Origin: Lepisosteus oculatus
Taxonomy: Eukaryota > Chordata > Actinopteri > Semionotiformes > Lepisosteidae
Reading direction: 5' to 3'
Length of the DNA: 64,000 nt
Assembly (NCBI RefSeq): GCF_040954835.1
Contig: NC_090699.1
Coordinates: forward strand, 14,935,817 to 14,999,816
The position numbers and the translations under genes were made by a program. Shown here one piece after another: positions 1 through 64,000 of this stretch (position 1 is the stretch's first letter; every line of letters begins with the position of its first letter). Below the pieces are notes generated by a model that was not told where the DNA came from, made no database searches, and saw only the letters and a program-made list of their open reading frames with translations.

Positions 1-1860
1 TGCAGGGATTCCTTCTGTTCCCTCTGGACAAGAAATAAAAATATTTTCTTGTTCCCCGGATATACAGGGTAGTCCTGCCCTGGCCGAGGTCCCAACAGCC
101 TCCCTGCCACAGGAGTGGTGCTCCAAGCAGCCGCAGCGCTTGAAAGCACACACCTTTTACATCCCTAAAGAGGAGCTGATCTCCCCACCTAGCGATGAAA
201 AGGAGCTTTCCCTGTGCACCCTGGCACCCAAGAGGGGTCAGGACCACCACCCCACAGTGGTGGAAGGGATCCAGATGGCAGGAAAGCAGGTTGGTGACGT
301 AGCCCTCACCCTTAGCTCTGAGAAATCCTCTATTAGTGAGGATCTGCTTGAGCAGCAGTCACAGAGCCACCTCCAGGTGCCCCTGGTGCAACATTCACAG
401 GTTAGACAGAGAGCCCAGCTGGACACTGGGACTACTGCGCTGTGGACACACCTGATCCCAGATGCCGATCCCCTCTGCTGTGACCCAAGGAACCTGCAGT
501 CAGGTAACATAATTTCTCAGAACTACCAGGTAGTGAGTGAGATGGACCTGATTGTTCCTGCCCCGACGGCAGGGTTTCCAACACACCCAGTCCCCAGGAA
601 GGGACAGAGAATGAAAGACGAGCAGGTTTTCTTCCAGCCACCAGCTCAGTCTGTCAGTCTGAGTCTGACCAACAGTGGTTCACCCAGACTGGAGCTGGAT
701 GGTCAAGTCACCTGCCTGCCAGTGCAGAACATGGCAAAGGGGGGTGTCAGAATCCCCGCTTGGTGAGTGATAGCGAGTTCAAAGACCGTGAACTAGCTAT
801 CCCAGTGCCGGGGCAGCTCCCTGAACCCCTAGCGAGGGAAGGAGGGAGCGAGCAGGTGCACTACACCCACCCCCAGCGAACGATTACAAACATGCCGATA
901 GAGGGATTCCTCAATCAGGAGGTGGGCAGGGTGGACCTGAACAGTGAGAATGGGGTAACAATCCCAGATCACTCAGGTGCTCCAGATGACCACTCAGCCG
1001 AGGGTCAGGCATGCTCCACCGCTGCGCTACCCCCATTGGGGTTCCTAGAGCACAGGCATGAACAGATCGGAAAAGCAGATGCCCTGGAAGTGGAGGAGCA
1101 GCATCACCAGCTGCGTTAGATCTCCCCAGATTTCCAGGATGTTGTTGCCCAGGATGCCACATGGCATACTGAGAAAGAAACCATGTACATGTTCCGCCAG
1201 CTTAGAAAGGTGACAGTCAGTCAGGAGATAACTAGGATCAGCCACCCTAAAAGACTTTTGGGAGGACTGATTGCTGCCGCCACTGTTGTGCGTTTGCTAT
1301 TTTTGGTAGGTTTGTGTGCTACTGGCACTCTCACCCTGACTGCCCCAAGAAGGCAGTTGTCAGAGATGCCTGAAGGTAGTGACAGGCTGTATCAACAGCA
1401 GCAAAAGCTGGAAAGCCTAGGGAAAACCCTACAGGCGACTTTCTATGCAACAGGGTTAAATCTTATTCCCCACCCAGTGGGCATGATTGTCGGTGTTATA
1501 CAATGGGTTTACGCTTGTGTGCAACAGGCCAGAATGTTGACGCAAGACCTGTTAAGGGAGCTTTGCGCCACCGTAGCCAGTGTAGCCATGGCACAATTCC
1601 CAACCCACTTGATTCCACTCTTCTCAGTAGAGGAGCCTGTGATGTTAACCACCCCATCGCTCGTAGCTCACCCAGAAGGCCATCCAAGATTGAATTCGGT
1701 TCCAAATCTTGAGATGGGTATGGCTACCAAAGCTATCCATTGGCTTTGTCTTAATGATCCACCAATGAAGGGTGTAAAGCTACCAACGAGCAGAGGGAGG
1801 TTAATGAACCCCATGAACAGCAGGTGGGAAGTAAATGGCTGGTCAGCACACCACAGTTAA
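1..1860 (+). other. unidentified open reading frames, probably part of an old interspersed element
   Basis: Long plus-strand open frames occupy this stretch: one open from the window edge to 766, others at 760-1,119 and 1,183-1,860. The first is rich in Pro, Gln, Ser and Leu and contains DTGTTALW, which resembles an aspartic-protease active-site motif, but I cannot confirm a protease fold. The last has a hydrophobic stretch near its start (residues about 27-50) that could span a membrane. No family is recognised. The stretch ends beside a Penelope-like tail and lies outside the homology that links the gene copies, so it is more likely element-derived than host. It is treated as a fossil and appears broken. 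Confidence 0.35.
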
Positions 1861-1879
1861 CTGTCACTATGACTTGTGA

Positions 1880-2150
1880 CAGGCATGATACACCTGAAAA
1901 AGGCTCCACGGCCGAAACGTTGTGTTCTCTTTCTTCTTTTTTTCAGCATGGAATAAACCTATTACGTGTTCCTTTGCAGCCTGCGCATGCTGACGCAACT
2001 CCCCACCTGAACTACTATAGTATATGGTAGTAGTTCAGGTGGGTAGCTGCGTCAGCATCACACCTGAAGAAGGCTCCACGGCCGAAACGTTGTGTTCTCT
2101 TTCTTCTTTTTTTCATCATGGAATAAACCTATTACTTGTTCCTTATACAT
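1880..2150 (+). mobile_element. tandem Penelope-like element tails with hammerhead-like core
   Basis: Two copies of one roughly 100-bp tail lie head to tail (about 1,889-1,990 and 2,059-2,150). Each has CACCTGAARAAGG, then GGCC, then GAAACGTTGTG, a T-rich stretch and a CAGCATGGAATAAACC end. The CTGANGA...GAAA pair with a short GC stem between is the conserved core of hammerhead ribozymes, which are known in the terminal repeats of Penelope-like retroelements. The second copy keeps CTGAAGA (2,064-2,070) and GAAAC (2,084-2,088); the first reads CTGAAAA. The copies are joined by a 31-bp inverted repeat. No reverse transcriptase or GIY-YIG frame is present, so this is only a terminus. The family call is by motif and memory. 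Confidence 0.45.
1987..2058. repeat. 31-bp near-perfect inverted repeat
   Basis: The left arm (1,987-2,017) and right arm (2,028-2,058) pair over 31 bases with two mismatches around a 10-base A/T-rich loop. It sits exactly at the junction of the two Penelope-like tails, so it is probably the element's terminal inverted sequence. Confidence 0.7.
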
Positions 2151-2447
2151 TCAGTATATCATTCATTTATACCGTTTCGTAAATGAACATGGATTACAAC
2201 TTCTACACTAGATACTCAAAACAAGTACATCACTCATAGGAATTAAATTGATATCAACTGGGGTTGAGGTAACAATTGAATTCTCGAGCTGTAATGCAGA
2301 ATGTTGAATACTCATCCAATCTCTGTGGATTCAGATTTCCTGTGGACACAGTGGAAACAGTGGCAGGCTGTTGCTGTGTCCAATCGGTGCTGTCTGACCC
2401 AATGCCAAGCAGTGCTGCGGCTGGCGTTGTTGGAGAAGGAGGAAGAG
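2151..2447. other. no recognised feature
   Basis: This A/T-rich stretch lies between the Penelope-like tails and the left edge of the homology shared by the gene copies. I see no gene, RNA or repeat in it. Confidence 0.4.
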
Positions 2448-3790
2448 TGAAAACTCCTCGTTGTTCTGCTGATTCCTAATAGTGAAAGTAAACTCATGCA
2501 ATTTAATATTACAACTAAACATAATGCGAGAAAAATTCACACAAAACCCCCAAACAGCTCTCCATTGGACAAGTGTATACTCTAGGCAACATACTGCAGG
2601 ACTTACTGATCAAAATTTGTCACCAGTTGAGTTGATCAACAAAGGTTAAGGTCCTGTAAAGGTCACAGGTCAGCAGTTTGTGTTAAGCTGGTCCACAGCT
2701 CTGAAAACAAGGAATGGACCCTATGCAGGTTTCAAGGTCACAAAAGTCCTAAGACAGTTAGGGAATTCCAAGGTCAAGGGTCAAGAGGCTAGCGAAAGTC
2801 CAAAGCCAGAAGACAAATGCAGTATCAAGCACCAAACCCACAATCCAAAAGTCAAGGTCAGGAAACAGGCCAAAATCCATAAGTCAGGCAAGATTTCCAC
2901 AAAGGCTAGATCAAGAGCTCATAAAGTTGAAAACAATACTAAGCACAACAATACTAAGCTTGAACAAGGAGCAGGGTTTAAATAGGTTTGGGGAGGGGAG
3001 GCGTGGTAAGGTAGGGACACTGGGTAAGCAGGGATTGGCTACTGCCGTCTGCTTGATCTGCGATTCTGCCTCACAGATGAAGTAGGCAGTAGAGGTTGGG
3101 GTGCCCTCTGGTGTCTTAGTGTGTCTATGGTCACTGTCCACCTGGAACTCCTGATCTGCTCCAAGTTGCTGAAGCTGCTGTCTTATGGGATTCCGTCACT
3201 TTCCTCTTGTACAGCCTGGACAAACTTGTGCCTGTTCACTGGTCTCTGAGCCCAATCAGCCACAGTTCACCCTAGATCACCCCAGCAGTGATTAATGTCA
3301 GAGGTACATTAATTGTGAAAACTGTTCACTGGTGTCTGAGCACTGGAGGCCCATTGGGATGGCAGTGTATGAGGGGTGCTTCTATCAATGCTCTTTCGAG
3401 CTACAGCAATTCAGTGTGTTTGCAAGGCAAACTTTAACTTCATACACTTTCCTGTGTTTTGGAGGATTAACATTATTCAAGTCAATATGTTAGCACGTAT
3501 TCAAATAGAAACTAGACTGAGGTTGTATTTCTTCTTCTAGAATTTGAACCTTTGCAAGGGGTTGGACACACTGTTGGACTTTGTAACAGTTAACACTTGT
3601 TTTGTTCTTATTGTACTTTATTTTACTGGAAAACAAAACTCTTGTTTATCATTGTAAGGAATTATGTAATAATTGTTTAATGGCATGCAAAGAAATGGAA
3701 ACAGTAAAAAAACTGTTTATCATGTTCTTAAAGTTGAAAAATAATCAATGAATTTAGAAAGGTATTTTAGATAAGTAAACATTTTATTTT
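2448..3790. repeat. distal 5' flank of gene 1, shared with other array members
   Basis: From about 2,448 (the CTCCTCGTTGTTCTGCTG motif) the sequence matches the region upstream of gene 2 (from about 21,050) and gene 3 (from about 28,185). This marks the left edge of the array paralogy. A block of about 330 bp (3,120-3,450) recurs upstream of every copy. About 440 bp (2,676-3,117) interrupts the alignment here only. That insertion holds a 101-codon open frame that I do not believe is a gene, and its family is not recognised. Confidence 0.55.
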
Positions 3791-3794
3791 TAAG

Positions 3795-4090
3795 TACATC
3801 AGGGAAGATAAAAGGTACCCAAGATCCCGCCCCAAGACACACTTGTGAAACAGCAGGTTTGAAGAGTGATGTCAGCAAGTCAAAGCCACAGAGAAGAACT
3901 CTGAAGGAGAGACGACAAGACAGGAGACAAACATTTCCTGACACTGTACCGTATCAGCTTGCTTAAAATCACCTCAGTTTTCCTTTCATTGGTATTGAAG
4001 AGAGTAGCTGGACTTAAACGTTTTTACAAAGACTTTGCTTCATTGTACTATAAATATCCACAGAGGAATTGGAGAAGAGATTTATAGAAA
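3795..4090 (+). promoter_or_regulatory. conserved proximal promoter and leader of gene 1
   Basis: About 300 bp directly before the start codon are closely conserved in all five gene copies, better than the introns. The block holds a GC box-like CCCGCCCC, a CRE-like TGATGTCA (3,867-3,874) and TATAAATA (4,049-4,056), the last 42 bp before the ATG. If that TATA is used the leader would be only about 10 nt, so transcription may instead start further upstream. Confidence 0.5.
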
Positions 4091-7000
4091 ATGAGCTCAA
4101 CCATCAAGGACCGGATCATCGACAGCCTGGGTAGTCTGGATTCAGACAGGTTGAAGAGATTCAAGGAGAAGCTCATTGACATGGGAAAAGATGGCCAGTT
4201 CCCTAGAGCAGAAGTCACCGAATATGATACTATAGACCTGGCAACACGTCTGATTGCTGTCTATCAGGAACATGGCGCAGTTGAAAACACAATTAAAATT
4301 CTGCGTAGCATTCACGAAAACAAAATCGCTTCAGATCTGGAAAGCAAGATGGAACATGGTTCTAAAGGTGATTTTAAAGTCAGATTTATGTTTTGGTTTT
4401 CTACTTCCCAGAATAGTTTAAATCTAAGTACTATGATATACTGTAGACAGTATGTACACTGTATTGTATGCACCGTGATCTATGCATGAACGAAAAACAA
4501 AAGAAAAGTGTTCATTTATATTTTATAAATACACCTGTGCAATGATGCTGACTGCACTGCAGTAGGTCAGAAAGATCATGAAACCTGCTGGGTGGCAGCT
4601 GTGTGCTGGAGTCTGGTTGTGAGAGTGTGGAGCTCCGTACTGTTACTGCAGTCATCAGTGTTACACCCATACTTGATTTTCATTGACAGGTGACTCTTCC
4701 GACGAGGACGAGGATGATGATGAAGATGAGGATGAGGACGGTGAGTATTTAACATTTTGGTAACCTATGGTGGGATATTCTCAGTATTTCAGAAGAGAAG
4801 CCACATCTTGTCTGAACCTGCCATCCTCCCACAATGTGTTGGATAATAATAATAATAATAATTGCTTACACTTATATAGCGCTTTTCTGGACACTCCACT
4901 CAAAGCGCTTTACAGGTAATGGGGACTCCCCTCCACCACCACCAATGTGCAGCATCCACCTGGATAACGAGGAACGGAGAACTGAGAGAACAAAATTATT
5001 TTCTGATCTGATCCTTGATTCCCAAGACTCTCAGCTTTACATTGCAAACCTGTATCAGTAACACAATACCTATTAAGTCTCTATGCTCTATATCTCTGCT
5101 GCTTAGAGATCGATTTGCTGGACTTCTAGCAAAGTGTTTTTGGTTTTTGGATATTGTCAAACTGTTGCTGTATTCATTAGTACCTACAGTATAAGGCTGA
5201 ATAAGCAGGCATCTGTTTCCTGTAACGGACATGAATTTTTGTGTGCTGGACACAGTTATGGGCTTGCACGTTGGCACAGTTGGAGAAGGTAGTAGTAATA
5301 GTGGTAGTAGAGACAGTGGTAGTGGTAGCAGAGACAATAGTAGTGGTAGTAGAGATGATGGTAGTGGTAGTTGAGACAGTGGTAGTGGTACAGTAGCATT
5401 GAGAATGGTAGTGGTAGTAGAGATAATGAAAGTGGTAGTAGTGACAGAAGTAGTGACAGCAGCAATAACAATTGTGATTGCAGAGGGTAGTGACGGTAGT
5501 AGTGCAGTAGTGGTAGTCATGATAGAAGTAGTGATTTGAGTAGTACTGCATGTCTTGCTCTACAATATTAAGCTGATCATGCTACAGATCATCAGTGCAA
5601 TTACAGTTTTCAGCACTGATATATTTTATCATGTTTTATATTTTCCTTGATATTTTTTCCTTGATATGATTTCCTTTATATTTTTTTTCTGACCTTGTTT
5701 CATTTTTGCATTAACAGATAAGGCAACAGATTGGTAACAAGACAAGGAATAACTTCAATAATGGAATTTAATTGCTGTTCAGATGCTTATATTTACTAGA
5801 CAAAAATTACTAGAGAAGTGTGCATTATGCCGTATGTTACACAGCTCCAAACATTTTATGTAATGGTTGCACATTTACACTAGCATTATAATGTGATGTA
5901 CAGTACATTTCTTGTACTTTTATGTACCATCCTATTCCTCTAAAAAAAAGCAGTGAATAGGTCTGTGTTGCTAAAGTGGGAAATAAACCTGTCTGACTTT
6001 TGTGTTTCACCTGCAGATGAGCTTCCAAGACTACTGTGTAAGTTATTTGCCTGTGTGTCTTTGTGCTTTAAAATTGCTAGTTTTCTCCTGAGTCAATAAG
6101 TTTAAACAGATACATGCTAGATTCTTTTGTACACACTGAAAGCTGTGACTATAACACTATTTTTTCTTGTACTTGCATGCCATCATATCTGCTGTTTCCT
6201 TTGATTCAACACTTAATGGAAACTTTGTATAGAATGTAGGTCACAGTGGATTCCGACACCTGCTAAACAAAAGTGAGATATTTTTTCAAGATTTTCAATA
6301 TAAGTAGGGACTTACAAGCAGAGCAGTCTAGTAATCAAACTGTATGCTCATTAAACAAGAATCTCAGTTTAAATAAATATTAAAACCCGTCCAACACATG
6401 CTTTCCTCTATTTTGCCTGCAGGCCGGCTTGCTGTGGACATGGGTGAGTAGCCAAAGTGTTGCAGAACTTCATTTACAGGATTCCTGAAAGAGCAGACTA
6501 ACTGGACAGAGACACACAATGCAGTCAATGCTGGAAAGGATCAATGCTAACCACTGCTCCACCTTGCCGGCCTTATTACCAGCTCAGAAACTATTAAACT
6601 AAACAGATGTTGGTGTCTGGGGATGGTTTACCTGTGATTATGTGGATAATATTAAAATTGAGACATCTAAAATCTAAAATTATTATGTAAGTAGTATGAT
6701 GACCAGAGTCAACTGTTGGCAACTTAGATCTGTAAGTGATCAGGACAACATCATCTACATACCAGAGGTTCCCCTGCTGAGTGAAATATTAATCAACTAC
6801 AAATACATTTACTGTTATTTAGAAACTATTTTCTAAATAATAATTCAGATAGTTATACTGTTATGTAATAATAACAACAACAACTTAAAATAACACATTC
6901 TGTTAAGTTTTTCAGTGAAGAAAATGAAGAAAAAAAAACAGTGCAGAAAAACACAATAAGAAAAAGATCTTTTTCCAATTATACACAACATGATCATCAA

Positions 7001-9358
7001 GAAAATAGATTCTTCAGTATGAGTTAATCTTCTGTGTTGGTCTTAATTCTTCTTCATAATTTCAAGTAATAACACAGAGATCATTCTGTTTGTTTTCACT
7101 ACTGCCATGACAGCAGTGTTATTGCAATGTAGCAGTGCTGTAGTGAGAGTAGGGTGTAGTGACAATAGTAATGCAGTAGTGACAGCAGTATTCACAGTAG
7201 TAGTGACAGTATTAGTGGCAGTAGTGACAGCAGTGACTGTAGCAATACAGTAAATGCAGTAGAGACAGTATTAGTATATAGTGTTAGTAGTGCCAGCAGT
7301 AGTTATTGTAAAAGTGACAGTAGAGACATTACTAGTGACAGTACTTGTGAGAGCAGTGGTAACAGCAGTAGTAGTGCAGTAGTGGAAGTGACAATAGTAG
7401 TGACAGCCATAGTTACAGTAGTAGTGACAGCAGTAGTGACAGCAGTGGTGTGTGCCTGTGCTGTTGGTATCTCAGGGCTCAGTATCAATTGAAAGATTAA
7501 TATTTACAGGCTGCATGTGATGTGAGCTAATGAAAGTGAGCTCACTGCCATCTCCCTGCCAGCAGAGGGTGAGGAAAAAATTACCTCCCAATGAATTCTC
7601 TGATTACTTTTTTCTTATTTTTACAGAAAGATGCAGACCTGAAGGTAAGGAAAATATGTTTCATATTACTGAGCCAAAAAGGTTCAGTTGGATGTGTTCT
7701 ACTAAGTAAGTTACACCATACCTGTATACTTAATACATATTTCTTTAGATGCTGCATGGATTAGAATCTAACACAATTATTGGATTTCATATTTGAAAAT
7801 GTCTTGTTTTTATTGTTCCCTTAAATTTCAGAGATGTTCTTCTCCGCTGTGACATCAGTGGCTGTCCTAGTGAATAGTTTTCTCAGATTCTGCTTCTTTG
7901 TCCTCTGTAACGAATTGATAAAGTACTGCCATTGACATGCAATCAGCATCAATATGGTTGTTTCTGTTCAAGTCAATTATGGGAGGAGTTTCTGAAATAT
8001 CCCCACCTGGGGGGGCAGGTTTACTGTCCCAGGAGTCTGAATGATCTTCTAGATCCCATCTCCCCAAATAAAAACTCTTCCTGATATTTGCTAGGCAGCT
8101 CTTTTTCATTAATAAATAAATAATCCTTACACGTAAAGAGGCTCTTCTGGACACTGCACTTAAATAGGTAATAGGGACTCCCCTCCACCAGCACCAATGT
8201 GCAGCCCCACCTGGATGATGTGACAGCAGTCATAGAGTGATGAAGCCAGTTCAGAGATGGGGATTATGAGGAGGCCATGATTGGTAAAGGCCAGGGGAAA
8301 TTTGGCTGGGACACTTGGCTAACACCCCTACTCTTTTCGAGAAACACCCTTGGTAATTTTTAATTACCACATAGAGTCAGGTCCTCGGATTTCCGATTCA
8401 TGCAAATCACATGTAGATGTACACATTATACAGTACAGTGTTCCCATTACATGTAGCCATTGATGTCACAGCTGGACATACTCACCTTGACACACAAGAT
8501 CACTCTGCTGCACACCTGATCTCAACACAGACAGCAGTGAAGACACACCTGTTCACACACCTGATCTCAACACAGACAGCAGTGAAGACACAGCTGTTTT
8601 TATCTCCAGGTGGACACATACATCTTTTTACATTTGTTTTTCTGAAACTATAATTTCTTTCTCTTTACAGAATTTGAAAGTGCACGTAGGAATGCAGGTG
8701 AGACTATTTGCTTTCTCAAGCATTCATCAATCTCACTAAAATACACAACATAGATTCAGTACATTGGGACTGCTTAACACTGTTCATCATCAACTCTTCT
8801 CCTTTCTTGTCCATAGTTGACGTGACTCTGGACCCCAGAACAGCTCATCCCTGCCTCATTGTGTCTAGGAATGGAAAACAAGTCAGAGATGGTGACATAC
8901 GACAGGATCTCCCCAACAATCCAGAGAGATTTACTTCCTGTGTAGATGTCCTGGGAAAGGATGGGTTCACCTCAGGGAGACACTACTGGGAGGTGAAGGT
9001 TGGGAAGAAGACTGAGTGGGATTTAGGAGTTGTCAGAGAGTCCATCAAAAGGAAAAAGCAGATCTCACTGAGCACTGAGGATGGGTTCTGGACTTTGGGA
9101 CTGAGAAATAGGACGTACACAGTAAGCACAATCCCTGCTCTCGATCTCCCCCTGACCATGAGGCCCCGGAAGCTGGGGGTGTATGTGGATTATGAGGGGG
9201 GGCAGGTCTCCTTTTACAATGTGGAGGAGGAGTCTCATATTTATACGTTCACTTGCAACTTCAGGGAGAAGATCTACCCATTCTTCAGCCCCTGTACCAA
9301 TGATGGGGGTAAAAACTCAGCCCCTCTGATCATCACTCCTGTCAGTCCCCCTGAGTGA
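4091..9358 (+). CDS. PYD-B30.2 (pyrin domain plus PRY-SPRY) protein, gene 1, damaged PYD donor site
   Basis: This is a seven-exon gene. The PYD exon starts at 4,091 (MSSTIKDRIIDSLGSLDSD; IDLATRLI and HENKIASDLE are typical PYD helix motifs). The hinge exons are 4,690-4,740 (acidic, GDSSDEDED...), 6,017-6,037 (DELPRLL), 6,423-6,443 (RLAVDM), 7,627-7,644 (ERCRPE) and 8,671-8,697 (EFESARRNA). The B30.2 exon is 8,817-9,358, with LDP, WEV, LGV and VDYE motifs. All junctions are phase 1. Four bases of the normal donor after 4,358 are missing compared with genes 2 and 3. A cryptic AAAG|GTGATT donor at 4,367/4,368 would keep frame and phase and give about 318 residues. Read-through instead gives a 132-residue PYD-only protein. 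B30.2 differs from gene 3 at only about four residues. Likely role (inference): cytosolic inflammasome sensor or regulator through ASC. The structure is predicted and no transcript has been seen. Confidence 0.7.
4841..4967. mobile_element. short repeat insertion in intron 2 of gene 1, GGATAA duplicated
   Basis: Gene 3 has the empty site (about 30,290-30,305). Gene 1 carries about 121 bp extra, flanked by GGATAA on both sides (4,841-4,846 and 4,962-4,967). The insert starts with an ATA run, continues with a TATATAGCGC segment, and is a partial copy of the repeat at 8,105-8,395. It arrived after genes 1 and 3 separated. Confidence 0.65.
5283..5530. repeat. GTA/GTGGTA-rich microsatellite in intron 2 of gene 1
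   Basis: Imperfect AGT/GTA trinucleotides with interspersed GAGACA units. On translation it yields artificial Val- or Thr-rich frames. The matching tract in gene 3 is longer. Confidence 0.8.
7125..7455. repeat. AGTAGTGACAGC-type minisatellite in gene 1 intron
   Basis: Repeated AGTAGTGACAG units lie between the RLAVDM and ERCRPE exons. Gene 3 has an equivalent tract at 32,985-33,370. Gene 2 keeps only a short remnant at 24,375-24,500. Confidence 0.8.
8105..8395. mobile_element. old interspersed repeat of the TATATAGCGC family, gene 1
   Basis: A repeat with GGGACTCCCCTCCACCA near one end and CTCTTTTCGAGAAACACCC near the other lies in the intron before the 27-nt exon. Genes 2 and 3 have it at the same place (24,720-24,945 and 34,020-34,310), so it predates the expansion. 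Minus-strand open frames across it are not genes. Confidence 0.6.
8500..8610. repeat. minisatellite of about 43 bp just upstream of the 27-nt exon, gene 1
   Basis: Units of CACCTGATCTCAACACAGAC followed by AGCAGTGAAGACACA occur twice here. Three units or so are found in gene 2 (25,305-25,450) and gene 3 (34,430-34,570). The tract lies within 200 bp of the splice acceptor. Confidence 0.75.
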
Positions 9359-10110
9359 AACACAACATCTATAGGAGGGACAGCATGTATAATAACTGCT
9401 GTGCCTTTTGAAATCACTGACTTGCCACAGATTGGGAGAATTATTATGGGATGGGCAGCTTTAGGATCAAGCATTACAAACATGACCATAGCTTGTGAAA
9501 GTGACAAAAATAACATTTTGATCAGCAATATCCATAAGCAACATGGAATTATTAAATCTATGAATGCTGTCAGCCATTTTCATGAAAATCATTATGCTTT
9601 CAAAGTTGCTAATAAAAAAATGAAGGCTGCAAAAATTGGAATCACTGACTTGCCGTAGTTTGGAATAGTATTATTTTGCAAAACATAACAGACCCATCAG
9701 TTTTGTTACTCGAGCTCCATTTTCACTTGGTGAATTAAAGCACATACCTCTGCCTACAATGTGACCTCTGTACTGTAGAGTAAAAATGTCTGTCATCAGT
9801 TCTTCTACTTTAATTTTACAGATGAAGTCTTCAAAATTGTCTTTAAAGCAAATGCAGAGATTTCTTTGAAAATTATTACATAACAGCACCTATCAAAATA
9901 GGTTTAAAATGCAAAGAAAAATATTTACACGTTGCAGTTGTCCAAGGAACTACTGTGTATTCTAAGCATCCAAAGAAACATCATTTACAAGTCCTGTAAA
10001 TTCACAGTTGATTGTTCCAGCAATCTGTTTTAAAAGAGGTGTTCTGACATTGTAATCAGCTGGGTTGCTCAACAAGTATTTCCTGTGAAGATCACAGGTC
10101 AGCGGCGTGT
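9359..10110. repeat. 3' flank of gene 1, shared among array members
   Basis: This is probably the 3' UTR and downstream sequence. AATAAA occurs near 9,608. The part from about 9,670 to 9,960 matches sequence after gene 3 (35,725-36,010) and decayed copies at 14,225-14,370 and 27,660-27,830. I see no separate gene in it. Confidence 0.5.
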
Positions 10111-11463
10111 GTCAACAGTCACTGATAAATTCACTCACACTGCCCACCTGGGACTCCTGATCTTCTCCAGGTTTCTGAAGTTGCTGTCTTGTGGGATTCT
10201 GTCGACTTCCTCTTGTACAGCCTAGACAAACCCATGCCTGTTCACTGGTCTCTGAGCCCAATCAGCCACAGTTCACCCCATACCATCCCAGCAGTGGTGA
10301 ATGACACAGCTACTTTAATTGTGCTGATTAAAAGTGGGGATCAGTAGGGCTTTTCACTGGTCTCTGAGTCCTGGAGGCCCATCGGGATAGCAGTGTATGA
10401 AGGGTCCTCTCATAGTTCACTTGAACCACAGCAATGCAGTGTGTGCAAGGTAACAGCTGTGCTTTTGAGTTTGCAAGTAAATATTTTAATGTAATCAAGT
10501 CTTAAAGCCTTACCCCTTCCAGTGGAGGAATAACTGCTGATCAAGGTCATAAAAAGACAAGTTTAAGTCTTTAATTATTAAGTTTTTTATCCTTCTCTCC
10601 GGTGAGGAAGTTTGGAGTTAAGAGATCTGATGAAATTAGTTATAAAGGGATGATGTGGAGCTGTTAACTGTAAAAATTCCTTAGCTACAGTACTTTGATG
10701 TTGTTGTCAGAAAGGGTAATTTGTTATTTGAGGGAGAAAATGGTACAAAGCATTAGTTTCCTCGAAAATTATTGTAAACATTTTTTAGTGTTACTCTCGG
10801 TGGTGTTGGAGTCCAAGGAGAGTGTTAAATTTCAGGCAAAATCCTTTAGGAATGATGTTGTAATGACGACATCTGTAAAGTAATAGGCGGGGGTTAGAAA
10901 GCCTAGTTTTGAAAAAGATCGCTGAGAAGAGCTGGTTTAGTGAGAGAAGGGGTCACGTAGTCCAGGGAGGAGGAGAAGGAATGATAAAGGGATTTAGTAA
11001 ACGATTTAGAGGAAGGCACATATGATATATGTGTATATATGTATACTGTACTGTATGAACCGTGATCTATGCATGAAAGAAAAATAAATGAAAAGGGTTC
11101 ATTTATATTTTATAAATACATCTCTGCAATGATACTGATTGCACTGCAGTAGGTCAGAAAGATCATGAAATCTGCTGGGTGGCAGCTGTGTGCTGGAGTC
11201 TGGTTGTGAGAGTGTGGAGCTCTGCTTTTGTAGAAGGTCTCCTTCTCACAATACAGAAAGCTGTAACAATAACATTATTATTACTTGCATTTGCATCATC
11301 ATATCTGCTGTTTCATTTGAATCTACGCTTAGTGGAAATATGTAGAATGTAGGTCACAATGGCTAATCACACCTGCTAAACACACAGAAGTGAGATTAAG
11401 AACTTGTAAGTAGGAACTTAAACATATGGAACACAAGCAGTCTAACATTCAAACGGTATGTAC
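10111..11463 (+). pseudogene. headless PYD-B30.2 paralog: 5' flank and intron pieces without the PYD exon
   Basis: 10,120-10,480 matches the conserved block upstream of the other genes. 11,040-11,230 matches intron 1 (compare 4,450-4,630). 11,240-11,460 matches the intron after the DELPRLL exon (compare 6,120-6,360). The PYD exon, the acidic exon and the DELPRLL exon that should lie between are absent. A broken Ty3-like element then cuts the remnant off. The open frame at 10,695-10,883 has no PYD features. Confidence 0.6.
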
Positions 11464-13623
11464 TGTGGTGCCTCCGGGGGAAAGGAAATTGTGGATTACG
11501 CTCCAGGTATCCGAAGGCGATACCTCTACGTAGGGCCGTCAGCACCAGCATCGCTAAGGAGATGGTAAATCTCTTCACCTGTTTTGGCTTGCCGAAAGAA
11601 ATATTAACTGACCAAGGAACTCAGTTCACTTCACACCTGATGCAAGAGAAAGCTAAACTCCTGAACATAAAATTCCTGAGAGCTTCAGTACAGCATCCAC
11701 AAACAGACGGGCTGGTGGAGAGATTTTAATAAAACCCAGAAGCAGATGCTGAAAAAGGTCTTGCAAGCCGACAGGAAAGACTGGGACTTAATCCTCCCTC
11801 TCCTGATATTTGCCATCCGAGAGGTACCCCAAGCCTCCACAGGGTTCTCCCCCTTCGAGTTATTATATGGTAGACAACCCCGAGAAATCTTGCATGTCGC
11901 CTGAGAAGTTTGGGAGTCACAGGGATTGTCGTCCCACAATGTGCTCGATTATGTCCATTCCCTTCAGGACAGGCTTGCACCACTAATGGGGGATCACCTA
12001 CAGCGAGTGCAAGGCAGACAAAAGGAGTGCTATGATCGTTCAGTGCAGCAAAGGATCTTTCTCCCTGGGAATCGTGTAATGCTGCTACTGCCCTCACCAG
12101 AGTGCAAGCTTTACGGGAGATGGCAGGGACCCTACGAAATCCGCGAACGGACCGAGCCAGTCACATACAGGGTATACCATCCGGACCACCGTAAAAAAGA
12201 TATACCACGTGAACGCCCTGAAACCTTGGAGAGAACCCCATGTGGAGGAGACAGTCCCTGCATTGCTGGCCAGTGACTCTACCTCCTCTACCGTGGATAT
12301 AATTTCTCTCTCTCCAAATCTCTCCCCCCCAGGATGTTGGAGCTGACGTCATCGAGGAAAGCCACAGGCCCTGGTCCAGGCCTGTTGTGCTCACCCCGAA
12401 GCCTGACGGTTCCTGGCGTTTCTGCAATGACGTCTCCCGTTTTGATGCCTACCCAATGCCCCGGATAGATGAGCTCCTGGAGAAGCTGGGCAAGGCCAAA
12501 TTTATTACCACCTTAGACCTTACAAAAGGTAATTGGTAAATCCCCCTGTCGAGCCCAACAAAGCCGAAGACCGCTTTTTCGACTCCTATGGGGCTTTACC
12601 AGTACAATGTGTCGCCCTTCGGTCTCCATGGAGCCCCCGCCATCTTTCAACGCCTGATAGAGGCCACCCGGGACTGGACGATACCAAAATCGAAGACCCA
12701 AATCAAGGCTTTCCTGGGGCTTTTAAATTATTAAGGCCGGTTTATTCCCAGCCTTGCCGAGAGGGCTGCACCCCTGACCGATTTCACGCGCACGGCAGCT
12801 CCCCAGACTGTGCGCTGGACCCAGGAAGCGGCTAAAGCCTTTAGTAACCGCAATGTCGCTTTATGCCAGGATCCAGTCCAGGGTCCCTACCTTTCAACAG
12901 AGGTTCATCCTTCAAACAGATGTCTCCGAAAAGGGCATAGGGGCAGTCCTATCTCAAGACTTTAATGGCGAAGAACATCCTGTCCTATACTTGAGCAGAA
13001 AGCTACTGTCCCGGGAGCATAAATATGCTGTCGTGTAGAAGGAGTGTCTGGCGGTCAAGTGGGCAATCGAAACACTGAGGTATTACCTGTTGGGCAGGGA
13101 ATTCACCCTCATTATAGATCATGCACCGCTCACCTGGATGAAGTCTAACAAAGAGAAAAATGCCCTGGTGACCAGGTGGTTCCTTGCCCTACAACCTTAT
13201 CGTTTCGTGGTACAACACCGGGCGGGGATTGCCCACCGAAACGCGGATGCCCTCTTCCGACAACATCAATTGGACGCTTAGGGGATCCCCTCCAAGCTGA
13301 GGGGGAGGGTATGTGACAGTGGAACACACCTCCCACTGCAATTCCTACTCTGCGGCACGTGGGAATGCGCAGCTTCCACACCTAACGCTAATAGCGCTGC
13401 GATTTAAGATCCCCACGCGCCCGCAGACAGCGTTCATGGTAGAACTGATTGTGTTCCCCCTCACTGGCGATACAAACTAATTTCTCCACTCAGAGAGAGG
13501 TTTCTTTCCTGTAGCAGAGAACTGATACCTCTGCAGACGTCTACACACTGGCACACCGCATGGAAGACAGCACGCGCTCTGCCGGTGCTCAGGCAGCATC
13601 CTTACTCTACTGACACTATCACA
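11464..13623 (+). mobile_element. broken Ty3/gypsy-type element, integrase before reverse transcriptase (Gmr1-like), copy 1
   Basis: This 5'-truncated fossil runs from mid-integrase to a 3' LTR. Parts in order: integrase core and C-terminus (about 11,464-12,285; DQGTQFTS, QHPQTDGLVERF), reverse transcriptase fragment (about 12,330-12,850), RNase H (about 12,850-13,280; TLIIDHAPLTW, RNADAL), a purine-rich tract, then an LTR at 13,312-13,623 (TGTGACAG...TATCACA). Integrase upstream of RT is unlike standard gypsy and matches the Gmr1 group known from fish. No 5' LTR is seen. It carries several breaks. It predates the array duplication because all repeat copies share it. Confidence 0.75.
13312..13623 (+). 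repeat. 3' LTR of the Ty3-like fossil, copy 1
   Basis: 312 bp beginning TGTGACAG directly after a G-rich polypurine tract and ending TATCACA, so it has TG...CA ends with a short terminal inverted repeat. Confidence 0.65.
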
Positions 13624-14640
13624 ATATGATTCCAAAAAGAGTAAACAAACACACACAATATACATATATATACACTCAGTTTATTTCAGCCCTTCCTTCT
13701 TTGTCTGTACGTCTGCTCTAGCTCTGAATGCCTCATCTTATTATGAGATTGTTGCTTCTATCCCACACCCGGGCAAACAGAGGAACAAAATTGCAGAATT
13801 GTTACTCTCGCACTAGCGGCACAGCGCTTGAACTTGCAGGTCAAAGTCAACGTGCATGGTCACGTGATCACAGTGCTCTAAAAGCTTTCAGAAACTGACA
13901 CCTCACCTCTGTGCTATTCTGTGTGTAAAATATTTACCTTTATAGCGCTTTTATTGTCCTGTTAACCTTCATTTGTCTTGTTTCATGCTTGTTTCATGTG
14001 TTTTTTTCTTTATAGTTTTTCTATGTAATTTATCAGTGTACCTCAATAAAATAATGAAGATAAATATTCATAAAAATGTATTTTTCCATCTTAGTCATGA
14101 GGTTTATTGCTAATGACAAGCTAGCTTGTGGTTAATATGAAAAGGCTGTAACAAAGAGGAAAGCAGACTGAAGATACCACAAATGAAACAGAAACACTGA
14201 CACCTCACCTCCATGCTTCTTGTGTGAGCTAAAAATTGGTTCTTCAAAATTGTCTGTACAGCAAATGCAGATACTTCTATCAAAAGTATTACAATACAGC
14301 ACCTTTAAAATGTTTTTAAAATGTAGAGGAAAATATACATTGCAAGTATAGTGACAAGGCCTATTATTGCACCTAGATTAAGTGTTATTAAAGAGTTCTA
14401 GTAAGGTTTGCATGCCCTGACCTGCAGCCTGTTGCTGGTCACAGGAATGTTTCTAAAGAGGAGCCTCTCTGTGATCTCAGCTGCAGGATGATCTAATGGT
14501 CTTTGCATGTGGGAAGTGAGGAAGATGAGTTTTTGTCATCTGGATAAGGATCTTTCCTAGGACAATCCAGATCCAGTTGTCCATACTCCCTAAAATGGAT
14601 GTTCATTGCTAGCTCCTGGATGTCCAGCAGAGAGCCATAG
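13624..14640. repeat. decayed 3' flank of a lost array member
   Basis: 13,960-14,110 matches 27,455-27,580 downstream of gene 2, and 14,225-14,370 matches 9,830-9,960 downstream of gene 1. This is leftover flank of a deleted copy. The rest shows nothing recognisable. From about 13.9 kb the 26,053-bp repeat becomes almost exact. Confidence 0.5.
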
Positions 14641-14905
14641 ACATAAGATCACTTTATTGGCCATAGACAATTTCTTGCATTAGGAATTCTCTTCACAGAC
14701 CCCAGCTTGCTCTCCATGAGACACACAGACAGGGAGAGAAGCTTGGGGTCAGAGTACAGGGTCAGCCATTGTATAGAACCCCGGGACCAGCTGGGATTAG
14801 AAGCCCAACAGAGTAGGATTCCTCTGCCAGCCACAGGATTTGAACCGGCAACCTTCCAGCCACAGGCACAGATCGTTAACCACAGTGGCACCACTCCAAC
14901 CTCTC
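14641..14905 (-). mobile_element. tRNA-derived SINE, antisense
   Basis: Read on the minus strand it starts with an A-box-like region, has a pol III B box GGTTCAAATCC (14,836-14,846) and ends with CAATAAAGTGATCTTA. A related head lies in plus orientation at 16,490-16,625. Open frames on both strands here are artefacts. Confidence 0.7.
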
Positions 14906-15625
14906 TTAGCTCCCCACATCTTGGCTGGACATAATCTTAAAAGTACAAGCCATGGTCAACCATCCAACAAGATGACCAACCAATCAGGGTTCCCCTGAGG
15001 GGAATGGGGACCACCTGGTAGCTTCTTGACCAATCACCAACTATCCCTCCCCGAGAGGGCATTCCTACCTTTTTCATTGTGTTCACCAGCCTTATTTATC
15101 CCAGCTGTTTCCTATCCCCGTTTCCCTATTTAAGCCTGGTGTCTCCATAGTTTAGGGCTCAGCTGTAGAAGACGGACGTCTGAAGGCCCACCTACCTGAG
15201 GGCAAGGCCTTTTCCCCAGACGTCCTGACCTACTGAGTCCGGGGCTCGGAGAGCCCTGTCCCATTATGGTTTTAACCCTTCGTGTTCCTGGTCCCACTTC
15301 CCTGTCCCTTTAATTTAGCTCGCTTTAATTGTCTTCTTCTCTGTTGGATCTCCAGGCACCCGAACCTTGGACTGTGCCCTGATTTCCCCCATTGGATTTC
15401 TTTTCGGACTTGTTCGCCTGCACTCCCCCCATGCACCAGATCACAGTCTTCACCGCCCCCCTGTCCGTCATCCCATCCATTCCTCACCGTGTCTTCTCTG
15501 ATGTCATTCTCCAGACATTTCCAGATTATACCGTCATGTATAGGGTCTTTCATAGCACGCTTTGTGGGAGTCAGAACTGCCTGTATTTTCCCCAGTTAAA
15601 AAGCTGTGCAACACCATTAACTTTC
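14906..15625. other. unassigned, LTR-like sequence
   Basis: GC-rich, pyrimidine-rich sequence with CCAATCA boxes and a TATTTAAG (about 15,126) followed by open frames such as 15,282-15,599 without recognisable domains. The layout resembles an LTR promoter, but no paired termini were found. It ends with CTTTC at 15,621-15,625, directly before a solo LTR. Confidence 0.3.
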
Positions 15626-16102
15626 TGTCACGATTGTAGTCCCTCCTCCTTAAGGGCGCTCCAGCTCTTTCACTTCGGACCTGATTTTGTGCACCTGCCC
15701 CTTGTTCCAGCCTCCTTCCCGTCCCCCTTAAAAGCCAGACACCCACTCAGTTCGGGGCTCTGCATCTGATTCCCATATCGTGCGACCCTGTAATCGCCTG
15801 GCTCCGTCATGTTTTTAAGTTTCCGTTCCCTCTGCTGGTTCCGACCTGGTTCCTGTTTTTAACCCGTCTGTCTCGTATGGATCGCCTGGCTTTTGGACTT
15901 TTGCCCTGTCTTTTGGATTTTCCGTTCGTCTCATCCTTGGGCTGTTTGCCCCGGACTCACACCCCTGGACACCTGCGCACTTTGAACACGCCCCCCCACC
16001 CATATATATTCCTGAATCCTGCATGACTTTTTCCTAGTGTTTCCTCACTCCACCCCGGATTGTGTCATCTGCATAGGGTCTGGAAAGAACTGTTCCGTAA
16101 CA
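15626..16102 (+). mobile_element. solo LTR, left of a reciprocal pair
   Basis: A 477-bp LTR starting TGTCACGATTG and ending CCGTAACA, with no internal region. The left flank is CTTTC and the right flank is ATGTA, so it lacks a matching target duplication. The related LTR at 19,493 has the same two flanks swapped. Confidence 0.75.
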
Positions 16103-16107
16103 ATGTA

Positions 16108-16470
16108 TACATCCATCAATTTATGAACCTCTTTATCCAGTATAGGGTTAGCCAGTGGCGGACCAGAGCCTATCCTGGCAAGCAATGGGTGCAAGGCAGG
16201 GTACACCCAGGAGTCTCTGGGTATTTTCTGGCTTGAGCCCTGGGCTTGGCTTGCTCAGCCCCGTTAGTGAATCCGTCTGTGGATGGACGTGAGGCAGGGT
16301 TCACCCTGGACAAAACACCAGATCTTCACTGGGGTTCTCTCACACTCGCATCAGGGCCAATTAGCTTACTAGCGTGTCTGTGGCCTGTGGCCTGTGGCCT
16401 GTGGGAGCGAACCCATGCGAGCGTGGGGAAAGATGAAACCAGGGTCCTGCCGCTGTGAGGTATCAATGCG
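16108..16470 (-). mobile_element. fish SINE with L2-like tail, antisense
   Basis: On the minus strand it carries the same tail as 17,283-17,565: CTTGCCAGGATAGGCTC, GGATAAAGAGG and ending at TTGATGGATG. A GTGGCCT triplication lies near 16,380-16,402. The family name is uncertain. Confidence 0.6.
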
Positions 16471-16489
16471 GTAGGGTGGCTAGTGGGGT

Positions 16490-16625
16490 GGTGTGGTGGC
16501 TCTGTGGCTCAGGATCTGTGCCTGTGGCTGGAAGGTTGCTGGTTCATAGCAGAGGAATCCTACGCCACTGGGCCCCTGAGCGAGGCCCTTAACCCCAGCT
16601 GCTCCAGGGGTGCTGTATAAATGAC
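16490..16625 (+). mobile_element. tRNA-derived SINE head
   Basis: It contains GTGGCTCAGGATCTGTGCC, GGCTGGAAGGTTGCTGGTTC and GAGCGAGGCCCTTAACCCC, matching the tRNA-related part and body of the minus-strand SINE near 14.7 kb. The tail is lost. Confidence 0.65.
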
Positions 16626-17282
16626 TGACCAGCAAAGGGTTTGATACTTTGAGACCCAAGTGTCCATGCTTTTCTAATATACAGTATTTTCTCTTTTAAT
16701 GATTTGTCTGATTTGTCTGATTTTGTGTTCTCTTTTTCTTTCAGAAAAATGCAGACCTGAAGGTGAGGAGAAAGGCCACTGCACCACTTTGGCTGCACCC
16801 ACACAAAAACCCACACAAAAAATCGTTCTGGCAACCTCAAATAACACTGCATGTAGTTGCCAGCGATATTACACTACCACAGTTTGTGCACGGTTTGTAT
16901 AGAGAGAGTTTCAAGTCAGAAGATCTTGTTCCAGTTTATATGGTGAATATATTGGTAGATAATCAGCTGCTAATTCTTTGGCAAGCCATTCAAATTAGCT
17001 ACTAATTAATTGTATTTGAAGACTGAAGGCTATCACGGCAAAGTTATAAAAAAGTTATATTAATGCTACCAATTAAAGAAGGCAAACCCATAGGATTCCA
17101 GTACTGAGTTGGTATATTGCAACTAGACACTTGGAACCCATCATATTGGTATGGCATTCTTGTTCCAGCTGTTGCAGCTGCTGTCTGAAGGTGATCACGG
17201 AGATTTGAGGTCCCGCTCCTTACTGGTGGATGTCTTGAGCTTGCACTTTCATTGATATTATGACATTATGATTGGCATCATC

Positions 17283-17565
17283 ATGGTGGCACAGTGGCGA
17301 GCACTGGGGCCTTGAGTTCAATTCCTGGAGTGCTGTCTGTGTGGAGTTTGCATGTTCTACCTGTGTTCGTGTGATTTTCCTCCAGGTGCTCTGAATTCCT
17401 CCCACATTTCAAAGACATGCTGTTATGTGGATTGACTACTAGGAAAAATTGGCCATGGCATCCAGTCCAGGGTGTGCCTCACTGTGTGCCCGTTGCTTGC
17501 TGGGATAGCTTCTAGCCTCCCCGTGACCCTGGATCGGATAAAACAGAAAACGGTGGGATGGATTG
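17283..17565 (+). mobile_element. fish SINE with L2-like tail, sense
   Basis: Contains GGTGGCACAGTGGCGAGCAC (A-box region), GAGTTCAATTCCTGG (B-box region), GTGGAGTTTGCATGTTCT and a GATGGATTGG end. It is a widely spread fish repeat type inside the pseudogene intron. Confidence 0.65.
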
Positions 17566-18029
17566 GCATGTCAGAAGTGCATTCTGTTGCAATCAAATGT
17601 TGATTGTGGTTTTCATTTATACAAGCAGAGTAGAGATTTTCACACAGTCTGAAAGTCAAACAAGACACTCCCTGTTCTTACGCCAAAAGGCAAACAAAGC
17701 AGAAGACCTTAAAGGGACTGCAGATGCCTCAGCAGCTCAAGTACCAAAGCCGAGCTCAGGAGGTCGCAGTGCAACAGCTTCCTTGTGAACATTTGGAAGA
17801 GGCCTGGCACACATACAGTATTTTCCACTAACTGTATAACAATCTACAGGATGTAAAAGTGAAATGGGTGTCCAGTTCAGTGCTAAATGTGCTTCTTTCC
17901 CTGAACTGCTTCAGTGTCCTACAGTTAGCCAGCTCAATAGAGGGTAATGAGGAACATGTTAATTTAATCACTACCAGTAGTTTTGCACTGAAGGCACATA
18001 CTGTACGGCCCTCCTGTTTCTTTTCCTTT

Positions 18030-18090
18030 TTCATCCTTCTCTTTTCAGCATGGATAAAACCTATTACTTGTTCCTTTACTGGACTGACGT
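18030..18090 (+). mobile_element. remnant of the Penelope-like tail
   Basis: TTTTCAGCATGGATAAAACC then TATTACTTGTTCCTTTAC matches the end of the tails near 2 kb. The hammerhead-like core is absent. Confidence 0.5.
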
Positions 18091-19492
18091 CTGTCTGATG
18101 TGTGACGTCAATATCTATTTTCATTACAGCCCCCATATTTAGAACCCCACAATAATGGGAGGTAGGCAGAAGAACAAGGAGAATTTTACTCTTAATTCTC
18201 TATTTTTTTTCCCCCAGAATTCAAGAGGATGCGAAAGCATGCGGGTGAGGCTATTTTATTTTCAGATATGTAGTACTTAAGAAAGAATCAAACAGTGTCG
18301 CAGTGTCATCTCACTGCCTCACAGCTCTGGCGTTTGATTACAGCAGTTTTAATACATCACTGTTCAATTCTCAGTTTCTGAAGATTTGGAAACATTTCAT
18401 GAAAGTTAATGAAGCAGGTGCTTAGATAAGTTATGAAAATATGATTTCCAACAAGAACTCTGATTGGGAACACGTTAGTTGAACTGTTACACTTTATTCA
18501 CGTGGAAAAACACAATCTGAAGTTGGAATAAATTGGAATTCATGGCTACTGGCCCCAAAACACTTGTTACTTTTTAAACATTTTTTTATGTTTTATTCTT
18601 GACCACGGCATTGGTTTTCATTCTTGATCGGCCTTTATTTGATTCCAGCACACTTTGAATAATAAGACGGGAAAAGAAATCCCACTCCTTTCAAGAAGAA
18701 ATCCTCAAAAAAATGAAGGCAAGCAGGTGTGATGGGAGGCTTACATCAGCTCAAAGAGAAATAAACGGTCATGTAAACAGAGCATGGCGTACATGTGTCT
18801 TTAACAATGTTGTGAACACTTCTTACTCTGGGATCAGCCCTGCCGCCATCACTATAGGCATTTTATTCATGTTGGGGTGGAGAATCTGTTCACTGTGGAA
18901 ATAAATGCAAAGAGTATTTAGCACATGGTGAATTGGTCATTAGCGGCCAGTTCAAGGTGCACAACATGCACGATTATTCATTCCTGCAGTTACATCCCTT
19001 TCTTAGTAAAAGGTGAGATAATTTTGTGCTCCATTTCTCGATGATATTCATCACTCCCCAATTATAAAAATCTGTTTAATCTCCTCACTCACTTTACACA
19101 GTTCAATTTAAGTTAAAAAAATGAAAGATTTCATGTGCTCATATGCTGAATGAGATCAATATTTTTCTTTGCCACTTTCTTTGCCAGTTGATGTGACTCT
19201 GGACGCCGAAACAGCCCATCCCCACCTCGTCCTGTACAACGGTGGCAAAAAAGTCAGACATGGTTTTAACAGCTATCTTTGGCACAGTAAGACTGTGATG
19301 GATTTTGAGCTTCAGGTTTATGTGCATGTCTGCCCTCCCATAACCAGTACAGTGCTCCTCCTCTAACAGAGCTTACCCATCTGTACGGATCTGGAATCTC
19401 ACAGATCCCTGAAGCACTTCACTTCCAATTCATGTTTAAGTAGTAATAACCTAGCTAGATGAATGACATGCTCTTTCAACCCCATTAATGTA

Positions 19493-19974
19493 TGTCACGA
19501 TTGTAGTCCCTCCTCCTTAAGGGCGCTCCAGCTCTTTCACTTCGGACCTGATTTTGTGCACCTGCCCCTTGTTCCAGCCTCCTTCCCGTCCCCCTTAAAA
19601 ACCAGACACCCACTCAGTTCGAGGCTCTGCATCTGATTCCCATATCATGCGAGCCCGGGACCTGTAATCGCCTGGCTACATTATGTTTTTAAGTTTCTGT
19701 TCCTGTTCTTGTTCTCCCTGCCGGTTCCGACCCGGTTCCTGTTTTTAACCTGTCTGTTCTCGGATGGACCGCCCGGCTTTGGACTTTGCCTGTTTTTTGA
19801 TTCCCCGTCTGGATTACCTCTGAATGGTTTGCTCCGGACACATCCTCCTGGACGCCTGCGCACCTTGGACAGGCCCCCCCGTATTCATTCCTGATTCCTG
19901 CATGACTTTTTCCTAGTGTTTCCTCACTCCACCCCGTCGTCCGCATAGTGTCTGGAAAGAACGGTTTCGTTATA
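19493..19974 (+). mobile_element. solo LTR, right of a reciprocal pair
   Basis: Same family and orientation as the LTR at 15,626. The left flank is ATGTA (19,488-19,492) and the right flank is CTTTC (19,975-19,979), the mirror of the first LTR. Confidence 0.75.
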
Positions 19975-19979
19975 CTTTC

Positions 19980-20609
19980 CCCCATCTCTCGGCCGAACTA
20001 ACTTGGCTGACTGACAACAGAACCACATTCCGGCCACACTTGTTGTCTAAACTTTGGGATTTAAACTTTTTTCGGAAGCTCCAAGTTTGAGAAAAACCCA
20101 GTACGTAAAGACAGAATTCTGCCCGAGGTCTAGCCTGTAGCAGCTACAGTAGCTTAATGTCAGCAGCAATACGGTTGGACTTGAATGTACTGTATCCGCT
20201 ATTTGGGGAGAAAATTGTGTTTCTATCACCCTGGCGTGACTACTAAAAAGTCACCGCCCTGGACATCATTGCAGTAGAGCATCATTGTGACTGACACAGT
20301 CAGCTCTTCTCCCATCCTTCTGTGCGGGAGTTACTAATCCATGTTTATGGATGAGTAAAATTTAATATTGATTGTTACTGTCCTTGAGAATTCAATTATT
20401 ATATAACACATATTAATACCAATTTAATTCACTTAAGCAGAAGGTTTTACTTATGAGAACCTGAATGTTGATGTGTTAATAAGACTGCAAGATAGTAGAA
20501 TAGAAGATAGTGAGAAGGAACTAGTGTAATTGATCTTGTACTGTATGTATTATCCTTGTTGTATGTACCATTTCTTCTAACATGCTATAGTTTGATAATT
20601 CTCATGTGA
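19980..20609. other. intergenic, distal flank of gene 2
   Basis: No gene is seen. From about 20,455 the sequence matches 27,955-28,080 upstream of gene 3, so the shared flank of the array begins there. Confidence 0.4.
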
Positions 20610-20935
20610 TGAGTGACAGGGATGTTGGAAAGGACAGACCATGGAGAGGCAGGAGAGCGAAAAGACCCTATGCGTAGCGGCGAGACGGGAAAAAGGCCTG
20701 GGCTCAGCTGTTCTGGAGAAGCCGTATGGAAACCTATGCCCTCAGGTAGCGGACGTGAGGCGACCTGGTGCTAGGCGGGTTTCAGGACATCCGAACGTCA
20801 ATGCTGAGACCCGGCAGACTGAAAGACCCGGAAATATATAGCCCCAGAGAGGGAGAAACACCGGAAGCACAACAGAGAACCGGAAATGAGAGACAGGACA
20901 GAGAAGGAGGGCCCCCTGGCTGCAGAGAGCATGAC
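20610..20935. mobile_element. CpG-rich insertion upstream of gene 2, unknown family
   Basis: Gene 3 has the uninterrupted sequence (about 28,070-28,095). Gene 2 carries about 320 bp of GC-rich DNA starting near GAGTGACAGGGATG and ending near GAGCATGACA. It looks like an inserted element, possibly an LTR fragment, but the ends and target duplication are not clear. Confidence 0.4.
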
Positions 20936-22114
20936 AACGAGTTGCCGTCTGTATCTAAGCCGACTCTCGTGTGTTTACCCCAAATGCTTTTATGTACACA
21001 TTGTTTCTGTATCAATAAATGTGTTCAGTGTGTTGTGAATCCTTCTGAAGACTCCTCGTTGTTCTGCTGATTGATTCCTAATCAAAACCATCAAACAGGT
21101 CTCCACTGGACTAATGTATATTTTAAGCATCCAAAGAACTCTTACAACTGCAACACACTCGAGGTAAATGGACTCCACAGATCAAAATTTGTCATCAGCA
21201 GGGTTGATCAACAAGTATTTCCTGTGAATGTCGGAGGTCAGAAGTGCGTGCCTGTGGTCACTGATAAATTCATACACACTCACTGTCCACCTGGAATTCC
21301 TGCTCTGCTCCAGGTTGATGATGGTGTCTTGTGGGATTCTGACACTTTCCTCTTGTACAGCTTGGACAAGCCCATGCCTGTTCACTGGTCTCTGAGCCCA
21401 AACAGCCACAGTTCACCCCAGATCACTCCAACAGTGATTACTGTCAGAGGTACATTAATTGTGAGAACTGCTCACTGGTGTCTGAGCCCTGCAGGCCCAT
21501 TGGGATGGCAGTGTATGAAGGGTCCACTCTTTTATAGCTCATTCGAACTACAGCAATGCAGTGTGTTTGCAAGGCAAAAGCAGTGCTTTTGAGTTTGAAA
21601 GTGATTTTCCTGTAATCGAGTTTCAAAGTCTAAGCATTCCAGTAGAGGAATAACTGCTGAGCAAATCATAAAAATGGCAAAGGTTCAGAGGCTGTCTTGT
21701 TTTTTGTCATACACTTTCCTGTGTTTTTGGAGGATTAACATTATTCAAGTCAATATGTTAGCATGTATTAAAATTGAAACTAGACTGAGGTTGTATTTTT
21801 TCTTCTACAATTTGAGCCATTTCATAAACAAACAGGTATAATAGAGTCGGTGTTATATAATGAATTGTAAGGGGCAGGACACACTGTTGGACTTTGTAAC
21901 ATGTAACAGTCTTGTACTTTATTTCACTGGAAAAATAGACTATTGTTTGTCATTGGAAGGAATTATGTAATACTTGTTTAATAGCATGCAAAGAAATGGA
22001 AACAGTAAAAAACCTGCTTATCATGTTCTTAAAGTTGAAAAAATAATCATTAAATTTAGGAAGTTATTTTAGTTTTTTTTTATTTTAGAAGTTATTTTAG
22101 GTAAGTAAACATTT
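20936..22114. repeat. distal 5' flank of gene 2
   Basis: Shared with genes 1 and 3, including the recurring block of about 330 bp (21,250-21,600). A 173-codon open frame (21,071-21,592) covers it, but the other copies do not keep that frame. Confidence 0.6.
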
Positions 22115-22421
22115 TATTTTTAAGTACATCAGGGCAGAAAAAGGTACAAAGATCCCGCCCCAAGACACACTTGTGAAACTGCAGGTTTGAAGAGTGATGT
22201 CAGCAAGTCAAAGCCACAGAGAAGAACTCTGACAGAGAGACGAAAAGACAGAAGACAAACATTTCCTGAAACTGTATCGTATCAGCTTGCTTAAAATCAC
22301 TTCAAGTTTTCCTTTCATTGCTATTGAAAAGAGTAGTTGGGTTAAACTTAAACTTTTTTAAGACTTTGCTTCATTGTACTATAAATATCCACAGAGGAAT
22401 TGGAGAAGAGATTTATAGAAA
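22115..22421 (+). promoter_or_regulatory. conserved proximal promoter and leader of gene 2
   Basis: Homologous to the gene 1 promoter block. It contains CCCGCCCC, TGATGTCA (22,195-22,202) and TATAAATA (22,380-22,387), 42 bp before the ATG. Confidence 0.5.
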
Positions 22422-25400
22422 ATGAGCTCAACCATCAAGGACCGGATCATCAACAGCCTGGGTAGTCTGGATTCAGACAGGTTGAAGAGATTCAAGGAGA
22501 AGCTCATTGACATGGGAAAAGATGGCCAGTTCCCTAGAGTAGAAGTCATCAACTGTGATACGATAGACCTGGCAACACGTCTGATTAATGTCTTTGAGGA
22601 AGATGGCGCAGTTAATAAGACAATTACAATTCTGCGTGGCCTTCACGAAAACAAAATCGCTTCAGATCTGGAAGGGAAGATGGAACATGGTAAGTTCTAA
22701 AGGTTATTTTAAAATCAGATTCATGTTTTGGTTTTCTACTTCACAGTATAGTTAAAATCTACAGTATGTAACATGATATATTGTATATGTCCATTGTATT
22801 GTATGCACCGTGATCTATGCATGAAAGAAAAACAAATGAAAGGTGTTCATTTATATTTTATAAATACACCTCTGCAATGACAGCAATAGTGACTGCAGGG
22901 TTAGTGACGGTAGTAGTGTAGTAGTGGTAGCCATGACAGAAGTAGTAATTTGAGTAATACTGCAGGTCTTGATCTATAATAAATCTTGCAAGGACACTGT
23001 TTGTACAGCAGGCCTGCTGTATGCACTAGTGAAGTCAGGTAGATCATGCAACACATCATCAGAACAATTACAGTTTTTAGCACTGATATATTTTATTTAT
23101 GTTTATTTTTTTCCATTGACATTATAATGTAATGTATATTTCTTTCCCTGAATAGTTTTGAAATAAGCATAAACTATAATATTTTATATGTACCATACCA
23201 TTCCTCTGAAGAGAAAGCAGGGAATATCGCTGCTGTATTGCTAAAGTAGGAGATTTTGACTTTTGACTTTTGTGTTTCCCCAGCAGATGATCTTCCAAGA
23301 CTGCTGTGGAAGTAGTTTGTGTGTCTTTGTGCTTTTAAATTGCTATTTTTCTCCTAACAAGTCAGTAGGTTTAAACAGATACATGCTAGATTCTTTTGTA
23401 CACATATTGTACGTGAAGGTCAGCTTATACAATACTGAAAGGTGTGACAATAACATTATTTTTTCTTGTACTTGCATGACATCATATCTGCTGTTTCCTT
23501 TGAATCTACACTTAATTGAAACTTTGTATAGAATGTCACAATGAATAACGCCACCAGTTAAACACAGAAACGTGAGTTGTTTTTCAAGATTTTGAATATA
23601 AGTAGGGACTTACACATGTGAACTCAAGCAGTCTAGCATTCAAACTGTATGTACATTAAACAAGAATCTCAGTTTAAATGAATATTAAAACCCGTCCAAC
23701 ACATGCTTTCCTTTATTTTGCCTGCAGGCCGGCTTGCTGTGGACCTGGGTGAGTAGCCAAAGTGTTGCAGAACTTCATTTTCATGATTCCTGAAAGAGCA
23801 GACTAACTGGACAGAGACACAATGCAGTCAATGCTGGAAAGGATCAATGCTAACCACTGCTCCACCTTGTCAGCCTTATTTATTACCAGCTCAGAAACTA
23901 CTAAAATACAGAGGTTTTATTTTTCAGATGGTTTACCTGTGATTATGTGGTTAAAATTAAAATGATCTAAAATCACTGTGTAATTAGTATGATGACCAGA
24001 GTCAACAGTTGCCAACTAAGATCTATAAGTGATCAGGACAACATCATCTCTATACCAGAGATTCCCCTGCTGAGTGAAATATTAATCAACTACAAATACA
24101 TTTCCTATGAATCTGAAAATATGTTCTGAATAATAATTCCGATAGTTATTCTGCTATATAATAACTACTTAAAATATCAAATTTTGTTAATTTTTTTATT
24201 GAAGAAAATGAAGAAAAAACAACACACAGAAACACAGTAAGAATAAGATTTATCCTCAATTATACAGCACAGGATAATCAAGAAAATAAAAATCTTCAGT
24301 ACTAGTTAATTTCTGTGTTGGTCTTCTTCATAATCTAAAGTAATAATACATATATCACACTGTTTTCACTACTGCCATGACAGTAGTGACAGTAGCAGAA
24401 ACAGCAGCCCTAACAGTAGCAGTGACAAGAGAAGCAACAATAGTAGTGACAGCAGAAGTGCAGTAGTGTCAGTACTGACAACAGTGGTGTGTGCCTGTGC
24501 TGTTGGAATCTCAGGGCTCAGAATCACTAGAAGATCAGTATTTACAGGTTGAATGTGATGTGAGCTAATGAAAGGGAGCTCACTGCCATCTCCCTGCCAG
24601 CACAGGGTGAGGAAAAAAGCATATCCCCATATCAGTCGCTGTCCTAGTGAATAGATTTCTCAGATTCTGCTTCTTTGTCTGCTGTAACGATTTGAGAATG
24701 TACTCTCACTGACGAGCAAACAGCCCCACCTGGATGATGCACCAGGCTGCTCATACACAGCAGCTCTCAGTGGGGAGGAGAGCAGAAGGATGAAGCCAGT
24801 TCAGAGACGGGGATAATTAGGAGGCCATGACTGGTAAAGGCTAGGGGGAAATTTGGCCAGGACGCCAGGGTAACACCCCTACTCTTTTCGAGAAACACCC
24901 TGGGATTTTTAATGACCACACAGAGTCAGGATCTTCACTGACTCTCACTGATGCTTTTATACAGTATAGTGTCACCACAAGTCTTGATTTGTCTGTCTGT
25001 AGCATGTTTTTTCCTGGGAGTCAGGTCTGCTCTTTCTATGGAGGCACCTGCTCCTCTGGCTTGTTGTTTTATGAGAAGGGGCTCTCTGAAGCAAGACCTT
25101 GAAGTCAGGATCCTGCTTGTAGACTGAGGTCATAGCCCTCCTCACAGGAGTCTGAGCATTTTCTCTGTCCCAGAGCTTCTGACTGTGAAGGAGTGAGGCA
25201 GAGCTGAGGCTCAGGGACAGAGAGCAGTTCAAACTACCCTGTGGGAGGAGCAGCATCAAACAGCACTTTCTCCAGCTGCACACACCCCTGACACACAAGA
25301 TCACCCTGCTGCACACCTGATCTCAACACAGACAGCAGTGAGACACACCTGTTCACACACCTGATCTCAACACAGACAGCAGTGAGGACACACCTGTTCA

Positions 25401-26198
25401 CACACCTGAACTCAACACAGACAGCAGTGAAGACACACCTGTTTTTATCTCCAGCTGGACACATACTTAAATCTTGTTACATTTCTTTCTCTTTACAGAA
25501 TTTGAGAGGGCACGCAGGAATGCAGGTGAGACTGTTTGGTTTCTCAAGCATTCGTCAATCTCATTAAAGATACACAAAGTATAGGTTCAGTGCACTGGGA
25601 TTACTTAACACTGTTCATCCACAGATCTTCTCATTCGTCTCCTTTCTTGTCCATAGTGGACGTGACTCTGGACCCCAGAACAGCTCATCCCCATCTCATC
25701 CTGTCTGAGGATGGCAAACAAGTCAGACATGGTGACACACGACAGGATCTCCCCAACAATCCAGAGAGATTTACTTCCTGTGTCGATGTCCTGGGAAAGG
25801 ATGGGTTCACCTCAGGTCGACACTACTGGGAGGTGAAGGTGAAAAATAAGTCCGCCTGGACTTTAGGAGTCGTCAGAGAGTCCATCAAAAGGAAGGGGCA
25901 GATCACACTATGCCCTGAGGCTGGCATCTGGACTGTGTGGCTGAGGGGTGGGACGTACACAGCAAATTCCACTGTCCCTGTTGACCTCCGGCTGGCCCAG
26001 AAGCCCCAAAAGGTGGGGGTGTGTGTGGATTACGAGGAGGGGCAGGTCTCCTTCTACAACGTGGAGGCCAGGTCCCACATGTTCACCTTTTACGACACCT
26101 TCAGGGAGAAGATCTACCCGTTCTTCAGCCCCTGTACCAATGATGGGGGTGAAAACTCAGCCCCTCTGATCATCACTCCTGTCAGTCCCCCTGAGTGA
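22422..26198 (+). CDS. PYD-B30.2 protein, gene 2, short-hinge form
   Basis: The PYD exon is 22,422-22,689 with a good GTAAGT donor. The usable hinge exons are 23,728-23,748 (RLAVDL) and 25,499-25,525 (EFERARRNA). The B30.2 exon is 25,657-26,198. All are phase 1, giving about 285 residues. Compared with gene 3 the acidic exon is deleted, the ERCRPE exon is deleted, and the DELPRLL-type exon (23,287-23,307, here DDLPRLL) has GGAAGT in place of the GTAAGT donor, so it is probably skipped. The PYD matches gene 3 closely in its first 40 residues and differs in the second half (VINCDTIDL, NVFEEDGAVNKT). B30.2 differs strongly from gene 3 in its central part (KNKSAWTLGV, CPEAGIWTVWLRGG), the region that forms ligand-binding loops in this family. 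Role by inference as for gene 3. Confidence 0.75.
22885..22950. repeat. residual microsatellite at a deletion joint, gene 2 intron
   Basis: A short AGTAGTG tract remains where gene 1 and gene 3 have several hundred bases, including the acidic exon. The sequence jumps from intron 1 homology directly to the end of the microsatellite. Confidence 0.65.
24720..24945. mobile_element. old interspersed repeat of the TATATAGCGC family, gene 2
   Basis: Truncated counterpart of the repeat in genes 1 and 3; it keeps CTCTTTTCGAGAAACACCC. Confidence 0.6.
25305..25450. repeat. minisatellite of about 43 bp, gene 2
   Basis: About three units of the CAACACAGACAGCAGTGA repeat lie next to the acceptor of the 27-nt exon. 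Confidence 0.75.
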
Positions 26199-28089
26199 CA
26201 CACAACATCTGTGGGAGGGGGCAGCATGTATAATAACTGCTGTGTCTTTTGAAATCATATTAAAATCAGATTATTTTGTGTTGTTCGTTGATCAAGCAAA
26301 AACTAAAATAACAGCGCCATCAGTTTTGTTACTCGAGCTCTATTTCCACTGATTTCTAACTTCCTTTAACATCAAGCATTACAATCATCAGAATACCCTG
26401 TGAGAGTTACAAAAATGACATTTAGATCAGTAATATATAAAAGCAGCATGGAATTATTACATCTGTGAGGGCTGTTAGCCAGAGATTTTTATGAAAATCC
26501 TTATGCTATAAAAGTTTCTAATCAAAAAAGAGAAGGCTGTAAAAATATTAAAACTGATTATTTAGAAAAATAAATTATGTTTTTTCAAACGCGCAGTTCA
26601 TTGTCTGTATTTTATCCTGCCTGCTCTGCTGCCTTTCAGTAATCTCCTTTGTTCACATAATGTTGGACATAAGACAATAGAAACAACCTCAATGAATGCA
26701 CTTTCTCTAACTGTTTAGGGATTGTCCACTCAGTAGATGTACAGTAAGTGAGTTTATGATTGGTGACCTCAGGTCTATTTGTGGAATAATACATGCAGAC
26801 AGCTCCCCAGGTCTGGAACTGAACCCCAGACCCCAGCAATGAAATAAAGCAATGCGGATCACTGCACCCCCATGCTGCTTATCCCTTTATTCCGGAAATG
26901 CCCCTGCTCTACAAGATACCTGTAGCAATTGGTAACAAATACATTTTTATCTGTTATGTGTTAAAAACATGTTTCTGAATGAAATGGTTTCTTTCTTAAA
27001 GAAATAATTTGTTCAGCATTGGTACCACATTTTGTTCTGTTGCCTTCCGCTAAAAGCCACCTAATTATTTTTAGTTGAAGTTTAAAAGACGATGAACATA
27101 TCTGGAGGCAGCAGTATGTGTGTTCACGCTGATGGTCTGTCTCTCTGAACATCCCCTCTTGTAAGTTTCAGTTGTGTTTGTTTCTCACTTCCTGTGCTGT
27201 TGAACTCTTTTTTTCTCTACTTTTATTCTTTTTAATTTTTCTGTAAAATATGCTTCTAATGGGCTTCTTATGTTCATTATTTTTTACTGTATGTTTTCCA
27301 TTTTTTTCTGTGCAACCTCATTGATCCATGCTTTGTGAGTTAAACATGTGTTGAGGTTCTTGGTAAAGCATGTTTTTCAAAGCCCACGAGCCAGAAAATG
27401 TTGTTAATTATTGACTTTTATTGTAAATTAACCTTTACCCTTTTATTTTTGTGTTTTTTGTTTCATAGTTGTGTTTTTTATAGTACTTGCGTGTTACTAA
27501 TCGGTGCACCTCAATGAATTATTAAACATAAATGTTCATAAAAATGTATTTTTCGACCTTAGTCATGTGGTTTATTGCTAAGCAAACAAGCGGACTGAAG
27601 ATATGACAAGTGAAACAGAAACACGAAGGGTTTTATAAACTCACCTCACCTCACCTCTTCTTGTGTGACCTAAAGCACGTCCCTCTGCCTTTGTAATTAT
27701 CTCTGAACTGCAGAGAAAAACCAATGTCTGTCAGCAGTTCTTACACTTCCATTTTCCAGATCAAGTCTTTAAAATTGTCTTGACAGCAAAAGAAGAGACT
27801 TGTATCAAAAATATTACCAAAAAGAAAGGTTTTTCCACACGATGGAAATTTTGTCTTTCACCGGAAGAAAGGTGAATTTCAATTTTACCTAACTGATCAA
27901 AATACAAATATTGTAAATGGTATTGCTTCCCTGTCATCATCAACATTGCCAACTTCCCTGTTAATAAGACTGATAAGCAAGCTAGTGTAATTGATCTTTT
28001 GCTACAGTATACAGTATGTATTATCCTTGTTTTATGAGTCATTTCTATATACTCATTATGGCTTGATAATTCTCATGTGACAAGTTGCC
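26199..28089. other. 3' flank of gene 2 and intergenic sequence
   Basis: AATAAA near 26,570 may be the poly(A) signal. Similarity to 3' flanks of other copies covers about 27,455-27,830. Between about 26,600 and 27,400 I recognise nothing. From 27,955 it becomes the 5' flank of gene 3. Confidence 0.4.
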
Positions 28090-29224
28090 ATCTGTATCCA
28101 ATGAGACTCTCATGTACTATATTTATCTCAAATGCTTTTATCCTTAAATAGTGCATTCTGTGTGTTGTGAATCCTCCTGAAGAGTCCCTGTTGTTCCGCC
28201 GATTGATTCCTAATAGCCAAAGTAGACTCACACTATTTACTGTACAACTAAATATTCTGTCAGTAAATTCACACAAAACTCCCAATCAGGTCTCCACTGG
28301 ATTAGGGTATATTCCGAGCTATATAACTGCAGGTAAATTGACTCCACAGGTTAAAATTTGCCATCAGATGGCAACAAATATTTTCTGTATAGATCAGCAG
28401 TGTGTGTCTGTGGTCACTGATAAGTTCATCCACCTGCTCTGCTCCAGGTTGCTGGTGCTGTCTTGTGGGATTCTGGGGATTCTGACACTTTCCTCTTGTA
28501 CAGCTTGGACAAGTCTGTGTCTGTTCACTGGTCTCTGAGCCCATTCAGCCAAAGTTCACCCCAGATCACTCCAACAGTGATTAATGTCAGAGGTACATTA
28601 ATTGTGAGGACTGCTCACTGGTCTCTGAGCCCTGGAGGCCCTTTGGGAAGGTAGTGTATGAAGGGTCTTCATTTTCATAGCTCGTTTGAAAAACAGCAAT
28701 GCAGTGTGTGTAAGGAAACAACAGTGCTTTTGAGTTTTCAATAGCAAATCTTGTAATTATGTTTCAAATTCTTATATATTCCAGTGGAAGAATAACTGCT
28801 GATAAAATCATAAAAAAGGCAAAGCTTGTTTTCCTTCATAAGCTTTTCTATGTTTTGAGGGATTAACAAAATTCCAGTCAATATGTTAGCATGTATTAAA
28901 AGAGAAACTAGGTTGTATTTCTTCTTCTAGAATATGAAGCATTTCATAAACAATCAGGAACAGTAGAGTTGGTGGTCTCTAATGCATTACAAGGGGTTGG
29001 ACACACTGTTGGACTTTGTAACACTTAAAACTTGTTTTGTTCTTATTGTACTTTATTTCACTGGAAAAAAAAGACTATTGTTTATCATTGTAAGGAATTA
29101 AGTGATACTTGTTTAATGGCATCCAAAGAAATGGAAACATTAAAAAAATCTGTTTATTTTGTTCTTAATGTTGAAAACGCAATCATTGTATTTAGGAAGT
29201 TATTTTAGGTAAGTAAACATTTTA
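28090..29224. repeat. distal 5' flank of gene 3
   Basis: Shared with genes 1 and 2, including the recurring block (about 28,390-28,740). Without the GC-rich insertion it shows the ancestral state for gene 2. Confidence 0.6.
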
Positions 29225-29532
29225 TTTTTAAGTACATCAGGGCAGAAAAAGGTACCCAAGATCCCGCCCCAAGACACACTTGTGAAACAGCAGGTTTGAA
29301 GAGTGACGTCAGCAAGTCAAAGCCACAGAGAAGAACTCTGAAGGAGAGACGACAAGACAGGAGATAAACATTTCTTAACACTGTATCGTATCAGCTTGCT
29401 TAAAATCACCTCAGCTTTTCTTTCATTGGTATTGAAGAGAGAAGTTGGGTTGAACTTAAACTTTTTTACAAAGACTTTGCTTCATTGTACTATAAATATC
29501 CACAGAGGAATTGGAGAAGAGATTTATAGAAA
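29225..29532 (+). promoter_or_regulatory. conserved proximal promoter of gene 3, with perfect CRE
   Basis: Same block as in genes 1 and 2, but with a full palindromic CRE, TGACGTCA (29,304-29,311), where genes 1 and 2 read TGATGTCA. It also has CCCGCCCC and TATAAATA (29,491-29,498). Confidence 0.55.
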
Positions 29533-32500
29533 ATGAGCTCAACCATCAAGGACCGGATCATCGACAGCCTGGGTAGTCTGGATTCAGACAGGTTGAAGAG
29601 ATTCAAGGAGAAGCTCATTGACATGGGAAAAGATGGCCAGTTCCCTAGAGCAGAAGTCAACAAATATGATATGATAGACCTGGCAACACGTCTGATTGCT
29701 GTCTATCAGGAACATGGAGCAGTTGAAAACACAATTAAAATTCTGCGTGGCATTCACGAAAACAAAATCGCTTCAGATCTGGAAAGCAAGATGGAAAATG
29801 GTAAGTTCTAAAGGTGATTTTAAAATCAGATTTATGTTTTGGTTTTCTACTTCCCAGAATAGTTTAAATCTAAGTACTATGATGTACTGTAGACAGTATG
29901 TACACTGTATTGTATGCACCGTGATCTATGCATGAACGAAAAACAAAAGAAAAGTATTCATTTATATTTTATAAATACACCTGTGCAATGATGCTGACTG
30001 TACCGCAGTAGGTCAGAAAGATCATGACATCTGCTGGGTGGCAGCTGTGTGCTGGAGTCTGGTTGTGAGAGTGTGGAGCTCCATACTGTTACTGCAGTCA
30101 TCACTGTTTCACCCGTACTGACATTTTCCTTGATTTTCATTGACAGGTGACTCTTCCGACGAGGACGAGGATGATGATGAGGATGAGGACGGTGAGTATT
30201 TAACATTTTGGTACCCTATAGTGGGATATTCTCAGTATTTCAGAAGATAAGCCACATCTTGTCTGAACCTGCCATCCTCCCACAATGTGTTGGATAACGA
30301 GGAATGGAGAACTGAGAGAACAAAATTATTTTCTGATCTGATCCTTGATTTCCAAGACTCTCAGCTTTATATTGCAAACCTGTATCCGTAGCACAATACC
30401 TATTAAGTCTCTATCCTCTATATCTCTGCTGCTTAGAGATCGATTTGCTGGACTTCTAGCAAAGTGTTTTTGGTTTTTGGATATTGTCAAACTGTTGCTG
30501 TAATCATTAGTACCTACAGTATAAGGCTGAATAAGCAGGCATCTGTTTCCTGTAACGGACATTAATTTTTGTGTACTAGACACAGTTATGGGCTGCACGT
30601 TGGCACAGTTGGAGAAGGTAGTAGTAATAGTGGTAGTAGAGACAGTGGTAGTGGTAGCAGAGACAATAGTAGTGGTAGTAGAGATGATGGTAGTGGTAGT
30701 TGAGACAGTGGTAGTGGTAGCATTGACTATGGTAGTGGTAGTTGAGGCAGTTGTAGTGGTTGCAGTGACAATGGTAGTGGTAGTAGAGATAATGAAAGTG
30801 GTAGTAGTGACAGAAATAGTGACAGCAGCAATAACAACAATTGTGATTGCAGAGGGTAGTGACGGTAGTAGTGCAGTAGTGGTAGTCATGATAGAAGTAG
30901 TGATTTGAGTAGTACTACATGTCTTGCTCTACAATTTTAAGCTGATCATGCTACAGATCGTCAGTGCAATTACAGTTTTCAGCACTGATATATTTTATCA
31001 TGTTTTATATTTTCCTTTATCTTTTTTCTGACCTTGTTTCATTTTTGCATTAACAGATAAGGCTTTGAAAGAGAGGGGTGGAGTTTTAAACATTTTGGTA
31101 ACAAGATGAGGAATAACTTCAATAATGTAATTTAATTGCTGTTCAGATGATTATATTTACTAGACAAAAATTACTAGAGAAGTGTGCATTATGCCGTATG
31201 TTACACAGCTCCAAACATTTTATATAACGGTTGCACATTTACACTAGCATTATAATGTGATGTACAGTACATTTCTTGTACTTTTATGTACCACCCTATT
31301 CCTCTAAAAAAAAGCAGTGAATAGGTCTGTGTTGCTAAAGTAGGAGATAAACCTGTCTGACTTTTGTTTCACCTGCAGATGAGCTTCCGAGACTACTGTG
31401 TAAGTTACTTGCCTGTAAGTCTTTGCGCTTTAAAATTGCTAGTTTTCTCCTGAGTCAATAAGTTTAAACAGATACATGCTAGATTCTTTTGTACACACTG
31501 AAAGCTGTGACTATAACACTATTTTTTCTTGTACTTGCATGCCATCATATCTGCTGTTTCCTTTGAATCTACACTTAATGGAAGCTTTGTATAGAATGTA
31601 CGTCACAGTGGATTCTGACACCTGCTAAACAAAAGTGAGATGTTATCAAGATATTCAATATAAGTAGGGACTTACAAGCAGAGCAGTCTAGTAATCAAAC
31701 TGTATGCTCATTAAACAAGAATCTCAGTTTAAATATTAAAACCCATCCAACACATGCTTTCCTCTATTTTGCCTGCAGGCCGGCTTGCTGTGGACCTGGG
31801 TGAGTAGCCAAAGTGTTGCAGAACTTCATTTACAAGATTCCTGAAAGAGCAGACTAACTGGACAGAGACACACAATGCTGGAAAGGATCAATGCTAACCA
31901 CTGCTCCACCTGTAACGAACAGTTCTTTCCGGACCCTATGCGGACGACACAATCCGACGAAGTGGGGAAAACACTGGGAAAACGTTATGCAGGGATACGG
32001 GGCTGAAAACAGGGGGGCGTGTCCAAAGTGCGCTGGTGCACGGGGAAGGTGTGGCCGAGGCAAACAATCCAAAAGAGTAGTCCTTAGAGAGAATCCAAAA
32101 CACAAGGGTAAGTCCAAAACCAGGAGATCCATCAAAACGCGGAATTAAAACACGAAGGCCGGGTCGGAACCGGCGGACAGGGAACGGGAACGGGAACGGG
32201 AACCGAGATTAAAACCTTAACGGGACCAGGCGCTTCCAGGTCCCGGACTCGCACGATACGGAAATCAGATGCAGAGCCCGGATGAGCGTCAGCGCCTGGC
32301 TTTTAAGGTGGGCTGGGAATAGGAAACAGGTGCACAGAATAAAGTCTCAAGTGAAAGGGCTGGAGCACCCTTAAGGAGGGGGAACTAATCGTGACACCAC
32401 CTTGCCGGCCTTATTACCAGCTCAGAAACTATTAAACTAAACAGATGTTGGTGTCTGGGGATGGTTTACCTGTGATTATGTGGATAATATTAAAATTGAG

Positions 32501-35323
32501 ACATCTAAAATCTAAAATTAATATGGAAGTAGTGATGACCAGAGTCAACTGTTGGCAACTTAGATCTGTAAGTGATCAGGACAACATCATTTACATACCA
32601 GAGGTTCCCCTGCTGAGTGAAATATTAATCAACTACAAATACATTTACTGTTATTTAGAAACTATTTTCTAAATAATAATTCAGATAGTTATACTGTTAT
32701 GTAATAATAACAACAACAACAACTTAAAATAACACATTATGTTAAGTTTTCCAGTGAAGAAAATGAAGAAAAAAAAACAGTGCAGAAAAACACAATAAGA
32801 AAAAGATCTTTTTCCAATTATACACAACATGATCATCAAGAAAATAGATTCTTCAGTATGAGTTAATCTTCTGTGTCGGTCTTAATTCTTCTTCATAATT
32901 TCAAGTAATAACACAGAGATCATTCTGTTTGTTTTCACTACTGCCATGACAGCAGTGTTATTGCAATGTAGCAGTGCTGTAGTGACAGTAGGGTGTAGTG
33001 ACAATAGTAATGCAGTAGTGACAGCAGTATTCACAGTAGTAGTGACAGTATTAGTGGCAGTAGTGACAGCAGTGACTGTAGCAATACAGTAAATGCAGTA
33101 GAGACAGAATTAGTATATAGTGTTAGTAGTGCCAGCAGTAGTTATTGTAAAAGTGACAGTAGAGACATTACTAGTGACAGTACTTGTGAGAGCAGTGGTG
33201 ACAGCAGTAGTAGTGCAGTAGTAGAAGTGACAAAAGTAGTGACAGCCATAGTTACAGTAGTAGGAACAACAGTCATAAGAGTATCAGTGACAACAGAAAC
33301 AGCAGTAGCACTGACAGTAGTACTGATTGTAGTAGTGCAGTGGTGGCTGTAGTGACAGCAGTGGTGTGTGCCTGTGCTGTTGGTATCTCAGGGCTCAGTA
33401 TCAATTGAAAGATTAATATTTACAGGCTGCATGTGATGTGAGCTAATGAAAGTGAGCTCACTGCCATCTCCCTGCCAGCAGAGGGTGAGGAAAAAATTAC
33501 CTCCCAATGAATTCTCTGATTACTTTTTTCTTATTTTTACAGAAAGATGCAGACCTGAAGGTAAGGGAAATATGTTTCATTTTACTGAGCCAAAAAGGTT
33601 CAGTTGGATGTGTTCTACTAAGTAAGTTACACCATACCTGTATACTTAATACATATTTCTTTAGATGCTGCATGGATTAGAATCTAACACAATTATTGGA
33701 TTTCATATTTGAAAATGTCTTGTTTTTATTGTTCCCTTAAATTTCAGAGATGTTCTTCTCCGCTGTGACATCAGTGGCTGTCCAAGTGAATAGTTTTCTC
33801 AGATTCTGCTTCTTTGTCCTCTGTAATGAATTGATAAAGTACTGCCATTGACATGCAATCAGCATCAATATGGTTGTTTCTGTTCAAGTCAATTATGGGA
33901 GGAGTTTCTGAAATATCCCCACCTGGGGGGGCAGGTTTACTGTCCCAGGAGTCTGAATGATCTTCTAGATCCCATCTCCCCAAATAAAAACTCTTCCTGA
34001 TATTTGCTAGGCAGCTCTTTTTCATTAATAAATAAATAATCCTTACACGTAAAGAGGCTCTTCTGGACACTGCACTTAAATAGGTAATAGGGACTCCCCT
34101 CCACCAGCACCAATGTGCAGCCCCACCTGGATGATGTGACAGCAGTCATAGAGTGATGAAGCCAGTTCAGAGATGGGGATTATGAGGAGGCCATGATTGG
34201 TAAAGGCCAGGGGAAATTTGGCTGGGACACTTGGCTAACACCCCTACTCTTTTCGAGAAACACCCTTGGTAATTTTTAATTACCACATAGAGTCAGGTCC
34301 TCGGATTTCCGATTAATGCAAATCACATGTACATGTTCAGTACACATTATACAGTACAGTGTTCCCATTACATGTAGCCATTGATGTCACAGCTGGACAT
34401 ACTCACCTTGACACACAAGATCACCCTGCTGCACACCTGATCTCAACACAGACAGCAGTGAGACACACCTGTTCACACACCTGATCTCAACACAGACAGC
34501 AGTGAAGACACACGTGTTCACATGTGATCTCAACACAGACAGCAGTGAAGACACAGCTGTTTTTATCTCCAGCTGGACACATAAATCTTGTTACATTTTT
34601 TTTTCTGAAACTATAATTTCTTTCTCTTTACAGAATTTGAGAGTGCACGTAGGAATGCAGGTGAGACTATTTGCTTTCTCAAGCATTCATCAATCTCATT
34701 AAAATACACAAAGTACAGGTTCAGTGCACTGAGATTACTTTACACTGTTCATCATCAACTCTTCTCCTTTCTTGTCCATAGTGGACGTGACTCTGGACCC
34801 CAGAACAGCTCATCCCCATCTCATTGTGTCTAGGAATGGGAAACAAGTCAGACATGGTGACATACGACAGGATCTCCCTGACAATCCAGAGAGATTTACT
34901 TCCTGTGTCGATGTCCTGGGAAAGGATGGGTTCACCTCAGGGAGACACTACTGGGAGGTGAAGGTTGGGAAGAAGACTGAGTGGGATTTAGGAGTTGTCA
35001 GAGAGTCCATCAAAAGGAAAAAGCAGATCTCACTGAGCACTGAGGATGGGTTCTGGACTTTGGGACTGAGAAATAGGACGTACACAGTAAGCACAATCCC
35101 TGCTCTCGATCTCCCCCTGACCATGAGGCCCCGGAAGCTGGGGGTGTATGTGGATTATGAGGGGGGGCAGGTCTCCTTTTACAATGTGGAGGAGGAGTCT
35201 CATATTTATACGTTCACTTGCAACTTCAGGGAGAAGCTCTACCCATTCTTCAGCCCCTGTACCAATGATGGGGGTAAAAACTCAGCCCCTCTGATCATCA
35301 CTCCTGTCAGTCCCCCTGAGTGA
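29533..35323 (+). CDS. PYD-B30.2 protein, gene 3, complete hinge
   Basis: Best-preserved member: seven exons, all with GT-AG sites and phase 1. PYD 29,533-29,800; acidic 30,147-30,191 (GDSSDEDEDDDEDED); 31,379-31,399 (DELPRLL); 31,779-31,799 (RLAVDL); 33,543-33,560 (ERCRPE); 34,634-34,660 (EFESARRNA); PRY-SPRY 34,782-35,323. The product is about 313 residues: PYD 1-90, hinge about 91-133, B30.2 about 134-313. B30.2 shows LDPRTAHPHL (PRY), GRHYWEVKV, WDLGVV, VDYEGGQVSFYN and YPFFSP. PYDs nucleate ASC or caspase assemblies in inflammasomes, and B30.2 domains bind proteins or microbial ligands. The link to that pathway is by family knowledge only. The DSSDED stretch fits CK2 phosphorylation. An antisense solo LTR lies in the intron after the RLAVDL exon. 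AATAAA occurs near 35,455. Confidence 0.8.
30605..30910. repeat. GTA/GTGGTA microsatellite, gene 3 intron 2
   Basis: Longer than the matching tract in gene 1. Its Val-rich and Thr-rich open frames on the two strands are repeat artefacts. Confidence 0.8.
31911..32396 (-). mobile_element. antisense solo LTR in gene 3 intron with 5-bp target duplication
   Basis: 486 bp. On the minus strand it begins TGTCACGATTAG and ends CGTTACA, the same family as the LTRs at 15,626 and 19,493. It is flanked by CCACC on both sides (31,906-31,910 and 32,397-32,401). Gene 1 has the empty site with a single CCACC (around 6,560). No internal region remains. Confidence 0.85.
32985..33370. repeat. AGTAGTGACAGC minisatellite, gene 3 intron
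   Basis: Counterpart of 7,125-7,455 in gene 1, about 120 bp longer at its right end. Confidence 0.8.
34020..34310. mobile_element. old interspersed repeat of the TATATAGCGC family, gene 3
   Basis: Same position and ends as the copy in gene 1, so it was inherited from the common ancestor of the genes. Confidence 0.6.
34430..34570. repeat. minisatellite of about 43 bp, gene 3
   Basis: Three units of the CAACACAGACAGCAGTGA repeat, the last degenerate. Confidence 0.7.
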
Positions 35324-36150
35324 AACACAATATCTATAGGAGGGGCAGCATGTATAATAACTGCTGTGTCTTTTGAAATCACTGACTTGCCACAGATTTG
35401 GAGAATTATTATGGATGGGCAGCTTTTTTGTGTTGTGTTTATTAATCACAGAAAAAATAAAAGCACCATCAGATTTGTGTCTCGAGCTCTGTTTCCACTG
35501 ATTTCTGATTCGCTATAGGATCAAGCATTACAAACATGACCATAGCTTGTGAAAGTGACAAAAATAACATTTTGATCAGCAATATCCAAAAGCAACATGG
35601 AATTATTAAATCTATGAATGCTGTCAGCCATTTTCATGAAAATCATTATGCTTTCAAAGTTGCTAATAAAAAAGTGAAGGCTGCAAAAATTGGCATCACT
35701 GACGTGCCGTAGTTTGGAGTAGTATTATTTTGCAAAAAATAACAGATCCATCAGTTTTGTTACTCGAGCTCCATTTTCACTTGGTGAATTAAAGCACATA
35801 CCTCTGCCTACAATGTGACCTCTGTACTGTAGAGTAAAAATGTCTGTCATCAGTTCTTCTACTTTAATTTTACAGATGAAGTCTTCAAAATTGTCTTTAC
35901 AGCAAATGCAGAGATTTCTTTGAAAATTATTACATAACAGCACCTATCAAAATAGGTTTAAAATGCAAAGAAAAATATTTACACGTTGCAGTTGTCCAAG
36001 GAACTACTGTGTATTTTAAGCATCCAAAGAAACATCATTTACAAGTGCTGTAAATTCACAGTTGATTGTTCCAGCAATCTGTTTTAAAAGAGGTGTTCTG
36101 ACATTGTAATCAGCTGGGTTGATCAACAAGTATTTCCTGTGAAGATCACA
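35324..36150. repeat. 3' flank of gene 3
   Basis: Matches 9,359-10,110 after gene 1, with about 90 bp around 35,430-35,520 that gene 1 lacks. No gene is seen. Confidence 0.5.
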
Positions 36151-37516
36151 GGTCAGCGGCGTGTGTCAACAGTCACTGATAAATTCACTCACACTGCCCA
36201 CCTGGGACTCCTGATCTTCTCCTGGTTTCTGAAGTTGCTGTCTTGTGGGATTCCGTCGACTTCCTCTTGTACAGCCTAGACAAACCCATGCCTGTTCACT
36301 GGTCTCTTAGCCTAATCAGCCACAGTTTACCCCATACCATCCCAGCAGTGGTGAATGACACAGCTACTTTAATTGTGCTGATTAAAAGTGGGGATCAGTA
36401 GGGCTTTTCACTGGTCTCTGAGTCCTGGAGGCCCATCGGGATAGCAGTGTATGAAGGGTCCTCTCATAGTTCACTTGAACCACAGCAATGCAGTGTGTGC
36501 AAGGTAACAGCTGTGCTTTTGAGTTTGCAAGTAAATATTTTAATGTAATCAAGTCTTAAAGCCTTACCCCTTCCAGTGGAGGAATAACTGCTGATCAAGG
36601 TCATAAAAAGACAAGTTTAAGTCTTTAATTATTAAGTTTTTTATCCTTCTCTCCGGTGAGGAAGCTTGGAGTTAAGAGATCTGATGAAATTAGTTATAAA
36701 GGGATGATGTGGAGCTGTTAGCTGTAAAAATTCCTTAGCTACAGTACTTTGATGTTGTTGTCAGAAAGGGTAATTTGTTATTTGAGGGAGAAAATGGTAC
36801 AAAGCATTAGTTTCCTCGAAAATTATTGTAAACATTTTTTAGTGTTACTCTCGGTGGTGTTGGAGTCAAAGGAGAGTGTTAAATTTCAGGCAAAATCCTT
36901 TAGGAATGATGTTGTAATGACGACATCTGTAAAGTAATAGGTGGGGGTTAGAAAGCCTAGTTTTGAAAAAGATCGCTGAGAAGAGCTGGTTTAGTGAGAG
37001 AAGGGGTCACGTAGTCCAGGGAGGAGGAGAAGGAATGACAAAGGGATTTAGAAAAAGATTTAGAGGAAGGCACATATGATATATGTGTATATATGTATAC
37101 TGTACTGTATGAACCGTGATCTATGCATGAAAGAAAAATGAATGAAAAGGGTTCATTTATATTTTATAAATACACCTCTGCAATGATACTGACTGTACTG
37201 CAGTAGGTCAGAAAGAACATGAAATCTGCTGGGTGGCAGCTGTGTGCTGGAGTCTGGTTGTGAGAGTGTGGAGCTCTGCTTTTGTAGAAGGTCTCCTTCT
37301 ACAATACAGAAAGCTGTAACAATAACATTATTATTACTTGCATTTGCATCATCATATCTGTTGTTTCATTTGAATCTAGGCTTAGTGGAAATATGTAAAA
37401 TGAAGGTCACAATGGCTAATCACACCTGCTAAACACAGAGAAGTGAGATTAAGAACTTGTAAGTAGGAACTTAAACATATGGAACACAAGCAGTTTATCA
37501 TTCAAACGGTATGTAC
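36151..37516 (+). pseudogene. headless PYD-B30.2 paralog, second copy
   Basis: Older duplicate of 10,111-11,463. It again has the upstream block and intron pieces but no PYD exon, and is cut by the Ty3-like fossil. Confidence 0.6.
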
Positions 37517-39676
37517 TGTGGTGTCTCCGGGGGAAAGGAAATTGTGGATTACGCTCCAGGTATCCGAAGGCGATACCTCTACGTAGGGCCGTCAGCACCA
37601 GCATCGCTAAGGAGATGGTAAATCTCTTCACCTGTTTTGGCTTGCCGAAAGAAATATTAACTGACCAAGGAACTCAGTTCACTTCACACCTGATGCAAGA
37701 GAAAGCTAAACTCCTGAACATAAAATTCCTGAGAGCTTCAGTACAGCATCCACAAACAGACGGGCTGGTGGAGAGATTTTAATAAAACCCAGAAGCAGAT
37801 GCTGAAAAAGGTCTTGCAAGCCGACAGGAAAGACTGGGACTTGATCCTCCCTCTCCTGATATTTGCCATCCGAGAGGTACCCCAAGCCTCCACAGGGTTC
37901 TCCCCCTTCGAGTTATTATATGGGAGAACACCCAAGGAATCTTGCATGTCGCCTGGGAAGTTTGGGAGTCACAGCGATTGTCGTCCCACAATGTGCTCGA
38001 TTATGTCCATTCCCTTCAGGACAGGCTTGCACCACTAGCGGGGGATCACCTACAGCGAGCGCAAGGCAGACAAAAGGAGTGCTATGATCGTTCAGTGCAG
38101 CAAAGCATCTTTCTCCCTGGGAATCGCGTAATGCTGCTACTGCCCTCACCGGAGTGCAAGCTTTACGGGAGATGGCAGGGACCCTACGAAATCCGCGAAC
38201 GGACCGAGCCAGTCACATACAGGGTATACCATCCGGACCACCGTAAAAAAGATATACCACGTGAACGCCCTGAAACCTTGGAGAGAACCCCATGTGGAGG
38301 AGACAGTCCCTGCATTGCTGGCCAGTGACTCTACCTCCTCTACCGTGGATATAATTTCTCTCTCTCCAAATCTCTCCCCCCCAGGATGTTGGAGCTGACG
38401 TCATCGAGGAAAGCCACAGGCCCTGGTCCAGGCCCGTTGTGCTCACCCTGAAGCCTACTGGTTCCTGGCGTTTCTGCAATGACGTCTCCCGTTTTGATGC
38501 CTACCCAATGCCCCGGATAGATGAGCTCCTGGAGAAGCTGGGCAAGGCCAAATTATTACCACCTTAGACCTTACAAAAGGTAATTGGTAAATCCCCCTGT
38601 CGAGCCCAACAAAGCCGAAGACCGCTTTTTCGACTCCTATGGGGCTTTACCAGTACAATGTGTCGCCCTTCGGTTTCCATGGAGCCCCCGCCATCTTTCA
38701 ACGCCTGATAGAGGCCACCCGGGACTGGACGATACCAAAATCGAAGACCCAAATCAAGGCTTTCCTGGGGCTTTTAAATTATTAAGGCCGGTTTATTCCC
38801 AGCCTTGCCGAGAGGGCTGCACCCCTGACCGATTTCACGCGCACGGCAGCTCCCCAGACTGTGCGCTGGACCCCGGAAGCGGCTAAAGCCTTTAGTAACC
38901 GCAAGGTCGCTTTATGCCAGGATCCAGTCTTAAGGGTCCCTACCTTTCAACAGAGGTTCATCCTTCAAACGGACGTCTCCGAAAAGGGCATAGGGGCAGT
39001 CCTATCTCAAGACTTTAATGGCGAAGAACATCCTGTCCTATACTTGAGCAGAAAGCTACTGTCCCGGGAGCATAAATATGCTGTCGTGTAGAAGGAGTGT
39101 CTGGCGGTCAAGTGGGCAATCGAAACACTGAGGTATTACCTGTTGGGCAGGGAATTCACCCTCATTATAGATCATGCACCGCTCACCTGGATGAAGTCTA
39201 ACAAAGAGAAAAATGCCCTGGTGACCAGGTGGTTCCTTGCCCTACAACCTTATCGTTTCGTGGTACAACACCGGGCGGGGATTGCCCACCGAAACGCGGA
39301 TGCCCTCTTCCGACAACATCAATTGGACGCTTAGGGGATCCCCTCCAAGCTGAGGGGGAGGGTATGTGACAGTGGAACACACCTCCCACTGCAATTCCTA
39401 CTCTGCGGCACGTGGGAATGCGCAGCTTCCACACCTAACGCTAATAGCGCTGCGATTTAAGATCCCCACGCGCCCGCAGACAGCGTTCATGGTAGAACTG
39501 ATTGTGTTCCCCCTCACTGGCGATACAAACTAATTTCTCCACTCAGAGAGAGGTTTCTTTCCTGTAGCAGAGAACTGATACCTCTGCAGACGTCTACACA
39601 CTGGCACACCGCATGGAAGACAGCACGCGCTCTGCCGGTGCTCAGGCAGCATCCTTACTCTACTGACACTATCACA
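37517..39676 (+). mobile_element. broken Ty3-like element, integrase before RT, copy 2
   Basis: Duplicate of the fossil at 11,464-13,623, with the same truncation point and the same 3' LTR (39,365-39,676). It is slightly diverged from copy 1 and carries several breaks. Confidence 0.75.
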
Positions 39677-40693
39677 ATATGATTCCTGAAAGAGTAAACA
39701 AACACACACAATATACATATATATACACTCAGTTTATTTCAGCCCTTCCTTCTGTGTCTGTACGTCTGCTCTAGCTCTGAATGCCTCATCTTATTATGAG
39801 ATTGTTGCTTCTATCCCACACCCGGGCAAACAGAGGAACAAAATTGCAGAATTGTTACTCTCGCACTAGTGGCACAGCGCTTGAACTTGCAGGTCAAAGT
39901 CAACGTGCATGGTCACATGATCACAGTGCTCTAAAAGCTTTTAGAAACTGACACCTCACCTCTGTGCTATTCTGTGTGTAAAATATTTACCTTTATAGCG
40001 CTTTTATTGTCCTGTTAACCTTCATTTGTCTTGTTTCATGCTTGTTTCATGTGTTTTTTTCTTTATAGTTTTTCTATGTAATTTATCAGTGTACCTCAAT
40101 AAAATAATGAAGATAAATATTCATAAAAATGTATTTTTCCATCTTAGTCATGAGGTTTATTGCTAATGACAAGCTAGCTTGTGGTTAATATGAAAAGGCT
40201 GTAACAAAGAGGAAAGCAGACTGAAGATACCACAAATGAAACAGAAACACTGACACCTCACCTCCATGCTTCTTGTGTGAGCTAAAAATTGGTTCTTCAA
40301 AATTGTCTGTACAGCAAATGCAGATACTTCTATCAAAAGTATTACAATACAGCACCTTTAAAATGTTTTTAAAATGTAGAGGAAAATATACATTGCAAGT
40401 ATAGTGACAAGGCCTATTATTGCACCTAGATTAAGTGTTATTAAAGAGTTCTAGTAAGGTTTGCATGCCCTGACCTGCAGCCTGTTGCTGGTCACAGGAA
40501 TGTTTCTAAAGAGGAGCCTCTCTGTGATCTCAGCTGCAGGATGATCTAATGGTCTTTGCATGTGGGAAGTGAGGAAGATGAGTTTTTGTCATCTGGATAA
40601 GGATCTTTCCTAGGACAATCCAGATCCAGTTGTCCATACTCCCTAAAATGGATGTTCATTGCTAGCTCCTGGATGTCCAGCAGAGAGCCATAG

Positions 40694-40958
40694 ACATAAG
40701 ATCACTTTATTGGCCATAGACAATTTCTTGCATTAGGAATTCTCTTCACAGACCCCAGCTTGCTCTCCATGAGACACACAGACAGGGAGAGAAGCTTGGG
40801 GTCAGAGTACAGGGTCAGCCATTGTATAGAACCCCGGGACCAGCTGGGATTAGAAGCCCAACAGAGTAGGATTCCTCTGCCAGCCACAGGATTTGAACCG
40901 GCAACCTTCCAGCCACAGGCACAGATCGTTAACCACAGTGGCACCACTCCAACCTCTC
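40694..40958 (-). mobile_element. tRNA-derived SINE, antisense, repeat copy
   Basis: Duplicate of 14,641-14,905. Confidence 0.7.
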
Positions 40959-41678
40959 TTAGCTCCCCACATCTTGGCTGGACATAATCTTAAAAGTACA
41001 AGCCATGGTCAACCATCCAACAAGATGACCAACCAATCAGGGTTCCCCTGAGGGGAATGGGGACCACCTGGTAGCTTCTTGACCAATCACCAACTATCCC
41101 TCCCCGAGAGGGCATTCCTACCTTTTTCATTGTGTTCACCAGCCTTATTTATCCCAGCTGTTTCCTATCCCCGTTTCCCTATTTAAGCCTGGTGTCTCCA
41201 TAGTTTAGGGCTCAGCTGTAGAAGACGGACGTCTGAAGGCCCACCTACCTGAGGGCAAGGCCTTTTCCCCAGACGTCCTGACCTACTGAGTCCGGGGCTC
41301 GGAGAGCCCTGTCCCATTATGGTTTTAACCCTTCGTGTTCCTGGTCCCACTTCCCTGTCCCTTTAATTTAGCTCGCTTTAATTGTCTTCTTCTCTGTTGG
41401 ATCTCCAGGCACCCGAACCTTGGACTGTGCCCTGATTTCCCCCATTGGATTTCTTTTCGGACTTGTTCGCCTGCACTCCCCCCATGCACCAGATCACAGT
41501 CTTCACCGCCCCCCTGTCCGTCATCCCATCCATTCCTCACCGTGTCTTCTCTGATGTCATTCTCCAGACATTTCCAGATTATACCGTCATGTATAGGGTC
41601 TTTCATAGCACGCTTTGTGGGAGTCAGAACTGCCTGTATTTTCCCCAGTTAAAAAGCTGTGCAACACCATTAACTTTC

Positions 41679-42155
41679 TGTCACGATTGTAGTCCCTCCT
41701 CCTTAAGGGCGCTCCAGCTCTTTCACTTCGGACCTGATTTTGTGCACCTGCCCCTTGTTCCAGCCTCCTTCCCGTCCCCCTTAAAAGCCAGACACCCACT
41801 CAGTTCGGGGCTCTGCATCTGATTCCCATATCGTGCGACCCTGTAATCGCCTGGCTCCGTCATGTTTTTAAGTTTCCGTTCCCTCTGCTGGTTCCGACCT
41901 GGTTCCTGTTTTTAACCCGTCTGTCTCGTATGGATCGCCTGGCTTTTGGACTTTTGCCCTGTCTTTTGGATTTTCCGTTCGTCTCATCCTTGGGCTGTTT
42001 GCCCCGGACTCACACCCCTGGACACCTGCGCACTTTGAACACGCCCCCCCACCCATATATATTCCTGAATCCTGCATGACTTTTTCCTAGTGTTTCCTCA
42101 CTCCACCCCGGATTGTGTCATCTGCATAGGGTCTGGAAAGAACTGTTCCGTAACA
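41679..42155 (+). mobile_element. solo LTR, left of reciprocal pair, repeat copy
   Basis: Duplicate of 15,626-16,102, with the same CTTTC and ATGTA flanks. Confidence 0.75.
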
Positions 42156-42160
42156 ATGTA

Positions 42161-42523
42161 TACATCCATCAATTTATGAACCTCTTTATCCAGTATAGGG
42201 TTAGCCAGTGGCGGACCAGAGCCTATCCTGGCAAGCAATGGGTGCAAGGCAGGGTACACCCAGGAGTCTCTGGGTATTTTCTGGCTTGAGCCCTGGGCTT
42301 GGCTTGCTCAGCCCCGTTAGTGAATCCGTCTGTGGATGGACGTGAGGCAGGGTTCACCCTGGACAAAACACCAGATCTTCACTGGGGTTCTCTCACACTC
42401 GCATCAGGGCCAATTAGCTTACTAGCGTGTCTGTGGCCTGTGGCCTGTGGCCTGTGGGAGCGAACCCATGCGAGCGTGGGGAAAGATGAAACCAGGGTCC
42501 TGCCGCTGTGAGGTATCAATGCG
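42161..42523 (-). mobile_element. fish SINE with L2-like tail, antisense, repeat copy
   Basis: Duplicate of 16,108-16,470. Confidence 0.6.
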
Positions 42524-42542
42524 GTAGGGTGGCTAGTGGGGT

Positions 42543-42678
42543 GGTGTGGTGGCTCTGTGGCTCAGGATCTGTGCCTGTGGCTGGAAGGTTGCTGGTTCAT
42601 AGCAGAGGAATCCTACGCCACTGGGCCCCTGAGCGAGGCCCTTAACCCCAGCTGCTCCAGGGGTGCTGTATAAATGAC
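42543..42678 (+). mobile_element. tRNA-derived SINE head, repeat copy
   Basis: Duplicate of 16,490-16,625. Confidence 0.65.
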
Positions 42679-42797
42679 TGACCAGCAAAGGGTTTGATAC
42701 TTTGAGACCCAAGTGTCCATGCTTTTCTAATATACAGTATTTTCTCTTTTAATGATTTGTCTGATTTGTCTGATTTTGTGTTCTCTTTTTCTTTCAG

Positions 42798-45419
42798 AAA
42801 AATGCAGACCTGAAGGTGAGGAGAAAGGCCACTGCACCACTTTGGCTGCACCCACACAAAAACCCACACAAAAAATCGTTCTGGCAACCTCAAATAACAC
42901 TGCATGTAGTTGCCAGCGATATTACACTACCACAGTTTGTGCACGGTTTGTATAGAGAGAGTTTCAAGTCAGAAGATCTTGTTCCAGTTTATATGGTGAA
43001 TATATTGGTAGATAATCAGCTGCTAATTCTTTGGCAAGCCATTCAAATTAGCTACTAATTAATTGTATTTGAAGACTGAAGGCTATCACGGCAAAGTTAT
43101 AAAAAAGTTATATTAATGCTACCAATTAAAGAAGGCAAACCCATAGGATTCCAGTACTGAGTTGGTATATTGCAACTAGACACTTGGAACCCATCATATT
43201 GGTATGGCATTCTTGTTCCAGCTGTTGCAGCTGCTGTCTGAAGGTGATCACGGAGATTTGAGGTCCCGCTCCTTACTGGTGGATGTCTTGAGCTTGCACT
43301 TTCATTGATATTATGACATTATGATTGGCATCATCATGGTGGCACAGTGGCGAGCACTGGGGCCTTGAGTTCAATTCCTGGAGTGCTGTCTGTGTGGAGT
43401 TTGCATGTTCTACCTGTGTTCGTGTGATTTTCCTCCAGGTGCTCTGAATTCCTCCCACATTTCAAAGACATGCTGTTATGTGGATTGACTACTAGGAAAA
43501 ATTGGCCATGGCATCCAGTCCAGGGTGTGCCTCACTGTGTGCCCGTTGCTTGCTGGGATAGCTTCTAGCCTCCCCGTGACCCTGGATCGGATAAAACAGA
43601 AAACGGTGGGATGGATTGGCATGTCAGAAGTGCATTCTGTTGCAATCAAATGTTGATTGTGGTTTTCATTTATACAAGCAGAGTAGAGATTTTCACACAG
43701 TCTGAAAGTCAAACAAGACACTCCCTGTTCTTACGCCAAAAGGCAAACAAAGCAGAAGACCTTAAAGGGACTGCAGATGCCTCAGCAGCTCAAGTACCAA
43801 AGCCGAGCTCAGGAGGTCGCAGTGCAACAGCTTCCTTGTGAACATTTGGAAGAGGCCTGGCACACATACAGTATTTTCCACTAACTGTATAACAATCTAC
43901 AGGATGTAAAAGTGAAATGGGTGTCCAGTTCAGTGCTAAATGTGCTTCTTTCCCTGAACTGCTTCAGTGTCCTACAGTTAGCCAGCTCAATAGAGGGTAA
44001 TGAGGAACATGTTAATTTAATCACTACCAGTAGTTTTGCACTGAAGGCACATACTGTACGGCCCTCCTGTTTCTTTTCCTTTTTCATCCTTCTCTTTTCA
44101 GCATGGATAAAACCTATTACTTGTTCCTTTACTGGACTGACGTCTGTCTGATGTGTGACGTCAATATCTATTTTCATTACAGCCCCCATATTTAGAACCC
44201 CACAATAATGGGAGGTAGGCAGAAGAACAAGGAGAATTTTACTCTTAATTCTCTATTTTTTTTCCCCCAGAATTCAAGAGGATGCGAAAGCATGCGGGTG
44301 AGGCTATTTTATTTTCAGATATGTAGTACTTAAGAAAGAATCAAACAGTGTCGCAGTGTCATCTCACTGCCTCACAGCTCTGGCGTTTGATTACAGCAGT
44401 TTTAATACATCACTGTTCAATTCTCAGTTTCTGAAGATTTGGAAACATTTCATGAAAGTTAATGAAGCAGGTGCTTAGATAAGTTATGAAAATATGATTT
44501 CCAACAAGAACTCTGATTGGGAACACGTTAGTTGAACTGTTACACTTTATTCACGTGGAAAAACACAATCTGAAGTTGGAATAAATTGGAATTCATGGCT
44601 ACTGGCCCCAAAACACTTGTTACTTTTTAAACATTTTTTTATGTTTTATTCTTGACCACGGCATTGGTTTTCATTCTTGATCGGCCTTTATTTGATTCCA
44701 GCACACTTTGAATAATAAGACGGGAAAAGAAATCCCACTCCTTTCAAGAAGAAATCCTCAAAAAAATGAAGGCAAGCAGGTGTGATGGGAGGCTTACATC
44801 AGCTCAAAGAGAAATAAACGGTCATGTAAACAGAGCATGGCGTACATGTGTCTTTAACAATGTTGTGAACACTTCTTACTCTGGGATCAGCCCTGCCGCC
44901 ATCACTATAGGCATTTTATTCATGTTGGGGTGGAGAATCTGTTCACTGTGGAAATAAATGCAAAGAGTATTTAGCACATGGTGAATTGGTCATTAGCGGC
45001 CAGTTCAAGGTGCACAACATGCACGATTATTCATTCCTGCAGTTACATCCCTTTCTTAGTAAAAGGTGAGATAATTTTGTGCTCCATTTCTCGATGATAT
45101 TCATCACTCCCCAATTATAAAAATCTGTTTAATCTCCTCACTCACTTTACACAGTTCAATTTAAGTTAAAAAAATGAAAGATTTCATGTGCTCATATGCT
45201 GAATGAGATCAATATTTTTCTTTGCCACTTTCTTTGCCAGTTGATGTGACTCTGGACGCCGAAACAGCCCATCCCCACCTCGTCCTGTACAACGGTGGCA
45301 AAAAAGTCAGACATGGTTTTAACAGCTATCTTTGGCACAGTAAGACTGTGATGGATTTTGAGCTTCAGGTTTATGTGCATGTCTGCCCTCCCATAACCAG
45401 TACAGTGCTCCTCCTCTAA
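42798..45419 (+). pseudogene. three-exon PYD-B30.2 remnant, repeat copy
   Basis: Duplicate of 16,745-19,366. The pieces lie at 42,798-42,815 (EKCRPE), 44,271-44,297 (EFKRMRKHA) and from 45,241 (truncated B30.2). It is no better preserved than the first copy. Confidence 0.7.
43336..43618 (+). mobile_element. fish SINE with L2-like tail, sense, repeat copy
   Basis: Duplicate of 17,283-17,565. Confidence 0.65.
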
Positions 45420-45545
45420 CAGAGCTTACCCATCTGTACGGATCTGGAATCTCACAGATCCCTGAAGCACTTCACTTCCAATTCATGTTTAAGTAGTAAT
45501 AACCTAGCTAGATGAATGACATGCTCTTTCAACCCCATTAATGTA

Positions 45546-46027
45546 TGTCACGATTGTAGTCCCTCCTCCTTAAGGGCGCTCCAGCTCTTTCACTTCGGAC
45601 CTGATTTTGTGCACCTGCCCCTTGTTCCAGCCTCCTTCCCGTCCCCCTTAAAAACCAGACACCCACTCAGTTCGAGGCTCTGCATCTGATTCCCATATCA
45701 TGCGAGCCCGGGACCTGTAATCGCCTGGCTACATTATGTTTTTAAGTTTCTGTTCCTGTTCTTGTTCTCCCTGCCGGTTCCGACCCGGTTCCTGTTTTTA
45801 ACCTGTCTGTTCTCGGATGGACCGCCCGGCTTTGGACTTTGCCTGTTTTTTGATTCCCCGTCTGGATTACCTCTGAATGGTTTGCTCCGGACACATCCTC
45901 CTGGACGCCTGCGCACCTTGGACAGGCCCCCCCGTATTCATTCCTGATTCCTGCATGACTTTTTCCTAGTGTTTCCTCACTCCACCCCGTCGTCCGCATA
46001 GTGTCTGGAAAGAACGGTTTCGTTATA
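45546..46027 (+). mobile_element. solo LTR, right of reciprocal pair, repeat copy
   Basis: Duplicate of 19,493-19,974, with flanks ATGTA and CTTTC. Confidence 0.75.
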
Positions 46028-46662
46028 CTTTCCCCCATCTCTCGGCCGAACTAACTTGGCTGACTGACAACAGAACCACATTCCGGCCACACTTGTTGTC
46101 TAAACTTTGGGATTTAAACTTTTTTCGGAAGCTCCAAGTTTGAGAAAAACCCAGTACGTAAAGACAGAATTCTGCCCGAGGTCTAGCCTGTAGCAGCTAC
46201 AGTAGCTTAATGTCAGCAGCAATACGGTTGGACTTGAATGTACTGTATCCGCTATTTGGGGAGAAAATTGTGTTTCTATCACCCTGGCGTGACTACTAAA
46301 AAGTCACCGCCCTGGACATCATTGCAGTAGAGCATCATTGTGACTGACACAGTCAGCTCTTCTCCCATCCTTCTGTGCGGGAGTTACTAATCCATGTTTA
46401 TGGATGAGTAAAATTTAATATTGATTGTTACTGTCCTTGAGAATTCAATTATTATATAACACATATTAATACCAATTTAATTCACTTAAGCAGAAGGTTT
46501 TACTTATGAGAACCTGAATGTTGATGTGTTAATAAGACTGCAAGATAGTAGAATAGAAGATAGTGAGAAGGAACTAGTGTAATTGATCTTGTACTGTATG
46601 TATTATCCTTGTTGTATGTACCATTTCTTCTAACATGCTATAGTTTGATAATTCTCATGTGA

Positions 46663-46988
46663 TGAGTGACAGGGATGTTGGAAAGGACAGACCATGGAGA
46701 GGCAGGAGAGCGAAAAGACCCTATGCGTAGCGGCGAGACGGGAAAAAGGCCTGGGCTCAGCTGTTCTGGAGAAGCCGTATGGAAACCTATGCCCTCAGGT
46801 AGCGGACGTGAGGCGACCTGGTGCTAGGCGGGTTTCAGGACATCCGAACGTCAATGCTGAGACCCGGCAGACTGAAAGACCCGGAAATATATAGCCCCAG
46901 AGAGGGAGAAACACCGGAAGCACAACAGAGAACCGGAAATGAGAGACAGGACAGAGAAGGAGGGCCCCCTGGCTGCAGAGAGCATGAC
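46663..46988. mobile_element. CpG-rich insertion upstream of gene 4
   Basis: Duplicate of 20,610-20,935. Confidence 0.4.
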
Positions 46989-48167
46989 AACGAGTTGCCG
47001 TCTGTATCTAAGCCGACTCTCGTGTGTTTACCCCAAATGCTTTTATGTACACATTGTTTCTGTATCAATAAATGTGTTCAGTGTGTTGTGAATCCTTCTG
47101 AAGACTCCTCGTTGTTCTGCTGATTGATTCCTAATCAAAACCATCAAACAGGTCTCCACTGGACTAATGTATATTTTAAGCATCCAAAGAACTCTTACAA
47201 CTGCAACACACTCGAGGTAAATGGACTCCACAGATCAAAATTTGTCATCAGCAGGGTTGATCAACAAGTATTTCCTGTGAATGTCGGAGGTCAGAAGTGC
47301 GTGCCTGTGGTCACTGATAAATTCATACACACTCACTGTCCACCTGGAATTCCTGCTCTGCTCCAGGTTGATGATGGTGTCTTGTGGGATTCTGACACTT
47401 TCCTCTTGTACAGCTTGGACAAGCCCATGCCTGTTCACTGGTCTCTGAGCCCAAACAGCCACAGTTCACCCCAGATCACTCCAACAGTGATTACTGTCAG
47501 AGGTACATTAATTGTGAGAACTGCTCACTGGTGTCTGAGCCCTGCAGGCCCATTGGGATGGCAGTGTATGAAGGGTCCACTCTTTTATAGCTCATTCGAA
47601 CTACAGCAATGCAGTGTGTTTGCAAGGCAAAAGCAGTGCTTTTGAGTTTGAAAGTGATTTTCCTGTAATCGAGTTTCAAAGTCTAAGCATTCCAGTAGAG
47701 GAATAACTGCTGAGCAAATCATAAAAATGGCAAAGGTTCAGAGGCTGTCTTGTTTTTTGTCATACACTTTCCTGTGTTTTTGGAGGATTAACATTATTCA
47801 AGTCAATATGTTAGCATGTATTAAAATTGAAACTAGACTGAGGTTGTATTTTTTCTTCTACAATTTGAGCCATTTCATAAACAAACAGGTATAATAGAGT
47901 CGGTGTTATATAATGAATTGTAAGGGGCAGGACACACTGTTGGACTTTGTAACATGTAACAGTCTTGTACTTTATTTCACTGGAAAAATAGACTATTGTT
48001 TGTCATTGGAAGGAATTATGTAATACTTGTTTAATAGCATGCAAAGAAATGGAAACAGTAAAAAACCTGCTTATCATGTTCTTAAAGTTGAAAAAATAAT
48101 CATTAAATTTAGGAAGTTATTTTAGTTTTTTTTTATTTTAGAAGTTATTTTAGGTAAGTAAACATTT

Positions 48168-48474
48168 TATTTTTAAGTACATCAGGGCAGAAAAAGGTAC
48201 AAAGATCCCGCCCCAAGACACACTTGTGAAACTGCAGGTTTGAAGAGTGATGTCAGCAAGTCAAAGCCACAGAGAAGAACTCTGACAGAGAGACGAAAAG
48301 ACAGAAGACAAACATTTCCTGAAACTGTATCGTATCAGCTTGCTTAAAATCACTTCAAGTTTTCCTTTCATTGCTATTGAAAAGAGTAGTTGGGTTAAAC
48401 TTAAACTTTTTTAAGACTTTGCTTCATTGTACTATAAATATCCACAGAGGAATTGGAGAAGAGATTTATAGAAA
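48168..48474 (+). promoter_or_regulatory. proximal promoter of gene 4
   Basis: Same sequence as the gene 2 promoter, including TGATGTCA and TATAAATA. Confidence 0.5.
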
Positions 48475-51400
48475 ATGAGCTCAACCATCAAGGACCGGAT
48501 CATCAACAGCCTGGGTAGTCTGGATTCAGACAGGTTGAAGAGATTCAAGGAGAAGCTCATTGACATGGGAAAAGATGGCCAGTTCCCTAGAGTAGAAGTC
48601 ATCAACTGTGATACGATAGACCTGGCAACACGTCTGATTAATGTCTTTGAGGAAGATGGCGCAGTTAATAAGACAATTACAATTCTGCGTGGCCTTCACG
48701 AAAACAAAATCGCTTCAGATCTGGAAGGGAAGATGGAACATGGTAAGTTCTAAAGGTTATTTTAAAATCAGATTCATGTTTTGGTTTTCTACTTCACAGT
48801 ATAGTTAAAATCTACAGTATGTAACATGATATATTGTATATGTCCATTGTATTGTATGCACCGTGATCTATGCATGAAAGAAAAACAAATGAAAGGTGTT
48901 CATTTATATTTTATAAATACACCTCTGCAATGACAGCAATAGTGACTGCAGGGTTAGTGACGGTAGTAGTGTAGTAGTGGTAGCCATGACAGAAGTAGTA
49001 ATTTGAGTAATACTGCAGGTCTTGATCTATAATAAATCTTGCAAGGACACTGTTTGTACAGCAGGCCTGCTGTATGCACTAGTGAAGTCAGGTAGATCAT
49101 GCAACACATCATCAGAACAATTACAGTTTTTAGCACTGATATATTTTATTTATGTTTATTTTTTTCCATTGACATTATAATGTAATGTATATTTCTTTCC
49201 CTGAATAGTTTTGAAATAAGCATAAACTATAATATTTTATATGTACCATACCATTCCTCTGAAGAGAAAGCAGGGAATATCGCTGCTGTATTGCTAAAGT
49301 AGGAGATTTTGACTTTTGACTTTTGTGTTTCCCCAGCAGATGATCTTCCAAGACTGCTGTGGAAGTAGTTTGTGTGTCTTTGTGCTTTTAAATTGCTATT
49401 TTTCTCCTAACAAGTCAGTAGGTTTAAACAGATACATGCTAGATTCTTTTGTACACATATTGTACGTGAAGGTCAGCTTATACAATACTGAAAGGTGTGA
49501 CAATAACATTATTTTTTCTTGTACTTGCATGACATCATATCTGCTGTTTCCTTTGAATCTACACTTAATTGAAACTTTGTATAGAATGTCACAATGAATA
49601 ACGCCACCAGTTAAACACAGAAACGTGAGTTGTTTTTCAAGATTTTGAATATAAGTAGGGACTTACACATGTGAACTCAAGCAGTCTAGCATTCAAACTG
49701 TATGTACATTAAACAAGAATCTCAGTTTAAATGAATATTAAAACCCGTCCAACACATGCTTTCCTTTATTTTGCCTGCAGGCCGGCTTGCTGTGGACCTG
49801 GGTGAGTAGCCAAAGTGTTGCAGAACTTCATTTTCATGATTCCTGAAAGAGCAGACTAACTGGACAGAGACACAATGCAGTCAATGCTGGAAAGGATCAA
49901 TGCTAACCACTGCTCCACCTTGTCAGCCTTATTTATTACCAGCTCAGAAACTACTAAAATACAGAGGTTTTATTTTTCAGATGGTTTACCTGTGATTATG
50001 TGGTTAAAATTAAAATGATCTAAAATCACTGTGTAATTAGTATGATGACCAGAGTCAACAGTTGCCAACTAAGATCTATAAGTGATCAGGACAACATCAT
50101 CTCTATACCAGAGATTCCCCTGCTGAGTGAAATATTAATCAACTACAAATACATTTCCTATGAATCTGAAAATATGTTCTGAATAATAATTCCGATAGTT
50201 ATTCTGCTATATAATAACTACTTAAAATATCAAATTTTGTTAAGTTTTTTATTGAAGAAAATGAAGAAAAAACAACACACAGAAACACAGTAAGAATAAG
50301 ATTTATCCTCAATTATACAGCACAGGATAATCAAGAAAATAAAAATCTTCAGTACTAGTTAATTTCTGTGTTGGTCTTCTTCATAATCTAAAGTAATAAT
50401 ACATATATCACACTGTTTTCACTACTGCCATGACAGTAGTGACAGTAGCAGAAACAGCAGCCCTAACAGTAGCAGTGACAAGAGAAGCAACAATAGTAGT
50501 GACAGCAGAAGTGCAGTAGTGTCAGTACTGACAACAGTGGTGTGTGCCTGTGCTGTTGGAATCTCAGGGCTCAGAATCACTAGAAGATCAGTATTTACAG
50601 GTTGAATGTGATGTGAGCTAATGAAAGGGAGCTCACTGCCATCTCCCTGCCAGCACAGGGTGAGGAAAAAAGCATATCCCCATATCAGTCGCTGTCCTAG
50701 TGAATAGATTTCTCAGATTCTGCTTCTTTGTCTGCTGTAACGATTTGAGAATGTACTCTCACTGACGAGCAAACAGCCCCACCTGGATGATGCACCAGGC
50801 TGCTCATACACAGCAGCTCTCAGTGGGGAGGAGAGCAGAAGGATGAAGCCAGTTCAGAGACGGGGATAATTAGGAGGCCATGACTGGTAAAGGCTAGGGG
50901 GAAATTTGGCCAGGACGCCAGGGTAACACCCCTACTCTTTTCGAGAAACACCCTGGGATTTTTAATGACCACACAGAGTCAGGATCTTCACTGACTCTCA
51001 CTGATGCTTTTATACAGTATAGTGTCACCACAAGTCTTGATTTGTCTGTCTGTAGCATGTTTTTTCCTGGGAGTCAGGTCTGCTCTTTCTATGGAGGCAC
51101 CTGCTCCTCTGGCTTGTTGTTTTATGAGAAGGGGCTCTCTGAAGCAAGACCTTGAAGTCAGGATCCTGCTTGTAGACTGAGGTCATAGCCCTCCTCACAG
51201 GAGTCTGAGCATTTTCTCTGTCCCAGAGCTTCTGACTGTGAAGGAGTGAGGCAGAGCTGAGGCTCAGGGACAGAGAGCAGTTCAAACTACCCTGTGGGAG
51301 GAGCAGCATCAAACAGCACTTTCTCCAGCTGCACACACCCCTGACACACAAGATCACCCTGCTGCACACCTGATCTCAACACAGACAGCAGTGAGACACA

Positions 51401-52251
51401 CCTGTTCACACACCTGATCTCAACACAGACAGCAGTGAGGACACACCTGTTCACACACCTGAACTCAACACAGACAGCAGTGAAGACACACCTGTTTTTA
51501 TCTCCAGCTGGACACATACTTAAATCTTGTTACATTTCTTTCTCTTTACAGAATTTGAGAGGGCACGCAGGAATGCAGGTGAGACTGTTTGGTTTCTCAA
51601 GCATTCGTCAATCTCATTAAAGATACACAAAGTATAGGTTCAGTGCACTGGGATTACTTAACACTGTTCATCCACAGATCTTCTCATTCGTCTCCTTTCT
51701 TGTCCATAGTGGACGTGACTCTGGACCCCAGAACAGCTCATCCCCATCTCATCCTGTCTGAGGATGGCAAACAAGTCAGACATGGTGACACACGACAGGA
51801 TCTCCCCAACAATCCAGAGAGATTTACTTCCTGTGTCGATGTCCTGGGAAAGGATGGGTTCACCTCAGGTCGACACTACTGGGAGGTGAAGGTGAAAAAT
51901 AAGTCCGCCTGGACTTTAGGAGTCGTCAGAGAGTCCATCAAAAGGAAGGGGCAGATCACACTATGCCCTGAGGCTGGCATCTGGACTGTGTGGCTGAGGG
52001 GTGGGACGTACACAGCAAATTCCACTGTCCCTGTTGACCTCCGGCTGGCCCAGAAGCCCCAAAAGGTGGGGGTGTGTGTGGATTACGAGGAGGGGCAGGT
52101 CTCCTTCTACAACGTGGAGGCCAGGTCCCACATGTTCACCTTTTACGACACCTTCAGGGAGAAGATCTACCCGTTCTTCAGCCCCTGTACCAATGATGGG
52201 GGTGAAAACTCAGCCCCTCTGATCATCACTCCTGTCAGTCCCCCTGAGTGA
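48475..52251 (+). CDS. PYD-B30.2 protein, gene 4 (duplicate of gene 2)
   Basis: Exons are PYD 48,475-48,742, RLAVDL 49,781-49,801, EFERARRNA 51,552-51,578 and B30.2 51,710-52,251, predicting the same 285-residue short-hinge protein as gene 2. The exon with the lost donor (49,340-49,360) and the two deleted micro-exons are the same, so the losses predate this duplication. One intron base differs from gene 2 (50,244). If the duplication is real, this gene doubles the dosage of the gene 2 type; if it is an assembly artefact, this is the same gene counted twice. Confidence 0.7.
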
Positions 52252-55200
52252 CACACAACATCTGTGGGAGGGGGCAGCATGTATAATAACTGCTGTGTCT
52301 TTTGAAATCATATTAAAATCAGATTATTTTGTGTTGTTCGTTGATCAAGCAAAAACTAAAATAACAGCGCCATCAGTTTTGTTACTCGAGCTCTATTTCC
52401 ACTGATTTCTAACTTCCTTTAACATCAAGCATTACAATCATCAGAATACCCTGTGAGAGTTACAAAAATGACATTTAGATCAGTAATATATAAAAGCAGC
52501 ATGGAATTATTACATCTGTGAGGGCTGTTAGCCAGAGATTTTTATGAAAATCCTTATGCTATAAAAGTTTCTAATCAAAAAAGAGAAGGCTGTAAAAATA
52601 TTAAAACTGATTATTTAGAAAAATAAATTATGTTTTTTCAAACGCGCAGTTCATTGTCTGTATTTTATCCTGCCTGCTCTGCTGCCTTTCAGTAATCTCC
52701 TTTGTTCACATAATGTTGGACATAAGACAATAGAAACAACCTCAATGAATGCACTTTCTCTAACTGTTTAGGGATTGTCCACTCAGTAGATGTACAGTAA
52801 GTGAGTTTATGATTGGTGACCTCAGGTCTATTTGTGGAATAATACATGCAGACAGCTCCCCAGGTCTGGAACTGAACCCCAGACCCCAGCAATGAAATAA
52901 AGCAATGCGGATCACTGCACCCCCATGCTGCTTATCCCTTTATTCCGGAAATGCCCCTGCTCTACAAGATACCTGTAGCAATTGGTAACAAATACATTTT
53001 TATCTGTTATGTGTTAAAAACATGTTTCTGAATGAAATGGTTTCTTTCTTAAAGAAATAATTTGTTCAGCATTGGTACCACATTTTGTTCTGTTGCCTTC
53101 CGCTAAAAGCCACCTAATTATTTTTAGTTGAAGTTTAAAAGACGATGAACATATCTGGAGGCAGCAGTATGTGTGTTCACGCTGATGGTCTGTCTCTCTG
53201 AACATCCCCTCTTGTAAGTTTCAGTTGTGTTTGTTTCTCACTTCCTGTGCTGTTGAACTCTTTTTTTCTCTACTTTTATTCTTTTTAATTTTTCTGTAAA
53301 ATATGCTTCTAATGGGCTTCTTATGTTCATTATTTTTTACTGTATGTTTTCCATTTTTTTCTGTGCAACCTCATTGATCCATGCTTTGTGAGTTAAACAT
53401 GTGTTGAGGTTCTTGGTAAAGCATGTTTTTCAAAGCCCACGAGCCAGAAAATGTTGTTAATTATTGACTTTTATTGTAAATTAACCTTTACCCTTTTATT
53501 TTTGTGTTTTTTGTTTCATAGTTGTGTTTTTTATAGTACTTGCGTGTTACTAATCGGTGCACCTCAATGAATTATTAAACATAAATGTTCATAAAAATGT
53601 ATTTTTCGACCTTAGTCATGTGGTTTATTGCTAAGCAAACAAGTGGACTGAAGATATGACAAGTGAAACAGAAACACGAAGGGTTTTATAAACTCACCTC
53701 ACCTCACCTCTTCTTGTGTGACCTAAAGCACGTCCCTCTGCCTTTGTAATTATCTCTGAACTGCAGAGAAAAACCAATGTCTGTCAGCAGTTCTTACACT
53801 TCCATTTTCCAGATCAAGTCTTTAAAATTGTCTTGACAGCAAAAGAAGAGACTTGTATCAAAAATATTACCAAAAAGAAAGGTTTTTCCACACGATGGAA
53901 ATTTTGTCTTTCACCGGAAGAAAGGTGAATTTCAATTTTACCTAACTGATCAAAATACAAATATTGTAAATGGTATTGCTTCCCTGTCATCATCAACATT
54001 GCCAACTTCCCTGTTAATAAGACTGATAAGCAAGCTAGTGTAATTGATCTTTTGCTACAGTATACAGTATGTATTATCCTTGTTTTATGAGTCATTTCTA
54101 TATACTCATTATGGCTTGATAATTCTCATGTGACAAGTTGCCATCTGTATCCAATGAGACTCTCATGTACTATATTTATCTCAAATGCTTTTATCCTTAA
54201 ATAGTGCATTCTGTGTGTTGTGAATCCTCCTGAAGAGTCCCTGTTGTTCCGCCGATTGATTCCTAATAGCCAAAGTAGACTCACACTATTTACTGTACAA
54301 CTAAATATTCTGTCAGTAAATTCACACAAAACTCCCAATCAGGTCTCCACTGGATTAGGGTATATTCCGAGCTATATAACTGCAGGTAAATTGACTCCAC
54401 AGGTTAAAATTTGCCATCAGATGGCAACAAATATTTTCTGTATAGATCAGCAGTGTGTGTCTGTGGTCACTGATAAGTTCATCCACCTGCTCTGCTCCAG
54501 GTTGCTGGTGCTGTCTTGTGGGATTCTGGGGATTCTGACACTTTCCTCTTGTACAGCTTGGACAAGTCTGTGTCTGTTCACTGGTCTCTGAGCCCATTCA
54601 GCCAAAGTTCACCCCAGATCACTCCAACAGTGATTAATGTCAGAGGTACATTAATTGTGAGGACTGCTCACTGGTCTCTGAGCCCTGGAGGCCCTTTGGG
54701 AAGGTAGTGTATGAAGGGTCTTCATTTTCATAGCTCGTTTGAAAAACAGCAATGCAGTGTGTGTAAGGAAACAACAGTGCTTTTGAGTTTTCAATAGCAA
54801 ATCTTGTAATTATGTTTCAAATTCTTATATATTCCAGTGGAAGAATAACTGCTGATAAAATCATAAAAAAGGCAAAGCTTGTTTTCCTTCATAAGCTTTT
54901 CTATGTTTTGAGGGATTAACAAAATTCCAGTCAATATGTTAGCATGTATTAAAAGAGAAACTAGGTTGTATTTCTTCTTCTAGAATATGAAGCATTTCAT
55001 AAACAATCAGGAACAGTAGAGTTGGTGGTCTCTAATGCATTACAAGGGGTTGGACACACTGTTGGACTTTGTAACACTTAAAACTTGTTTTGTTCTTATT
55101 GTACTTTATTTCACTGGAAAAAAAAGACTATTGTTTATCATTGTAAGGAATTAAGTGATACTTGTTTAATGGCATCCAAAGAAATGGAAACATTAAAAAA

Positions 55201-55277
55201 ATCTGTTTATTTTGTTCTTAATGTTGAAAACGCAATCATTGTATTTAGGAAGTTATTTTAGGTAAGTAAACATTTTA

Positions 55278-55585
55278 TTTTTAAGTACATCAGGGCAGAA
55301 AAAGGTACCCAAGATCCCGCCCCAAGACACACTTGTGAAACAGCAGGTTTGAAGAGTGACGTCAGCAAGTCAAAGCCACAGAGAAGAACTCTGAAGGAGA
55401 GACGACAAGACAGGAGATAAACATTTCTTAACACTGTATCGTATCAGCTTGCTTAAAATCACCTCAGCTTTTCTTTCATTGGTATTGAAGAGAGAAGTTG
55501 GGTTGAACTTAAACTTTTTTACAAAGACTTTGCTTCATTGTACTATAAATATCCACAGAGGAATTGGAGAAGAGATTTATAGAAA
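55278..55585 (+). promoter_or_regulatory. proximal promoter of gene 5, with perfect CRE
   Basis: Same as the gene 3 promoter, with TGACGTCA at 55,357-55,364. Confidence 0.55.
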
Positions 55586-58500
55586 ATGAGCTCAACCATC
55601 AAGGACCGGATCATCGACAGCCTGGGTAGTCTGGATTCAGACAGGTTGAAGAGATTCAAGGAGAAGCTCATTGACATGGGAAAAGATGGCCAGTTCCCTA
55701 GAGCAGAAGTCAACAAATATGATATGATAGACCTGGCAACACGTCTGATTGCTGTCTATCAGGAACATGGAGCAGTTGAAAACACAATTAAAATTCTGCG
55801 TGGCATTCACGAAAACAAAATCGCTTCAGATCTGGAAAGCAAGATGGAAAATGGTAAGTTCTAAAGGTGATTTTAAAATCAGATTTATGTTTTGGTTTTC
55901 TACTTCCCAGAATAGTTTAAATCTAAGTACTATGATGTACTGTAGACAGTATGTACACTGTATTGTATGCACCGTGATCTATGCATGAACGAAAAACAAA
56001 AGAAAAGTATTCATTTATATTTTATAAATACACCTGTGCAATGATGCTGACTGTACCGCAGTAGGTCAGAAAGATCATGACATCTGCTGGGTGGCAGCTG
56101 TGTGCTGGAGTCTGGTTGTGAGAGTGTGGAGCTCCATACTGTTACTGCAGTCATCACTGTTTCACCCGTACTGACATTTTCCTTGATTTTCATTGACAGG
56201 TGACTCTTCCGACGAGGACGAGGATGATGATGAGGATGAGGACGGTGAGTATTTAACATTTTGGTACCCTATAGTGGGATATTCTCAGTATTTCAGAAGA
56301 TAAGCCACATCTTGTCTGAACCTGCCATCCTCCCACAATGTGTTGGATAACGAGGAATGGAGAACTGAGAGAACAAAATTATTTTCTGATCTGATCCTTG
56401 ATTTCCAAGACTCTCAGCTTTATATTGCAAACCTGTATCCGTAGCACAATACCTATTAAGTCTCTATCCTCTATATCTCTGCTGCTTAGAGATCGATTTG
56501 CTGGACTTCTAGCAAAGTGTTTTTGGTTTTTGGATATTGTCAAACTGTTGCTGTAATCATTAGTACCTACAGTATAAGGCTGAATAAGCAGGCATCTGTT
56601 TCCTGTAACGGACATTAATTTTTGTGTACTAGACACAGTTATGGGCTGCACGTTGGCACAGTTGGAGAAGGTAGTAGTAATAGTGGTAGTAGAGACAGTG
56701 GTAGTGGTAGCAGAGACAATAGTAGTGGTAGTAGAGATGATGGTAGTGGTAGTTGAGACAGTGGTAGTGGTAGCATTGACTATGGTAGTGGTAGTTGAGG
56801 CAGTTGTAGTGGTTGCAGTGACAATGGTAGTGGTAGTAGAGATAATGAAAGTGGTAGTAGTGACAGAAATAGTGACAGCAGCAATAACAACAATTGTGAT
56901 TGCAGAGGGTAGTGACGGTAGTAGTGCAGTAGTGGTAGTCATGATAGAAGTAGTGATTTGAGTAGTACTACATGTCTTGCTCTACAATTTTAAGCTGATC
57001 ATGCTACAGATCGTCAGTGCAATTACAGTTTTCAGCACTGATATATTTTATCATGTTTTATATTTTCCTTTATCTTTTTTCTGACCTTGTTTCATTTTTG
57101 CATTAACAGATAAGGCTTTGAAAGAGAGGGGTGGAGTTTTAAACATTTTGGTAACAAGATGAGGAATAACTTCAATAATGTAATTTAATTGCTGTTCAGA
57201 TGATTATATTTACTAGACAAAAATTACTAGAGAAGTGTGCATTATGCCGTATGTTACACAGCTCCAAACATTTTATATAACGGTTGCACATTTACACTAG
57301 CATTATAATGTGATGTACAGTACATTTCTTGTACTTTTATGTACCACCCTATTCCTCTAAAAAAAAGCAGTGAATAGGTCTGTGTTGCTAAAGTAGGAGA
57401 TAAACCTGTCTGACTTTTGTTTCACCTGCAGATGAGCTTCCGAGACTACTGTGTAAGTTACTTGCCTGTAAGTCTTTGCGCTTTAAAATTGCTAGTTTTC
57501 TCCTGAGTCAATAAGTTTAAACAGATACATGCTAGATTCTTTTGTACACACTGAAAGCTGTGACTATAACACTATTTTTTCTTGTACTTGCATGCCATCA
57601 TATCTGCTGTTTCCTTTGAATCTACACTTAATGGAAGCTTTGTATAGAATGTACGTCACAGTGGATTCTGACACCTGCTAAACAAAAGTGAGATGTTATC
57701 AAGATATTCAATATAAGTAGGGACTTACAAGCAGAGCAGTCTAGTAATCAAACTGTATGCTCATTAAACAAGAATCTCAGTTTAAATATTAAAACCCATC
57801 CAACACATGCTTTCCTCTATTTTGCCTGCAGGCCGGCTTGCTGTGGACCTGGGTGAGTAGCCAAAGTGTTGCAGAACTTCATTTACAAGATTCCTGAAAG
57901 AGCAGACTAACTGGACAGAGACACACAATGCTGGAAAGGATCAATGCTAACCACTGCTCCACCTGTAACGAACAGTTCTTTCCGGACCCTATGCGGACGA
58001 CACAATCCGACGAAGTGGGGAAAACACTGGGAAAACGTTATGCAGGGATACGGGGCTGAAAACAGGGGGGCGTGTCCAAAGTGCGCTGGTGCACGGGGAA
58101 GGTGTGGCCGAGGCAAACAATCCAAAAGAGTAGTCCTTAGAGAGAATCCAAAACACAAGGGTAAGTCCAAAACCAGGAGATCCATCAAAACGCGGAATTA
58201 AAACACGAAGGCCGGGTCGGAACCGGCGGACAGGGAACGGGAACGGGAACGGGAACCGAGATTAAAACCTTAACGGGACCAGGCGCTTCCAGGTCCCGGA
58301 CTCGCACGATACGGAAATCAGATGCAGAGCCCGGATGAGCGTCAGCGCCTGGCTTTTAAGGTGGGCTGGGAATAGGAAACAGGTGCACAGAATAAAGTCT
58401 CAAGTGAAAGGGCTGGAGCACCCTTAAGGAGGGGGAACTAATCGTGACACCACCTTGCCGGCCTTATTACCAGCTCAGAAACTATTAAACTAAACAGATG

Positions 58501-61376
58501 TTGGTGTCTGGGGATGGTTTACCTGTGATTATGTGGATAATATTAAAATTGAGACATCTAAAATCTAAAATTAATATGGAAGTAGTGATGACCAGAGTCA
58601 ACTGTTGGCAACTTAGATCTGTAAGTGATCAGGACAACATCATCTACATACCAGAGGTTCCCCTGCTGAGTGAAATATTAATCAACTACAAATACATTTA
58701 CTGTTATTTAGAAACTATTTTCTAAATAATAATTCAGATAGTTATACTGTTATGTAATAATAACAACAACAACAACTTAAAATAACACATTATGTTAAGT
58801 TTTCCAGTGAAGAAAATGAAGAAAAAAAAACAGTGCAGAAAAACACAATAAGAAAAAGATCTTTTTCCAATTATACACAACATGATCATCAAGAAAATAG
58901 ATTCTTCAGTATGAGTTAATCTTCTGTGTCGGTCTTAATTCTTCTTCATAATTTCAAGTAATAACACAGAGATCATTCTGTTTGTTTTCACTACTGCCAT
59001 GACAGCAGTGTTATTGCAATGTAGCAGTGCTGTAGTGACAGTAGGGTGTAGTGACAATAGTAATGCAGTAGTGACAGCAGTATTCACAGTAGTAGTGACA
59101 GTATTAGTGGCAGTAGTGACAGCAGTGACTGTAGCAATACAGTAAATGCAGTAGAGACAGAATTAGTATATAGTGTTAGTAGTGCCAGCAGTAGTTATTG
59201 TAAAAGTGACAGTAGAGACATTACTAGTGACAGTACTTGTGAGAGCAGTGGTGACAGCAGTAGTAGTGCAGTAGTAGAAGTGACAAAAGTAGTGACAGCC
59301 ATAGTTACAGTAGTAGGAACAACAGTCATAAGAGTATCAGTGACAACAGAAACAGCAGTAGCACTGACAGTAGTACTGATTGTAGTAGTGCAGTGGTGGC
59401 TGTAGTGACAGCAGTGGTGTGTGCCTGTGCTGTTGGTATCTCAGGGCTCAGTATCAATTGAAAGATTAATATTTACAGGCTGCATGTGATGTGAGCTAAT
59501 GAAAGTGAGCTCACTGCCATCTCCCTGCCAGCAGAGGGTGAGGAAAAAATTACCTCCCAATGAATTCTCTGATTACTTTTTTCTTATTTTTACAGAAAGA
59601 TGCAGACCTGAAGGTAAGGGAAATATGTTTCATTTTACTGAGCCAAAAAGGTTCAGTTGGATGTGTTCTACTAAGTAAGTTACACCATACCTGTATACTT
59701 AATACATATTTCTTTAGATGCTGCATGGATTAGAATCTAACACAATTATTGGATTTCATATTTGAAAATGTCTTGTTTTTATTGTTCCCTTAAATTTCAG
59801 AGATGTTCTTCTCCGCTGTGACATCAGTGGCTGTCCAAGTGAATAGTTTTCTCAGATTCTGCTTCTTTGTCCTCTGTAATGAATTGATAAAGTACTGCCA
59901 TTGACATGCAATCAGCATCAATATGGTTGTTTCTGTTCAAGTCAATTATGGGAGGAGTTTCTGAAATATCCCCACCTGGGGGGGCAGGTTTACTGTCCCA
60001 GGAGTCTGAATGATCTTCTAGATCCCATCTCCCCAAATAAAAACTCTTCCTGATATTTGCTAGGCAGCTCTTTTTCATTAATAAATAAATAATCCTTACA
60101 CGTAAAGAGGCTCTTCTGGACACTGCACTTAAATAGGTAATAGGGACTCCCCTCCACCAGCACCAATGTGCAGCCCCACCTGGATGATGTGACAGCAGTC
60201 ATAGAGTGATGAAGCCAGTTCAGAGATGGGGATTATGAGGAGGCCATGATTGGTAAAGGCCAGGGGAAATTTGGCTGGGACACTTGGCTAACACCCCTAC
60301 TCTTTTCGAGAAACACCCTTGGTAATTTTTAATTACCACATAGAGTCAGGTCCTCGGATTTCCGATTAATGCAAATCACATGTACATGTTCAGTACACAT
60401 TATACAGTACAGTGTTCCCATTACATGTAGCCATTGATGTCACAGCTGGACATACTCACCTTGACACACAAGATCACCCTGCTGCACACCTGATCTCAAC
60501 ACAGACAGCAGTGAGACACACCTGTTCACACACCTGATCTCAACACAGACAGCAGTGAAGACACACGTGTTCACATGTGATCTCAACACAGACAGCAGTG
60601 AAGACACAGCTGTTTTTATCTCCAGCTGGACACATAAATCTTGTTACATTTTTTTTTCTGAAACTATAATTTCTTTCTCTTTACAGAATTTGAGAGTGCA
60701 CGTAGGAATGCAGGTGAGACTATTTGCTTTCTCAAGCATTCATCAATCTCATTAAAATACACAAAGTACAGGTTCAGTGCACTGAGATTACTTTACACTG
60801 TTCATCATCAACTCTTCTCCTTTCTTGTCCATAGTGGACGTGACTCTGGACCCCAGAACAGCTCATCCCCATCTCATTGTGTCTAGGAATGGGAAACAAG
60901 TCAGACATGGTGACATACGACAGGATCTCCCTGACAATCCAGAGAGATTTACTTCCTGTGTCGATGTCCTGGGAAAGGATGGGTTCACCTCAGGGAGACA
61001 CTACTGGGAGGTGAAGGTTGGGAAGAAGACTGAGTGGGATTTAGGAGTTGTCAGAGAGTCCATCAAAAGGAAAAAGCAGATCTCACTGAGCACTGAGGAT
61101 GGGTTCTGGACTTTGGGACTGAGAAATAGGACGTACACAGTAAGCACAATCCCTGCTCTCGATCTCCCCCTGACCATGAGGCCCCGGAAGCTGGGGGTGT
61201 ATGTGGATTATGAGGGGGGGCAGGTCTCCTTTTACAATGTGGAGGAGGAGTCTCATATTTATACGTTCACTTGCAACTTCAGGGAGAAGCTCTACCCATT
61301 CTTCAGCCCCTGTACCAATGATGGGGGTAAAAACTCAGCCCCTCTGATCATCACTCCTGTCAGTCCCCCTGAGTGA
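55586..61376 (+). CDS. PYD-B30.2 protein, gene 5 (duplicate of gene 3)
   Basis: Exons are PYD 55,586-55,853, acidic 56,200-56,244, DELPRLL 57,432-57,452, RLAVDL 57,832-57,852, ERCRPE 59,596-59,613, EFESARRNA 60,687-60,713 and B30.2 60,835-61,376. All splice sites match gene 3 and the predicted 313-residue protein is the same. It also carries the antisense solo LTR. I noticed one intronic base that differs from gene 3 (58,644), where gene 5 agrees with gene 1. Confidence 0.75.
57964..58449 (-). mobile_element. antisense solo LTR in gene 5 intron
   Basis: Duplicate of 31,911-32,396 with the same CCACC flanks. Confidence 0.85.
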
Positions 61377-62203
61377 AACACAATATCTATAGGAGGGGCA
61401 GCATGTATAATAACTGCTGTGTCTTTTGAAATCACTGACTTGCCACAGATTTGGAGAATTATTATGGATGGGCAGCTTTTTTGTGTTGTGTTTATTAATC
61501 ACAGAAAAAATAAAAGCACCATCAGATTTGTGTCTCGAGCTCTGTTTCCACTGATTTCTGATTCGCTATAGGATCAAGCATTACAAACATGACCATAGCT
61601 TGTGAAAGTGACAAAAATAACATTTTGATCAGCAATATCCAAAAGCAACATGGAATTATTAAATCTATGAATGCTGTCAGCCATTTTCATGAAAATCATT
61701 ATGCTTTCAAAGTTGCTAATAAAAAAGTGAAGGCTGCAAAAATTGGCATCACTGACGTGCCGTAGTTTGGAGTAGTATTATTTTGCAAAAAATAACAGAT
61801 CCATCAGTTTTGTTACTCGAGCTCCATTTTCACTTGGTGAATTAAAGCACATACCTCTGCCTACAATGTGACCTCTGTACTGTAGAGTAAAAATGTCTGT
61901 CATCAGTTCTTCTACTTTAATTTTACAGATGAAGTCTTCAAAATTGTCTTTACAGCAAATGCAGAGATTTCTTTGAAAATTATTACATAACAGCACCTAT
62001 CAAAATAGGTTTAAAATGCAAAGAAAAATATTTACACGTTGCAGTTGTCCAAGGAACTACTGTGTATTTTAAGCATCCAAAGAAACATCATTTACAAGTG
62101 CTGTAAATTCACAGTTGATTGTTCCAGCAATCTGTTTTAAAAGAGGTGTTCTGACATTGTAATCAGCTGGGTTGATCAACAAGTATTTCCTGTGAAGATC
62201 ACA

Positions 62204-63569
62204 GGTCAGCGGCGTGTGTCAACAGTCACTGATAAATTCACTCACACTGCCCACCTGGGACTCCTGATCTTCTCCTGGTTTCTGAAGTTGCTGTCTTGTG
62301 GGATTCCGTCGACTTCCTCTTGTACAGCCTAGACAAACCCATGCCTGTTCACTGGTCTCTTAGCCTAATCAGCCACAGTTTACCCCATACCATCCCAGCA
62401 GTGGTGAATGACACAGCTACTTTAATTGTGCTGATTAAAAGTGGGGATCAGTAGGGCTTTTCACTGGTCTCTGAGTCCTGGAGGCCCATCGGGATAGCAG
62501 TGTATGAAGGGTCCTCTCATAGTTCACTTGAACCACAGCAATGCAGTGTGTGCAAGGTAACAGCTGTGCTTTTGAGTTTGCAAGTAAATATTTTAATGTA
62601 ATCAAGTCTTAAAGCCTTACCCCTTCCAGTGGAGGAATAACTGCTGATCAAGGTCATAAAAAGACAAGTTTAAGTCTTTAATTATTAAGTTTTTTATCCT
62701 TCTCTCCGGTGAGGAAGCTTGGAGTTAAGAGATCTGATGAAATTAGTTATAAAGGGATGATGTGGAGCTGTTAGCTGTAAAAATTCCTTAGCTACAGTAC
62801 TTTGATGTTGTTGTCAGAAAGGGTAATTTGTTATTTGAGGGAGAAAATGGTACAAAGCATTAGTTTCCTCGAAAATTATTGTAAACATTTTTTAGTGTTA
62901 CTCTCGGTGGTGTTGGAGTCAAAGGAGAGTGTTAAATTTCAGGCAAAATCCTTTAGGAATGATGTTGTAATGACGACATCTGTAAAGTAATAGGTGGGGG
63001 TTAGAAAGCCTAGTTTTGAAAAAGATCGCTGAGAAGAGCTGGTTTAGTGAGAGAAGGGGTCACGTAGTCCAGGGAGGAGGAGAAGGAATGACAAAGGGAT
63101 TTAGAAAAAGATTTAGAGGAAGGCACATATGATATATGTGTATATATGTATACTGTACTGTATGAACCGTGATCTATGCATGAAAGAAAAATGAATGAAA
63201 AGGGTTCATTTATATTTTATAAATACACCTCTGCAATGATACTGACTGTACTGCAGTAGGTCAGAAAGAACATGAAATCTGCTGGGTGGCAGCTGTGTGC
63301 TGGAGTCTGGTTGTGAGAGTGTGGAGCTCTGCTTTTGTAGAAGGTCTCCTTCTACAATACAGAAAGCTGTAACAATAACATTATTATTACTTGCATTTGC
63401 ATCATCATATCTGTTGTTTCATTTGAATCTAGGCTTAGTGGAAATATGTAAAATGAAGGTCACAATGGCTAATCACACCTGCTAAACACAGAGAAGTGAG
63501 ATTAAGAACTTGTAAGTAGGAACTTAAACATATGGAACACAAGCAGTTTATCATTCAAACGGTATGTAC
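62204..63569 (+). pseudogene. headless PYD-B30.2 paralog, third copy
   Basis: Duplicate of 36,151-37,516; no PYD exon. Confidence 0.6.
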
Positions 63570-64000
63570 TGTGGTGTCTCCGGGGGAAAGGAAATTGTGG
63601 ATTACGCTCCAGGTATCCGAAGGCGATACCTCTACGTAGGGCCGTCAGCACCAGCATCGCTAAGGAGATGGTAAATCTCTTCACCTGTTTTGGCTTGCCG
63701 AAAGAAATATTAACTGACCAAGGAACTCAGTTCACTTCACACCTGATGCAAGAGAAAGCTAAACTCCTGAACATAAAATTCCTGAGAGCTTCAGTACAGC
63801 ATCCACAAACAGACGGGCTGGTGGAGAGATTTTAATAAAACCCAGAAGCAGATGCTGAAAAAGGTCTTGCAAGCCGACAGGAAAGACTGGGACTTGATCC
63901 TCCCTCTCCTGATATTTGCCATCCGAGAGGTACCCCAAGCCTCCACAGGGTTCTCCCCCTTCGAGTTATTATATGGGAGAACACCCAAGGAATCTTGCAT
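63570..64000 (+). mobile_element. broken Ty3-like element, copy 3, cut by the window end
   Basis: Only the integrase part of the fossil is inside the window; it follows copy 2. Confidence 0.7.

Follow-up and report, generated by a model that had tools for sequence, protein, structure and literature searches.

A tandem array of predicted genes pairing a pyrin domain with a TRIM-type B30.2 domain in Lepisosteus oculatus

Introduction

The pyrin protein (MEFV/TRIM20) combines an N-terminal pyrin domain (PYD) with a C-terminal B30.2 domain. One study (PMC4852459) proposes that it originated when an NLR gene carrying a PYD recombined with a fintrim gene next to it, and likens its B30.2 domain to that of the btr family. 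In fish, PYD-NACHT-LRR-B30.2 is a known layout (PMC9978379, PMC4852459). Butyrophilins have very short exons directly ahead of the B30.2 exon (PMC6790196). Some searches of the open-access PMC literature for a PYD-B30.2 architecture gave no paper.

Here we describe five PYD and B30.2 exon pairs of Lepisosteus oculatus, lying at positions 4091-61376 of NC_090699.1, 14,935,817-14,999,816 (the whole 64,000-nucleotide stretch analysed, hereafter the window), all on the + strand. The array genes resemble pyrin in their N-terminal PYD and C-terminal B30.2, but show no recognisable B-box, coiled coil or long middle region, stand in tandem and have a micro-exon linker. Fish NLR-B30.2 genes (NLR-C, including piscine NLRP3) may likewise carry PYD and B30.2 and expand in tandem; the array genes differ from them in that no FISNA-NACHT or LRR was found, most FISNA matches of the genome being on C18, and in that their B30.2 and PYD are nearest, among the matches listed, to other genes of the same genome. 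Very short exons before B30.2 are a likeness to butyrophilins, but no Ig domain was found in the window and the 27-nt exon is common with TRIM. Like the PYD-only proteins POP1 and ASC2, the predicted products have a single PYD that could cap filaments, whereas they add a B30.2 domain.

Results

The first-pass annotation had described five same-strand genes joining a PYD to a PRY-SPRY domain, and all of these exons were found on the + strand with Pfam support. Five copies are indeed present; three are distinct, genes 4 and 5 being copies of genes 2 and 3. Domain calls were made on the three distinct pairs (genes 1-3), with E-values of 7e-12 to 2e-13 for PYRIN and 7e-22 to 9e-27 for PRY and SPRY. 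The modelled exons, together with those of a decayed paralogue, are as follows.

4091..4367, +, gene 1 (type A) PYD exon, Pfam PYRIN 2.4e-13
4690..4740, +, gene 1 acidic 51-nt micro-exon GDSSDEDEDDDEDEDED, from splice-aware scan, conserved with gene 3
6423..6443, +, gene 1 21-nt micro-exon GRLAVDM
7627..7644, +, gene 1 18-nt micro-exon ERCRPE
8671..8697, +, gene 1 27-nt micro-exon EFESARRNA
8817..9358, +, gene 1 B30.2 (PRY-SPRY) exon, Pfam SPRY 6.1e-26, PRY 7.1e-22
16745..19264, +, decayed paralogue, whole
16745-16762, +, decayed paralogue 18-nt exon EKCRPE
18218-18244, +, decayed paralogue 27-nt exon EFKRMRKHA
19188-19264, +, decayed paralogue truncated PRY, below Pfam cut-off
22422..22689, +, gene 2 (type B) PYD exon, Pfam PYRIN 6.8e-12
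23728..23748, +, gene 2 21-nt micro-exon GRLAVDL
25499..25525, +, gene 2 27-nt micro-exon EFERARRNA
25657..26198, +, gene 2 B30.2 exon, Pfam SPRY 7.9e-26, PRY 2.1e-24
29533..29800, +, gene 3 (type A') PYD exon, Pfam PYRIN 2.4e-13
30147..30191, +, gene 3 acidic 45-nt micro-exon GDSSDEDEDDDEDED
31779..31799, +, gene 3 21-nt micro-exon GRLAVDL
33543..33560, +, gene 3 18-nt micro-exon ERCRPE
34634..34660, +, gene 3 27-nt micro-exon EFESARRNA
34782..35323, +, gene 3 B30.2 exon, Pfam SPRY 8.6e-27, PRY 6.4e-23
48475..52251, +, gene 4 (gene 2 + 26,053), whole; exons 48475-48742, 49781-49801, 51552-51578, 51710-52251
55586..61376, +, gene 5 (gene 3 + 26,053), whole; exons 55586-55853, 56200-56244, 57832-57852, 59596-59613, 60687-60713, 60835-61376

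Between the PYD and B30.2 exons stand two to four micro-exons with splice signals, all in phase 1: those of 21 and 27 nt, to which some copies add the acidic 45/51-nt exon and the 18-nt exon. The initial picture of a compact PYD-B30.2 family stands; it had overlooked this linker, as well as the near-identity of genes 4/5 with 2/3, the wider array and the TRIM-type 3' half. A two-exon gene model was dropped because of these conserved micro-exons. A strict splice scan, with thresholds chosen after the micro-exons had been seen, returned the 18- and 27-nt exons of types A and A', the 27-nt exon of type B and nothing else, against a mean of 0.0 on shuffled sequence (200 dinucleotide shuffles per intron). 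All 11 array copies have the 21-nt exon, and the 27-nt exon was seen in all nine whose intron end was retrieved, plus copy k10 by pattern; the micro-exon set as a whole varies between copies. A 36-nt candidate exon in type A' (genes 3 and 5) is absent from type A and was omitted. In gene 1 a 4-bp deletion has removed the usual PYD donor, and donor scoring points to an in-frame alternative, AAAG/GTGATT, at 4368. The gene models are open in all five window copies with every junction in phase 1, so that frames and splice phases allow PYD-to-B30.2 joined transcripts in each.

The array continues outside the window and comprises in all 11 pairs of a PYD exon with a B30.2 exon behind it, spread across ~156 kb of the same genome; in C4:14.78-15.07 Mb, 13 PYD matches were detected, with a B30.2 exon behind 11 of them. 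Two PYD relics with stops lie inside the array, and the B30.2 of copy k1 ends early. A TATA-like box is situated 42-43 nt upstream of the ATG in 11/11 array copies and is absent in the divergent upstream copy k0. Beside k0 lies sequence with 96.5% identity over 2.3 kb to the part of the decayed paralogue that holds its two micro-exons. Interferon-type elements were considered and rejected, an ISRE-like pattern being present upstream of genes 1-5 and k0 only, not of k1 or k7-k11. tRNA genes were looked for and none was found. Under the reading favoured below, the tandem units form a family of real genes whose predicted products, about 285-311 aa long, are small and probably cytosolic.

Of the domains for which the first-pass annotation had suggested HMM searches (PYD, NACHT, B-box and SPRY), Pfam matched PYD and SPRY in the three distinct pairs and, in the window sequence scanned, neither NACHT nor B-box. 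Its claim that the genes are without NACHT, LRR, B-box and coiled coil was borne out by six-frame Pfam scans, in which the introns and other distinct sequence of the window gave no match to NACHT, FISNA, LRR, B-box, RING or coiled coil; the scans covered the first of the two 26-kb units, with positions 35,324-37,947 of the + strand represented by scanned sequence of which they are a 98% copy. No LRR family matched in the window scans, which short single LRRs could escape, and no Ig family matched there either. A scan of the same kind detected both B-box and TRIM_CC in a control TRIM gene, and neither in the window. Genome-wide, 27 of 33 FISNA matches are on C18 and none is in the array, nor is any of the 56 NACHT matches; no B-box was found in C4:14.77-15.09 Mb among the best 150 of 266 candidates.

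The control gene, at C4:13.91 Mb, matches RING, B-box and TRIM_CC, and we take it to be btr/TRIM39-like. As in the array, a 27-nt exon (EFERLRKHA) precedes its B30.2 exon in phase 1, and its B30.2 is the closest outside the array among the matches listed (69% identity; best 150 of 349), whereas its RING-B-box-coiled coil part was not found in the array genes of the window. The array genes carry this TRIM-type tail by comparison with one TRIM gene; since only that gene was read, a TRIM source rests on this comparison and the genome-wide match lists. Matches to B-box and B30.2 also flank the array, with B30.2 identities of 60% on the 14.64 Mb side and of 68%, with one stop, at 15.19-15.20 Mb. 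In the PDB, the B30.2 of gene 3 was best matched by human pyrin B30.2 (5e-54), followed by TRIM21 (4e-52) and then BTN3A1. By sequence comparison, the 27-nt micro-exon and B30.2 exon of the array are of the TRIM (RING-B-box-coiled-coil) type. A butyrophilin tail, considered from the micro-exon sizes, was rejected on finding the 27-nt exon at the same place and phase in the TRIM gene. A minisatellite before the 27-nt exon was considered as the fusion breakpoint and likewise rejected: its orientation is opposite in the TRIM gene, and it therefore looks like a dispersed repeat.

The nearest PYDs outside the array are three at C30:9.386-9.393 Mb (38-47% identity), an ASC-like locus with a CARD about 2.2 kb behind one PYD. 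The array PYD is nearer in sequence to ASC (2e-9) than to pyrin (5.5e-6). A structure model of the PYD (pLDDT 89) matched the PYDs of ASC, pyrin and POP1 in Foldseek with TM of about 0.8-0.87 and E of 8e-4 or weaker, POP1 and ASC2 being among the structural matches. ASC residues K21, K26, R41, D48 and D51, so numbered and presumed by us to act in filament joining, have their aligned positions kept in the queried PYD. Fourteen PYDs lie on C14, a chromosome with no FISNA match; they are absent among the relatives of the array PYD (E up to 0.01).

Across nine copies, amino-acid change in the PYD ran close to the neutral rate (ratio 1.22; test against neutrality, p=0.65), whereas the B30.2 is constrained (ratio 0.43). 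Positive selection on the PYD, suggested by a ratio of 3.5 in single pairs, was unsupported across the nine copies. The lack of stops in the PYD does not settle the matter (P about 0.11). The contrast between the two domains would be consistent with relaxed constraint on the PYD, and it weakens a straightforward model in which a conserved PYD signals and a diversifying B30.2 senses. Under the fuller proposal discussed below, variability would reside in the PYD, which differs from copy to copy, and not in the constrained B30.2.

Discussion

We give roughly even chances to a fusion that joined a PYD to the tail of a TRIM gene, forming a pyrin-like chimera without B-box or coiled coil that probably acts on ASC or PYD-caspases. 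The protein would have a PYD at its N terminus, a short micro-exon linker (acidic in type A) and a B30.2 at its C terminus. Most likely a PYD exon was set in front of a TRIM tail, because the 27-nt and B30.2 exons are TRIM-type, B-box/B30.2 matches flank the array, and the PYDs most similar to it outside the array lie at an ASC-like locus. The B30.2 may bind a ligand from a pathogen or from the host; if that ligand is multivalent, clustering on it would gather PYDs, which could then seed or join ASC or PYD-caspase filaments, giving a pyrin-like trigger with no oligomerisation domain of its own. Counting against this are the lack of any recognised domain, nucleotide-binding or coiled-coil, that could drive oligomerisation, the near-neutral change of the PYD beside a constrained B30.2, the donor loss in gene 1, the short k1 B30.2, the two PYD relics and the variable micro-exon set. 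The fuller proposal, of a direct fusion between a PYD and a TRIM B30.2 tail that arose separately from tetrapod pyrin, and of a B30.2-guided inflammasome regulator or trigger without an oligomerisation domain, is tentative, and on balance we lean against it. The two halves resemble pyrin's proposed parents, lying adjacent, in matched splice phase and near TRIM-type genes, without B-box or coiled coil. If transcribed as modelled, the array would be a natural test of the smallest PYD and B30.2 combination acting on ASC, and of whether PYD-B30.2 fusions arise repeatedly.

The same genes could instead encode POP-like regulators or decoys, a single PYD capping or competing for ASC/PYD-caspase filaments while the B30.2 determines the place and time of its action; a set of PYDs with small differences would then tune the inflammasome rather than fire it. 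We consider this somewhat unlikely. It draws on the window scans, in which no oligomerisation domain was found, on POP1 and ASC2 as structural matches, and on the selection pattern, under which filament seeding may escape strong selection; the kept ASC-aligned positions, however, leave filament joining possible. Orthology to pyrin (MEFV/TRIM20), with B-box and coiled-coil exons missed or elsewhere, is improbable: the PYD fold resembles that of pyrin and human pyrin is the best B30.2 match, but narrowly over TRIM21, the PYD sequence is nearer ASC, and neither missing domain appeared in the window nor a B-box in the surrounding region, within the scopes given above.

There is similarly little chance that PYD-only and B30.2 parts form separate transcripts brought side by side by block duplication. 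Strict PYD/B30.2 alternation follows from block duplication and alone is no proof of splicing, but even diverged copies retain micro-exons with matching phase and splice sites, and the modelled B30.2 exon needs an upstream exon for its first codon and initiator. Very improbable is decay from NLR-B30.2 genes through loss of NACHT and LRR exons. That PYD-NACHT-LRR-B30.2 layout is known in fish, but the FISNA and NACHT distributions argue against it, as do the absence of any C18 match among the B30.2 relatives (best 150 of 349), the absence of the NACHT-adjoining PYDs (C2:77.47 and 77.49 Mb) among the array-PYD relatives at E up to 0.01, and the 27-nt micro-exon common to array and TRIM gene.

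After a fusion of PYD to TRIM tail, the family would have grown through repeated unequal crossing-over. Expansion by tandem duplication, proposed from the letters of the window, agrees with the repeated units and 11 pairs of the wider array. The 26,053-bp unit is seen in two copies.

13890..39942, first copy of the 26,053-bp unit (genes 2, 3), identity to the second copy checkable only to 37,947
39943..64000, second copy to the window end (genes 4, 5), 3 substitutions from the first

Because this 26,053-bp period shows 3 mismatches in 24,058 bp (13,890-37,947 versus 39,943-64,000), genes 4 and 5 are copies of genes 2 and 3, by very recent duplication or as an assembly duplicate. False duplication by the assembler, compatible with a PYD-TRIM fusion, seems the less probable source; 24 kb with only 3 substitutions favours it, but the unit ends within older homologous sequence (about 1.6% diverged), which is what unequal crossing-over would be expected to produce, and the window has zero Ns. 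A further tandem pair, k9/k10 (shift 23,684 bp), is 0.6% diverged, and tandem duplication is therefore active in the array, which holds gene duplications of several ages in one place.

Five PYD-B30.2 pairs and a probable recent 26-kb duplication

The + strand of the window carries five pyrin domain (PYD) exons alternating with five PRY-SPRY (B30.2) exons, and E values in Pfam searches of the three distinct pairs ran from 7e-12 to 2e-13 for PYRIN and from 7e-22 to 9e-27 for PRY and SPRY. Self-comparison revealed a period of 26,053 bp. Since 13,890-37,947 and 39,943-64,000 differ by only 3 substitutions in 24,058 bp, genes 4 and 5 are a repeat of genes 2 and 3. The first-pass annotation had described five same-strand genes; all five pairs are present, but the distinct genes number three:

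4091-9358, + strand, gene A (gene 1), from Pfam and a splice-aware model
22,422-26,198, + strand, gene B (gene 2), from Pfam and a splice-aware model
29,533-35,323, + strand, gene A' (gene 3), from Pfam and a splice-aware model

In the adjoining left stretch (9458-13,889 against 35,512-39,942) divergence is about 1.6%, made up of 63 substitutions and 9 gap bases. The step in divergence from 1.6% to 0.01% falls inside older homologous sequence, which is the mark of unequal crossing-over, but genes 4 and 5 may instead be a false duplication made by the assembler, a less probable reading. A 246-codon open frame without Pfam match occupies 1120-1860.

Absence of NACHT, LRR, B-box and coiled coil in the window

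Six-frame Pfam scans of the window, covering introns and the remaining distinct sequence, found no NACHT, LRR, B-box, RING or TRIM coiled coil, coiled-coil absence being judged from Pfam matches within the window; positions 35,324-37,947 of the + strand, 98% identical to a part that was scanned, were excluded. Non-exon matches consisted of a sub-cutoff truncated PRY in a decayed paralogue (the relic, 16745-19264), retroelement domains (reverse transcriptase, RNase H and integrase), and a sub-cutoff New_glue on the - strand. As a control, a like scan of a TRIM gene (C4:13.9085-13.9198 Mb, on the contig of the window) recovered RING, B-box and TRIM coiled coil. Searches of the 1.2-Gb genome (813 contigs) placed in C4:14.77-15.09 Mb none of 33 FISNA matches, none of 56 NACHT matches and no B-box among 150 matches listed of 266 candidates. 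The presence of FISNA-NACHT genes suggests that the genome is that of a ray-finned fish. The earlier claim that the introns lack NACHT, LRR, B-box and coiled coil was thereby borne out for the window.

Retroelement pieces at 11500-13200 and 37550-39250, which we take to be Gmr1-like, have an integrase region (below the Pfam cut-off) before reverse transcriptase and RNase H, an unusual order for a Ty3-type element.

Pyrin is defined in part by its B-box and coiled coil, and NLRs by NACHT and LRR; the array family shows none of the four, so it is classed here as a new variant that belongs to neither group but may work like a stripped pyrin. Teleost NLRC3-like proteins come in at least eight kinds according to one review, none of them PYD-B30.2 without NACHT (PMC9978379), and Boudinot et al. 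(PMC3137616) note trim20 in pufferfish, not zebrafish. We found no description of a PYD-B30.2 layout without NACHT in the available portions of the open-access literature; fish gene catalogues may list genes of this kind by a different name.

Predicted phase-matched micro-exons between the two domains

Phase-1 exons between PYD and B30.2 exons were sought by a splice-aware scan using approximate splice weights and strict thresholds fixed after the exons had already been seen. It yielded only a 27-nt exon in all three genes (EFESARRNA in A and A', EFERARRNA in B) and, in A and A', an 18-nt exon (ERCRPE); shuffled introns gave a mean of 0.0 (200 dinucleotide shuffles per intron). Looser thresholds, with A/A' conservation required, added two more: an acidic exon of 45 or 51 nt (GDSSDEDEDDDEDED) and, in B as well as in A and A', one of 21 nt (GRLAVDL or GRLAVDM). 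A 36-nt candidate in A' from the loose scan, having no counterpart in A, was set aside.

Predicted models of genes 1-5, shared exons included, are open throughout (311, 285, 306, 285 and 306 aa), and all their junctions are phase 1 without exception. In gene 1, a 4-bp deletion removed the usual donor after the PYD, and AAAG/GTGATT ten bases further preserves the frame. Strict alternation of PYD and B30.2 results from block duplication and is hence alone no evidence of splicing, unlike the predicted phase-matched micro-exons, which argue for PYD-B30.2 splicing.

Directly before the 27-nt exon stands a minisatellite (8490-8600, 25290-25440 and 34410-34560). An intron of the TRIM gene carries it too, in reverse orientation, and it is probably a dispersed repeat.

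The array beyond the window

The window spans C4:14,935,817-14,999,816. The array part of C4 holds 13 PYD matches and, in addition, two relics that contain stops. A B30.2 exon follows each of eleven PYD exons between 14,927,536 and 15,073,736: genes 1-5 and, outside the window, k1 and k7-k11. The B30.2 frame of k1 departs from the domain early, and the B30.2 exons of k10 and k11 are known by position alone. Upstream, two divergent PYDs (k0 and k0b; 14,779,722 and 14,782,958) come with 18-nt and 27-nt exons of their own and a broken B30.2. Besides its truncated PRY domain, the window relic, repeated at +26,053, contains micro-exons of 18 and 27 nt, and part of the divergent C4:14.78 Mb unit recurs in it at 96.5% identity over 2.3 kb. 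Over 6.3 kb, k9 and k10 share 99.4% identity; duplications of several ages therefore lie side by side. The sequence supports the expansion by tandem duplication proposed at first pass. The two PYD relics, with equal stop number (C4:15,040,086 and 15,063,770), lie 23,684 bp apart, the k9/k10 shift.

The linker varies among copies around a constant pair of exons, of 21 and 27 nt. The 21-nt exon was found in 11/11 array copies (GRLAVDL, GRLAVDM, GQLAVDL, GRLAVEL) and the 27-nt exon in 9/9 copies with the intron end read, in k10 by pattern, k11 being outside the count. The acidic exon is present in genes 1, 3, 5 and k8-k11 and absent from k1, genes 2, 4 and k7; the 18-nt exon is present in genes 1, 3, 5 and k7-k11 (twice in k7) and absent from k1 and genes 2 and 4. 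An additional 21-nt candidate exon (DESSKEK or EETSKEM) occurs in k8-k11. A TATA-like box 42-43 nt upstream of the start is shared by 11/11 array copies and not by k0.

A degenerate pattern of the 27-nt exon with its splice sites gave 11 genome matches, all in the array (k0, two relics and 8 of the 11 copies, with k7, k8 and k11 missed), and the reversed pattern gave 0; being too narrow for the TRIM version of the exon, the pattern shows sequence specificity, not absence from other genes.

Relatives of the two halves

Among the matches listed, the nearest relatives of the gene 3 B30.2 outside the array formed a cluster at C4:13.77-14.06 Mb (65-69%) of 10 B30.2 exons of almost full length, with C4:15.20 Mb (68%, one stop) and contig C13:21.6 Mb (64-66%) almost equally near. 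The one gene read from this cluster, the control TRIM gene, has RING, B-box and coiled coil ahead of a 27-nt exon (EFERLRKHA) that leads into its B30.2, and the array is flanked on both sides by B-box matches with B30.2 partners (14.64 and 15.19 Mb, among matches listed). Contig C18, which holds 27/33 FISNA matches, supplied no relative among 150 matches listed of 349 candidates.

After the array, the next PYD relatives lie at C30:9.386-9.393 Mb (38-47%), where three PYD exons occur in 7 kb and a CARD follows one of them by about 2.2 kb. With PYD then CARD, as in ASC, this appears to be an ASC-like locus, and is perhaps the source of the array PYD. The Pfam model also detected PYDs at C2:77.47 and 77.49 Mb, next to NACHT exons, as well as 14 PYD matches at C14:35.0-37.4 Mb; FISNA had no match on C14. 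Neither the C2 nor the C14 PYDs were recovered with the array PYD query at E up to 0.01, and those on C14 may form another PYD family.

Against PDB, the B30.2 was closest to human pyrin (5e-54), then TRIM21 (4e-52) and BTN3A1, and the PYD to ASC (2e-9), with pyrin at 5.5e-6, ranks that do not prove orthology because PDB holds few fish proteins. The predicted PYD model (pLDDT 89) matched the PYDs of ASC, pyrin and POP1 structurally.

Near-neutral PYD and constrained B30.2

Changes were counted once per codon column, omitting genes 4 and 5 (proteins same as 2 and 3) and the divergent k0 and k0b. For nine PYDs the ratio was 1.22, from 54 non-synonymous against 12 synonymous changes (p=0.65, no departure from neutral). 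For five B30.2 exons, with k1 (cut), k7 (insertion), k10 and k11 further omitted, it was 0.43, from 79.5 against 55.5 (p=3e-6). PYD and B30.2 differed when both were taken from these five copies (Fisher p=0.003), the counts not being independent if gene conversion acts. Mean synonymous divergence, low in PYD (0.09) against B30.2 (0.225), suggests that gene conversion may act. The 11 array PYDs align without gaps over 270 bases (90 codons); when type B is aligned with types A and A' over the PYD exon and its flanks, 0.8 kb carries 10-12 gap openings. Stop-free PYDs (P about 0.11) are weak evidence of constraint. In NLR-B30.2 and fintrim genes, B30.2 is reported to be the diversifying part (PMC4852459, PMC2657112). 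The array pattern is the reverse, a near-neutral PYD with a constrained B30.2.

Trigger or decoy

Because NACHT and coiled coil are absent, clustering of the putative PYD-B30.2 protein would have to come from the B30.2 ligand. PYDs work by joining like PYDs, and B30.2 domains bind ligands. We give roughly even chances to the protein acting as a trigger of ASC or PYD-caspase filaments; that it would instead be a decoy for them is a less probable reading. In zebrafish and carp, PYDs act also on PYD-bearing caspases (PMC12436146).

NLR genes on contig C18

The 27 FISNA matches on C18 (3.4-19.2 Mb) represent 26 exons, one match being a second piece of the same exon. Among matches listed, 14 of the 26 FISNA exons have a B-box match 4-29 kb upstream on the same strand, and many C18 NLRs may begin with a B-box exon. 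FISNA, NACHT and B-box matches at 7,588,803-7,860,709 repeat with equal scores at 8,518,695-8,790,162, about 930 kb apart, reflecting either a large duplication or an assembly duplicate.
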